This document shows, piece after piece, positions 1 to 64,000 of a stretch of 64,000 nucleotides of DNA. The notes beneath the pieces were generated by a model that was not told where the DNA came from, searched no databases, and was given only the letters and a program-made list of their open reading frames with translations. The position numbers were made by a program, and so were the translations under genes. The DNA comes from Ascidia mentula (taxonomy: Eukaryota; Chordata; Ascidiacea; Phlebobranchia; Ascidiidae): the NCBI GenBank assembly GCA_947561715.1, contig OX387205.1, positions 7,383,001-7,447,000 of the forward strand. Reading direction: 5' to 3'. Every line of letters starts with the position of its first letter. Position 1 is the first letter of the stretch.

Positions 1-1054
1 CATTGTTTCAAAAACATGTTGCATTGTTATGAAACAAGTGTTATTTTTCATCAGTCTAAGGATGAAATGTCGTTTTTGTGGTCACGTTGTTGTAATGGCA
101 AGCGGTTTACTTGTGTGTAAAAACAATTAGTTTACTTGTCAAACACGTTGTCAATATTGCGCACGTTGAAAACAACTGTTAGCTCTCGCAAAGCTGCATA
201 TAAGAATATAAGGCCAGTGCTTGGAAAATAGTTTTTACTTGTATGTTTTCTTGATAACATAAGCCCACATTTGATACCTTTTGGTTACGAATAAATTCAA
301 GCCTTTCTTTCAAAGTAGTACTAAGAAAACTACGGTGCAAGCACTACCGCAAAAACTTGCATCGAGTGTTCCACAGTGTTACGCAATTGTGCAAGCCAGG
401 AAGTCCCCGTTTATGTGATGATTCGTGGCGTTCGTATTTTGCGATTCTCGGCCACAATTAACCTTAGTTTACACAGAAAAGTTGGAGAAAAAAATTTTTG
501 ACCCTCCTTTAAAAAATCCTGGATACACCTATGTACCCATCATGTCTTAAATGTTTTGCCTGGTTTTCTATTTCAAATGCCATGTTCAACTAATTATGAG
601 GCAATTAACATAAATGTTGAATAACTCATACTTAAACAAATATTTGTATTTTATTGTTATTTTTGTTTTTGTTATATAAAAAGTAATACAATGTTCCTTT
701 TAAAATATGAAATATTTTAATTTATTTTGTATAAAGCGTTTAAATAAAAATTATTTTTTTAAATTATAAGTATGGAAATAATGTGTTACCTTCACAAGAA
801 ATAACTGTTTGATATTCCCATCATTTGTTAATAATGATGCAGCTTGCAAAAAACTGTGAAAAATAACAAATGAGCATAAAATGCCTGCACTTAAAATAAA
901 AAGTTTCAGTATTACCAATACCAAATATTACCAACCATTGCACACCATTGTATAAAAAAAAATTATAATGTATATAGCCACCATTACCAACCTTTAGACT
1001 AATCTAGTGTTCATACATATGCTTAAGTATTGATATTTTAAAAATACACTTAAG
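1..1054. other. Upstream sequence, no gene recognised
   Basis: I see no convincing coding exon here on either strand. The stretch is AT-rich, especially 640-1050. The first exon I can read in the coiled-coil gene begins at 1055 in the middle of a codon, so its earlier exons lie off the left edge, or in this stretch as short exons I could not recognise. Confidence 0.5.
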
Positions 1055-4000
1055 GAACACAAAGAAACAGCTGAAAGTTTTTGAAAAGGAACATGATTCT
1101 CAGCAAAAGCATATCGTTTTGACATTGGAAGAAGCACAACATCGTATTAATAACCTCATCAAAGAGTTATCTACATGCAGTGAAACAAAAGATGTAAGTT
1201 TGTAACACCTACACATTTGGCAAATTCATAGATGTTTTCCTGACACCTGTTTACATGAATATATGAACAGAAACTAATCTATGAAAACGAATTACTTCAA
1301 ACAATGTGCGTTGATCTGAAAGAGGAGCAAAAGTGCTTGAAAATACAGACAAATGATAATTCAATGAAAGTGGATCATATGATGAGTGAAAATATGTCTC
1401 TAAAGGAAACCAACCAATGGCTGCAGGATGTAGTGACAACTTTATCAAGTAAAAATGAGGTAGGTGATTATTTTCGTTTAACAACACTCTGTTTTAAGTA
1501 ACCATATTTGTATATTATTAGGCAACCTGCAATGAGCCAAGAAAAACAGCATTGAGCACAGGATGTAATACTGATGGTATTGTATTACATGATTTGTAAC
1601 CTTTATAGTATTAGTCACAGTAGTGCTTAAAAGTAAACTCAGATAAAAAAAAATTATCAGAAATGTGTGGTAACTTTTTGGGCACAGTGAGTGATTTTGC
1701 TATCACTTTGTTTTGGCTTTTCATTTTACCCTGAAGGTATTTTTTATGTTTAACTACTCGTTTTAATATTTGAAATTCCAATTGTAAAAGGTTTTACGAT
1801 TTGAAAATTAACAAACGGAAACTAAATAATTAAAAAAACCTCAGTTTTGGTGGTACAAGTTCTGCAAAGTAAATAATATATACATCAAACTAGAATTTTT
1901 TCTCCTCTAGTGTAAAAAAATACATTTTGTTTTCGAACTACATCAAACCTTAAAAATAATAGATTCAGAAGGCACATAAATACTAGGAATGTGCCAGCAT
2001 AGAAATGAGCTTGAATCTGAATACATGTAGCCAAAACCGGATTGTATTAAATTTTATAACAATGTAATGTAACATTTTTTGCCCCCAAAAAATCACATGC
2101 ACCTTTGTATTTATTCTTGCAGTAGTGATGTAAAATTATTTATATTTTTATAATGATGTAATTGTTTGGTACTATCCCATTTCCATGCATAAATTCCGGC
2201 AACAATGCAATTCACAGCAAAGTTTTTTTAAACTTAAATAGCTTTTAAATTAGGATTGGCAGTCATTCGAAATCGAAAGAATTTTGAAATATACTTACTA
2301 TTCAGCTGAATCCAAATATTTGTATGAAGCCCAGCATATCCCTAATAAATACATCCAACCTGAAGATTTTGGTGGCTTTTTCTTTAGTTGTGTGAAGTGT
2401 TTTCAGTGAAGAAAATGCAATGTATGCTTCTATGTAAAGTACAGCATATCACATAGCAGTTTTTAAACAAACTTGACCGACCAGTGCACTACAATATAAA
2501 TCAGTAACAACTTTCCAAGCTCACCTGTCCCAACTTCTCTTTGTAATAAACTGTTGTTTACATAGGTTATCTGTTTTGTTTCAGAGAATAAGGAGCAATG
2601 TGTTTTTTCTGTCAAAATAGCAGCTTTGGAGGATGAAAAAAACATGTTATCAAATCAAGTATGTATGCTAATGGATTAGGCATTGTTGTCATTTTGTTAC
2701 TTACACTTTTGTAGATTATTGATCTCGAAAGTTTGGTGTCCAAGTCAAAACTAGAATCAAGGAGCCTTGAACAGAGACTGCAAGACAGAACAACCTGTGT
2801 TACTGAAAAACAAGTAACATAAACTTTTTTATTCACACTAGCCTAAATAGGATGTTACAAACCCTTTTATTGATGCAGTTGCCTATCTAATTACAATTTT
2901 TTAAAATGTCAAAAATTTACTTGTTAATGCAGTTATCAATTCTTTAAAAAATGACAATTTCTGCATAGTTTTAGAATTTGAAAGATTTTGTTGAAATTTA
3001 ATGTGTTTTGTTATAATAACATGGTCAGTAATAACAGATTGGAGTTCATCTTTAGTGAGCTTTTTGTTTAGTTTTATAGTATTTTAATTGATAATTTTGT
3101 TGGTATACTTTTCTGATATAGGATTTTTCAATAAAAACCCTGTAGAGATAGATGCACAGGTTTTACAAAAAATCTTCTGTGCAATGTGTTTTGTCTGTAT
3201 TAAGTTTAGCTATTTTCTTTTTGGTGAATATCTTAACATTGCCATTTTACCAACAATTTTAATTGTTTAGATTGAATGTGCCACATTGGTTGAGGAGAAT
3301 TTTGAGTTAAAAAAGAACATTAGTGGCCTGGAGACCGAAATTTCATCTCTCAAGGAATGTGTTACAAATAAAGTAAGAATGACAGATGATTTTCTTTGAG
3401 CAAACTTGTTTTATTTCGGTTAACCAGTCAACATAGTGGCAAAAAAAGTTACCAACAGATAAATTTTCTTTACAAGAATGACATGGTTGGGTCATAATTG
3501 GTTTTACAACATTTAGAACACATAATTTCATAATGTGTATGTTATTTATAGCTTACAATTACAAATATTTATTGTCTGAGAACTTGTGTGTAGGATCTGA
3601 AAATTTCAGCTTCTTTAACGAAGTTAGATCATGTTTACGGTCTCTTACATGACAAGGAAAAAGTTTCAAATGACCAAATTGAGTATGTGTCCATGAAGGA
3701 TCAGGAGTATAGGAATCATCTCAAACAGCTTAAATCAGATTTTGAAAGTGATAAAAATGTATTGGAAATTCAGATTGACGAGGTAAAAGATATATCCTTG
3801 GTTACAATCAGTATGTACATATAACCCAAACAGTCTAGACCAACAAAAGACCAAGCTACAAACCCTCCAATAAAACTTTTGATTTATTTTTTATTAAGAA
3901 TGGCTGCTAACAAGCAACTAAGTTGGTGTATCTGCATGTAGCACTGGACTATTACATGTCCAAGTAATTTCTATTGCTATAAAATAATAACAAAGAAAGG

Positions 4001-7000
4001 TCAATATGATAAATATTTGTTGGAATTGAATAACTTAAACACAGCAAACATGGTTCAGAAGAAGACTTTCTGCAAAAAAAGTATTTAAAATTTAATAATG
4101 TCAGAAAGCAGAGTGTAACAAAATTCCTGGTATTCCCAATAGTTTGGATGCTACCAAATTAAATTGTTATGTGAATAACCTATGGTTTGAACTTTTGTTG
4201 TGTAATCATAGTATCATACTTTTTCAAGTTGAAACATTTTATGTGACTGTAGATGTTTTTGTTAAGTTACAAAAGGAACAACATCGAAACAAAGCCACAA
4301 TTTCATCATTAGAAGAGCAAGTCGTCAGACTTACTAAAAGTTTGCAAGATGGTAATCAGTCTTTGCAATTTTTTCAAGAAGAAACTAAACTTCTGAAAAT
4401 ACAAGAGGAAAAAAGCAATAAAGTACATGATGAAGCACTTGACAGTTTACGCATAAAGGTTAAAGTGAATTTTCACAACTAATTTGTATTATTCTGTTTT
4501 AGTGTTTAGTCTTCAAATTTTTAAGATTATTCCTTTTATATTCCTTTCTTATAATGGCCCTGGGCTTATGACAGTCTAAAGTGAAAAATTTAGAATTTAA
4601 AGACAATTTAAAAGTCTGCTTTAGGGTTCTGTGAATATATAAATCACATAAATGGCAAACTTTTGTCAAAATATTTCGTTTTAACTCAACTACACATGTT
4701 GTGCAACGCAAAGAGAAGTATTCTTAATAAAGTTATTTATGAGCATGTGGAGCCAATAAGAGCCAAACCAGCTGCACTGATGAGACCTTTTAGGTCGAAA
4801 CAGTGGCCATCTGTCTGCAGCTTATACACAAAAGTTATTTATGTTCTTCCTGTTTTCTGTTATAATTGTGAAGCATACTGGGGTTAGACACGGGCTTGAG
4901 GTATACTTCAAAGGTCTTCCAGTTACTACAAAATGTTTTTTTTTTATTCCAAGCTCATTTTATTGGAGAGTAAATAGTAGAATTTGTACATATTTTATAT
5001 AAAGAGATTACGATATAAGCTGTGGTTTTAATGTTGGAAGTTTTTATTGCATCATAAAAAAATTTAAAAGTAGTGTAGTTAAGATACAACACTTTGATGA
5101 AATATCGGAATCACCAAACAGTCTTATGAGAAACAAAAATTTGGGATAGATCTGATTTAAAAGTTAAATTGGAAAATCCTTTGTCGTTCCTTGTGTTTTT
5201 GGGTTGAACCATCTCTGAAGGTTGTTTGCTTTGTTTCTAGTGGCTATGAGCACCATAATTTGTTTGACACAAATGATGAAATTAAAGGTAGACGAAAAAG
5301 TGACCAACAGTTACTTTGCAATGATTAGTTTGTCCCGGTTTGTAATGCAACAATCTATCACAAAAAGCCTGTCCACAAAGTTTTACTGCTCAATATTCAT
5401 TAGATCACAAATGTGAAAATTTTTTTAATCCAAGAAGATTGGTTTTAGTTATTGGTGTAAATGTATAGAGTTTTCCCTGTGTTTGATAATTTTTAGCTGT
5501 TTGTGGTTAATGTACAGAGATATTGCAATGCTGCAACCATTGATAATTTACTGTGTATTGTGATCAAACAGGAAGTGTGACAAATTTTTAACAGAGAATC
5601 ATTAACTTTATTACAGTGTGTTGAAGGGGTATGTTTAAAAAAAACATGTGCCAAGCCATTGTTTTAAAACCCAAATATGGATGCAGTAGGATATGTTTCA
5701 ACCTGTAAGGTCTCATCAGTGCAGCTGTTGAGTGGCACTGTGCTAGCTTTTACACTAGCAGGCACACTAATCTCCACTTTGTGGTACCTTTCGGTCAAAG
5801 TCGAACTGCGGGGTACCCTATACTGAGTACCGAACAACAGACACGACGAACCACTGTGTGGAGCGCACTATGGCCAAATGGATCTGCTTGGTAACCGATA
5901 GTGCAAAAAGCAAAAACACCATTGCAATATATGTGCAAAAAAATTATATTATTGGAAAGCTGCAGACAGGGTGTGTACACTCACTGTTTCGACCTGTAAG
6001 GTCTCACCAGTGGAGCTGTTGACTGGCATTGTGCTAGCTTTTACACTAGCAGGTACACTAATCTACACTTTGTGGTACCTTTTGGTTAACGTCGAACTGC
6101 AGGGTACCCTTACTGAGTACCAAACAACAGACAGTGCGTGTATACACCCTGTCTGCAGCTTACCAGATTAGATGTTGATATACAAATATGTTTGACCAAA
6201 TGATCCTTTGTGAGTGATGTAAATGGGCCTGTTTCATTGACATTTTAATGTGTTGTCAGGTTCAGTCAAGCTCAGAGGAAGTCCAACAACTTGAAGAATC
6301 ACTGATTAAGTGTAAACAAGATGTTGAAACTCATGTTCAACAACTTTATACATCCCAAATTAATTTTGAAAATCTGATTTCTGAAAAAAATTTACAGGTC
6401 TGTCTTAATAATTATTTTCTTGGTGCAGTGGAACAAATTATTTACTTTACAAAAGATTGAAGAATTGCAGACTGAAATTAACTTGAAGGAGTCATTGAAC
6501 TTTCAAATTTCTGCTCAACTTTTGGCTTTACAAAAGGAACACATAAAAAATGAAAAAATTTTGGAAACTGCTGCAGTTAATATTGATGAACTCCATGGTT
6601 GTGAAACCAATCTTCAGGCACAGGTAATCGAAAGAATGTATTCTGTTTTTATAATATTCTTCAAAAACATACTTTGTTAAGGTTTCCATATTGGAACAAC
6701 AGTTGCTGAAAGCTGGAGCAAAAAGTAAAAGTACTATTCAAGAAATGCAGGACAAATTGCATCTTGCTTATCATGAGTTGGAACAAAAAAAGCAAGAGTA
6801 TGAGAATCTCAACAGTACATTACGGTTAGTGTTTCGGTCACTTTTTATGTGATTCTTTTCTTATATAACTTCGGTTTTAGTAAAATTGAAGATGAATTTT
6901 CTGTAAGCAAATGTCAACTATCTTCTGTTGAAGAAAACCAAAAAGAACTAAATGAAGAAAATTTACATTTGAAACAAAGTTTGCAGAAATTCCAATTTGA

Positions 7001-10000
7001 ATGGAAAGAAATGAAAATGAAACTGGACAAAAAAATAGAAGAAGGTTTGAAATATAGTGTTCAGAAGAAATAGGGTTCTACATTAGACCCTTCTTTCATT
7101 GTCATGAAGTCCATTAGGGTTTTGGTATAGTGTTGACATAATAGAAAGTTTATTAAACTATTTGTCCTATAATTTATTCACTAATTCCAAATTTCTCTTT
7201 TGATTATGTATGGCATTGTATGCAAGAGGGAGGCACACATTGCAAAAGTCAGTAAATTTGAAAGCCACATTGTTTCTTTCTTTTTTCCAGTTGCTAAATC
7301 AAAAGAAGAGCTGGATATGTCAAAACGTGACCTGAAGAAAGTGAATGAAATCCATTTAAAAAAGGATGAAGACTTGAAAATTTTAAAAGGCAATTTTCAA
7401 GTAGGTCTAAACCACAGGTTGGCAACCCACAGATCATCTGTTTTGGCTCCTTAAAGACAGAAAGTTTACAAAAAAAAACATAGTGTAAATTAATAATCAA
7501 CATTTAATGATTATGGTGAGCTTGTGCCAGTATGTTTTGAATAAGATAAAGGTATGCTTATTTTTTTTGTGTCCAATAAAGGGTCAAACATTCCCTGCCA
7601 AATTAGGTTTTGTGGTTCTGGATATATTTGAGTTCACTCCAAAAGGGATAAAACTAGTTCTTTGTGTGCCTGTTAGTAAAAGTTTAACATCAGTCAAAAA
7701 TTTACCATATTTGTAATTTAGCCATGTTGTTTACGTAGATCAGGGGTCCACAAATGGTGAGCCCAATTTTTTGGCGCCAGACTGTCCTTTTTGAGCAGCA
7801 AAAAACCTAAATATAACAGTGTTTTTTAAGAAATTTACCAGGGTTTTCTTTATAAGTCGCATGTGCTAAAAACTTACATTTGCCACATGCACACAAAGCA
7901 GAGTGGGTACACTGTGTGTGCCTTCACTAAAGAGATTTTAAAATTACAGTAATAGTTTTAAAAGTGCATAATGCCTGATTTTACTAGAATATAGAAGAAA
8001 ACAATAAACTACTTCTTCAATCAATTGATTCATACAAACAAGATATTGAGCAAAAACAACTGGTAATTAAGCAGCTGCATGAAGATTTAAGGTTGGTTGG
8101 AACACAATCACCAGAATTAATTTTGAAAGTTTTTATGAAAGCATACTTTGTCAGTTGTTTTATATTTGCTTTTAGACTATTGTGTATGGGATAAAGCAGT
8201 GTCACAGTACCAGTTGTTCTGGCATGTTTTTGTTTTCCGGGTTTATTTGAAAATGATTCAAAAAGGTTTCATCTCAAAAAAGGCCTCGTTTTTTAAAAGT
8301 GGAAATATTGTAACAGCTGCTGCGTGTAACGGAAAAGGAAACTCACTTTGATAAATTGTTTAAATCAGTTTCCACACAACCGTATGTTACTTTTCCGCGT
8401 GTTGTTACATTCTGCAGTGAATCAGTTGTGCTTTGTTTGATTTTGAACGCCCGGCGCATCGTTCGCTTGAGTGAAGTTACAAAAGTTTCGTTTCATGTTT
8501 GAAGCAAAGACACGGTCCTACCTTCCGCCAAAGTATTTTGCCCGGTATTGAATCGAACTGTTATTTTACCTTTCTTACAGTCTTTCGGAAATTGAACAAA
8601 AAGACAAAACGGAATATGTTACAAGACTCGAAAACAAACTTGAAGAGAGACAGTTGCAATTGCGGCAAAGGACTGAGCAGGTTGGAACACCTCGACTGGA
8701 AACTTGCTGACTATTAAAAAAAACTCGCCTAGTCTTTGTCAGCAGTTTTTCTCGTGCATTAACGTTCGTACCTGTGGTACATTTAGGTGTCAGCGATTGA
8801 GGTACAAGTACGTGAACTCGAAGGCAACTCGGAGAGATGTCATTGGGATTTGTTTACTCGTCTGCAAAAGACACAATCGGAGTTAAATGAGCGCAATAAA
8901 CAAGTAAGTTCGATAGATGTAAACATTTTAAACATGAAAACGTCAAGATTGCGATTTTTGAAGAAAGATGTCAAAGCATTTTGTGTGAAAGGTCTCCGAA
9001 TTCGATGAGCGGGTTTGCAATATGCGAGATGAGATAAATGAACTGAATAACCTGTTATACGATGAGAAACGCAGAGTTGACAACTTCAAAACCGAACAGC
9101 GAAAATCTGAAAGACTTTTGCACGATGCTGAAAAGGTGTGACGTATTAAGTTTGATATCAGCTTATACCGCAGCTTAATTATCTGTTTCGGCAACGAAGT
9201 TGTTTTGAATGGTTTGTGCTAATGTTTGCCAATTTATTGCATATTGCAAGCGTTTGTCTGGGTGGTATTATATCATGTGTGTCATTGTAGTTTGGCACAT
9301 CAAAAAAATACACTCACAGCGATGGCGAGAAGTTTGTTTCATTAACTTATTTAAATATGGTCATTTTACGTACTGTACTAATGTATATCCCTTGAATGTT
9401 TTTACCTGCCAAAACAGCACTCGATTACAGTAGATCTAAAATAACCATGGCAGATTTATTTTTGTAACATTGAAGTATTTGACTTAACTATAGGCTAGTT
9501 GCTAATCCTGGCATAGGTTAGTACTCCATAGAAATCTTCTTTGTGGTGTTGATATTATTTATTTATTTATTATTCGGGTTTGGGCATGCCGACAACACAA
9601 TAAATAATGTTCAAAAAAATTACTGAATCTTTTTCAAGTATGTTTTCGAAAGCCTAAAAACTTTGTAACATTTACAGGCTTGTAAAGAGGAAAAAGCAGC
9701 AAAAGAAAAGATTAACGAACAATGTGAGAAACTCACCAAACAAATAACGGAGAAAGGGCAAGTAGAATTTAAAGCCTACACGGTAAGATGCATGTCGGCC
9801 ATCTGGCGCAAAAGACACCACAATATGATGTTTGTCCGCAGGAGTGCCGTCAGAATGTCGAACTTTATCGCAAACAGATCGAACAGTTGTGCTTACATAT
9901 AGACAAACTTACTAAACATGGCGCGGCTAAAGTAAGTGAACAAAGACTCATTTTGTTTGTGAGAAGAATTTGTCATATGCTCACATTAATGAATAAGAGC

Positions 10001-11373
10001 ACTGTAGTTAAAACCGATTTACAAGACCATCATGAATACGACAAGCTGAAGATCCTAGTGGAATCGTGTCACAGGATGTTTGACTTGTTGTGATCAGGTT
10101 AGGTACACATGTCGCAACAGGTACCAGTTTGCCGTCGATGCATTATATATACGAAGAGCGTTTCCACTCAGCTTCCATTTAAAATTATAACGTTGTGCTC
10201 TTCGGGGTGTGGCGTGTTGCTTGTGTATGTTTGAATGTCATCAGTAACACGAATACGTCCTGGAAAGCTCAATGTTCCCAACAACGTTTGGAATTATAAA
10301 AGTTTGGTTCAAAAAGAAGAAAGCGTTTGTTGCAGTTGTCCAATTAACCTTTTTATTTTGGTTTTGCATTTGTACAGGACCAACGAATTAGTCAGCTTTC
10401 TCTGTTGCTCTCGGAAAATGCAACAAGTAAAACAATTACTCAAGAAAAACTTCTCAAAGATTTAGAGAAGGCGAGAAACAACACACGAAACCTACAGCGA
10501 AAATATGATCTGGAGGTTTTGCTGTTGAAACATTACAAGTTCGTTTTTTATTTTAAGTTTCTTTAAGGTGGATGGGTTGAAAAATGAAAACTTGGAACTA
10601 ACCAAACGTGTAACACGACTAGTCAATGACCAAAGTGCTGTTCAATCAGAACCTGAAAAATGTAGTACGTTGAAAAAATGTATTGCGGAACAAGAACAAC
10701 ACTCAGCTGTATGTAAAGACGTGATAAACACGTCTTTAGTCTTAAAGGTAGTGGTTAAGCGTTGCTTTAACGTACTAAATACTATTCTAATTTTATTTAT
10801 TACCAGGACCCCAATAGGCTATTAAGTCATGTGAATATGCATCAACTAAATGGAGCTTCACCCTTAGGAAGCAATACATCCAGTATAGCCCCAAAGATGA
10901 AACAAGGTTTGTTTGTAGTTTTATGTGTTACCATGTTGTGGTTTTATGTGTTATATACAGCCTTTTTTTAAGTTTTAAATGAACAAGAACGCCCAGTCAA
11001 CGAAGTTGCTTTGAGCAGAGATATTATTGGAAAAACGAGTTTGCATCACTCTGCAAACACAACTTCACTGTACGCGGAATTAGATTCTGAAGTGGCGTCT
11101 CTTGCTGGAAGGTTTTTTTTTTATTTGATTGCATTTTTCACTTGGGTAAATATACCTTCAAATGCTATTTTTTTAGTTTTGTGCCTATAACTGTGACCAA
11201 TGCTAATAAAAGTTTGGAGGATGAATTGTTTTTTGCAACGTCTTCGCCCACACAAAACGAGGAGCATTCTTTGCAGTTCAGGTTCGCTTTTCTTCAATTG
11301 TTGTCATGTTTTATTTTTTTACAAACTGTTTTGCCTCGAAAGGGTTTTTACTGATCACTTGGAGTCAAACTAG
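1055..11373 (+). CDS. ccdc18: CCDC18-like long coiled-coil protein (5' end missing)
   Basis: A multi-exon gene coding for about 1,030 residues of nearly continuous coiled coil. Exons with consistent phase: 1055-1193, 1271-1459, 1522-1576, 2585-2658, 2715-2813, 3271-3372, 3594-3782, 4267-4458, 6260-6398, 6456-6623 (or from 6429), 6682-6824, 6881-7044, 7291-7400, 7988-8091, 8581-8680, 8787-8903, 8992-9135, 9678-9782, 9842-9931, 10379-10515, 10568-10747, 10807-10906, 10973-11111, 11177-11281, 11343-11373 (TAG). The CCDC18 assignment rests on colinear resemblance to remembered vertebrate CCDC18: the stretch around LENKLEERQLQLRQRTEQV resembles the vertebrate ALKERNWELKQRAAQV region and is followed, as there, by a segment ending NKQ; the cysteine segment around LIKCKQDVETHVQQL also aligns. 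Vertebrate CCDC18 is reported at centriolar satellites, so a centrosomal role is inferred only. Coiled coils resemble each other by composition, so another CCDC family member is possible. Introns 4459-6259 and 7401-7987 are the largest; the first holds two hammerhead-ribozyme elements. Confidence 0.65.
4742..4830 (+). mobile_element. Minimal retrozyme-like element with exact 13-bp target duplication
   Basis: An 89-bp insert sits between two exact copies of AAAGTTATTTATG (4729-4741 and 4831-4843). Its right two thirds is a complete type I hammerhead ribozyme. It lies in intron 4459-6259 of the CCDC18-like gene, in gene orientation. It is the shortest copy of a family also found near 5.9, 27.6, 31.3, 52.3 and 61.3 kb. 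Direct repeats of this length point to target-primed retrotransposition rather than a cut-and-paste DNA transposon. Confidence 0.8.
4770..4822 (+). ncRNA. Type I hammerhead ribozyme, core intact
   Basis: Read 5' to 3': helix I strand AGCTGCA, core CTGATGA, stem II GACC-TTTTA-GGTC, GAA, stem III ACAG-TGGCCAT-CTGT, cleavage base C at 4815 (a GUC triplet), and the closing helix I strand TGCAGCT. All conserved core positions of the hammerhead family are present and all three helices pair perfectly, so self-cleavage after 4815 is predicted. Activity itself is inferred. Confidence 0.88.
5695..6165 (-). mobile_element. Retrozyme-like tandem pair (about 1.6 monomers)
   Basis: Two head-to-tail copies of one unit, with ribozyme ends at 5696-5726 and 5958-6017 and about 291 bp between equivalent bases. 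They share the CAGCTGTTGA-side junction, the block with TTTACACTAGCAGG and the repeated GGTACC motifs. The right end (6138-6162) repeats, in inverted orientation, the helix III/helix I end of the ribozyme. Both ribozyme cores read on the minus strand and are imperfect. It lies in the same CCDC18-like intron as the 4.8 kb copy. Confidence 0.7.
5958..6017 (-). ncRNA. Decayed type I hammerhead ribozyme
   Basis: On the minus strand, helix I (AGCTCCA against TGCAGCT, one mismatch), stem II GACC/GGTC, GAA, stem III ACAG/CTGT and the GUC triplet are kept. The core reads CTGGTGA instead of CTGATGA, and that adenine is invariant in active hammerheads, so this copy is probably inactive. A second partial core at 5696-5726 has CTGATGA and GAAAC but lacks its 3' half. 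Confidence 0.7.
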
Positions 11374-13773
11374 AGTGCCGAAAATATGCCGCAAGAGAGC
11401 AGACGATTCTTGTGGAATGAATAAAAAGGACAATGGCATGATATTATTATGTCTCATTTTGCAATTTAATAAACCTCCCTGTTCTGTTCAAAAATTAACA
11501 ACACAAAATTTTAAACCTCTAGAGGTTTGCATCTTTCCAATACGCTAAGTTTTCGTTACGGTAATCAGAAAATCAAATAAGATAAACTAAAGCGCCACGT
11601 TCAGTTAGGTTGCAGAATCATTTTGGTCATGGATATTTATTATATGCCACGCAATCGGACAAGCTGTAAATTTTTGTTGTTGTTCACTGTCTTCATTGCT
11701 TCGCCCGAAGGTCATCCGTGTGGCTTGCGTTGATCAACGACGGTCTTGCTAGCTAAGTAGACCTCCCCACCCCTCTTTGTTATCACTAAGCAGTTACAGA
11801 AAGTCCGTTGGGAACCAAATTGGTACATAACCCCGGAAATAAGGTGGAAAGCACTCTGGACCAAGAAATTGACCATTGGTGCTTTCGGGTCTGCGTTACA
11901 GAAGTTATGTCGTGTACCCGACTGTCGCCAGAAAGGGGAAGTTTTGGCCAAGCTGCTTGGCTGGATTTGCCGTGTGCACTGTATTCAGCTCTTTTACTGA
12001 CACTTGAACGTGACACAGCGGTAGCGTCTTGCGATATTTATCGTGTACTGCGAGTCAAATAAAACTTTTTAACTGATAGACTTAATATATTGCGCTGGCT
12101 GACTAAACAAACCAAATGGATCGTTCAATTGTTTTTTTGTGTGTTTGCACTGCTCTGTCGAATACACCACTTTATGTATTACATCGCTCTACATGTCTTG
12201 AATTAACAGCGTTCAGGATTGCTTTTGTGACTTTATTTAATTTCTTTGCTGACTAGTTGTAACCAATGATTGCCAGTTAAACGTCCTAAACGAGATCCGT
12301 GTATAGGTTTAATGTACCTACCTGTATTCTAAAACCTATAAATCATAATAGGCCTATATTCTAAAACGTACAAAAGGTTCAACAGAAATTACTGCCAAAA
12401 CGAAACGAAAAAGCATCACGGATCGGTATAGACAGCTTGCTATCGATGGCACCTTAATTGACCATGCATGTTTCGCGTGGAAAGACAACCAATTGTGCCA
12501 CTTAAACAAGGTCAGTGCTGGAAAGGGACAAAGCGCAGATAAAATCTGTTGTGGGGCCCTTCGAACAGTTCACATGAACAGCCTCATCTTATAATTATGC
12601 GCAAATATTAACAGATGACAAAAGTTACGTGTCGTTTTAAACAACTATTTACATTTTCTGCTTATTTAATTGGCATAGTCCTTTTTGTTGTTTTGAGGTC
12701 GATGATATCATTCCTCGCAATAAGTCCCCCGCAATGACAATTGCTTGTTGGTTTCAGTCAACCTGTTCCTGTAAGACGAAAGTGTTCCTTGCTGTTGTGC
12801 ATGTATATTGTAGAAAACATGTAAAAATAATAACACAACAAGTAACAGAAAGAGAACCAGGCCGTGCTATGGTCTAGCAAGGTCTTGGTGGGCAGATGAT
12901 CGGTGAGGAAAGTGAAACAGATGGCGGACATCGAACGACTTAAAGGCATTGTTTTTTCTCGGTCAGAGCTTCAAAGAAATGGTTTGCGCGTGCTTTTTCT
13001 TTGCGTCCACGATGGTGCATTCGTTTACATAGAAGTTTATGCATATCAGTTCCGAACAGTTTTTAGGAAAATTATATGTGTTGCATCAAATTAACTATGA
13101 AAGGACAAGTATTGCTAGTAACAGTATAGGTATACAGCAAACACAGCCACAGGCCGTGTTAAACCGCTACAACCATAAACTATGGGACAGTTAAATATAA
13201 AAAATCTGAGATGCATTAATATAGTTACTGAAATAAAATTAGGTTAGATTGCGTTCCAAAGTACCACCACTAATTTCTATAAAGTGCACCAAAAACATCG
13301 TGTGCACAGAAAAATCTTGCTGATGGATATCTGTTTGAAGAATAAATAATGTAATAGATGCCCAGTTTGTGATTGAAAATTCAAGTCGAAAAAAATTACC
13401 AAAACGACTTCTATGCGTGGTTAACGATGAATAATGGAATAGTTTGTTTGGCCCCTTTAAAGTCGGAAAGTGTCTGCTGCCAGAAGACGTGGTTTATCGT
13501 TTGTCAGGCGTTTAAATTAAATTTATCTTGTACGTGATGCGATTTACAATTTTGATGTTGTGTATGGTATCAAATAAGATACATCAGTTGTAAATTGCCT
13601 ACTGCAATACGTTGCTTGTATTTTTCAGCAAACGAGCTTTATGTAACAAGGTCAGTATATCAAGCAACTGATACACGTCTCCAAAAGTGCAGTATTTTTT
13701 TGATTCATGATAGCAACACGCGTGCTTTAAACTTTAAAGCGTATCACTTTACGCCATTTTGTTTTGTTTACAG
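11374..13773. other. Spacer between the CCDC18-like gene and Lhx3/4
   Basis: No gene, transposon ends or RNA recognised. Short open frames near 11.7-12.1 kb overlap each other on both strands and show no recognisable domain. The right part (about 12.9-13.77 kb) would hold the promoter and 5' exon of Lhx3/4; an acceptor-like TTGTTTACAG ends at 13773. Confidence 0.4.
11467..11472 (+). terminator. Candidate poly(A) signal of the CCDC18-like gene
   Basis: AATAAA lies about 95 bases after the TAG stop at 11373. This is a normal spacing for a short 3' UTR. Position is the only evidence. Confidence 0.45.
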
Positions 13774-13800
13774 CATATGAGCTTTAAAAGGTCAGAGTGA

Positions 13801-16800
13801 ATGTTGTTTATAAATGATTGCAAAAAATTGGACATGAGAAGTCACCTGTCTATTGCTGCAAACTGCACAAAAACAAATTTTCAATCGGAAAACTATTTAA
13901 AGGAAAATACACCAGAACATAATGATGCAGGGCCATCATGCGCTGCACGATCAGATAAATATGAAACTGCGTCCAATAATACTCTTTCTTTATATTCAAA
14001 TGACAAAAGAAATTTTCAGCAACCTCTAGACAGATATCTTGCCGAATCGGAAGATGAACTTGCGTTTGAGGACGGAGATGATGGTGTAGTATTTGATGGG
14101 GACGACGACAGCGAATCGTTGGTCGAATTTGATTTTTCCAGATCCTTCCCCTCCTTTAGCACAGGACACGACCAGCCAGAAACAGTAAACGTAGCATGCT
14201 TAAACCAACCTGCTTCGCCCAACCGCACAAAAAAATTCAGCGATGGTAGTTTTCTGGAAAATACGCACATTGGGCTCAATGATTCCGGCATTGGTTCTCC
14301 GCACACAAATTTTGGCAACAAAAAGAAATTTGATGAGTCGTTTTCGTCGAGCACCGATTCCAACAACGTAAGCAATGATGCATTGCTTTCCCTCTTTTCA
14401 AATGAGTCAAGCTTTGACGATAAAGGTAAATAGTAACCTTGTTCTACCATGCCAACAAGCGTCATAAAAATTTAAATTAGGTTAGAGCTGTATATTTGGA
14501 AAAAATCACTTGTATGATGATCTTGAATTGACTATCGCCCAGTATTAACCTAATTTGGAGTGAAAACTTTTTGAAAAATATGGTTTTAACATATATAGAT
14601 ATTTTTCTTTTATGACTAAAAAACTTCTAATGACCTCCGATTGCTGTGCACACACGTGTTTAAATTTGCAAAAGTGACATTACATTTATTATTTATTAGT
14701 ACATAGTGTGAAAAATATATGTCTTTGAACAACCGTTAGCGATTTGCCTGTGGTGGCTCGTACATAAGTAAGACCTTATTTTATAAATATTTTATAAACC
14801 AGTATTTTAAAACATGAAGGATGTTTGCAAATGTCAGTTATTGCGGAGATCGTGCTTGCACATCGATGTTTATATCCTGTCGTTGCTACAAATGATATAC
14901 AGACGAAACAGGACTTTGATACACTTAAATCTCCGATAAAAGAGATCGCGACTAAATGTAGTTCAAAGGCATCCGGTTGACGCGAATGATTACAAAGACA
15001 ATTTACTTCCGCTCCTTTTCTTTTTACTTTTTGACCTTACACACCACTGGGTTTAAGTATCTGGTATGTGGATAGCAAATAATTATTTTTGAATTGCATT
15101 ACCGATCTCAAATTTATGGTTTCTGTGTTTAACTGAACATTGATGCAAATATTCGCGTGTGCATTTTGGAAAAAATGAGAATCGTTTCATTTTTAAGTGA
15201 TAGAACTTGTAAACAGCCGCGTCAACAGTTGAACACTGTGGAGCATATTAAGTGTATACAACAAAGTAGTGCTATAATCTCTAGTAATGAAGTACTGGAT
15301 GTTATGTGTTTTCTTTGTAAGTGGAAGACGTGTGTAGAGATGATTCACTTTCGTTGCTCATTCTAATTTTCTTGCAGCGGAAATACAAAAGTGTACGGGA
15401 TGCGACTCACACATCTTCGACCGTTACATTTTGAAAGTTCAGGAAAAACCATGGCATGCAAGTTGCCTTAAGTGCGTGGAATGCGGATGCCAATTGACTG
15501 ACAAATGCTTTTCCCGAGGAAATGTAGTGTATTGCAAAGATGACTTTTTCAGGTAACGTGTTGCTTACTTGGCGTACCGCTTCAAAACAATTATAAACAG
15601 GTAATTTCAGAAATATTTATTTAGGCAACACGGAACAAAATGTGCCGCGTGTGACCAGGGAATTCCACCAACCGAAATTGTGCGCCGAGCCCAGAACAAT
15701 GTATATCATTTAGAATGTTTTCAATGCTTTATGTGTGAACAGGAGTTAGGCACCGGCGACCAATTTTACCTTCTTGATGATAATCGCCTTGTATGCAAAA
15801 AAGATTACGAGCAAGCGAAAACAAGAGGTAAGATAGAAAAGAGACATTATTTTTTTTGCAACTCACTGACTAACTAAAATGTATTTTGAAAATGTATTTA
15901 CAACATTACAACGAAGTTTACTTCATGTTGCGGCTTTTGACCTTGATTGACCACCTCTTCCAATCGCTTATTTCCCAACGGTGTAGTTGTGGACTATGCG
16001 GTCAATCAATAATTCGCGCTGCTTATCCGGATTTGACCATTGGCTGTTGAGAAACACTGCGTTGAACGATTTAGCACTCAACAGCTTTGATCCATGAATC
16101 GATAGCGGTTAGCGATTAAACGCCCAAGAAATAGAGCATCTTACACGCTTGACTTATTTCGCAACCATATGGTGCAAAACGTTTAGTGGGACTGCGACCA
16201 GTCAGCCAGTATTATAACTTGTGATTGTATATCCAACGAGTAAACATTAAACGTACACAGTTTATTTTTCCTGTTCTCTATTTTGTGTATCTTTTTTTAA
16301 TCACTGCATTTAACTGCAGAGTTTTGTCACTTAATTGTTGTTGAGGGGTAGTGGACCTCCGCCACAAATTCTGCAATCCCGGTGTACAGTAAATAGCGGA
16401 AACCGGACGCTCTGTATAACTGCCAAATTATCCCCGCAACTTACAACTTGTTTAAAAATGTACTAAACTAATTAGGGCATTGAAGGCATTGTCTGGGATA
16501 AAAAACAACGTAATTAAACTTGTAACATCATCTTTTGCGAGCTGTTCCCAAAACTCGTGCCATTATTAGATTTACTTACTTTTGTGTTTTAAAGATTTGG
16601 ATGTTGACAGCGGCTTGAAAAGACCCCGCACTACTATAACAGCAAAACAATTGGAAACGCTCAAATTGGCTTACAATCAAAGTCCTAAACCTGCTCGGCA
16701 CGTAAGAGAGCAATTAAGCTCTGAAACAGGATTGGATATGAGGGTTGTTCAGGTAGGAAAATAGTATGTCGTCGATTAAAAATATATAAAGCAACATGTC

Positions 16801-17633
16801 GTACCTCGCTAATTTAAAGTTTTCTGAAATGCATCGCATTTGTTTTATTTTGTAGGTTTGGTTTCAAAATCGAAGGGCTAAGGAAAAGCGTTTAAAAAAG
16901 GACAACAATAGACAAAGATGGGGCGATTATTTCCGAGATGATAGCCAGATCAACTTTCTGACCAACTCAAGTGCCATGAACTCACAAAGGAACCCCCATT
17001 TGCCCACAAAAAGACAAACATCAACCAATGCGATTTTAAGTGGCGCCCACAAAAAAAATGAGAACCGCAGTTACGGTGTGCCTAATCAAGGTTAAACTAA
17101 TATAACATGAAATATTTTTATACTTTCGGATGCCAAATTGTATTTTATTGTTTGTTTTGGTTTTAGATGTCTTTAACACTGTCCCGAAGTTACCAAGTCC
17201 TGTATGTCAGTATACAAATGACGGGGAGTTCAATGCTGATCGTCCGCGTTCCTTAGGAAATGGATGCTACTTGAAAAATACGGATCTTCAAATAAACCAT
17301 TGTATCTTTTCTCATCAAGGCAATTTGCAAGAGAAGACTTCGTTGGGTGAACTAAAACAAACTAAACCTTGCCTCGAATCAACTCAAACGCTGAACAACA
17401 ACCAAACCAAAGAAAGTCTAACTGAAAAAGAGTATTTTAAAATGAGTGAAAATGAAGGTTTGTTTTGTTTTTCATCCACCAATGGTTTGAACATTTCTGA
17501 AAAAAATGAAGCAAAAAGTTTCGTAGCGGACGAAATTAGCTCCAAAAGTTGCGCTCAGTCGCAACTTAGCGATGCTTCATCGAGTCCCTGTTCCTGGTTT
17601 GGTGATCTTGAACATGTCCAAAACTTTCAGTAG
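13801..17633 (+). CDS. lhx3: LIM-homeobox transcription factor, Lhx3/Lhx4 class
   Basis: Six coding exons encode about 620 residues: 13801-14425, 15378-15552, 15625-15827, 16595-16752, 16856-17090, 17167-17633 (TAG). LIM domain 1 starts near residue 213 ([16 protein letters not shown]), LIM domain 2 near 272 ([18 protein letters not shown]), and the homeodomain spans about 343-402 ([15 protein letters not shown] ... [16 protein letters not shown]). The homeodomain intron falls just before VWFQNRR. The C-terminus [15 protein letters not shown] resembles vertebrate LHX3 SPASWLDEVDHAQF, the class-specific tail. Lhx3/4 proteins act in the nucleus, bind TAAT-type sites and pair with LDB and other LIM-homeodomain partners; in ascidians Lhx3 is known as an early endoderm regulator downstream of beta-catenin. 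The first exon adds about 208 residues absent from vertebrate LHX3/4, acidic and serine-rich. The start at 13801 is the first in-frame ATG after an acceptor-like site; a spliced or alternative 5' exon is possible. Confidence 0.93.
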
Positions 17634-17854
17634 TTGGTTATTGCAACTTTCCTCCACTGTTGTTGATCGTGCAAATTGTTCCCTTCAATCCCTTCCTATT
17701 CATTCCATAGTTTGTGTACTTTCATTTTTCATTATGTATAAACAAATCTTTATGAACTAATGTCCTCCAAAGAGTTCTTGAGCTTGTTTCTGGTTTTGGA
17801 CGCCGTTAGACGTATCTTAGCTGCAGGCAGGGTTGTCATAAAATTTGACCGAAA

Positions 17855-17860
17855 AATAAA
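17855..17860 (+). terminator. Candidate poly(A) signal of Lhx3/4
   Basis: AATAAA about 220 bases after the stop at 17633. Position is the only evidence. Confidence 0.4.
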
Positions 17861-19070
17861 GTCAACCAGAAAACAAACTGTATGATTGAAAGAAAAGCAT
17901 TTAAACATCATTTAAGATTTTGCGTTGCAGAAAACATATAAACTTTCTGCGTTACATGAAAAAATAAAAATTGCTTGGAATCCAATCAGTGGCGAAAAAG
18001 ATGATCCTGGTGGTATTAAAAATTACTTTAGCTTCTTTGTTTTTTATTAAACTTTAAATCTGATTTTTAAGATAAAAACGTTTAAAAAAAGTGAAAATTT
18101 TGAATCAGTGCAATTGTAAAATAACACCAGTAAAAAATAAATATTCTTTATTTATGGAATAATGACTGAAACTTTCTGCGAAGGCATCTCTGTTTAGTGC
18201 CGAACTTCACTCTGAAACGGGCTCCAAAATTGACAAATTGTCTGGTGAAATTTCCTTTGATAAAAAACGAAACAAATTTTCACCACACCGGGATTTGAAC
18301 CCTTGTTAGCCTGGCCACAATGGCAGCATCGGTCTAGACTCTAGAGTATCCGACTCGTATACCTAATATATTAATAATTTTCTAGAGCAGTGTTTTCGAA
18401 CAGGTAGTACAGCATTCCCGGTTGTATGTGTGTACCTCTTGGTTGTTTTAGGTTCAGTCCGTGTTTTATCATGAAAGTTTATTGTGCTTTACTTGTCGGA
18501 TGCACGACAGATGGGGTTTCAGCTACGCTTGGTCGTAAGTTAAAATTTTAAGCCAAACGCCAAGTTTGTGCATTCTTTTGTTTCACACATATGTAGGCCT
18601 ACACATTTGCGCTAAAGTATTCATGGCGTCAGATCAAAAATAAGAAACGGGCACTGTACGTTTTTAACTCGCTTTGTCACATTGGACATGTCTTTCGATA
18701 GATTTAAGTTTCATATGGTGAAAATGCGACGGAAATCGCCATTATATTTGACGCCAATTATACTTGGGATAAACCTTTCCACCGATGCCACAAGGGATTG
18801 GATAAGGTTAGTGATTTTACGCTACGACTCAAAAACTTTGAAGTACTTAAATGATTGGTTTAGGCCTTTTCGCGTGGGTACGATCAATCGAGGAACCAGT
18901 GTTTAATGTGGTCTTAGCAGAAAAGTAAAACGTAATTGTTACATAAGTTTGTCGTCGATTAAAAGAGGCTTAATTGTAATACAGCTAACTGATTGGGATT
19001 ATAATCAAATTACAGGGGCCAGCAAGCAGTTCAAACCTCAACAATAATATTAAACAAGCTTTTTAAATAA
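17861..19070. other. Intergenic stretch with a tRNA-like fragment
   Basis: No gene recognised. On the minus strand, 18282-18360 carries a B-box-like GGGTTCAAATCCCGG next to GATGCTGCCATTGTGGCC, as in tRNA-derived SINE heads, but I cannot form a full cloverleaf and the A box is unclear. I treat it as a probable SINE or tRNA relic of low certainty. Confidence 0.3.
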
Positions 19071-19071
19071 A

Positions 19072-19940
19072 CAAACGCTTCATGAGGGAGAACCGTTATT
19101 GTAGGAAGTGCTATCCATCGACAACATTCACGTGTCACGAATAGAATCCCTGATGCGAAAAAGCTTGCTGAGTTCTCTAACCTCAAAGACTTGCCCCTGC
19201 TTCGTTTGGAAGGAGGAACTGTGACGATACTAACCGGAGCCAACGTTCCCGCAGCCTTCCAGTGTATAAGTGCTGAACCAGGGACGCCTTGTGCTCATTG
19301 GCCCCGCACTTAGTTGCTCTGCAAGAAGCGAAGCAAATGTCCATGACCTGAAGGCTGCACAGGTAATGTTCCGACAGCAGGTATAGTATTTGTGGAAGAG
19401 AGCGACTTTCGCGACGGGACATTAGTTTTCAACATACCCACATCAAGGAAAGATCGAATGGCATATGACATGACAAAGGTATCGGTAAAGCATCTAGATG
19501 GACATTTTGAGCTCCCTTTACGCTGGAGACCTGGAATCGAGAAGTTGCCCCCCAGCCGCCAGATGGTGGAAAAGTTCCTTGACGATTGTTCAACAACGAC
19601 GTTCTGCAAAAAGGATATGTAGACACTATGCAGATGTACATATCCAAAGGCTACGCCAAAGAAATTCCTGACAACAAGGTCGTGACAGACAATCGCATCT
19701 GGACCAGCTAATCAGATGATAATTTCGATTGACAAAGTATCTCTCCAACGACCAGTGCGTTTTGGAGTCAGTCCCTGAAAATGATCGATTGGCCTGTAGC
19801 CGAGGATGCAGTCTAACTTTCGAGCAGGCCGCACACGCATAAAGGAATTCTTTCAGCTGTCAGTTCATTTTACGACCCTCTTGGCTTTGTATCTCCCGTG
19901 TTTCTGAGGGCTAAGTTATTGCTGCATGGGTTGTGCAAAT
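19072..19940 (+). mobile_element. Broken BEL/Pao retrotransposon remnant (pol)
   Basis: Short peptides in the plus direction match the order in the whole BEL/Pao copy at 52.5-59.5 kb: the post-protease LRLEGGTVTILTGANVP segment, the pre-RT VKHLDGHFELPLRWRP segment, and near 19880 an SSFYDPLGFVSPVFLRAK segment. Large parts between them are missing and there are several breaks. No LTRs recognised. It is an old fossil, clearly older than the 52.5 kb copy. Confidence 0.75.
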
Positions 19941-20811
19941 TGCGCGCATCTTCGGCCGGCTTATACACTGATAGACTATTAGTAAGGGTGTAAGGGATCT
20001 GATGTATCGGCCTGACTATGTACATGCGTTTGTGTAGTTTGTAATCTGACCGTTCCTGATATTAAATACTTCCTTAACCAATATTTTATACATGTATCTT
20101 GTGATAATGTGAGAATATAACTAAAATGTTAAAAAGATTCAAAACTATTACCTTAAATAAAAAAACTTAATCCTACATAGTAGTAGTATAGTATCAGATC
20201 ATACCGATCAGCTGACAACAAAAAGATCCCTAGTTTTAACAACTTTTTTTTCAAGATTGTGGAGATAAATACATGTGCCAATGTTTACAGTGCAGCAAAG
20301 TATCATGCAATGAAATATTAAAAAAGCAGCACAGGAAAGAAAAGCGTAGTGGAGCACAACAATTGGTTAAATACTGTACATGAGAAATAGTGTAAAATTT
20401 TGACAGACATCCATTCCACCACGGTTGACCATTTTTTTGTGCGAATAGAAATGTTATAGCTGAATGGGTAGATGGTTCATGTATAGTATTATTGCCATTG
20501 GTACAAAATGTCTTGATGAATCATTATTCCTTCAGAAGCAATAATTAGAAGGTATTAACAATAATCTAAATAGTAAGTAGTGAAAAACCACGAGAAAAAA
20601 GTGTTGTGTGACAGCTTGGAGAGATGTCACAAGATAATGATAATGTTTTGTCCAATGGCCTACTCTGTCCAATATCTGCTCCTTTAGTTCATTCAAGCCG
20701 AAGAAATGCTGAACATAAATTTGAAGGCCGTTCCTCTGTATTTCTATGGAAAAGAGTTTCTTCGTTGGGAAATGCCCTTCTCGAACTCTGTCCTGCGTAA
20801 CAGGAAAGATA
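19941..20811. other. Intergenic stretch, nothing recognised
   Basis: AT-rich sequence with no coding signal and no terminal repeats that I could pair. Confidence 0.4.
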
Positions 20812-21053
20812 CTTTTACACCGGGTCACAAAGTTTTTTCCAAACTTGATCCACATATAAGCCTACGTAACATAGAAATCTGTGCGAATATGAAAGTTACG
20901 ATTTCGGGTAGTATTTCAAGTCAAATATAGAACCAAAAATAACAGGTAGTTGCCCTGTTCGCACCTAACCATTAAAATTCGTTCAGATTTCTATTCTAAA
21001 AAGGCTTATATGTGAATCAAGTTTGGAAAAAACTTTGTGACCCGGTGTAGTAG
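20812..21053. repeat. Imperfect fold-back repeat
   Basis: The left arm, about 20812-20892 (ACACCGGGTCACAAAG ... ACATATAAGCCT ... ATAGAAATCTG), is repeated in inverted orientation at about 20976-21053, with a central loop of roughly 85 bases. Arms differ at a few positions. The sequence outside also pairs partly (CTGCGTAACAGGAAA against CTGTTACGCGGAAA), so the full element may be somewhat larger. It is probably a MITE or fold-back relic; no target duplication found. Confidence 0.6.
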
Positions 21054-21234
21054 TATTTTCCGCGTAACAGAGTTAATTGTGTGCAATGGGTCATGCATGG
21101 GTGCAAGTGTTTTGGATGAATGAGCGCAAATGAACAGGATGTTGCCAGAGCGATTTTCAGCGTGTTTAGGGCAGTTTTACTATGGTTTCCAGGGTAATTA
21201 GTCAGGCAGTAAATTGGTGCTGTTAAACAAAAAT

Positions 21235-21430
21235 GTTAAAGTAGTTATCTCGAATAAAATTTTGACCAGAGTTTCTAGCTAAACATGTAGCTGAAAAACT
21301 ACCAAAATATTGAGGTGGATTTTGTGGAAAAATGAGTCACAGAAAGTATGCTCAATTTGTGATTTTCTGTTAGTCCAGACCCTTGTCTAGAAATTCTGGT
21401 CAAAATTTTATTCGAGATAACTACTTTAAC
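21235..21430. mobile_element. MITE with about 44-bp near-perfect terminal inverted repeats
   Basis: The left end GTTAAAGTAGTTATCTCG and its following 25 bases reappear inverted at 21387-21430 with one mismatch seen by eye, enclosing about 108 bases. There is no coding capacity. Its family is unassigned. Confidence 0.75.
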
Positions 21431-21570
21431 CGCTCCCCTAGGGGCATTTTACCCTCCCTGTTGGACATTATTTTGGCTAAAAAAGCAAAAAAAAGTTTAG
21501 GTTTGTTTTGTGAAAAAATGAATCACAGAAAGTACCCTCCATTTGCAACAAAGTTAAGTCACTAACCCTC
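21431..21570 (+). repeat. Dispersed repeat shared with 36.8-36.9 kb
   Basis: A block containing CTCCCTGTTGGACATTATTT followed by a GGCTAAAAA-type run is repeated in diverged form at 36785-36930 (CTCTCTGTTGGACATCATTT). No reading frame or ends recognised. Sequence upstream of both blocks also looks loosely related (a GGGCAGTTTTA / AGCAGTTTTAG segment). Confidence 0.55.
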
Positions 21571-21691
21571 CTCTGCACAATGCATTTAGAATTAGATGTA
21601 TTGTAACTGTTTTTGGGCTGCTGTTACCAGGTGCACGAAGGCAAATGACCTCTAAAACTCAATTTTTAGGATTTAATTGTGAGTTACGGCC

Positions 21692-22708
21692 TTAAAGTGC
21701 ATATGACACGGCCATGACAACTTTGCGTAAAACTAAAGGTACATCCACAACAAACATATATCCAAAGTTTTACGGTTCTGCGTCAACTAAAAAATGTAGA
21801 AAACTGCACTAAAAGTAACGGCGACCAAAAATCGTAAACCTTTTGCGGTGAGGAGAAAAGGACATTACACAAGGCGCTTGCGTCGAAAAAATACATTGTT
21901 TAGATAGGAGAAGGCGCCTTCTTTGCAGATATCGAATAGTTTCAAACATAGGAAAATCCACAGATTACGTTACCTTAAAGGTCAGGACAGGGTTTTGCAT
22001 CACACAAAAATATGTCATTGTGACGTCACAAACCAAAGGCTTATTTGTCCCTAATTAACGGAAGACCATAGGGTATAGCAGAAACAACATTACTCTGTAC
22101 TTCGATAAGACGGGAATGGTGCGTTTCTTTGCTATGTGACATCACATGACGCCATTTTGAATGTGATGTCATAATTTTAACCTACCCTTTGTGTTAAATT
22201 TAATTTGACGATTCCAACATTTCTAGTTACGAACTATATTGCGAAAAATACATTAGTGGTTGATCATAATTGCTGTAACAACAATAACACCCTGTCCCAG
22301 TAACTGGTTTATTATTACACAACTAAATAAGACATAATAGGTCGAACAGCGGCCATTTGTCTAGAGCGTAAATTAACATAAAAATCCGTTTATTGCACTT
22401 GTTCACTTTTTGTCCCCTGTTTAATGCAATATTATGCTAAACCTGTTTTACAATGTTTTCCATTCCTACGCATAAGGCTTGCTGCCAGCACTCGCGCACG
22501 ACCGAAGCGCCTTCTATGACGTCACTCAACAATATCTCGCATCGCACGATTTCGTTCGCAGCGGCAAAAGTGCGACTTTGATCAGCTGTATCTCAGAAAC
22601 CAGTCGCCGTATCAAGCTACTTTTTTCGCCAAAAATGTTCTAAAGTTATGAACATATCTTAGTTTGATTATTAACATGTTTTATTTTTACGTGTCATATG
22701 CACTTTAA
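21692..22708. mobile_element. About 1-kb non-autonomous element with TTAA ends
   Basis: Both ends read TTAAAGTGCATATGACACG, in inverted orientation. The outermost TTAA may be the target duplication, as in piggyBac-like elements, but I cannot tell TTAA duplication from terminal repeat with one copy. No transposase coding is visible. A second, partial copy begins at 23621 with TTAAAGTGCATGTAACAC. Confidence 0.7.
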
Positions 22709-22951
22709 GTCAAAGTATCGTTCTTCCAAAACAGTAGCGGCGGTATAGCGGCCATTGTTCGCCTTGCTGGTTGGTTTCTGTAAGTTTGTCATACTTTGCA
22801 GAAATTAACTGTATGTAATTATTTTGTCGCATGACAATTATTTATAATACAGAATATTTGCTTGTCATGCAAAAGATTTGCTTGTGAGCGCGTGTTTACT
22901 GAAGTAGTATTTAGGAACATAACTCACGGCTGTTTAAATCTTTAGGACATA

Positions 22952-23361
22952 CCGTATTTTACGGACCATAAGGCGCACCCGACCATAAGGCGCACTGTCA
23001 ATAAATTGCTTTGATTAGTTTTTTTGTTCATACATAAGGCGCACCGGGCTATAGAACGCAACGTATTTTAAGGAGTATGGGTTACCGTATAAAGCTCATT
23101 AAACAAAAACTTGTTACGTAATAAATGTAAGCAAGTCACAATAGTATGAATATCACAGTTGCTAGTTGCTTTTACCGTAGTTTATTGTGTAAGACGGTGG
23201 TTTATTTATATAATAATAGTATCGGTACTGGTTTTGAGTGTACCGGTAGGCAATAAAAACTACTTGATCCATACATTAGGCGCACCGGCTTATAAGGCGC
23301 ACGATCAATTTATCAGGAAAAAAAAGGATTTACATTGCGCCTTATGGTCCGTAAAATACGG
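22952..23361. mobile_element. MITE with CCGTATTTTACGG ends and TA duplication
   Basis: The 26-base ends (CCGTATTTTACGGACCATAA continuing into GGCGCA) are perfect inverted repeats flanked by TA (22950-22951, 23362-23363). The interior repeats the ATAAGGCGCACC motif several times on both strands. There is no coding. The TA target suggests the Tc1/mariner-like side, but the superfamily is not certain. Confidence 0.8.
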
Positions 23362-23620
23362 TAGTCGTTTGTACAAAAGTAGTAGGCTATTGTTTTTGAA
23401 ATTAAGTTGCTGATTAAGATGTAAAAAAATCTGTACTGAACATTAAGAAAACGTAGTACATAAGATCCAAACTTTAGGATGTAATTGCGAACTATCATAT
23501 ACGCAAGACGTTAATTAATTTCAAACAACAATAAAATTACTTACTTTTAGTGGGCATATGGGTTCATACAGATTGCTTCAAAAAAAACGCAGTAATACAG
23601 GAAACGACAGCGTTTACAGT

Positions 23621-23720
23621 TTAAAGTGCATGTAACACAGTCATGACAACTTTGCATAAAATTAAAGGTACATCTACAACAAACATATTTCCAAAGTTTA
23701 TCGGTTCTACGTCAACAAAA
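23621..23720 (+). repeat. Partial copy of the 21.7-kb TTAA-ended element
   Basis: About 100 bases match the left end of the 21692-22708 element (CATGACAACTTTGC, ACAACAAACATAT, CCAAAGTTT in order). The rest of the element is absent. Confidence 0.7.
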
Positions 23721-23810
23721 AGATTCCAGATTCGTTTATTTTTTTCCTTAAATGGGATCTTGCTGGAAGGCTACCGTGATCGGCCAAAATAGTCAAAAGT
23801 CTGCCTAAAC

Positions 23811-23960
23811 AACATGTTGCTTAAGTAACGAACATGTTGCTTATTTAACCAACATGTTGCTTATTTAACCAACATGTTGCTAAATAAGCAACGTGTGAAT
23901 TTTAATCCTTCTGGCGCCAAGCAACACGTTGCTTAATAAGTAACATGTTGGTTAAATAAG
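23811..23960. repeat. 20-bp palindromic tandem repeat with inverted partner
   Basis: Units of AACATGTTGCTTATTTAACC follow each other at 23811-23880, then the same words return in inverted orientation at about 23881-23960 around a short non-repeated centre. Each unit contains the palindrome AACATGTT, so the locus can fold in several registers. Confidence 0.75.
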
Positions 23961-25073
23961 CAGTGTTGATTCAGACTGTGACCCTTCTGGCCGCCCATAG
24001 TTGCGCGGCGTTCGTGCAGAAACCATCTGCAGATAAATGTGCAGATCATGATAACACCTTCATGCAAATGGAGTTTGTTGTTGGTTTGTTTCATATGTGC
24101 CTGTTTTTTGTGGGCACCAATTGCAGTGGCATCGCCAGACAGTTTGATCAAGGTTCACATTTTAATACATCATAATCGTTACCAGAGGGAATATGCGTAT
24201 TATGACATACGTCAAGATCGGCGGCCTGAACTTGTTACGACAAAGCATTCTACGCGCATAAACCCTTCAAAAGATATGATAATAGTTGGGAAACTAGGTG
24301 GGGCACTTGCAGAAATATGAATTGATACTTACAAAATATGAAAAAAAAACGTCGATTTTTCTTTGATAACTCTTGTTGTTGTTATGTGCCCCACGTTCAA
24401 TTTACAACCAAACGAAAGCACGTAAATTAAGCTTTCCACAAATATTAAACTTGCCTAAAACATAGTAGGCCCAGCCGAACACAGCTTAGCGCACCCCTCC
24501 ATTATGAACATGGTTTAGAGGTGGTCCGGCACATACTCTTGTTGATAAATGTTGGCCAGACATTGGCCCAGCTTAGTTTCAATTGTACTTAAAAATACAG
24601 TAGAGAAAAAGTAAATTTTGTTTTTGCAAATTTAAGTTAGGTAATGGACCAAACTTAATTGTAAATTTGGATTTAATGCTTATCGGCAAGCTATGTTGCA
24701 CAAACAACATCTATTTTACTCTATAGAAGAAGTAGTATTTGTATCTCAAGGCGACAAAGCTTTCAAAAAAAGCAGCAATCAATGTACCTGCCACACTGTT
24801 CTGCTTGTTACCATTTTGTCTTTTTTATATTGATAAAATGCATTGAATAAAGTTTTTGCTAATGCCTTTCTAATTTGTTAAAACAGTGCTTAGTTTCCTT
24901 GTTATCATTATCTTATGCTGGCTGCTGGTTACTTACCTTAAAAAAACAGTTTAGCCTTGGACACCTACATATTCAAAATTAAACATAATGTACTTTTAAA
25001 ACTTAACAACGCTTTTGTGTTTTTCTAGATTTAGGTCATGTTAATAAGTATTTGATTGCATCTTTGTTGGCAA
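23961..25073. other. Intergenic stretch upstream of EHHADH
   Basis: No gene recognised. An acceptor-like TTTTTCTAG ends at 25029, only 45 bases before the EHHADH start codon. This would suit either a 5' UTR intron or, if the host is an ascidian, a spliced-leader acceptor; that is inference. Confidence 0.4.
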
Positions 25074-28000
25074 ATGATGATGGCTACTTCTACTATAAAA
25101 GAAAATATTGCTGTGGTTTCAATAAATCATCCTCCTGTAAATGCATTGGGCAAACTGGTACGAAGTACATTGTTTAGTTTAATAACTGAGGCTATAAAGG
25201 ATGACAAAGTAAGTACCTTTTTAAAATAAGTGTAATTTTAAGTCAGTTCTGCTGTTATACAAAATTTTTGTCATTAGATTATATCAAATATATATATGAA
25301 TGGAAACAGGTTGTTTCTTCGTAATTTAATGATACACATTTTTGCTTTCAAATTACTGTTACTTGTGGTTAGCTTTATAAATATGAATGCGATAATCATG
25401 GCATTAAAAGTGTATCGAACAGTTACGTCATGTTATAAAAATCTCCAACATGAGTTTCTGCAGCCGAATATCTGCGATATTTTTTTTAGTTAGGAAGGAA
25501 GGAAGGCCTTGAATATAATAGTAGGGTACTATTTTTGTGTCTAGGCATCCTTATTTTTATACATTTTTTGCTGTTGTGTCCTGAGATTTTATCTCAACAA
25601 TTTTGAGGTAAAACCTCAGGACATTTTTGATTAACCCCAACAAGGTCATCATATTTTTATAAGCAACATCAGGGGTCCTGTTATGTCCGTATTTTCAGTT
25701 TATTGAAGAAAAATTTGCACTTGATTTGGATTTTGTATCATTCGAACTTATCATTCAGTTTACCAATGTAATTTGATTCTATATAATACTTATTTATTGG
25801 TTTTTATTCAACTGTATTTTATATTAGAGTAATTGAAATATGTATATTATAGGTGAAAGGAATAATAATATGTGGCAGCAACAGCATGTTTTCTGCGGGT
25901 GCAGATATCAGTGAATTTGGAAGCCCCAAATCAACATCTTTTCCAACCATTTATGATGTGAGTGAGCAAAATTTTTCAACAATTGTTTGAACCCAAAGCC
26001 AGGAAAAAAATACAGTAGAATTCGATTAAAGCGGATTCGATTGATCTTACAAGTTTTTTGAGATTAGGCAAAGTTGAGGATTGTCTGCAAACCTTTGTTT
26101 AAAGTTTTGTTGTGAATAGGGATGGGCAATATAGAATAACACACTATTCTAGAACATTCTAGAATAGTTAAATCGAATCAAGAATACCGAATCCTATTCT
26201 ATTTTGTTTTAGCTTGTACACTGAAGCACAATAAACATAAAAGATTTTTTTACATGACTCCAAGAACAAAGCACAATCAAAGAAAAAATATATTGCACTG
26301 TAATGTATCTAGGCTTTCTATGTGCTTGCCTGCCAAGCGACAACGTAATTTTGTGGCTGTCAAACCTGCACATCACAACCGCAGCAGAAGATTGACGAAA
26401 ATAAAGATGTTCTGAGTTTTAATGAAAAATGAAATTCACCTTTAACTCGCTCTGCCGTATCAATACGTTTTTTATCAAACACAGTTATCAGTTTACCTGA
26501 CAATTTTAAACGACAGATTTGCTGACAATTATAGTAGGGCACCAAAGTTTGCCTTTAACATTTACGTGCGGCTTGCATTCGAGGGCGGCTTACATTAATT
26601 TTTTAACACCGTTGCATGCGCAAATACGCAAAGTTGCCGTACATAGAAGGTAAATAACGCAACCCATTATTCGGTTTGAAGACAATTTGGATTCGGATAG
26701 TTTAAGATTCGAATCCTCCGGATTCGCTATTCTGAATTGCCTATCCCTAGTTGTGAATTAACTTCATACAAATTAGGTGAATTTCCAGATAAACTGAACC
26801 AGGATTAACTAAGTTTTACTGTATATAGTGTAGTGGATTCTCAACCTTTTTGTCCTGACAGACCCCTTTTGGTGGTGTCAGGATTGTTGCGGGCCCATTT
26901 GAGTTTTTCAAAATGTACTTCTGCTGATGTCTAAATACGGGGTGCCACATCACAATGATTATTGTTAATCAGTCCCATGGTTGAGATACACTGATTTAGT
27001 GTCTGGTCTTTGCTCCTTGCAATACTACAGCACCCATTTCCTAGAAATTTACTTCTGTACTTGTTCGTCACAGGTGCTTTAGGTAATTTTTGCATAGGGG
27101 TGAACAGACCAGATCAGTGCTTTTTAACCTGTTGGACCATCCACACTGATTATGAATATATGTTGTGCGAATGGCATGCATGGTGCAGATGACAATCGCC
27201 CGATAAATGGTCTTTTTAGTCTAAAATGTTTTCATATTTTGTTACCTATACACTCAAAACATGGAGTCAAAGTTTTTAGAGTGTAAACCACATTTCAGAA
27301 TTTTATTCGCCTGTGCCACAATAATTTTGGTGTGCATAAAGTGTCACATTGACCTTGAGAACTGTAAAAACTTCACAAAATATATATGCTTCAGTCGACT
27401 AGAACGTGCGACCCTCATCATGTTGTTCAAGCTAATATAATATTTTTCTGCAACATTCCGACACAACACAAAGTAAATCAATAATTTTGTGTGCAACATT
27501 ACAAAATCTTGCTGAGTGCGTCACCAATTCCCGAAAGTTTGGAATCCTTGTTCGCGACATTTTGATACAAGATGATGCATTTCTGTGAACTACAGACAGA
27601 TGGTCACTGTTTCGACCTATAATGTCTCATCAGTGCAGCTGACCAAACAGCCAGACAAAGACTTTTACTTCGTGGTGAATTTACAATCACCATCATCGGT
27701 TGGGCACCAAACTAGATGCATCCTTGTAGAGAAAACAAAATGTCGGTGATTATGGGTAAAAAAAAGCTAAGTTGATAGTAAACTGCTCCATAAAATGAGT
27801 TCTGAAAGTCCTGTTGCTGCCAGGCATATTGCAATTTAAAATATATATGCTGTATTTTTTGTGTTTTTTTTGACGTTTAGTCTGCCATGCGGCGAGACTT
27901 CATCAGGTATTGATACCGCAATTTCAAAGTTAACTACACTAAAACATGCAGGGGCACAAAAAAGTAAAAAGGGACACATTGACAACACTTGTCAGATCAC

Positions 28001-31000
28001 ATGGCAGAGACAAAAACACCAAACACTGCAGGAGGCGCAACAGTTTCAACATATTGTTATAAACTGCCGGAAAGAAAACACAATGTTGTTTGTCGTTGAC
28101 ACATCCACTGTTTTTGTTAATGTGGAGCGACTCAAGAATGAGTTCTGGCCCAACATTTTATGCTCAAAAATTCGTCATGAAACACTCCTTATGTTACTAA
28201 AGTTTTCTTTGTATTGGCAATGTACATTATGGGCTTCTTTAAAAAAACACTTATTGCGGTTGGAAATTGTGGAAATAAAACTTTCGTGCCACAAAAAAGT
28301 GCGGATAGTTTTAAAAAGATTGAAAAGCACTGGTCCATCTGATTTAAGAAAAGGAGTCTATGACAACAAAAAGGTTGGGAACCATTGCAACAAAGACATG
28401 TGTCTTAAGACCTAGCATTTTTTTGTGCAAACAGATTGTTATGCTACTTGAGTCCTCTAGAAAAGTAACATTAGCTGCCATACATGGAAATGCATTTGGA
28501 GGGGGCTTGGAACTTGCCCTTGGTTGTCACTACAGGTTTGTAACAAAGTAACTGTACCAAATACTTTTATGCTGTTATTTTTTTTATATGTGGGAAAAAA
28601 CGGACAGCTGCCAGTTGATGTTTGTTAGTTTCAGGACAAGCATCACCCTCTGAGCAAATTTATTTGATTTCAAATACAGTTCTAATGAAGCCTATGTAAT
28701 TGGTTTTGTTGGCAGTTCACTTTCTGTTTTAAAGATCATCATTGACATCAGCTCGATTCTCTTTTCCTGAAGTGAAACTTGGCATATTACCTGGTGCTGG
28801 AGGAACTCAGCGTTTTCCTCGTGTTGTAGGTTTAATTGAGGGGTTAAAATGGATCACTTCAGGTTTCAAAAATTATGTTTTTGTCGGTTACCTTATGTGA
28901 TTATACACATTGACATACTTTTCAATATTTGCATATATTACCCTTTTTGTCTGTTGCATGCAAATTATATTCCTATTCCACCAAGGAATGGTTTTTGCTA
29001 TATTTACCATATTACTGAATCGGCTAAACATAACTTGTTACCAGCAAAAGATGTTTAAAGTGTGCCTTAATCCAGTAAAAAAAATTTTTTTAGGTGGGGA
29101 ATATTCTGCTGAACATGCTTTTTTCTGTGGCTTGGTTGACCGTGTCTTTTCTGATGACCTTTTGAATTGTTCAATTAAATTTATCAAAGATATTATCATT
29201 GGAAATTACAACCTTGAAGCTCGCCGACTGTCATGTTTAGCAATAAAAGCTGAAGATAATGTGTGTGTTTTATTTAGGCATTTAAATAAATTCTTTTAAA
29301 TAGTTAGGATTAAAACAAGTCTGTTCAGGTTGAATCAAAAATTGTGGAACAAGCAAAGCAACTTGGTAAGCGTTTCAGAGGTGCTGTTGCTCCATTGCTT
29401 TGTTGGCACACGCTCATGAATGCAAAGTATTCAACATACGAAGATGGCATTTTATTTGAAAAACAGGCAGTTAGTCTTTTAGCCAACTCCGGTGAGTGTT
29501 ATAAATCTTAAGTCAAGGTCTATCTTGTTGATTATTACACACATGGTTGCCATGTTTGTGAAGTATCCAGGAATTGAAACAGTAACTAATCATTATGTAA
29601 AAATGGGATTACTCTTATTAAAATACATAGCCAAAAAAACGACATGGCCTTGACAATGTTCTGGTTTGTGCAGTTGAACTAGTAGGGAGACCCCAAGCCA
29701 TGGGGGCACAATCAGAAAATAACCCGATGAACAAAACAGATATTGCAATTACCAAAAAATTTTATGCAATAACTATAGTTGTACATATTCAATAAATAGA
29801 ATGGTTTAGTTTTTTTAATTGATTATTCATATACAAAAAGGGAATAAATATGTATATGCGTAGATTAACAAAAAATGACATTTGCCATTTAACAATGCCA
29901 TGTGTTCAGTAACAATGGTCCAGGTTTGGAAAAAATGGCTAGTTCAAGCACGTGTGAACGTTGAAGAAAGGTTTTTGTCACAGGGATTTTGATAAAAAAT
30001 TTAGTTGCATTTATTTAGAACTATCAAAACAGACAAAACTACTTCAAAAAATTAGTAAGGGGCGTCCAGACCACTTGGGGCCCCCTGTATATGCCTATGC
30101 TCATATATATATATTTACTGCTAATTACTATGTGACATATAACAAATTCATACTTTCAGACCAATCCAAAGCCCTTATTTATACTTTCTTTGCTGAGCGA
30201 GCTGCTAATAAATGGACAACTTCCTTTGGTGCCACTTATTTGTCTGATAAACCTCTCAATGTAAAGACAGTTGGGGTGATTGGTTTGGGCACAATGGGAA
30301 GAGGAATAGCCTTGGCCTTTTTAACTAAAGGTAGTTAATTAACTGATGTCAAACTAAGCTTTATTTCTTAATCCACCAACAACTTTTGGAATGTATATAT
30401 ATATGTGCTTATTGTAATCTGTTTCAAAAGTAATCTTGAATTTTAATCTCCAAATTATTTAGTTTGTCTTGGTGATTTAATTCTTTGTGTTGAATCCATA
30501 GGATTTATAGTCTATGTTTTTGAACAAAATAAATCAGCAATGGAGAATGGTCTTCATTACATCCAAAATGTATTGTCTAAAAAGTTACCAAATAAAAGCA
30601 TCTACCAAAAGATAAGTGCATGTTTACTACCATCTTCAAACTTCAATGACTTAAAGGTATCACATACAAAGTGCAATGACTGAATTTTATTTCTAAAAAT
30701 ATTTTGAATAATGTTTGCAATTCGTGCTTATTTTGATCAATGGGGATTGTTAAATACATGAGTGTGGCAGATATTTTTAGACATATTTGAGTGTCCTTGT
30801 AGCAAAACATATATCATTGTTGTAAGACTAAAAACAGGTCTTTATCCTGTCATAATTAATAATAGCGTAAATTGGACAAAGTTACTAAAAAAAATTTAAA
30901 TTGCACAGTTGGTGGATTTGGTTGTCGAGTGTGTGTTCGAGTCAATGGAACTAAAGCAAAAAATCTTCAAATATTTGGATAGTGTTTGTAAGCCATCTAC

Positions 31001-33864
31001 AATTTTAGCAAGTAACACAAGTGCTTTGAATATCAAGAGAATTGCACATGCAACAAACAGGCCAAATATGGTAACTATACTTAACTTAAGGTTTTTTTTT
31101 TGAATAAAAACATGGATGCTGTGAAACATTTACTCATCAAGAAACAATGTTCATAGAATTCTGTACTTGACAATGCCATTGTATTCTATTTTTCTTATTT
31201 TCTAAGCTTTGTTAAAGTTCGAAATCTTGTAGTATTTATGCGCAAAAGAGCCATAATAATCAATGAGAGCTGCAGACAGGGTGTATACACGTGGTTCGTC
31301 TGTGTTGATTGGTACCTAGTTTGGTACCCAATATATCGACGATTGACCGAAAGGTACCACAAAGTGGAAATATGTGTGCCTGCTAGTCTACCAGCTAGCA
31401 CAGTGCCACATCAACAGCTGCACTGATGAGACCTTACAGGTCGAAACAGTGCGTGTATACACCCTGTCTGCAGCTCTCATTGTAGTATTTAGGTGTTCAG
31501 TATCAGCTATCATGTCAGATATGAAATATATTATGTTGCAAGTTTTAATTAAAAATTTTCCAAACATCAACAAGTAAAAATGACAGTTTCAATTGGTTTT
31601 TCAATAATAAAAATTGCATTGTCTTCAAAAATACCCTCTATAATCCATATTTATGTTTGCTACGTTTTTAATCAGAGTTTGTTTGGCAGGTTGTAGGTAT
31701 GCATTTTTTTGCACCAGCACACTTGATGCCATTATTGGAGAATATTTACACTGAAGACACATCACCAGCAGTTTTGGCTACTGTAATGCATGTGGGAAAA
31801 ATACTTGGAAAACATCCAGTACATACCATAAAAACAGTTGATAGGCCAAAGCTTAATTGTATCTATATGCAGGTTCTTGTTGGAAACTGTCATGGATTTG
31901 TTGGGAACAGGATGTATGCAGCTTATACAACTGAAAGTGATTTTATGCTTGAGGAAGGGTCATATCCCCATGAGGCAAACAAACATTAAATTGATTAAAT
32001 GACATGCAGCATAATGTACTATTAAAATTGTATTTTTTAACAAAAATTTGTTTTGTTTTTCGATACCAAACAATTGAGAAGATAAAAAGGCCTATTTTTT
32101 TTATCAGGTTACAAAGTAATGTTCACAAATGTTTGATTTAACAGATTGTTCAAAATGTATAAATCTAATATTTTGTAAATTAGATAGATAAAGCATTGCA
32201 AGATTTTGGATTTCCTATGGGAAGATACGAAGTAGGTGATTTGTCTGGAAATGATGTTGGCTATAAAGTAAGACAAGGTCTTGGTCTTAACATGAAGGAC
32301 CAGCCTCCTGGTACACCAGAAACAATACGGTAGCAGTATGTTTGTACCTAAAATGCTTTTTAATATCAGGATATTTTTTGGTACAAATTAAAACATCAAC
32401 TTGTATTGTAGTTGGACCAGATCCCTGTGATGTGTTTGGGTTACTTTGGAGTTAATTTTTAAATAGTGTTATGAGTTTTGTAAAATGTAGGAGTTTCTTT
32501 TTAATTTTAGAAATGGATTGAGATATTCAAGTTTGGCAGATTTGCTTGTTGAATCCGGACGATGTGGCCAAAAAACTAATTGGAAGGGTTGGTATAATTA
32601 CGAGGGCAGAAAACCAATTCCAAGTCCCTTTGTAAAAAAATTAATAGATGATTACAGGAAAAGAAACAAGTTCACAACAAGAAAAATATACAAACAGGTT
32701 TGTGGCAGACAAAATTGGCATTCAAAAATAAAATCTGAGCATAAACAGACTAGTCCTTAGTGCTGAAAACATTAACATGTTTTATTTAGTAAAAAAGTTT
32801 GAACGTATTAAAAAAAAAAGTTATGCCATCTTCCGTTTAAAATGACGTGGTTGGTCTAGCTCCACAGTTATTTAGAGCTGACCAGGCTGACGTCACAGAT
32901 CGTAGCTAAGGCTGACGTGGGTGTTGACGACATGTGTCATTGCTATCAGTCATACTCCGTAAAAGCGATAAACAATTAATACACTGGTACTGTCCACATT
33001 AAGCTATGGCTGTTGTACGTACAGCACTTCGTCAGCAGGAGACGATACCTGTCTCTCGCGACGTAAGGATTTGCGGGTGAGTCGGGTTGTCGAACAGGTG
33101 TTCGCACACTTCCGATTTTGACGATCGTTGATGTTCAGCGATGCGTGTGCACAAGTTTCTTGGTGTCTCTCCAATAAAGGATTGACCTCACGAACAGGAG
33201 AGTTTGTACACTACGGATGAAAGGTGAAGGGTCTTCTGGTGATCTTTAAATGGAAAGCAAGTTTGTATGGTTCATGTGCCACTTATCTACGATCTGTGAC
33301 GTCAGTCTGGTCACCTCTATATAACTGTGGAGCTGGAGTGTTTGCCGAAAAATAACATCAATGTCAAACAAACTTAAGTAAAAAAGCAAGTCAATAATTT
33401 TTAGTGAACAACCTAGAACTTTATTTGAGCAGGAAATTTTGGAGAGGATGTTGTTTCCTCTAATTAATGAGGGTTTCCGAATTTTGGAAGAAGGTATTGC
33501 ATCAAAAGCATCAGATATTGATGTAGTTTGGGTGAATGGTTATTCATGGCCTCGGCACACTGGTGGGCCTATGTATTATTCACATACCATTGGTAAGTTT
33601 AACATTTTTCCACAAGCGCCACAAGACTATAAAGAGGATTCAGTGAAGAATAAAACAACTATAATTTCTGTTTAAATTTTAGGTCTGCCACATGTGTTGG
33701 ATGTGCTGAGACGCCGCTGGGAACAGTCTGACAAAAAGGAGTTGCACTGGAAGCCCAGTCAACTGCTTATATTTTTAGTCGAAAATTTTCAAAACCCAGC
33801 ACCAAATGATTGGGTAAAGCTATCCAAAGACTACTTAAAAAAGAAATGGAAGATATCATTGTGA
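25074..33864 (+). CDS. ehhadh: Peroxisomal bifunctional enzyme (enoyl-CoA hydratase / 3-hydroxyacyl-CoA dehydrogenase)
   Basis: Fifteen exons encode about 730 residues (human EHHADH 723): 25074-25208, 25853-25957, 28435-28535, 28735-28862, 29094-29260, 29329-29491, 30160-30330, 30502-30656, 30909-31070, 31690-31818, 31873-31974, 32184-32329, 32511-32697, 33433-33592, 33683-33864 (TGA). The N-terminal hydratase/isomerase half shows [27 protein letters not shown] and [17 protein letters not shown], with both catalytic glutamates. The dehydrogenase half shows the NAD-binding [17 protein letters not shown] with the catalytic histidine, and [10 protein letters not shown], then the helical domains around [14 protein letters not shown]. 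It catalyses two successive steps of peroxisomal beta-oxidation. The start is one of three in-frame ATGs in a row. The protein ends KISL rather than the SKL peroxisomal signal of vertebrate EHHADH. Introns include one of 54 nt and one with a GC donor. Intron 2 is filled with transposon relics. Confidence 0.95.
26117..26749. mobile_element. hAT-type non-autonomous element, 8-bp target duplication
   Basis: Ends TAGGGATGGGCAAT and, inverted, TAGGGATAGGCAAT, flanked by exact GTTGTGAA at 26109-26116 and 26750-26757. An 8-bp duplication and AGGG-type ends are typical of hAT elements. The middle (about 26340-26620) holds a minus-strand relic of the AAGCCGC-type MITE seen at 34732-35090, so it was itself a target. 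Confidence 0.8.
26340..26620 (-). repeat. Relic related to the 34.7-kb AAGCCGC MITE
   Basis: Read on the minus strand, it shares with 34760-34970 the order AAGCCGC(CCTCG), AAGCCGCACGT, GGTGCCCTACTATAAT-like, CAGCAAATCTGTCGTTTAAA and the Lys/Ser-rich frame beyond. Its ends are lost. It is nested inside the hAT-type element. Confidence 0.55.
26831..26987. mobile_element. Small hAT-like MITE
   Basis: Left AGTGGATTCTCAACC and right GGTTGAGATACACTG are inverted. Flanks ATATAGTG and ATTTAGTG agree at 7 of 8 positions, fitting an 8-bp target duplication. No coding. Confidence 0.5.
27588..27640 (-). ncRNA. Type I hammerhead ribozyme, weak stem II
   Basis: The minus strand has AGCTGCA, CTGATGA, stem II GAC.../...GTC (a mismatch in the fourth pair), GAA, stem III ACAG/CTGT, GUC, then TGTAGTT. 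The two changes in the last helix I strand are both C to T and give G-U wobbles, so helix I still closes. The core is intact; activity uncertain. Confidence 0.72.
27588..27717 (-). mobile_element. Retrozyme-like element, short-body type
   Basis: A ribozyme end at 27588-27640 is followed by a body containing CAATCACCATCATC and TTGGGCACCAAACTAG, both shared with the 52.3-kb copy. GATGCAT occurs just outside both ends, but I cannot define a clean target duplication. It lies in EHHADH intron 2. Confidence 0.65.
27861..28415 (+). other. 184-codon open frame in EHHADH intron 2, unrecognised
   Basis: An open frame without recognised domain. It is lysine-rich and contains a [10 protein letters not shown] segment. 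It is not in phase with EHHADH exon 3 and lies among transposon relics, so it is more likely decayed transposon coding sequence or chance than a gene. Confidence 0.2.
31227..31491 (+). mobile_element. Retrozyme-like element with exact 12-bp target duplication
   Basis: TTGTAGTATTTA at 31227-31238 and 31480-31491 encloses a 241-bp element. From left: an inverted copy of the monomer start plus ribozyme helix III (31239-31303), a body with GGTACC repeats and CTAGTTTGGTACCCAA, and a complete hammerhead at the right end. The inverted left end makes long terminal inverted repeats that could be mistaken for a MITE. It lies in the intron 31071-31689 of EHHADH, in gene orientation. Confidence 0.82.
31416..31475 (+). 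ncRNA. Type I hammerhead ribozyme, core intact
   Basis: AGCTGCA (helix I), CTGATGA, GACC-TTACA-GGTC (stem II), GAA, ACAG ... CTGT (stem III, with a self-complementary GTGTATACAC in its loop), C at 31468 as the cleavage base of a GUC triplet, and TGCAGCT closing helix I. All core bases and helices match the hammerhead consensus. Confidence 0.9.
31819..31872 (+). other. 54-nt in-frame intron of EHHADH
   Basis: GT at 31819 and AG at 31872 bound 54 bases, a multiple of three with no stop in frame. Removing them joins GKHP to [14 protein letters not shown], matching the vertebrate protein without a gap; keeping them adds 18 residues inside the Rossmann-fold region. Splicing is therefore favoured. 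Confidence 0.75.
31975..32183 (+). other. Probable GC-AG intron of EHHADH
   Basis: The exon ends CATGAG and is followed by GCAAAC; the next exon begins after TTAG at 32183. The join reads [18 protein letters not shown], colinear with human EEGSKPEE-VDQVLEEFGF. No GT donor nearby gives this join. Confidence 0.7.
32858..33334. mobile_element. MITE with about 50-bp terminal inverted repeats in an EHHADH intron
   Basis: The left arm AGCTCCACAGTTATTTAGAG and onward to about 32909 (including TGACGTCACAGATCGTAG) is repeated inverted at 33285-33334. No coding. The flank ATGACGTGGTTGG(T) AGCTCCA also occurs at the centre of the 49.1-kb palindrome, so the two are related. It lies in intron 32698-33432. 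Confidence 0.7.
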
Positions 33865-34053
33865 TATTGCATTAAATTTTGCTAAAAAACATAATTAATT
33901 TTTACAAACCTCATGATTATTGTGTTTGTCTTAAATTTGTGAACCTGATTATTACAGGAATTATTTACTTTAATTATGACAGAAAAATTTATATTTTCTT
34001 TGCTTCATTGTGTGTTAAAATGTATCTTCCATCACTAATAATGCTTTTAAAAA

Positions 34054-34059
34054 AATAAA
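34054..34059 (+). terminator. Candidate poly(A) signal of EHHADH
   Basis: AATAAA about 190 bases after the stop codon. Position is the only evidence. Confidence 0.4.
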
Positions 34060-34391
34060 ACTTGCAATTAAGAAATCCAGAGAGTGCGCCCAACTGTGAT
34101 GTTGCGCTGCCCTTGGCAATGCGGATGGGCGTGACTCCTGCGTCGGGACAGTGCAACAGGGGAATTACTATAATAGTGGCCACGCGCAATCCACTTCCGT
34201 GAAAACGAACAAATCGCTTAATTTTAAAGGAGCTGCGTTTTCTACTTAAACAGTTGAAGAATTAGCGATCAAAAATCATACACAAATAAGCAAATTCTGC
34301 TTACCGAATTATTATATCAGAGTCACAAATTTCGGAAGGTTTCAGATCAACCAGTCAGCGGAAAATAAATCCTCATGCCAATAGGCTAGAA

Positions 34392-34611
34392 CAGTGATTT
34401 CCAACCTTTTTGTGGTTGCGTACCACTTGGAGGTAAAACAATTTCGACGAGTACCACCTAGTTAAGTGTTACAAAGTAACCTAGGGGATGAAGTAACAAA
34501 CATTTTGAGAACACTTACGGTTTTTCCAATTCGAACTATCCGCAAATTACGGAAATAGGTGCTTGCGTACCACATGGAATGTCGTTGCGTGCCACCAGTT
34601 GGGAAACACTG
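34392..34611. mobile_element. hAT-type MITE, exact 8-bp target duplication
   Basis: CAGTGATTTCCAACC at the left and GTTGGGAAACACTG at the right are inverted. GGCTAGAA flanks it exactly at 34384-34391 and 34612-34619. 220 bp, non-coding. Confidence 0.82.
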
Positions 34612-34731
34612 GGCTAGAATTTTAAATTTGCAATAGGTCAGCGCGGCACGGGCAGGCAGCAGTGTTAACTAAGACAAAGGTTGGTGTGACGCAACAACGG
34701 CACATTGAGTTGACGTCAAACCCGGCAGATA

Positions 34732-35090
34732 CCGTATTTATTCGATTGTAAGCCGCATGCGAAGGTGTTCAAAAATTAATATAAGCCACCCTCGAATGTA
34801 AGCCGCACGTTAATGTTGAAGAAAAACTTAGGTGCCCTACAACAATAATTGTCAACAAATCTGTCGTTTAAAATTGTCAGATACGCTGACAACCTTGGGA
34901 GGTAAAACATTTTGGTACGATGGAGCGAGTTGATGGTAAATTTCATTAAAAAGCAGAGCGCAGACAAAATATCGCCGTGACATTAAATAATGTAAGCCGC
35001 CCTGGAATATAAGCCGCCCTCGATTGTAAGCCGCACAAACGGTAGGTTAAAAAACTTCATAAGCCGCGGCTTACAATCGAGTAAATACGG
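34732..35090. mobile_element. MITE with CCGTATTTA ends and AAGCCGC motifs, TA duplication
   Basis: Ends CCGTATTTA(T/C)TCGATTGTA plus AGCCGC are inverted and lie between TA pairs (34730-34731, 35091-35092). The interior repeats (A)TAAGCCGC at least six times. It is analogous in design to the 22952-23361 element, whose repeated word is ATAAGGCGCA. Confidence 0.8.
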
Positions 35091-35099
35091 TACTTTAAC

Positions 35100-35127
35100 C
35101 ATAGTATACTCTCAAGAGTATACTATG
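35100..35127. repeat. 28-bp perfect hairpin
   Basis: CATAGTATACTCT and its exact inverse are separated by CA. It sits directly between two elements (34732-35090 and 35127-35532). Confidence 0.85.
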
Positions 35128-35532
35128 CTTTAACCACCTCATGGACATCCGAAACGGGATTTCCCTGTTTCATGCGTGGCTACTTAAGTTTTCACAAAGA
35201 CTTTACAATATTATAACTGTAATATTTAGTTCATTTATGCAAAAACGTTGTTACACACTAAGAGCATATTGTTTTTTTGGTAGATTTGCTTAAAGACCGA
35301 TAATTTTGACACTTTAGGACGTGTGTAGCATTGCCGAAGCACATGGTGAACGAAACTGTTTCGTTGATGGAAGATGTTTTGCTTGTTTTTAAAATACCTC
35401 TATATAATGCCTTGATAACTATTTTAGTTCGTAAAGAATAATATTTCCAACTAACATGTCCGAAACGCTAGTTTAACCATGCCACGCCTGAATCGGGGAA
35501 ATCCCATTTCGCCCGTCCGTGAGGTGGTTAAA
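35127..35532. mobile_element. MITE with about 53-bp terminal inverted repeats
   Basis: CTTTAACCACCTCA begins the left arm, and the right arm 35479-35532 is its inverse with several mismatches (GGGATTTCCC is shared by both arms). No coding. Boundaries toward the adjoining hairpin are uncertain. Confidence 0.65.
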
Positions 35533-36149
35533 GTAGGCCTATCTACCGTCAACCCAACAAACAATCACAACATAGAAAACACATTCACGGCATACAAGTG
35601 GCGATGTAACACTCCCCCCAATATGTGGGAATAACATGAAATATTTTTACAAACACATCGCCAATATCGTGCGTATCGCGGCGACAAATCAGTGTCCGAA
35701 GGTATATTCAGAAGACCGAGCAGTTAACCAGGAGTTCATCTAGCAACCCGAGTGGACATCGCTCGGAAAGGTTGAGAAGGTCTCATCATAATCAACGATG
35801 CGACACAGTTTTGTGATAGGAAAGACACCGCTGCTCGTCCGAACGAGCACAGTGCGAACTTTTCCAGTTTCATCTAGTTTCCGTCTACTGTCAGTTTCGA
35901 TACGATCAAGATTTATTCACCGCAGTAAAAATGTACAAAACAGCCAAAGTTGGTGCCAGGCGCGCTAGTTGCCGTTAATTGAAGATGTTTTTGTTCGAAA
36001 ATTTGTGTTTTTGGTGCTTGGTACTTACATTCTTCGACAATTTCTGCTTTGTCTAAACATAAAAGTTTTCCCAAAAAAGGATTTAGGGCTGCGCTACACG
36101 CGTTTTAGTATAAAACTCCTATCTAAACGAATGCATTTTCAGCCAATCT
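35533..36149. other. Intergenic stretch, possible LTR scrap
   Basis: No gene. On the minus strand near 35605-35625 a purine run precedes GTGTTACATCG, resembling the polypurine tract and LTR start of BEL/Pao elements. This alone is weak evidence. Confidence 0.3.
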
Positions 36150-36206
36150 TTACCTGCAGCATTGTGATGTCCAGGCCCAACGCTCTACCAACTAAGCTAC
36201 AGGAGC
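36150..36206 (-). repeat. tRNA-derived fragment
   Basis: The minus strand has GCTCCTG, then TAGCTTAGTTGGTAGAGCG, a good D-arm/A-box, followed by an anticodon-arm-like segment and CTGCAGGT. The T arm and 3' acceptor strand are missing, so this is a truncated tRNA or the head of a SINE, not a working tRNA. Confidence 0.6.
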
Positions 36207-36479
36207 TCAGTGGTTTCACGGGGTATATTGTGGCCAATGTACACTGGTGTGCAAGCCCACAACTTACCAGACAACCTTCACGGAAAAAGTGGCTGCATTG
36301 CCTGGGCTGCCTGAAAACCTCATTATAGGTGGTGTGTATTTGCCTAATACCTTATTTCTGCTAGGTTGGTCAAACTTTTTGCTTCGTTCGTACCAAAACT
36401 TTCCAACACTACACGGCACTATCTGCCCTTAAAAGCCTAAAGGACTGTACTGTTAAAATAGGTTTCGCCGACGGGAAAT

Positions 36480-36940
36480 GCCCAGCTTGTAGTCGATCCT
36501 CTGTCGATCACAATAGAAGGAGGACGTCACAAAGCAATCAGTGATGCATGGGAATCAACTTTACGGCTTAGTGAGCACATGTGCTGTTGCTAGGACGAAT
36601 TTGAAGCAGTTTTAGTGGGGTTTTGGGCGTTTTAAATCAGGTAGCTACTGGTAGAAAATTGAACTAAAAAGGTTGCTCAAACTTCCGGCTATATTTGCAG
36701 ATAAATGAACCGTTAAGGGGTCCAGTCTTTTGTAGTTTTATGAAAGATCCATCCCTCATTTACACATGCTGGTCAAAATTGGTCGCCGGAATGGTGCATT
36801 TTTGTCCCCTGGGGGCATTTGATCCCTCTCTGTTGGACATCATTTGGGGTAAAAACTCAACAAAAAATGCAATTGGATTTTGCATGAAAAAATTATTTTT
36901 TTATATGACGAAAAATTCGGATTTTATCCTGTAAATTCCT
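36480..36940 (+). repeat. Diverged copy of the 21.1-21.6-kb dispersed repeat
   Basis: It shares CTGTTGGACATCATTT and the following A-rich block with 21450-21570 and a looser GCAGTTTTAG region upstream. Its class is unknown. Confidence 0.5.
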
Positions 36941-37780
36941 TCGTTTCGGTAAGATTTTTTTGCCTTCAACCCTGCTGTTATTACTAATATTCGGTCAGTA
37001 GGCGCGTACATTCCGGTCGAAATGTTAAACAAGTTTAGTATGGTTAGAAAACGTCAGTATTTAAGTTCGTGTCAATCTCTAGAACTTGTAAAAATATCCT
37101 GGAAATGCGAGAAATGATTTCTTTTTGTCGACTATAGCTTCTCTTAGGACTTAGGTCAATTTACATGTTAGTTTGTTATAATGAAGCCAAATTTTCACAT
37201 TCAAACTATTCTAAAGAAGAATGAAAATCTACAAAGAGTTTAAGGAACGACACCAACATCATCCAGTGAGTTTGCTAAGATTATATCTATTATAAATTAC
37301 TTTCGCATCAGTGTCAAAGATCGTTCGATGTCGTTTGTTTGTGTCCATTACGACAGATGAGGAATCCCCACGGACAAATTACAACAATACACAACACTAA
37401 TTTAACGCACTACGTAAGCTTAAGTTACCACATATCAAAGTTGGCTTCGCTGTGACAGTACGTCATCATAAAAAAAGAAGTAGAAGGTTTTTATAATCAT
37501 ATAAACAGTATCAACCATATATAACAAGCCAACACACACAAACCGCTACCTACAATGCACCTCACACTATCCCAAACATCAAAAACTTACTGTTGCAAAA
37601 CTTTATATAATGGAGCGGTTACACACATCGGCGATCTAGACTCTCGGACCACTGACCTGAATCGTACATCCCCACACAGTTTTCCACTGACCTAAAACGT
37701 ACATCCCCATACAGCATTTGCTTCAATACCGAACGTATACAAGAATGTCTGAGTGCATTTAACTACTGGAGTAAAAGTTG
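36941..37780. other. Intergenic stretch, nothing recognised
   Basis: No coding signal, RNA or repeat ends found. Confidence 0.4.
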
Positions 37781-38035
37781 CCATGAAATCTTTGTGTACC
37801 TTGGAAAATATGCTACCCAAACCGAAGGCCGTAATTCCATGCTTCAAATGACCGGTGTATGTTTACTTAATTCCTTGCCGTGATTGCAACACAGTTTACT
37901 TGGTCAGACTAAACGTAATTTGACGTCTCGTGTTATTAAAGTACACAAGGCAGCCGTACACAATATGTGTTTGTTTTATTCTCTGAAGAAGCCTAGTCGT
38001 TCGTACAGGCGAAACGTCAGAAAAATACAATCTTT
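37780..38035 (+). mobile_element. Penelope-like element remnant (GIY-YIG endonuclease end)
   Basis: Translation around 37875-37970 reads CRDCNTVYLGQTKRNLTSR then VHKAAVHN, the C-x2-C and GQTKR-x3-R signature of Penelope endonucleases. A typical downstream CTGAAGAAGCC ... GGCGAAACGTCAG segment follows at 37982-38020. The frame is interrupted and the RT is absent, so it is a dead 3' fragment. It documents past Penelope activity. Confidence 0.6.
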
Positions 38036-38279
38036 TCAAACAAAAGGTGTATACTTGTTGTTTTTCACAGGAAGAACGTCAGATCAGTAATTCACCATGA
38101 TACCAATATGGTCAAAACTTATTTTCAGCTTTCAAAAATTTTACTTTTTTTTATTAATTTACTTTTTAATTGGTAAATTTATATAAAAAATATGTTACAA
38201 GGAGAAATGTTAGTCTGTAGTCAAGAAAAGAGCATGGTATTGCTTTCTTTTTTTGTTTAAAAAAAAGTTTTCAACGTTC

Positions 38280-40085
38280 CTTGTGCTCAAGTTAATCTCG
38301 TTGCGCTGATCTTTCCTGGAATTCATTCCACACCAGATTGTCGCGGTGCTGGCTACCCAACACACGATGTAACAGTTGTGATTCGTCACGTAGAATCTGC
38401 ACGGCCTGGAACGTGCCAGCTACCACACTACGATTTTCCCCTTATTAAGTGAACGCGACCAGTGATTGTCTCAACGTCGATTCTCTGTTGTAAACTCCCT
38501 AGTCCACCTCCGCTAAAACTGGTAGGCCAAATATTGCGTTTGGAGCCAGCGACGTCTCACATAATTGTCCTTCTTGTCGAACACACCGGGCGGCAAGATG
38601 TCGCATCGTCCAAACAAGAGCAAATAATTGGGAGTCAACGGCTCCTCGCTTTCTGGATCCATTGTAATCGGGGTAAGCGGTCTAGCGTTCAAGATAGCCT
38701 CCACTTCAACCATCACGGTACGAAGTGTTTCATTCGAAGTAAGTTGCTCAGACAAAAGAGTGCCCAGTATTTTTCTTATTGATCGAATGAGCCTCTCCCA
38801 TACTTCACCCATGTGGCTCGATCCTCGGTACATATTTGATCACAGCATACTCAGCGCTTTGAAGCTCGTCGACGCTCAGCGGAGTAGCCACTAATAGCGA
38901 TTTTTTGTTTCGAATGTAACTCACAAACCGCAGCAACCATGCTATTGCCTTCTTCAACTTCCACCAAGACGAGTAGCGCTGAATTAGACTGTCCAAGCCA
39001 TCAACCTTTGGTGCTACAACATGAGCGGCCACGCTCCTGTGGGTTTTTAACACAAACTCCTCAGGCAGCTCACCAAGATCCAACGGGTCCGCAGGCCATG
39101 CACATGCGGCTTCATTTAGAAACTTCGGCCCTGTATACCAGCGATCGCATTCGACCATAGCCCTTGCACTTAATCCTCGAGAGGCGTCATCTGCTGGATT
39201 CAGGTCCGTCGGGACGTATCTCCACTGTGCTGGACTCGATCCCTCATTAATTTTAGTCAACCTGTTGGCCACAAAAACAGGGAATCGTTTAGACGAATTA
39301 TTGATGCATACACTTGTGGAATCTGTCCAAAATACCGATTTTTTCATTTGTATGTCAAGCTCTTTGCGCAAGACTTGATCCAGTTTTACAGCTAATGTTG
39401 CACCGTAAGCACTATCTAGTTTCCTTAGACGTCCTTGGCCCGTTCCGTAAGCCTTATGTATTTTCCTTAGACGCCCTTGGCCAGTTCCGTTATCAGTATG
39501 TATTTTCCTTAGACTATTTCCGTTCCTTAGCTCCTTAAATTAGTGTCTGTGAATTTCCTTAGGTTCCTTAGTTCCTTAGCTCCGTAAATTAGTGTGAGTT
39601 TCCTTAGATTCCTTAGGTTCCTTATTCCGTAAATTAGTGTTACCCAGCTTAAGCCTTGGAATAGAAACCATTTTCAAGGGAACAAGTCGAGCTTTAGCAA
39701 GCAATATACGACAGCAAACAACTCCGCTAACGCCAGTCGTTCTGAGGTAACAAACCGCACCCTTTGACGATGGGTAAAAAACCCACCCCTTGACCCTTTG
39801 ACGATGCGTCAGCAAAATGGTGCAACTCGTGATGACTGATCTTTCCCGCGTTCTGCGGCTTCAGACACCTCGGAATCTGAATCGAAGAAAGCTAGGTCAA
39901 TCCTAAAGTTCAACAACGCCATTCGGAGGCGATGTCCTCGGGAACATCTGCATCCCAGCCAAACTGTTTCTTACACAACTCTTGCAGCAGCAGGCGAGCC
40001 TTTAAAACCACTGGAGCCACAAAACCCAACGGGTCAAATAGCGAACTCACTATTGCTTCGATCACGACAGTAGCGCAAGGAACCC
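38280..40085 (-). mobile_element. Broken BEL/Pao remnant (pol)
   Basis: On the minus strand, in pol order from 40085 down: FDPLGFVAPVVLKARLLLQE (near 40050), a short LAKARLVP-IPRLKL segment (near 39680), the RNase H tail with VFWTDSTSVCINN and RYVPTDLNPADDASRG (39370-39130), and an integrase end with [15 protein letters not shown] and [10 protein letters not shown] (38820-38600). Several breaks and losses, and an interior stretch of local repeats. No LTR pair found. It is old. Confidence 0.8.
39418..39640. repeat. Local tandem repeat inside the BEL/Pao remnant
   Basis: The word TTTCCTTAGAC returns three times about 54 bases apart, followed by shorter repeats of CCTTAGGTTCC, CCTTAGCTCC and GTAAATTAGTGT. 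It looks like local expansion after the element decayed. Confidence 0.7.
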
Positions 40086-40555
40086 CAAAGGCCGGCGGCT
40101 CACGAGCGAACAAAAGGAAAGTGGAGGAAATTGTCGGGGAGATGGAGCAACAGGGTTTGGTGCGCTCTTCGCAATCGCCGTGGTCAAGTCCCGTCGTTCT
40201 GGTTTGGAAAAAGTCTGATTTATCAAAGATTATGCTCGGGTGGTTGGTCCGCTACACAAGCTTACAGAAAAGGGTCGAACATTCAAATGGGGGAAAGAGC
40301 AACAAGATGCATTCGTCGAACTAGGGCGACGCCTTACACAAGCACCTATTCCACAGCACCCGGACTTTTCAGCGACTTTTGTATTAGATACCGACGCTTC
40401 CAATAACGCGGTGGGATGTGTGTGGGCGGACAAGACGGAAAGGCGACCAGCCGTGGAAGAGAAAGTCCGGACATTGCTACCTACGGGAGACCCCACGGCA
40501 CAGGTGGTGACCTGGACCGATATCACCGAAAACGAAGGAAATGCGTAGGCACCGA
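40086..40555 (+). mobile_element. Broken Ty3/Gypsy fragment (RT to RNase H)
   Basis: The plus strand shows the RT entry VEEIVGEMEQQGLVR-SSQSPWSSPVVLV and, further on, the thumb/RNase H start PLHKLTEKGRTFKWG ... FVLDTDASNNAVGCVWA. The part between is missing. It abuts the BEL/Pao remnant tail-to-tail, suggesting one inserted into the other. Confidence 0.75.
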
Positions 40556-42404
40556 ACTCTCGTGATGACAACGTAATCGCCAGTCGCCTTCGCGTAAATC
40601 GCCGTCCAACTCCGCGCTATTCCCCAGAAGTCTGCACGGGAGTGCCTCGACATAGATGGGGGAGCGTGTAGCGCAAAAGAACTTGATCACTTGTTTGCGT
40701 TTCATTTCCAAGTTTCACGCTTTCGTTATATCACGTATTCTTTTACGCCACGTTTTTTTTTCACCTTCCACCTGCTTAGTTAAATGTTTTGTGTTGATTT
40801 ATATTTTTAGTTACAAAGTGTCTCGAACGCACCAGTCAGACCGCACGTTGATTTTATATCGCAGCGCTATAGCTCCCTTCCTCTCGTGACACTGTTGGGC
40901 CAATGACTGGCGAGATAAAAGATAAAACCGGACTAACACGAGACGCTAAAAAAGATCGAAGGCAGACCGTTTTTGGCAGATTGTGATTCGTCTGTGGTGT
41001 TTTCAAACTTTTTATTGACAATATTATATCTAAACGGTTGTGCTGGAACAGGTTTGTGGTTAGCCGTGAATGCAGCGTCCTGAGAACCAAGGAAAGCGTG
41101 TATTTGAGAAGCGTATAAACAGATATACGGAGATGCGGTCTCAAGGGCCCAGCCTTCAGCGACTTCGTGACACCGATTTTCTTATCCTCAGGATCGTATG
41201 CGATCTTAATGCTACTTCCTTATCGATCGGAAATCCATTCGAAGGCCTCGTTATCAACGGTATAACATGCGGTTAAATCTCCTTTGTCGTCTTGTAAGAA
41301 ATTCAAATACATTCAAAATAACATACGTTGATTTGTGAACTGCAGTTATAGTAATTTCTCTTTAATTTATTTCCATGCGATTCGTGACACGATCAGCAAT
41401 GGGGTGATTCCTGTTATGTGAACAGTTAGAAACTCTCACTTCTGCATATAAAATGGTGTTTGGCAAGTGTATTGAAATTACACTTGCTAGTTTCTTGGAT
41501 GGTCTTCATATCGATCACAAACGGTTAAAATAGTAACCTTCCGATCGAAACCTTTTGGCAATACAAAGGGGTTTGTTAGGTTAACAAAGCAGTTATAATT
41601 CAATTTGAGGAATCTATATATGAATGATAAAAAATGTGCGCTCTTACCACTATTCTCTAAATTCCTTCAGGAGAAATTTCAGCGCGTTTTCAAAACATTT
41701 GCCATGTGTTCAAATACTGTAGCTGCATGGGAGCAAGTTGCAGCGGTAACACACAACGTTTCAAATGCGACCGCAATAATAAACAAAGTGTTACCAGAAT
41801 ACATTCAGTGACTTTTTGTCACGTTTCAACTAAAAACAAACCTTTTCTTTTGCAGTTCATGTTCGCAACTCGAGCATCATAGCGTAACTAGTCAAATATT
41901 GTTCGTCGCCAAATGCAAAAACAAATAGCGATCAAGCAGAACTTCAACAAATCCAAATAATTTTATTTTGAGAACAGTTTACTCGCTCCCCCGCTGTTTA
42001 AAGATGTGTGATTGTAATATATCATAACAAACAATATGCTTAGTCTGTAACAAGAATAACAATTGATAATATTAATAAAATTATATCACTGAACTTTGCA
42101 TAGTAAATACACATAGTTTTTTACATAATATTAAGCATACACAAACTTTCAAAACGCAACAATTCCAACAAAATTTGAAAAATTTCTAGATTTACCCAAA
42201 AAATATACTAAACATAACTTTAGGTTCAATCTTTTCAAATTACATCACAGATTAACAACAAACAAGTTTACAAGCATGAGTAGACAAACGTTTGCTAATT
42301 TGTAACACTACAGCATAATCATCATAACCGTCGACCAATCATGTCCCTTGAAGTTGACTTTTATATTTCAAACCATACCATAGGACATGGACCACATGGT
42401 TGTC
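40556..42404. other. Intergenic stretch downstream of Lys/Gypsy scraps, 3' flank of GPSM
   Basis: No gene recognised. The left part (to about 41280) may still be Ty3/Gypsy-derived but shows no clear motif. TTTATT near 41962 (AATAAA on the minus strand) could be the GPSM poly(A) signal. Confidence 0.35.
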
Positions 42405-45400
42405 TCAACCCATTTGCTGCCTTTCTGGTTCAAACCTAAACAAACACAAAACATTTGGCAAGGACAAGGTCACAAAAATATGCTGTTATCACAAACCTGC
42501 AGCGCTGATCATCAATGCGGGATGATTGCATTCGCACTATTAAAGAAAAAAAGTCTTCATCTGGAATTGTTGATGATGACAAAACTTGACTTTCCGTTGC
42601 AGGAACAGAACTTCGTTGGTCATTTAAACGAGTCCCCTTTAACAGAGCAGACATTGTTAAAAAATAATAAGTTCTTTGAAATAAACTGGCGCACCTGGCA
42701 TCGTATGAGATTATCAAAAAAATTTTCATCTAAAGTTTGATTTGTTGAAAAGCCTGTGCTCTCCTGTTCTTGACCAAAACCACCAGTGCTTTCAGCAACA
42801 CTGCAGGTGTTATCTAAAAAAATTAAACTGGTTAAGTTTCATACATAGGATACCAACTGCCCACAATGCAAAGTGTGTGCCACCACCAAAAAATATGCAG
42901 CTAATTATATTTTTTTAAAGTCTATCCTTTGTAGTTTTTTTATACTTTTTGAAAAGATGTTGGTGATGACACAAAACAGCTGTACATTCCCTACATATAA
43001 AAGTACAACAAACCTTGCATGTTGGAAACAGGTATGCCACCATCTGTTATTTTTAAACCAGGCAAAGTAGAAAGACTGACTCTTTGCTCATCCAAGCGCT
43101 TCGACTGGGATCTGGCAAGCATGCTAATCATATTGTTCATTTTTTGATGATGATCTGCTGTATACAACAATGTGCAACTAAAGTTGTTTTTATGTATTTT
43201 GTAAAATTCAATTACCTTCATTACTAACAACAGGGGGACGTGAGTAGCTGCTTTCTTCTTGCTGCAAAAACTCTGGTAGATTAACCAAGGGTTCATCTTC
43301 TGCACGCAATTCTGCTCTTTGGTCATCCATTCGCCGACACTGCAATCTAGTCAACAAGTCGAAAAACTTTTCGCTTCCCTGCAACAGAAATGCACTCCAA
43401 AATACAGAACACAAAACATCATCACACTTGAGTTGTACCCTGTTTTGTATGGCATTAAGCTCTTTTTCTTTTTAGTACTTGAGATTATAATCACTAGAGG
43501 CTTTGGGTCAGGATATACTCGGGATTAAAACACACCAAAATTAATACCTTAGTAAAATCAATGATTCCCATTGTGCAGTAGTCTCATTTACCAAAAAAAA
43601 ATAAATTACTAAATTTTTAAAATTTCTAATTACTAAAACCATTGCTGGTATTTACAAAAAAAATTGTGACAATAAACCATCCTTGCAAAGTGAATAAACT
43701 AATGGCTTACGTTTCCACAATTCATGTGAATATCTACATTGTTTGCGCTTAGTATTGGAAGATGAGAATATGTTTTCTTCTCATTAGAGACTTGTTTTTC
43801 ACTTGTTTGGTTGGGTACTTGATTCTATTCAAAAAATCACACACAACCATAAACTAAATTTCATATTACTAATAGCACAAACCATAAATAATACCTGGCA
43901 GTGTTGTGGAAGCAAGTTTATGTTTGTGACTGGTTCCTCTTTACCATTTTCCTTGCCGCAAGCTGCCTGAAATTATTCCATTGTACATATCGAAAATACA
44001 AAACATGCAAAACCATTTGAATTATTGACAACACATACTCATATTTTAATGTGATTTTACTAAAATTTAGCATTACTTGTTGTGGTTTCAACTGAAATAG
44101 TTCCATGTTTTCCATGCTTGCTCTTCTTTTTCTCAAGTTTTCAACATGGGAAGTATTATTTTTTGTTCTGAGGAGGCTTATTAAATTGTTGAGGTTTTCT
44201 TGTGCTACTGATTTACCAGCATCATCACCAAGCTGTAACATATAGCAACTAAATTTCTGGTAGCAAACATTTAAAGGGGGTCTTACCTCAGTGGAAATAT
44301 GCAATTGCTCTTTAACATATTCTAATGCTTTTTCATGGCATCCTAATGAGATGTGAGAGTTACTAAGGAGCCAACACGCTCTGCCCACTCCAACTCTAAA
44401 AAAAAGACTTCTTGTTTGGACAAAAAATATTTCATCAGAACAAATTTTTTTCCAAAATTATGTGCCGGATGTTTGTTTAAGCAAGGAATGTAAATAATGT
44501 GAGACTCCGGTGCTTGCATACCTGTCATTCAATTCTTTAGCTATTTGTTTGTGACGTAAGTGATACTCTATTGCACGCTTGTCATCCCCAAGTAGTGTAT
44601 ATGTTGAACCAAGACTGTAACAAGCTTGAGCTTCGAATGCTCGGTCTCCTAGTTGTCGCGAAATGGAAAGAGTTTGCCTGATAAAAGAGTTCCCTTTACA
44701 GTGATCTCTAACAAAAATAATGGGAGGCCTTATCACCATTCTCTACAACCACTATTTTAAAATTATATATATATAAAATTTATTGTAAAAAAATATTACA
44801 TACAAGTAATATTCTGTGGCATCTTCAAACTTGCCAAGTAAGATGTGGGTGTTTCCTAAATTTGTGTATGCTCTTCTTTGTGCAGCTTTGTCACCAAACT
44901 CTTTTGCAATAGCTAGTCTCTGAACAATGAAAACAAAAATAATTTTTTAACAGTACTCTTGAATTTTTATCTAGACTACTGTCAGCCATTGAAAAATTAT
45001 TTCCCTTTTTTAACTATGTCAATTGTGATTGCTAACAGCACTAAATAGTATTTAATTTACCTCATTGTGATATTTTACGGCCTCACTACAGTTGCCAAGT
45101 AGGTAGTGTGTGTTGCCAAGACTCCCACAAGCTTTTCCTTGGGCAGCACGATCACCCAAAGCTTGTACAATAGCGAGATTTTGCCTGACAACACAAAATC
45201 ATAGCCAATAAGATTTTAGACATGCTATGTAGTAATGCTAACAAGCAACCCCAATTACATAAAATTACAGATACAATTTTAATAAGCAGTTCTTTTGGTT
45301 GCTGGTACTATAAATGTACTTGTGAGTTGTCACTGCCAATTAAAAATCACAGTGTTTGTGCTGCAATAATAAACTTTGTGGGTAACAAGAAATTTCGTTT

Positions 45401-46951
45401 GTGAAATGTTTGTGTACCATTACTGTGCCAAACATTCTGTGGAGTAAATTTTCTTACAGTTGTTGTTGTGCAAGACAACATAATTGGTGAAAATTTTTTA
45501 TATTAGACTTAGCATTAGACATGCTAAGTTTAATCAATAGCATTTTATACAGTCTGACACAAATGGTAAAAAAACTGTGGGCTCTTCCAGTTAAACTATA
45601 TAATAATAAAACATTTTTTTCAAAATAAAAATGACCTTTTAGCCCTCATATAGTTGCATTCATGCACATGTAAAATGTTTATAGATCATATTTTTAAACC
45701 CTAAAAATGTAATACTTACTCATAATAATTTATAGAAATGTTTAGGTCTTCAACAGCCTCTGAATCCAATGAAGATATGCCTGATGCTTTACATTTTTGT
45801 TTTGCTTTGACATGATAAACATTTGCCAAACTGTACAAAGCTTTTGCTTCACTTACCTAAAACAAAAAATGACAATAAAAAAGTCGACACTGTACAATAG
45901 GCAAAAGGTGAGATTCAGCACAAAAAAGTCAAAACTAAACTCAGAAAAGGCCTATGTTGTATTTACTTTTAAACATACAAGAGCAACTCATGGCACATTA
46001 AGAATATCTTGTGCTTGTGTGGCATTTGAAAAAGCACATTAACTCTTATTCTGTCAAAAAACAGCAACATTTTGGGCAGTCTCACATAAATATCGACGAC
46101 TATAAAATAATACCTTGTGGCACATATCTCTGGCAATATCAAGGTGTCTCTGACAATATACAATTGCTTCATCATACTTTCCCATCATTTTAAGTGTATT
46201 TGCCAAGTTGCTGCTTGCTTTAGCTTCACCTGGTAAATCACCAATCGTTCTGCAATAAAACACATTTTGGGAAAAAGTAAAATGTATTGAAAGTTTTTGC
46301 CATTTTCTAATACAGACATAATTTTCTCTGGTACTTTGTGCATATACAAAAATACGTTCAGTTTTTACAGTAAAAATTTTTTATAAACATTTTAAAGCAC
46401 TTTTATGTTTTATAAGATAGGCAAAATGCAAAAAAATGAATGAAAAACAATGCCTAACTAAATTACCTACCGCACAAGTGTATAATCATGTTGGTGGTAT
46501 TCAACAGCTTTTTTATAATCACCAATAAAAACATATGCATTTCCCAATTGACTGTATATGGCACTTAAAGCACTGAGATCATCTGTAAATACATAATGTA
46601 CAAAGTAATGGTTCCCAAAACTCATCATCATATTCATTTATGAACAAGTTATTTTGATTTCTGAACAAATTAATACATCAAATGCAATTATTTAATTTTT
46701 TAAAATTTATTAAGTTACATAGTTTTTTTTTGGTTTTGTAAAGGCCTTTTTAATTAAGCTAAACCAGCTATCAAAGTTTTTGAAAAGAAAAACAGTATCA
46801 ATAAAATATCATGTAAAACAACTTTTGAATACATACCAGTTCCTTCAACAACCGCAGCTTCGAAGTACTTAACACCACCCACATAGTTTCCAGCTTTGCA
46901 CAGTCGTTCACCTTCAAATGCAAGCTCAATACATTTGTCTTTATCATCCAT
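42405..46951 (-). CDS. gpsm2: LGN/AGS3 (Pins) G-protein signalling modulator, TPR plus GoLoco
   Basis: Sixteen minus-strand exons encode about 647 residues (human GPSM2 684): 46951-46837, 46582-46471, 46249-46114, 45856-45720, 45184-45061, 44919-44804, 44677-44522, 44395-44287, 44232-44077, 43966-43895, 43824-43711, 43378-43216, 43157-43014, 42813-42695, 42636-42497, 42435-42405 (TGA). The N-terminal half is TPR repeats, opening with ELAFEGERLCKAGNYVGGV and including QACYSLGSTYTLLGD; a linker carries RRASMENMELFQL as in vertebrate GPSM. The C-terminal half has four GoLoco motifs: FFDLLTRLQCRRMDDQRAEL, MISMLARSQSKRLDEQR, FFDNLIRCQGTRLNDQR (split by a 58-nt intron) and FFSLIVRMQSSRIDDQR. The family binds G-alpha-i-GDP through GoLoco and Insc/NuMA through the TPRs at the cell cortex, to orient spindles. 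It is probably the single pre-duplication ortholog of GPSM1 and GPSM2. The start is the ATG just after an acceptor-like TTTGTTAG. Confidence 0.94.
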
Positions 46952-47740
46952 TCTAACAAACAAAACCTGTCAAGCAAAAGCAAATGGAAGTTGACTAACA
47001 ACGCCAGTTAACAAAACTTTGGACGCGGGTAACTCGGCCGTCTTACGGGGTAGCGGAATGATTTTTTCTGCACACCTCGCAAAGTTTAGCGAGCTTGCTA
47101 TTGTCGCAACTTTTGGTATGACGAACCCTGTTCTTGCCAAACTATTCTTGTTAAGTTCCACGCTAATTAACGAGGATATCAGACCACTCGCTCACCAAAC
47201 TCAATTTTATGGGAAAGCTGCACCATGGCAGCATATTTTGCAATTGTTTGCAATGTAGTCCAAAAATGATCTAATACTGATGGCATGTATAACGCCCGTT
47301 AGGTGCTTCCCGGTTCGTGGAGTGGAACTCTGCACGAGGGAAAGGCTGAAACGCGCCTCCTAAACTTCCTCCGAATATAATCACAGTTTTTATTCGGACG
47401 AAGAAGACGGTTTCTACACAAAATGCATTAGCCTACATCAACAAATGCACTTCAAATGTTCAAATTCAATATAGGCTCACCAACTTTTTTCGGAACCGGC
47501 ACACAAAACGAATAAATTGCTGTTTCAGTGTCACGCCTAAACAAAGAAGCAATGTAATCACAAATTCCCACATAGGCTACGCATAAGCAACTCACCGATC
47601 ATTAGGCCTTTTGCGACATAGAACCGTGCTCCACAGAAGTCATACACGAAAAGAAGTTAACCACGTTTTTAGTTCAAGAAAACTACCCGTTAACTGTTAC
47701 GTCACAAACCGCAATAGACTGCAACAATTATAGCAGTGAA
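46952..47740. other. 5' flank of GPSM
   Basis: Likely 5' UTR and promoter of GPSM. It is somewhat less AT-rich near 47.0-47.4 kb. No other gene recognised. Confidence 0.4.
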
Positions 47741-47789
47741 AAGAAAAAAGGCACAGAAACAAAAATCAGCAATTGCTGACAAAGAAGAT

Positions 47790-48075
47790 GTAACATCCCC
47801 CACCCCCACAATACGAATCCAAAAGGAGTACATTCAACACAAAACAAGCCAACATCGGCAGCAATTGCGAAACCTACATGTCGCAAAAGCCATTTGATTC
47901 GTGGCTGGTGGTCATCCGCTACAAGCACAACATCACCGATGGCGAAATTACCATGTTCATTGGCCCACTTCGTTGTGGGCATTAGCGTAGTCAGGTACTC
48001 CCGTGACCATCGCCGCAAAAATTGGTCGGCCAAGTATTTGCACCTGACGCCAGCGATTGCGGTGGTAACAGTCTT
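47790..48075 (-). mobile_element. BEL/Pao 3' scrap
   Basis: The minus strand gives YLADQFLRRWSREYLTTL and FAIGDVVLVADDHQPR, the C-terminal domain that follows integrase in BEL/Pao. Downstream, near 47795, a purine run meets ATGTTACATC, like a polypurine tract and LTR start. Nothing else of the element is seen. Broken and old. Confidence 0.7.
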
Positions 48076-48099
48076 TTCCTGTAAATAGTGAATGATTAA

Positions 48100-48885
48100 A
48101 ATAACCCGGAAGTATGCGTGATAACATTGTAGTTTAATTAAAATTTTAGAAGAATCAAAATAAGATTGATCAGTGAAATGTAGAGGCATTTCCTTAACTG
48201 CTAGTCTAAAACCAAAGCAAAAATTTTATTTGTGTTTTCGGAATTGCGTTATCATAAACTTGCCTAAATAATTTAAAGAAGTAGTTTTTTCTGAAAAGTA
48301 ACGTATTCTCTCGTTTTTTTGTGCCTTTGAACGAGGCCCTCACCTGACGAACAAGTCGGGTTCGATTCGCCTTTATCTCGGTTCTCTCTCTTTCTCACGT
48401 AGAAAGTCTGTTCGACTCTATGTCGCCCAAACCCTTATTCACACGACTTAAACACACTTTGTCTGCAAAACCTCGCACAATCAATGACCCCACAAATCCT
48501 TTGCAACAAACTGTTCTAATATTATGTAAATTCTAAAATCACTTGATGGTTATTGGCGTGCCACCCAAAATCACACCTAGCATGCCTGGGGTTACCGAAC
48601 CCTGTTGGCAGCCTATAACAAAAGGCGGCCTCTATCGCTAGTCGAAAAAAAAAGATTTTATTTATGTAAAAGAAAGTCATTATATGCACTACGATCCACT
48701 ATTTTCTGTATGTTTTTCCTCATAATTTGTTTTTCTGCGCTGAAAAGTGTGTCTTTGTTTCAAAAACGAAGAAAAAAAAACGTTTAGCTTCGAAATGTTT
48801 CATAGACAACTGTATCAACCGAAAAAAAATTACGAAAACCAATTACTTGCCAGGAACATTTTTAACGGATTTGCTCATAATTCTG
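48100..48885. other. Intergenic stretch, nothing recognised
   Basis: No coding signal or repeat ends found. A CT-rich run is present near 48380. Confidence 0.4.
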
Positions 48886-48891
48886 GGAATA

Positions 48892-49216
48892 AAAAGACTG
48901 GCCCATATGGGCGCCTGACTCGATAACCTTTATGGTTTTATCGGTGGCCATGCCATTTCATTTCCTGTATATTGTTCTTTGCGTAGTTGCTTTTTTCGCA
49001 AAAAAATAAACATGATGATTTGTACTGTTGTTAACATTGTCATGTTTCATGTACGAAAAAACTTTTCGGCAATAACTTATGCCATCATCAGTTCGAATGA
49101 CGTGGTTGGTGTAGCTCCATCACTGCGTCATTTAAACTGATGATGGGATAAGTTCTTGCCGAATCTTTTCGTACATGAAACATGACAATGTTAACAACAG
49201 TATGGGCCAGTCTTTT
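48892..49216. repeat. Long palindrome with an interrupted left arm
   Basis: The arms 49025-49102 and 49126-49200 are near-perfect inverses (CTGTTGTTAACATTGTCATG outward) around a 23-base centre. The outer words AAAAGACTGGCCCATA (48892-48907) and its inverse (49201-49216) continue the palindrome, but the left arm is interrupted by about 117 bases (48908-49024) bounded by TA. The centre GACGTGGTTGGTGTAGCTCC relates it to the 32.86-kb MITE flank. Confidence 0.85.
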
Positions 49217-50570
49217 CATTCTCATAATTATTCGTCATTTAACACCGCATTATTCCCACCACCAACGTTCAAAAGTCTGCTGTTGCATAAACACTTTTGT
49301 ATTTTGTTGAAACATACAAAATGCAGCAATTTTGAAAAAAACACAAGTATTGAAAAACATGAACTTCTTCTCAACCCCAGAACAATCTGCAACACAAATT
49401 ATGTTTTTTACTATAAAACATACAAATTTTATAGCATTTTTAGAAAATCAATTCAAACACTTTTTGAGCCCCATTGAGTGGGTCACAGAATTATAAAGTG
49501 CAAACTTCTTTCGAAACACCGAATTTTAAACTTGTGTATAATGTCATATTATTTGCCTCCAATTATGTGAACAAAACAAAATTATTCATGTTTTTGTATA
49601 TATATATATACATGAACATAGCAACATTTAAACTCACGCCAAAAAAGTTGGTGGGGGCATTCCTGGATCACCACCATGAAGCATTCCTTTCAAAAATACA
49701 TAGTGCAAAACTGCATTATATTCGTGTATGAATGATGAAAGTTTGTATTATGGGAATCTGCTGATTAGCAACAGAATATTGGTACTAATAATCAGCATGA
49801 TATTTTACATTAAACAGCAGTAAATACAACTGAAAATAGCTATAGGCTTTGCTACTGTTGCCGGTTCAAAAAATTATCTTATTTGACATAAATTTTTGTG
49901 TTGTGTCATGCAGCAGTGACAATTGTTTGCAATAAATGATACTGTTGTCTTGTTTCTATTTGGACTATTTGTAACAATATGATAATGGACTTTTCAAACA
50001 GTGTGCTACGAGAATAGACGATGATACAAATATATTGTATTGTCCAACACCTTAAAATGTTACCAAGAAGATTTTGCTTACCTAATAATATTATTGAAGG
50101 GATCCAAAACAAACGAAAGCAACTACTTGTAAGAGACCACGTTTTAGAGACATATTTCTTAATTTCTTTGTTCAAAGTCATCACAATGCTTATTCGAAGT
50201 GGCACTGATTAATTAAGTAATCAATGGCAAAATTTGTTAAATTCAGTCTGCAAGATAATTTTAACATATGTTCGACATTACCAGAAAAATGTAAATTGAC
50301 TCGCGCAGTCTTTGCTCAACAGCATTTGTTTACCGCTGTAACACGTTGTGTCCGAAGCGTACAAACCAGAGCCCTGCAGTGAATGAATGAAGGAACAAGG
50401 GTGGCTTTGATGTCTTAAAATTTCTTCCCCAATAATTGTTATTTTTTAAACATCACGCTTTGCGTCGGCGGATTTTTTGTTTGTTTTGTTATCGCGGGCG
50501 TAGTAAGTACGCTCACGCTACGAGAAAGCTTGGAAGCGTGAACTTTTGGTGACAAGAGCGAGCGCTCGGC
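49217..50570. other. Intergenic stretch, nothing recognised
   Basis: AT-rich, with a short TA microsatellite near 49598. No gene or element ends found. Confidence 0.4.
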
Positions 50571-50583
50571 GGTGTTGCCAAAA

Positions 50584-50660
50584 TGGCTATTACGGCTATT
50601 ACCGCTATTACCGCTATTACGACTATTGCTGCTATTACGGCTGTTACGGCTATACGACAA
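50584..50660. repeat. 9-bp tandem repeat (GGCTATTAC type)
   Basis: About eight diverged copies of GGCTATTAC / CGCTATTAC in a row, immediately outside the large inverted-repeat element. Confidence 0.8.
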
Positions 50661-50789
50661 GGTTTCCCCCCGCTGCTGAGCACTACACTATTGTCATTCT
50701 GGCAGAATCCGAATATGTTTCTTCGCTAAAAGAGTTCCGCATCAGTGCATACAGTTACCCGAGAATGTTCATATTTTTTTTTAAATTTC

Positions 50790-51560
50790 TGTATCTGTCA
50801 AGAATCTAGTGCTGATTATCGGGAAAACAATTAAAATCGGTACAAATCCCAGGTATTCCATCAGAATGACCTGAAACACAAGCGATTTTGCGTGTTTTGC
50901 TAAGGGGGTACATTCAACCGCGTGCCAAAATACTTTCCGCCCCCTATATATTTTTTTTTCTTGTATCTGTCAAGAATCTAGTGCTGATTAACGGGAAAAC
51001 AATTAAAATCGGTACAAATCCCAGGTATTCCATCAGAATGACTTGAAACACAAGCGATTTTGCGTGTTTTGCTAAGGGGGGTACGTCACATTCAACCGCG
51101 TGCCAAAATACTTTCTGCCCCCTATAATTTTTTTTAAATTTTTTGTATCTGTCAAGAATCTAGTGCTGATTAACGGTAAAACAATTAAAATTGGTACAAA
51201 TCCCAGGTATTCCATCAGAATGACTTGAAACACAAGCGATTTTGCCTGTTTTGCTAGGGGGAGTACGTCACATTTAACCGCGTGCCAAAATACTTTCCGC
51301 CCCCTATAATTTTTTTAAATCTCTGTATCTGTCAAGAATCTAGTGCTGATAAAACAATTTAAATCTGTACAAATCCCAGGTATTCCATCAGAATGACTTG
51401 AAACACAAGCGATTTTGCGTGTTTTGCTATAGGGTGGTATACGTCACATTCAACCGCGTGCCAAAATACTTTCCGCCCCCTATAATTTTTTGAAAATCTC
51501 TGTATCTGTCAAGAATCTAGTGCTGATTAACGGGAAAACAATTCAAATCGGTAATCGCTG
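50790..51560 (+). repeat. About 175-183-bp tandem repeat, left arm
   Basis: Units start at about 50790, 50963, 51144, 51327 and 51501 with TGTATCTGTCAAGAATCTAG and carry CAGGTATTCCATCAGAATGA and CGCGTGCCAAAATACTTTC. The last unit is cut short. Copies differ by a few per cent and by small gaps. Confidence 0.9.
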
Positions 51561-52282
51561 GTCACTCACAATTACTATTTGTGACATAGATCTACGCAGG
51601 TTCCCCCCCCCCCCCCCCCCTTCGCGTGAATGTGATTCATTCGTTTCTCAAAAATGTAATGCATTTGTATGGTGTTAGATCAGTTTTTCGAAATATTTAA
51701 CGACCGAAAATGATGATCATTTTGCATTTTTTGTGTGTTGTACGTTAGGGTAACATAATCAATGAAAAATTTACACCTTATGTTTCTCGAAACCGTAATA
51801 AATTCTTTTTGTTCGCCCACACTGTCTCGATTCTTATGAGATAAAAATACCTTGTTTTTATTTGATTTGATGTATTTTTTTTCTCCGATTTTTTTTTGGG
51901 GGTGGGGGGGGCTTCTGATCAAGATATTTTACAGTTTTTGACGTTGAAATCATGCGTTTTATTTCGCGGTTAAGGGTCGTATTGGGTAGTTTGTGTGTTT
52001 TAATTGTTCCCATATAAAAACATTGCAGATTCAAATCGACTTAATCTGGTATGCCTGGCACTTTTTGCAAATCCATTATATTTTGTAGGTGATGCAGAGC
52101 AATTTCGTTTTCCGTAATCTGTCCATGCTTTATCAAATAAACATGCACTCACAAATAACTGTAAAGTTTTCTTAGCGTTCAAATATAATCAGCAAAATAA
52201 CGTAAGTGTCCTCAATATACAACAAATCAAAACGAAATGGCCATTAAAAACTTTGAACTAGAATCCATCCATTCAACCAATC
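51561..52282. other. Interior of the fold-back-like element
   Basis: No coding recognised. A G-rich run (about 51897-51911) and the C tract at 51603 are the only landmarks. Confidence 0.4.
51603..51620. repeat. 18-base C tract
   Basis: An uninterrupted run of C after the last tandem unit. Length may be unreliable in an assembly. Confidence 0.8.
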
Positions 52283-52506
52283 TGTCACGTCTGAATTGTG
52301 TAAACTGCAGACAGATGGCCATTGTTTCGACCTTTTAGGCCTCGATCATCAGTGCAGCTGGTGTGACTTTCAGACTACTTTGCTAACTAAACGGCCAAAC
52401 ACAATCACCGTCATCCGTTGGGCATCAAACTAGGTGCAACAGTGGCCATCTGTATGCAGTTTACATAATTCATATTATTAGCTGCACTTTGCTTGTCACG
52501 TCTGAA
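52283..52506 (-). mobile_element. Retrozyme-like element with exact 13-bp target duplication
   Basis: TGTCACGTCTGAA occurs at 52283-52295 and 52494-52506. Between them are about 35-bp terminal inverted repeats (GAATTGTGTAAACTGCAG and onward), a ribozyme end at 52303-52359 on the minus strand, and the short-body type with CAATCACCGTCATC and TTGGGCATCAAACTAG. The BEL/Pao element starts seven bases beyond the right duplication. Confidence 0.8.
52303..52359 (-). ncRNA. Hammerhead ribozyme relic
   Basis: On the minus strand helix I (AGCTGCA with TGCAGTT), CTGATGA, GAAAC and the GUC triplet are kept. Four extra bases stand between the core and stem II, and stem III has a changed pair, so it is probably inactive. 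Confidence 0.6.
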
Positions 52507-52513
52507 CGAATAT

Positions 52514-52968
52514 TATAAGATTTCTGTGCGCGTAACTTTCCATGTGAGAAAATTTCACAACAATGGAAACGTCACAATGCCCCTACCAACTGTATGATGC
52601 AAGGCTAGTGCCAGCAGTCTTAATGTTTGCCACGTGTTGAACTTGTCCGCGTGCATTAAACTGTTTTGGTGATTAAATATCTGTTGTGAATTGCAGTGAA
52701 TTGACTTAAGTTGATAACAAAATAGTGACTGCATAACGTAAATTCACCTGGTGCAACCGAATGCTATTCGAAGTCGGTCCTTGTGCATCTTGTATTGGTG
52801 AGTTCAATAATGTTGTCTGTTATGTTGCATGTGACTGTTCGCTAATATGTGTTTGTTTGTTTAGTGAACGTGTCACAGTTTGTTAACTGTGCCGCAGAAT
52901 AAAAGAATACTGTTCTTTCCTGACGGTGCGGTCAAACCCCTGTGACAAGGCTAGCTGGTCGTGTTACA
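52514..52968 (+). repeat. 5' LTR of the BEL/Pao element
   Basis: 455 bp, starting TATAAGATTTCTGTG and ending GTCGTGTTACA; it contains AATAAA near its 3' side. Starts one base after AATAT. Confidence 0.93.
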
Positions 52969-53140
52969 TCGTTAACAAACTAGGAATCGTCAACAAGCGA
53001 AGGATCGACGATTGATTTGGTCACCACGGACATTGCCGTGAAATTGCATCACAAGTAAACCGTATGACGGAAGATCAAGAAAACGAAATAGTAGAGGCTT
53101 TAAGGCTCTACAAGATAGCTACGCTTGCGCAGAGAGTCTT

Positions 53141-56100
53141 ATGAAAAAGCCGCAAGATCTTTCAGCGCTACGTGAGTTCCTGCCCCAAGTAAATGCAAAC
53201 TTTGATAAGCTAATTGAACTTCACTCAAATATGTCGGATAGTGATAAACTACCTGAGATAATCTCGCGTGAGCGAGATTATTGCCGAGACAAACAAGAAT
53301 TTGATAAAAGGGTCGCAACGTGGATATCGAAGCTGCATGATCCGCAGCCTAGATCCGTTCCCCTACCATTGTCACCAGCCGACGCGTTGTCTGTTCACTC
53401 GAGTAGAAATTCAACCTCGAGTTCTATACGAAGTGAAATTCGACGCAGTAAGGTGAAACTAAAGCTTGCGAAATTCGCAAGTGCTCAAGAAGCCGAAAAT
53501 GTACGAAGGGCCTCAGAAGAAGCAGATAGACTACGTCGTGCGGCAGAGCTGGAAGCAGATCGTGCACGTCGTACGGCCGAGCTAGAGGCGGAACGAATTC
53601 GACGTGAGGCGGAGAATGAAGCCCGGCGCATCAGCGAAGAAGCGGAGAAGCACGCTGCGCAAATGCGCCACGATTTGCAACTCGCTGAAGCTGAAGTGGA
53701 GGCATGGGAGGAAGAGTCTATCGGTAATTCAAGCCTGGCGTCTGTTACAAAAGGTAGTTCAATTTCTATCCCTCGCCCACGATTACTGTCAAATGTTTTT
53801 CAACATACGAGCTCACAGTTGCCGTCAAATGCTGTACGGGGCTCGTGTCCACAAATTAGGTCAAATGCGCAACAAATGGAAGCGCCCGTGAATGTGCCCG
53901 CACCATGCATCGAGAAGCATAGGACTGGTACGTTTGGTGAAATCCCTCGTGCAGACGCAAATAGTTGTTGCCCTAGTCCCCAAAATATCTCGCCACTACC
54001 AAAGACGTATCAGGACGCATACCATGTGAACTTGCCGAGTCCTGAAGTAACCAAATTTGATGGTGATTCACTAAATTACTGGCTATTCGTACGACAGTTT
54101 GATACCTACATTGCTAAGAAGGCCCACAATGATGAGATGCGGCTGTTGTATTTGGTACAGCACTGTAAACCCCATATTAGGGAAAAAATTGAACGCTTTA
54201 ACGCGAAAGATCCAGCCGAAGGGTACAGGCTTGCCTGGCAAACCTTGTATAACGAATATGGCCAACCTCACATTATCGCACAAAGATGCGAAGAACAGCT
54301 GATGTCAGCTCCGGTTGTCAAGGACAACGACCCCGATGGTCTTATGAAATTATCTGTGCTGTTGGACAAATGCTGTACGGCACTACATGGTGAGATAAGA
54401 CATGCTTCTAGTGTTGATTCCATGGATGTCATGTTGGCTGTTATCAGGAAACTCCCGTTTAGCATGCGAAAGGACTGGGTTTCGATGTCCGCACAGATTG
54501 AACATGACACTGAAAAACGAGCTACCTTTGCGACTCTTACAGAGTTTGTAGCACTAAAAAGCAAGGTTGCAAACTCGATTTTTGGTAAGGCGCTGTATTC
54601 ATCAAAGGAAGACAACAAAGGAAGCCGCCGGCCGAAGGCAATTGCGCACAGCACTGTGGCGACTTCTGCGCCGAAAATTAAGGACAAAACACACGTGCCA
54701 ATGAAGTGTTTGTTGTGCAACGGGAGCCATTCTCTTGACGCATGTGTCCAGTTTAGGAAAATGTCGTGGAATGATCGACGCAGGTTCGTGCGTTCAATGG
54801 GTTTGTGTTTTAAGTGTTTAAAGGCTGGCCACCGTGCTAGAGACTGTGATTCCAGTCAAAGTTGTTTAGTCAACGGATGCGATGGTAAATCGCACCACAA
54901 ATTGCTGCATTACCCAGCCCCTCCTACTGTATCCGAAGGGGTAAAGAATGACAATCCTGCTTGTGCTACGATCCGAAGTCGCGAGTACAGTGCAAGTGTC
55001 AACGCGTCTAGTGTGTACCTGAATGTTGTACCTGTCGTTGTTCGCCATGGGACCACTTCCATTGCCACGTACGCTTTTCTGGATCAGGGTTCAACCACAA
55101 CGTTTTGTGAACGTAAGTTGGTAGACAAATTAGGTGCGTCTGGACGACCCAAACAAATTTTGTTGAACACAATGACGACACCGCAAAAACTGGACACAAT
55201 CGCAATTTCCGTGTCAGTCGAACCACTTGATGGAGGTGAGCAAATAAACTTGCCAGAAGTAGTGGTTGTTGAACAAATACCTGTGAAACCGAACAAGTCT
55301 CCCACCTGGAAAACTCGGAAGATGCACCCATCAATAAGGAGTCTACAACTGTCTTCCATTGCTGGTGGAACTGTCACATTGTTGATTGGTGCTAATGTAC
55401 CTGTGGCACATCGTGTACAGTGCAGTCGTCCTGGAAACGACGAATGCCCAGATGCTGTGAAGACGCCTCTTGGATGGTCTTTGCTAGGTCGATCGCTCGA
55501 CCCTGTCCGCAAATCTGCTGCAGATGCCAACTTTACTTGCGTCATGGACACCGCCCATACCATGTTTCTAAGCGACGAGAGTGACCTGATCCCCAAAGAA
55601 GAAGACGAATTGTTTGGAAGTCCTTTCTCCAGGGAAGATCGGAGGACGTACCAATTGATGAAGGACTCCGTTCAATACATTGATGGACATTATGAATTGC
55701 CACTGCCGTGGAGACATGATCACCAAGTTTTGCCTAACAATCTGAAGATGGCCAACAAAAGATTAGAATCGTTGAAACGTCGATTGAGCAACGACGAGAA
55801 AATGCATCAGAAGTACGCTGAGCAAATGCAAGCAACAATCGACAAAGGATTTGCCGAAGAAGTACCGGAGGAGAAACTGATTACCAAATATCGGACGTGG
55901 TACATACCTCATCATGGTGTTGTGAACCCTCACAAACCTGGTAAGTTGCGTGTTGTGTATGATTGCGCAGCTCAATACCGTGGACTGTCTTTGAACCAAA
56001 CGTTGATGCAAGGTCCTGATCTTGTCAACAGTCTACTTGGTGTCTTGTTGCGTTTCCGCAAGTCGCCGATTGCCTTGGTAGCTGACATTGAGGCCATGTT

Positions 56101-58957
56101 TTACCAAGTGAGAGTTGCCCCTCGTGATCGTGACAGTTTGCGTTTCCTTTGGTGGCCTGGTGGGAACCTGTCAGGTGAGCCTGTGCCCCACAGAATGAAT
56201 GTACATCTCTTCGGGGCAACTTCGTCTCCAAGCTGCGCAACCTTTTGTTTACGTCAAACCGCTAGTGATTTTGGGAGTGAATTTGAACCCATTGTTGCCT
56301 CTACGGTTGAACGTAATTTCTACGTCGATGACTGCCTCACATCGGTAGCAGACGTTGAAACTGGATTGCAGCTTGTCGATGGTCTGCGCTCCTTGCTTGA
56401 GAAGGGTGGATTTCGCTTGACCAAGTGGTTGTCAAACTGCAAGGAGATTCTTGATCGCTTACCGGAAAATGAATTATCAATGGCTTTGCAGGTGCGCCCA
56501 CTGGATGCTGAATTACAAGAGCGTGTGCTTGGTATACAGTGGAATGTTCATGCTGACGCATTTCTGTTTGCTGTTTCGTTGCCAATGAAGCCGCGCACTC
56601 GCCGAGGCCTCTTGTCAACTATGAATTCTCTATTCGACCCATTGGGTTTTGTTACCCCCGTCGTGTTGCGAGCCCGGCTCATTTATAGGAGCTTGTGCAA
56701 GCAAGAAATTGAATGGGACGAAGAGATGCCTGCTAAGGACTTACGAAAATGGGAGAAGTGGTTAGTCTGCTTACACAGCCTGCAGGAAAGGCGCATTCCA
56801 CGATCATTTGGATTTGGTGTCAGCGCCAATGTGATAAGAAGTCAACTTCATGTGTTTGCTGACGCATCCAAAGAAGCCTACGGAGCTGTGTGCTACCTCC
56901 GATCAACGAATAAAGAAAGCGAAGTGACCTGTACCTTGGTTATGAGTAAATGTCGCCTGACACCCCAGGGTGAAAATTCTATTCCACGGTTGGAATTGAT
57001 GGCTGCTGTTCTGGCTGTGGACGTGGAACTGATTGTCAGAAAGGAAATGTGTTTGGACCTGCGTCCCTCTATATTTTGGACGGATTCGTCTGTGGTGCTG
57101 CAAAGCATTAAAAATGATAAACGAAGATTTCCGTTGTTTGTCTCTCGTCGTTTGGCAATGATCGAGAAGAATACCTGTGTGAAGAACTGGAAACATGTTC
57201 CGACGACGGAAAACCCTGCTGATTTGGCTTCGAGGGGAGTCTCAGCCGATGCCCTGGTGAGGAGTGAATTGTGGTTTGACGGACCATCGTTTCTCAAGAA
57301 GACGCCCGACTGCTGGCCAAATATGTTTGGTGACGCTGCTACAGATCCGGTTGAGGTTAATGTATTTGATAAGAAACCTTGTGGTGTGTTTACTGTGGTA
57401 GAGAAATGTCCTCCCACAGATGTTTTAATAACGAAATTTTCTTCGTTGTATCAACTTAAACGTGCCGCTGCATGGTTTTTGCGTTTGAAGGCAATTCTGC
57501 GAAGTGCGAGAACCGCGAGATTTGACTCCTCGGCCCTGAGAGTTGATGAGCTACGGACGGCTGAAGCCGAGTTGGTGAAATATGTTCAACGAGGTCATTT
57601 CTCACAATGGATGATAGCAATTACCCCAGATGGAAACTTGAAGAAACCAAGCAAGTCATCGGCAGTTTTTCGTATGGATCCTGTGATGATTGATGGAATG
57701 CTTAGGGTTGGCGGTCGTTTGGAAAAGGCGCCTATTCCTTTTGAGGCCCGACATCCTGCCATTTTGCCTTACAACTCGTACCTGACTGAGTTGCTAATTT
57801 CCCATTTCCATGCAGAGTGTGGACATTCTGGCGTGAACCACATTCTGTCCCAGATGAACCAACGCTATTGGATCGTTAAAGGTGCAGTGGCGGTGCGACG
57901 TGTTCTCCGCGCATGTTTGGTATGCCGGCGTCGCAACGCAAAGCCTGAAGGGCAAATTATGTCCAATTTACCGCCAGCTCGCCTGCAAATGAATGAATTT
58001 CCCTTTGCATTTACAGGAGTCGATTATTTCGGACCTCTAGTCGTCAAGCAAAGGCGCTGCGAAGTTAAGAGATGGGGTTGTCTCTTTACATGCCTAACTA
58101 CAAGAGCAATTCATCTCGAGGTGGCACATGACCTAAGCACCGATGCCTTTATAAATGCATTTCGCAGATTTATTGCTCGTCGCGGCGAAGTGCTGCAAAT
58201 TTATTCCGATAACGGCACGAATTTTGTGGGTGCTGCGCGTGTTCTTCGTGACGCCGTACGTGAATGGAACCAGAACCAAATAGAAGAGTTCTTCAAAAAG
58301 AAAGAAGTTCAGTGGCACTTTAACCCACCTGGTGCAAGTCACATGGGAGGTGCCTGGGAAAGGATGATTCGGTCTGTTCGACGCGTCCTCTCCTTGCTGA
58401 CGAACGAACGAGTCCTCAACGATGATCAACTGCAAACGTTTCTGCTTGAAGCGGAATCAATTATCAACTCGCGACCCCTGACTCCGGTCACACTTGATGA
58501 CGTTGGTGAGTCACCATTGACACCTAATCACTTGCTAAGGATAAATCCGTCCGGAGGGATGCCTCCAACCGTCACAAGTGATCGGGACTGCTACGCGCGC
58601 CGGGGTTGGCGCAAGGTCCAATATATTGCAGATCAATTTTGGAGACGATGGTCCCGGGAATACTTGCGTACAATCATCGCTCGCCAGAAGTGGCATCATG
58701 AGAAAAGAAATGTCCAGGTCGGTGATGTTGTCCTTCTGGTTGATGATGCTGCCCCCAGACGTTCTTGGTCGATCGGTCGCGTTGAATCAACCAATCCTGA
58801 TGACTTTGGTGTGGTCCGCAGTGTTCGAATTCGATCGAGAGGAACGATTGTGCGAAGACCCATTCACAAACTGTGTGTGGTCGTACCAGTTGATGGGAGA
58901 GGAGACGATCACCTGCCACACGATGACCCGGCGACAATGGTCGCTGAGAAACACTGA
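53141..58957 (+). CDS. BEL/Pao gag-pol polyprotein
   Basis: A single frame of 1,938 codons. In order: a charged coiled-coil stretch (about residues 110-195), the DUF1759-type gag region (about 300-460), cysteine knuckles including CFKCLKAGHRARDC (about 560), aspartic protease AFLDQGSTTTFCE (about 650), reverse transcriptase with FYVDDCLTS (about 1060), RNase H with VFADASKEAYGAV (about 1240), the integrase zinc region HFHAECGHSGVNH (about 1555), the integrase core with SDNGTNFVGA and HMGGAWERM (about 1695-1740), and the C-terminal DUF5641-like domain. This is the BEL/Pao order with protease upstream of RT and no envelope. Confidence 0.95.
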   Translation: MKKPQDLSALREFLPQVNANFDKLIELHSNMSDSDKLPEIISRERDYCRDKQEFDKRVATWISKLHDPQPRSVPLPLSPADALSVHSSRNSTSSSIRSEIRRSKVKLKLAKFASAQEAENVRRASEEADRLRRAAELEADRARRTAELEAERIRREAENEARRISEEAEKHAAQMRHDLQLAEAEVEAWEEESIGNSSLASVTKGSSISIPRPRLLSNVFQHTSSQLPSNAVRGSCPQIRSNAQQMEAPVNVPAPCIEKHRTGTFGEIPRADANSCCPSPQNISPLPKTYQDAYHVNLPSPEVTKFDGDSLNYWLFVRQFDTYIAKKAHNDEMRLLYLVQHCKPHIREKIERFNAKDPAEGYRLAWQTLYNEYGQPHIIAQRCEEQLMSAPVVKDNDPDGLMKLSVLLDKCCTALHGEIRHASSVDSMDVMLAVIRKLPFSMRKDWVSMSAQIEHDTEKRATFATLTEFVALKSKVANSIFGKALYSSKEDNKGSRRPKAIAHSTVATSAPKIKDKTHVPMKCLLCNGSHSLDACVQFRKMSWNDRRRFVRSMGLCFKCLKAGHRARDCDSSQSCLVNGCDGKSHHKLLHYPAPPTVSEGVKNDNPACATIRSREYSASVNASSVYLNVVPVVVRHGTTSIATYAFLDQGSTTTFCERKLVDKLGASGRPKQILLNTMTTPQKLDTIAISVSVEPLDGGEQINLPEVVVVEQIPVKPNKSPTWKTRKMHPSIRSLQLSSIAGGTVTLLIGANVPVAHRVQCSRPGNDECPDAVKTPLGWSLLGRSLDPVRKSAADANFTCVMDTAHTMFLSDESDLIPKEEDELFGSPFSREDRRTYQLMKDSVQYIDGHYELPLPWRHDHQVLPNNLKMANKRLESLKRRLSNDEKMHQKYAEQMQATIDKGFAEEVPEEKLITKYRTWYIPHHGVVNPHKPGKLRVVYDCAAQYRGLSLNQTLMQGPDLVNSLLGVLLRFRKSPIALVADIEAMFYQVRVAPRDRDSLRFLWWPGGNLSGEPVPHRMNVHLFGATSSPSCATFCLRQTASDFGSEFEPIVASTVERNFYVDDCLTSVADVETGLQLVDGLRSLLEKGGFRLTKWLSNCKEILDRLPENELSMALQVRPLDAELQERVLGIQWNVHADAFLFAVSLPMKPRTRRGLLSTMNSLFDPLGFVTPVVLRARLIYRSLCKQEIEWDEEMPAKDLRKWEKWLVCLHSLQERRIPRSFGFGVSANVIRSQLHVFADASKEAYGAVCYLRSTNKESEVTCTLVMSKCRLTPQGENSIPRLELMAAVLAVDVELIVRKEMCLDLRPSIFWTDSSVVLQSIKNDKRRFPLFVSRRLAMIEKNTCVKNWKHVPTTENPADLASRGVSADALVRSELWFDGPSFLKKTPDCWPNMFGDAATDPVEVNVFDKKPCGVFTVVEKCPPTDVLITKFSSLYQLKRAAAWFLRLKAILRSARTARFDSSALRVDELRTAEAELVKYVQRGHFSQWMIAITPDGNLKKPSKSSAVFRMDPVMIDGMLRVGGRLEKAPIPFEARHPAILPYNSYLTELLISHFHAECGHSGVNHILSQMNQRYWIVKGAVAVRRVLRACLVCRRRNAKPEGQIMSNLPPARLQMNEFPFAFTGVDYFGPLVVKQRRCEVKRWGCLFTCLTTRAIHLEVAHDLSTDAFINAFRRFIARRGEVLQIYSDNGTNFVGAARVLRDAVREWNQNQIEEFFKKKEVQWHFNPPGASHMGGAWERMIRSVRRVLSLLTNERVLNDDQLQTFLLEAESIINSRPLTPVTLDDVGESPLTPNHLLRINPSGGMPPTVTSDRDCYARRGWRKVQYIADQFWRRWSREYLRTIIARQKWHHEKRNVQVGDVVLLVDDAAPRRSWSIGRVESTNPDDFGVVRSVRIRSRGTIVRRPIHKLCVVVPVDGRGDDHLPHDDPATMVAEKH

Positions 58958-59026
58958 TAAACGATTGATACAAACGCGCGTCGAAATTGTGTTGTAAAAA
59001 TTGAACGTCGCTGTGACTTATCAATT

Positions 59027-59037
59027 TTGGGGGGGAG
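59027..59037 (+). other. Polypurine tract of the BEL/Pao element
   Basis: A G-rich run ending GGGGGGGAG(T) lies directly before the 3' LTR, the usual site for plus-strand priming in LTR elements. Confidence 0.7.
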
Positions 59038-59492
59038 TATAAGATTTCTGTGCGCGTAACTTTCCATGTGAGAAAATTTCACAACAATGGAAACGTCACA
59101 ATGCCCCTACCAACTGTATGATGCAAGGCTAGTGCCAGCAGTCTTAATGTTTGCCACGTGTTGAACTTGTCCGCGTGCATTAAACTGTTTTGGTGATTAA
59201 ATATCTGTTGTGAATTGCAGTGAATTGACTTAAGTTGATAACAAAATAGTGACTGCATAACGTAAATTCACCTGGTGCAACCGAATGCTATTCGAAGTCG
59301 GTCCTTGTGCATCTTGTATTGGTGAGTTCAATAATGTTGTCTGTTATGTTGCATGTGACTGTTCGCTAATATGTGTTTGTTTGTTTAGTGAACGTGTCAC
59401 AGTTTGTTAACTGTGCCGCAGAATAAAAGAATACTGTTCTTTCCTGACGGTGCGGTCAAACCCCTGTGACAAGGCTAGCTGGTCGTGTTACA
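59038..59492 (+). repeat. 3' LTR of the BEL/Pao element
   Basis: Same 455-bp sequence as 52514-52968, with no difference noticed by eye; followed by AATAT. Confidence 0.93.
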
Positions 59493-59744
59493 AATATAAT
59501 TGAAAATATTGGCAGAGAGGGTAAATAGTTGATACTCATCCATTAAACAAGCAGAGGGTTTACTATTATGTTTTATGGCACGCCCGTCATTTATATTTGA
59601 AACAGAAATATAAGCAGTGAGCACTAATCCCTTTAACTACCTTTTCATGTGCACACATTGGAGGCAAATACAAAGTATACAGAATTTTCTTTATAACCCC
59701 AAAATCTTTCATTTTCATGGGAATAGCGATACTCCAACACAGTC

Positions 59745-60110
59745 ATTCTGATAGAAAACCTAGGATTTGTACTTTGTTTTTCCGTTAATCGTTTTCCCGT
59801 TAATCAGCGCATCATTCTTGACAGATACAGAGATTTTAAAAAAATTATAGGGGGCGGAAAGTATTTTGGCACGCGGTTGAATGTGACATACCCCCCCCTA
59901 GCAAAACACGCAAAATCGCTTGTGTTTGAAGTCATTCTGATGGAATGCCTGGGATTTGTACCGATTTTAATTGTTTTCTCAAAAAAAAAATTATAGGGGG
60001 CGGAAAGTATTTTGGCACGCGGTTGAATGTGAGGTACCCCCAGTAGAGAAATACGTAAAATCGCTGATGTTTGTAGCCATTCTGATAAAAAAGCGTGGGA
60101 TTTGCTGCCA
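59745..60110 (-). repeat. Tandem repeat, right (inverted) arm
   Basis: About two copies of the same unit as 50790-51560, in opposite orientation (GGGGCGGAAAGTATTTTGGC at two places, about 59856 and 59998). Confidence 0.85.
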
Positions 60111-60300
60111 TTAATTTGTGTGTACTAACTGTCCTGTTTGATTTTGGTTTAAATAACTAGACCTACTGTGATTTATGGACAGAACAAACACGTTTGTATC
60201 TTATAAACCATCTCGTGAAATGGTGATCATTAATGCGGAACGACTATTTCGAAGAAACATATTCGGATTCTGCCAGAATGACAGTAGTAGCACTACTGCC

Positions 60301-61202
60301 GTTTCGGCGAAATATTTTTATTTAACGAAATAAATTTCACGCATGAATGAATACAACTTCAAACGTTTAAAAACAATAAAAAACCTATGTTATTATTTTA
60401 ACGATTATATTTTTACACAAGTTGAACCAGCAGTACCTGCAATTTAGATTGCGAGCACAAACAAAGCAATATGGATCTGAAGTCGCTTGCTGTAGGCCCT
60501 ACAGTGTAGGCGAACATATGAAACCTTTTATTTAAAACACACTTTTTTAGAGTGATGTATACAATCTGCGGTCTATAATAATCAATTGCGGTTTTTACCG
60601 GCCACTCGTCTTTATCCAAACAGTTTCATTTATTGTGTTTAACTGTGCCGTGTTTTTATTGTTACGGGAAAATGATGAAAATAAACTGAATTGAAAAGAA
60701 AGTCACTTATTAAAACATATACCAGTGCATTCGGAACTTGGTAGGTCAACTACTGCGGATTATTATTACCTACGGTTGCAAGCATGATTTTAATGCTCAG
60801 TGATCAAGTTTGTGACGTCTGATCACTTGTGAAAAATGTGGCGATTAATATGCCTTGCGGTAATTAAAAGGTATGTGTTGAATAAACGCGGTCGCGAGAT
60901 GTCGCACCTGCCCATATGCTTTTGCATTGAAATACCAATTTCCCGTCAATTTGTGCATTTCTCCAACTGTTTTCCTTCAGTAAGTTCAAAAATTAAATGA
61001 ACATTAACGCTTTGGAAACACGTAGCCTTGTCGAATCTAGAATAATTCCCTTGAACGATTATGATAGTTACTAAGGGTTATAACGTAAAGTCAGGCGGTT
61101 CGTTGCAAATCAACATTAATAGTTACAGTTACCTCACATAAAGGAAGTGTTTGTGTTTGAGCAAGTCCGTTTTTAAATCAATTTCGTATAAAAACTGGGC
61201 CG
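60301..61202. other. Intergenic stretch, nothing recognised
   Basis: No gene, RNA or repeat ends found. Confidence 0.4.
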
Positions 61203-61440
61203 CTGCCGCTCTCATTGACTAATGGCTCTTTTGCGCTTATAATATGATTTGGGTGAAAGCCGAGCCGATAGCGCCATTGGATCCCAAACAGTTGTTTGGC
61301 CATAGTGCGCTCCACGTGGTTCGTATATGATGATTGGTACCTAGTTTGGTACCCAACATATCAACGATTGACAGAAAGGTACCACAAAGTGGAAATCTGT
61401 GTGCCTGCTACAGTCTACCAGCTATCAGCATGTGCCACGG
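61203..61440 (+). mobile_element. Retrozyme-like body without ribozyme end
   Basis: It begins near TGCCGCTCTCATTG, the counterpart of the sequence just 3' of the ribozyme cut at 31.47 kb, and includes TGGCTCTTTTGCGC (shared, inverted, with 31239-31254), GCCATAGTGCGCTCCAC (shared with 5853-5876), GGTACCTAGTTTGGTACCCA and GGTACCACAAAGTGGAAAT. The similarity stops at GTGCCAC, where the hammerhead would begin, so this copy shows the full body but no ribozyme. Confidence 0.75.
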
Positions 61441-63485
61441 TCACCCCTGTCTGGGGCGCTTTGTTTTTGACAAATAGTAGGTTCTTGTATGGCATATTCT
61501 ACCTCATATAAGGCTTCGGGACAAAGTTTTAACACTTGCATTCCACTGTGCACTACACTCCAAAAACATGCTGTAAAAAGAAAAAAACTATCTGAAGCAT
61601 TTCCCTCCATTCGTTTTTATTCTCCATATCGAAGAGGTTTTCGGATTACACGTCCTCTTCGGGTAACGTGAATATCTTGTTGCGACAAAGGTGCAGCGTC
61701 AGATGCAATAGAATAATAGAAGGATCTGTAGATTCCCAAATCCAATCTCGTTGATTGTTTCATGTTATATTCTCGATGTTTGGCACAACTCTTGTTATTG
61801 TGTAACAAAGGCTGTGCAGTAGCCGTGCGCGTGCAGACCTCGTTTATGTTTTTGCTAGTTGTGTTGTTATACTGTGATACTTTCAATATGAATAATTTTA
61901 TTTGAATAAAGTCTTAGTTGCAAAAATGCGGTGTCTAGTGCGGAATCACTCGTCAGCAGATTTAATTTCAGTTACAGCAGCCGAGACAAAATGTATTGAA
62001 CGCCTTGCGTTTTTAGCGCGTTCTTCTATAAACTCCGTGTATCCGACACCAATTAGGTAAACAATCTTTTATTGAGATGACTAAAACGTACGACAGCAGT
62101 CGAGGTTATTGATTTCAAGGTTATTGAGAGTCAGGGCGGTTGTTGTTAAAAGGTTTGCACACGTTTGAGTTGTTCTTTATACGTGGGAAACAGATCACGA
62201 ATATAAACAATGCCAGTATTACATTTTTCATACTAATAAACACTGTGTTCGCTACAAACGCTGCAATATTTTCGCTGAATCAGTCCGATGTTGTTATCCA
62301 ATGACTATTTTGGATGTTGAAAACTTGAACGAAGTCTTGTTTTCCAGCAATATATTCAAACCCTTCTATCTCTGCGACAATCTTTCAGGTTAGGACAATT
62401 CAATATCTTCAGTGCAGCATTTACGATTTGTTGTCAAGCCAGTTTCCTTTCGTGATGGTGTTTTTATCTGTTTATTTCAAAAACAGACTTTTTATCCAGT
62501 ATTTATTCCAAAAAAATGTGCACGTCAGTCACGTCACGTGTTTAGGCAACCGATTTTGTCCAAAAAACTGATTTTAGTCGACAACCAATGTTGGCCCTGC
62601 TGGTCTGTCACAAGTAGCCTATACTGATCACTTTTATGAGTTTTGTTTCTTGATGCTAAACTAAACTGATTTCTTACGTGGTGTGTGACCTGCATTTCCT
62701 TTAAAAAAAATTCATTTATGACATGGGTCTACATTTAAATAATGATATAATGGAATTGATCCCATGCCAGTTTACCATCTGTATTTTGTCACATCCAACA
62801 AAATTTTTAAAATTAGCTAATTTAGAATGTGCTTTAGTAGCCTACCTAGATTGTAAATGAAAACAAGTAAGGAATAAAGAACACTGAATTTTGGGGAGAA
62901 TTCTGCCCAATGGCGAACTTGTCTGACAACAAAAATGTTGCCTGTTATTACACAACAAAGCACTCTTGGAGGGGCAGGTAGTACAGTTTTGTTTATTTCA
63001 TATTCAAGACATATGTCATAGGTTGATAATAAGAGAAACTATATTGCTGGTTTGTTGTAAGGCATGAAAGGTTTTCAAAACTGATAATTTTAATTGTTAT
63101 ATAATTGGATCACTGGTGCTAAGTATTTAAAGTCACCAAATTCTTAATCATAGCTGTGTTTATGCCTTTACTTTGTATCGAACCATGTGCAGTATTAGTT
63201 CAAAAGCAACAACAGTATAACTCGGTTAATCCAGATGCAATTTGTCTGGATTAGGCAGAGTTTGTGGATTGTCCGAAAATGTTTATTTCATATATAAAAC
63301 ACCTGGACATCTTTGTAACTTGCAGTCTAAACAAATTGCACCTCAACATGTGTTTCTAACCTTACTCACAGATTACCTGGAAAGCAGTTGGTGATATCAT
63401 GACAATAAACTGTTACTTATGATAATGTTGGTTAGTCAGTGATTAAGATGTTACAATGTTGGAAAAATGTTACTGAAACACATGG
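61441..63485. other. Intergenic stretch with a possible Tigger-like relic
   Basis: No gene recognised. Around 63214-63290 CAGTATAACTCGGTTAATCC and GGATTAGGCAGAGTTTG resemble the Tigger-like element at 26013; a matching right end was not found. Confidence 0.35.
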
Positions 63486-63493
63486 TTTGTGTA

Positions 63494-63678
63494 CCAGACT
63501 GGAAAAAATGTCGTGCGCGGAGGATATATCCTCCGCGCACTTTTTCGAAAATTCGCCGATAATCCGCGCAATATTAATTAGCTAATGCATTAACATACAA
63601 AAAACGTTGCAATCGTCCGCGCAATTAACGATCGCCGAAACGAAAACCTCCGCGCAAAAAACAAACTTTCCAATCTGG
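63494..63678. mobile_element. Hairpin-bearing MITE, exact 8-bp target duplication
   Basis: Ends CCAGACTGGAAA and, inverted, CCAGATTGGAAA, flanked by TTTGTGTA at 63486-63493 and 63679-63686. It contains a 28-bp perfect palindrome (63513-63540, around GGATATATCC) and repeats of the word CCGCGCA. The 8-bp duplication suggests hAT or a similar superfamily. Confidence 0.8.
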
Positions 63679-63686
63679 TTTGTGTA

Positions 63687-64000
63687 TATACACAGAGGAA
63701 AAAGATTATAAATCATTTATACTAGTCTTGTACTGAAGCTTTAGTTTGCCGAATTTATTAGGCAGATTCAGCAAAATTGGCGAAGCATGGTTTTGGCCGA
63801 ATAATTTGTTTCGATTCAGCCAAAACCAAACTATAAATGCACAATAATAACGTTCTACAATACCAACAATAGCATTTGGACCTTATGGATAATTTTAATT
63901 GCTTTGAAGGTTAATAGTATTTCGGGCACACATTGTGTCTTCTCCGCCTAATTGTTTAGACAACCTACATTTTTTCGGCAAAACAATTCAGTTTTGGTCA
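63687..64000. other. Right edge, nothing recognised
   Basis: AT-rich sequence with GCCGAAT/ATTCGGC words repeated near 63747-63825 and 63945-63985; no gene seen. Confidence 0.35.

What the first reader, a model, noticed from the sequence alone, without database searches (positions are those of the whole stretch)
4742..61440. A dispersed family of hammerhead-ribozyme retroelements (retrozyme-like): six loci in 64 kb
Seen: near 4.8, 5.7-6.2, 27.6, 31.3 and 52.3 kb the sequence holds AGCTGCA-CTGATGA-stem II-GAA-stem III-GUC-TGCAGCT arrangements, with the same body motif (CTAGTTTGGTRCCCAA) in four of the loci; 61.2 kb has a body without ribozyme. Known: type I hammerheads occur in animal retrozymes, small non-autonomous elements with circular RNA forms. 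Inference: this is an active or recently active retrozyme family with two body types, one with GGTACC repeats and one with CAATCACCRTCATC, so self-cleaving RNA is common in the introns and spacers of this genome.
Basis: partly seen in the sequence, partly recalled or inferred. Interest (0 to 1): 0.93.

Follow-up and report, generated by a model that had tools for sequence, protein, structure and literature searches.

The report
Hammerhead retrozymes with Penelope-style insertion ends
A sea-squirt genome carries over a thousand copies of a self-cutting RNA motif in tiny mobile elements, and the way their ends sit in the DNA points to a Penelope-type retroelement as the machine that copies them.

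Summary
The window has six loci from two related families of a non-coding element with a type I hammerhead (HHR); two ribozymes look intact (4770-4822, 31416-31475). The genome (196 Mb; best COX1 match Phallusia, so an ascidian) has 1,642 exact HHR-pattern matches against 0 for the reversed pattern. Tandem copies give monomers of 285-286 nt (type 2) and 293-295 nt (type 1), GC 0.47-0.48. This fits the published metazoan non-LTR retrozymes (PMC7229834).

Many are head-to-head, both outer ends being sense 3' ends, flanked by AT-rich target duplications of about 12 bp. In 32 of 32 independent two-armed insertions with a duplication, one end lies about 12 nt and the other about 42 nt past the cleavage site. 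The same genome holds Penelope-like elements (RT plus GIY-YIG); both copies with readable ends show the same layout, with a 12-bp duplication and one 38-40-nt tail. In a lizard Penelope element this tail is the gap between two RT start sites (PMC11167929). Penelope machinery is therefore the likely mobiliser. Self-cleavage, circular RNA and trans-mobilisation remain untested.

The parts
4729..4741 (.). left target-site duplication of locus A (AAAGTTATTTATG), repeated at 4831-4843
   Evidence: exact 13-bp direct repeat
4742..4830 (+). locus A, type 2, 89 bp: minus arm 4745-4759 (tail only, type-2 coords 24-38) plus plus-arm from 4761 with an intact-looking HHR 4770-4822
5694..6165 (-). locus B, type 1: minus arm 5694-6129 (about 1.5 units, one HHR truncated at GAAACA, one with CUGGUGA core) and plus arm 6131-6160; no duplication of 9 bp or more found
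27575..27738 (-). locus C, type 2, diverged (72%); HHR 27590-27641; no duplication of 9 bp or more found
31227..31238 (.). left target-site duplication of locus D (TTGTAGTATTTA), repeated at 31480-31491
   Evidence: exact 12-bp direct repeat
31239..31479 (+). locus D, type 1, 241 bp: minus arm (coords 277 to +36, long end) and plus arm (113 to +11, short end); intact-looking HHR 31416-31475
52283..52295 (.). left target-site duplication of locus E (TGTCACGTCTGAA), repeated at 52494-52506
   Evidence: exact 13-bp direct repeat
52296..52493 (-). locus E, type 2: minus arm with HHR 52297-52359 (4-nt insertion before stem II, probably impaired; short end +16) and plus arm from 52431 (long end +42)
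61203..61438 (+). locus F, type 1 body, coords 1-234, no HHR, no duplication of 8 bp or more found

Best explanation
Two related families of a non-autonomous metazoan retrozyme. Inferred: tandem copies are transcribed, the type I HHR cuts after GUC, and the monomers of 285-295 nt are closed into circles by a host ligase. Shown: most cDNA arms run through the cleavage junction and one insertion holds six or more units, so the template had an intact junction (circular or uncleaved multimeric). Inferred from the ends: a Penelope (PLE) RT/GIY-YIG protein, probably a dimer, cuts both strands of an AT-rich target about 12 bp apart. Each 3' end primes one cDNA, one at an RT start site about +12 and the other at about +42 past the cleavage site. 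The two cDNAs are joined head to head, leaving one end with a tail of about 30 nt.
For: HHR motif 1,642 times vs 0 control. Monomers of 285-286 and 293-295 nt in tandem, GC 0.471-0.478. Exact duplications of 11 bp or more in 35 of 72 loci left after removing duplicates, block copies and two false repeats, vs 1 of 214 shuffled pairings (first pass with duplicates 46 of 96 vs 0 of 284). Minus-then-plus layout in 51 of 74 such loci, plus-then-minus in 0 of 74. 32 of 32 independent two-armed insertions with a duplication have one short and one long end, 0 short/short, 0 long/long. 107 of 119 outer 3' ends in the start zone belong to arms that cross the cleavage junction. PLEs: 134 GIY-YIG matches, 20 of 134 in open frames of 732-892 aa; neighbours within 5 kb are minus-then-plus 19 times, plus-then-minus 0, same strand 6. 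One PLE unit has RVT_1 plus GIY-YIG in an 889-aa frame. PLE copies L094 and L095: 12-bp duplications, ends at +84/+44 and +61/+99 past an HHR-like site. Published: PLE tail = gap between two RT start sites, both strands cut, AT-rich targets (PMC11167929).
Against: No expression, cleavage or circular-RNA data. Predicted folds are no more stable than shuffles (five stretches, z -0.55 to -1.19); for type 2 a competing helix wins. Rfam scores stay below gathering. Over the whole HHR the two families are not clearly more conserved than over the body (44/53 vs 119/165, p 0.15; only a 35-nt core stretch picked afterwards gives 33/35, p 0.004). Sister arms of one insertion are usually no more alike than unrelated copies (best or tied in 5 of 20 insertions). 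In the sample drawn by HHR pattern alone, 9 of 16 kept loci show one orientation only. One of 214 shuffled pairings also gave a 13-bp repeat. Only two PLE copies had both ends read, and only short chance-level matches link PLE L093 to the retrozymes.
Confidence: 0.77

Rival explanations
1. The elements are retrozymes moved by a LINE-type RT; the head-to-head copies are ordinary twin priming.
For: Twin priming also yields inverted arms; LINEs move many short elements (recalled).
Against: Both outer ends are 3' ends within two narrow zones, one of each in 32 of 32; no poly(A) tail at the four insertions read by eye; PLEs of the same genome show the same layout.
Confidence: 0.1
2. They are DNA transposons or MITEs, the 31-35-bp inverted repeats being terminal inverted repeats.
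For: Locus D has a perfect 31-bp inverted repeat and a 12-bp duplication.
Against: The two ends of one insertion differ by 23-52 nt, arm lengths vary along the whole monomer, and a multi-unit insertion shares one duplication (L092).
Confidence: 0.02
3. The loci are 3' fragments of an autonomous PLE family whose 3' end carries this HHR, not an independent circular element.
For: PLEs here carry HHR-like motifs near their 3' ends, and solo PLE pLTRs are reported in A. vaga (PMC3846280, passages).
Against: Head-to-tail units of 285-295 nt join directly through the HHR, too short for an RT ORF; PLE L093 does not resemble type 1 or 2. Only three PLE copies were read, so a matching family is not excluded.
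Confidence: 0.08

Closest known systems
Metazoan non-LTR retrozymes (Cervera and de la Pena 2020, PMC7229834)
   Same: Type I HHR, 150-450-bp units, tandem copies, GC under 50%, duplications longer than 4 bp, co-existence with PLEs.
   Different: Here many copies are short head-to-head insertions with one tail; the sections I read (results parts 1-2, discussion) describe tandem copies and do not mention inverted arms or tails. New host group for me: no ascidian retrozyme paper came up.
Penelope-like elements, e.g. Poseidon of Anolis (PMC11167929) and Pen of Adineta vaga (PMC3846280)
   Same: Head-to-head inverted copies, one optional 30-40-nt tail, AT-rich targets, short duplications (8-10 bp in the passages read for A. 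vaga), HHR nearby (Anolis).
   Different: The elements described here have no RT ORF and an HHR with its own stem III, whereas PLE HHRs are described as minimal (PMC7761336, passages).
Plant LTR retrozymes (as described in PMC7229834)
   Same: Small non-coding retroelements with HHRs.
   Different: Type III HHR, LTR/PBS/PPT, 4-bp duplications.

Membership tests
Metazoan non-LTR retrozyme | type I hammerhead (strand ends in stem I) | tested here: met
   AGCTGCA-CUGAUGA-stem II-GAAA-stem III-GUC-TGCAGCT; open ends lie in stem I (topology rule recalled). Catalytic activity not tested.
Metazoan non-LTR retrozyme | 150-450-bp units in tandem | tested here: met
   285, 286, 285, 285, 285 bp (L092), 293 (L012), 295 (L017). 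Direct tandems are a minority: same-strand neighbours within 600 bp at 2 places among the 100 listed HHRs.
Metazoan non-LTR retrozyme | GC below 50% | tested here: met
   0.471-0.478, seven units
Metazoan non-LTR retrozyme | target duplication longer than 4 bp | tested here: met
   35 of 72 independent loci with 11 bp or more, shuffled pairings 1 of 214
Metazoan non-LTR retrozyme | no LTR, PBS or PPT | tested here: inconclusive
   insertion ends carry no direct LTRs; PBS and PPT not searched for
Metazoan non-LTR retrozyme | self-cleavage and circular RNA of 170-400 nt in vivo | not testable with these tools
   needs RNA
Penelope-like element (autonomous) | ORF with RT and GIY-YIG endonuclease | tested here: not met
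   the retrozyme monomers of 285-295 nt are too short for such an ORF; it is present in separate PLEs
Penelope-type insertion signature | head-to-head arms, one 30-40-nt tail, short duplication | tested here: met
   32 of 32 two-armed insertions with a duplication have one short and one long end, difference 23-52 nt, median 29.5; PLE copies L094, L095 alike. One-armed copies also exist (23 of 74).

The most novel reading that the evidence does not exclude
Metazoan retrozymes are the SINEs of Penelope: a PLE dimer copies hammerhead-made RNA circles by opening both strands of an AT-rich target and obligatorily loading one strand end at each of two RT start sites about 30 nt apart, so every two-armed insertion gets exactly one short and one long end, even when the two arms come from different RNA molecules. 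The one-of-each rule would be a general rule of PLE integration.
Probability: 0.6. Interest if true: 0.78.

Novelty: new member of a known kind. Interest (0 to 1): 0.62.

Why it matters
Which enzyme moves metazoan retrozymes is open; the 2020 paper names PLEs only as a strong candidate, on shared HHRs, tandem copies and co-existence. Here the insertion ends themselves carry the PLE signature, down to two start zones and one tail per two-armed insertion. That gives a direct genomic test for any retrozyme in any animal, and a short natural RNA substrate for in vitro work on PLE integration, whose mechanism is still little known (PMC11167929).

Tried and rejected
Rfam scan of the window and of L092, L012, L065: hammerhead models stay below gathering; L093 gave no hammerhead match. 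RF00163 in the genome: nothing, but the control rang nowhere either, so it says nothing. Thermodynamic folding: no excess stability over shuffles. Sister-arm test for a single RNA template: not supported in general. Enrichment of arm 5' ends at the cleavage site: seen only weakly by eye, not claimed. Covariation: not attempted. Viral contigs: 0 matches. Ascidian or Ciona literature on hammerheads: searches returned 2 and 0 papers; one of the two, on Didemnum vexillum, reports 9 type I hammerhead loci (PMC8704543, passages read). DNA transposon reading: rejected because the two ends differ and arms vary. Recount corrected my first counts: the 46 of 96 include duplicates, block copies and two repeats lying inside the element.
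Full report
Observation. A strict HHR pattern occurs 3 times in the window against 0 in 100 shuffles. In the whole genome (196 Mb, 79 contigs) it occurs 849 plus 793 times, against 0 plus 0 for the reversed pattern. The host is an ascidian: its COX1 is 90.1% identical to a Phallusia protein under code 13 (that this code applies is recalled), and 80.8% or less to the other nine rows printed, compared only with the 120 proteins listed. The species is not known.

Element. Reading tandem copies from cleavage site to cleavage site gives units of 285, 286, 285, 285 and 285 nt in L092 (type 2) and of 293 and 295 nt in L012 and L017 (type 1), with GC 0.471-0.478. HHR core rules and positions are recalled knowledge. 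Types 1 and 2 are related. Identity is 119 of 165 in the body (type-2 coordinates 61-225) and 44 of 53 over the HHR region, a difference that is not significant (p 0.15). Over a 35-nt core stretch picked afterwards it is 33 of 35 (locus D against type 2; the alignment shows the same two differences), p 0.004. In loci brought in by similarity, a strict core pattern was found in 27 of 30 type-1 loci and 16 of 30 type-2 loci.

Sampling. Ends were studied in 96 stretches: 60 brought in as the best matches to window loci D and E (L001 and L031 are D and E themselves), 30 from the first pattern hits on contig C1, L092, which I picked because it is a tandem, and five window stretches. D and E are themselves two-armed, so the first 60 favour that layout. 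removes 10 duplicates and 12 copies of two larger repeat blocks, leaving 74 loci.

Insertions. Of these 74, 51 are minus-then-plus (head-to-head, both outer ends sense 3' ends), 23 show one orientation, 0 are plus-then-minus. By route: 21 of 23 and 18 of 28 in the two similarity samples, 7 of 16 in the pattern sample, 4 of 6 window loci, and L092. So head-to-head is common, but its true share is nearer the pattern sample. Without L027 and L087 (repeat lies inside the element), 35 of 72 loci have an exact direct repeat of 11 bp or more at their ends, against 1 of 214 pairings of left and right flanks from different loci.

End rule. Exact ends were mapped for 45 loci with duplications of 10 bp or more. 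Thirteen rows were set aside before the count: L007 and L030 (duplicates of L006 and L029), L027 and L087 (repeat inside the element), L069-L072 (copies of one larger repeat), L042, L046, L050, L055 and L075 (one arm only). The remaining 32 (24 from the similarity samples, 4 from the pattern sample, 3 window loci, L092) all have one end at -12 to +17 (median +12) and one at +31 to +55 (median +42); 17 have the short end on the left and 15 on the right. With independent, equally likely ends this has probability 2.3e-10. Duplications are 10-15 bp long as printed, GC 0.21. L063 is a further single-arm copy (read by eye).

Template. Of 119 outer 3' ends lying in the zone 1-62, 107 belong to arms that run through the cleavage junction; of the 12 that do not, 11 are long-end arms (+38 to +57) that stop short of it. 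A cleaved linear monomer could not give the 107; a circle or an uncleaved multimer could. L092 holds one inverted and several direct units within one 12-bp duplication; its arms are identical over 148 nt, while the best other locus reaches 97.3%. But this is not general: counting each insertion once, the sister arm is the best or tied match in only 5 of 20 insertions, and in L038 (84.4% vs 95.5% for the best other copy) and L060 (84.5% vs 94.8%) the arms look like products of different RNAs. A circular template is thus allowed but not proven.

Mobiliser. The GIY-YIG model gives 134 matches (150 of 382 candidates scored), 20 of them inside open frames of 732-892 aa. [quoted passage not shown] Neighbouring GIY-YIG matches within 5 kb are minus-then-plus 19 times, plus-then-minus 0 times, same strand 6 times; retrozyme HHRs within 600 bp among the first 100 listed of 1,642 are minus-then-plus 8 times, plus-then-minus 0 times, same strand 6 times. 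The two PLE copies with both ends read have 12-bp duplications and ends at +61 and +99 (L095) and +44 and +84 (L094) past an HHR-like motif. So retrozyme and PLE share head-to-head arms, a duplication of about 12 bp and one tail of about 30-40 nt. In the lizard PLE, RT starts at two adjacent sites inside the RNA, the tail is the sequence between them, and the protein cuts both strands, preferring AT-rich DNA (PMC11167929, parts 1 and 2 of 4 read: abstract, main text, start of methods). In A. vaga a 31-bp tail is optionally present on one inverted pLTR, with duplications of 8-10 bp (PMC3846280, passages).

Literature. PMC7229834 (outline, results parts 1-2 of 3 and discussion read) calls PLEs a strong candidate. 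PMC7761336 (passages) and PMC8969392 (passages) say much the same. A search for papers with both retrozyme and Penelope since 2017 gave 12; of these I looked into three (PMC7229834, PMC7761336, PMC8969392) and found no mention of tails in retrozymes in what I read. A search for Penelope, non-autonomous, hammerhead and tail gave 4 papers, seen as a listing only. PMC11167929 does not use the word retrozyme. A description elsewhere, or in the papers I did not open, cannot be excluded.

Verdict. A new ascidian member of the metazoan retrozymes, with junction evidence that PLE machinery inserts it. Shown: motif, copy number, monomer, duplications, end rule, same layout in PLEs. Inferred: cleavage, circle, PLE in trans, dimer loading.

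Noticed in passing
window 53141-58957 (+): Open frame of 1,938 aa with Peptidase_A17, DUF1759, Integrase_H2C2 and DUF5641 matches: a Pao/BEL-type retrotransposon with an uninterrupted frame. Retrozyme locus E lies about 0.6 kb upstream.
   Followed up: partly
window 27873-28136 (-): Stretch resembling the 3' end of the Penelope-like element in L094 (91% over 35 nt, 69% over 103 nt), directly beside retrozyme locus C.
   Followed up: partly
window 37983-38030 (+): CTGAAGA...GGCGAAACGTC motif that looks like a minimal Penelope-type hammerhead.
   Followed up: no
window 23805-23966: Strong inverted-repeat block built from CAACATGTTG-like units; gives sub-threshold microRNA matches on both strands, probably a palindromic repeat.
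   Followed up: no
L069-L072, L076, L077 and L079-L084: Two sets of near-identical blocks on contig C1 that carry a diverged type-2 retrozyme, so the retrozyme seems to have been amplified again inside another repeat.
   Followed up: no
G000:C67:6134028-6146916: Array of five GIY-YIG matches, two minus then three plus, 2,870 bp apart within each orientation: a tandem plus head-to-head Penelope array; one unit read as L093.
   Followed up: partly
retrozyme coords +12 to +45, both types: Both families share GGCTC..TTGC between the two mapped end zones, and the segment can fold as a hairpin; it may be the binding site of the RT.
   Followed up: partly
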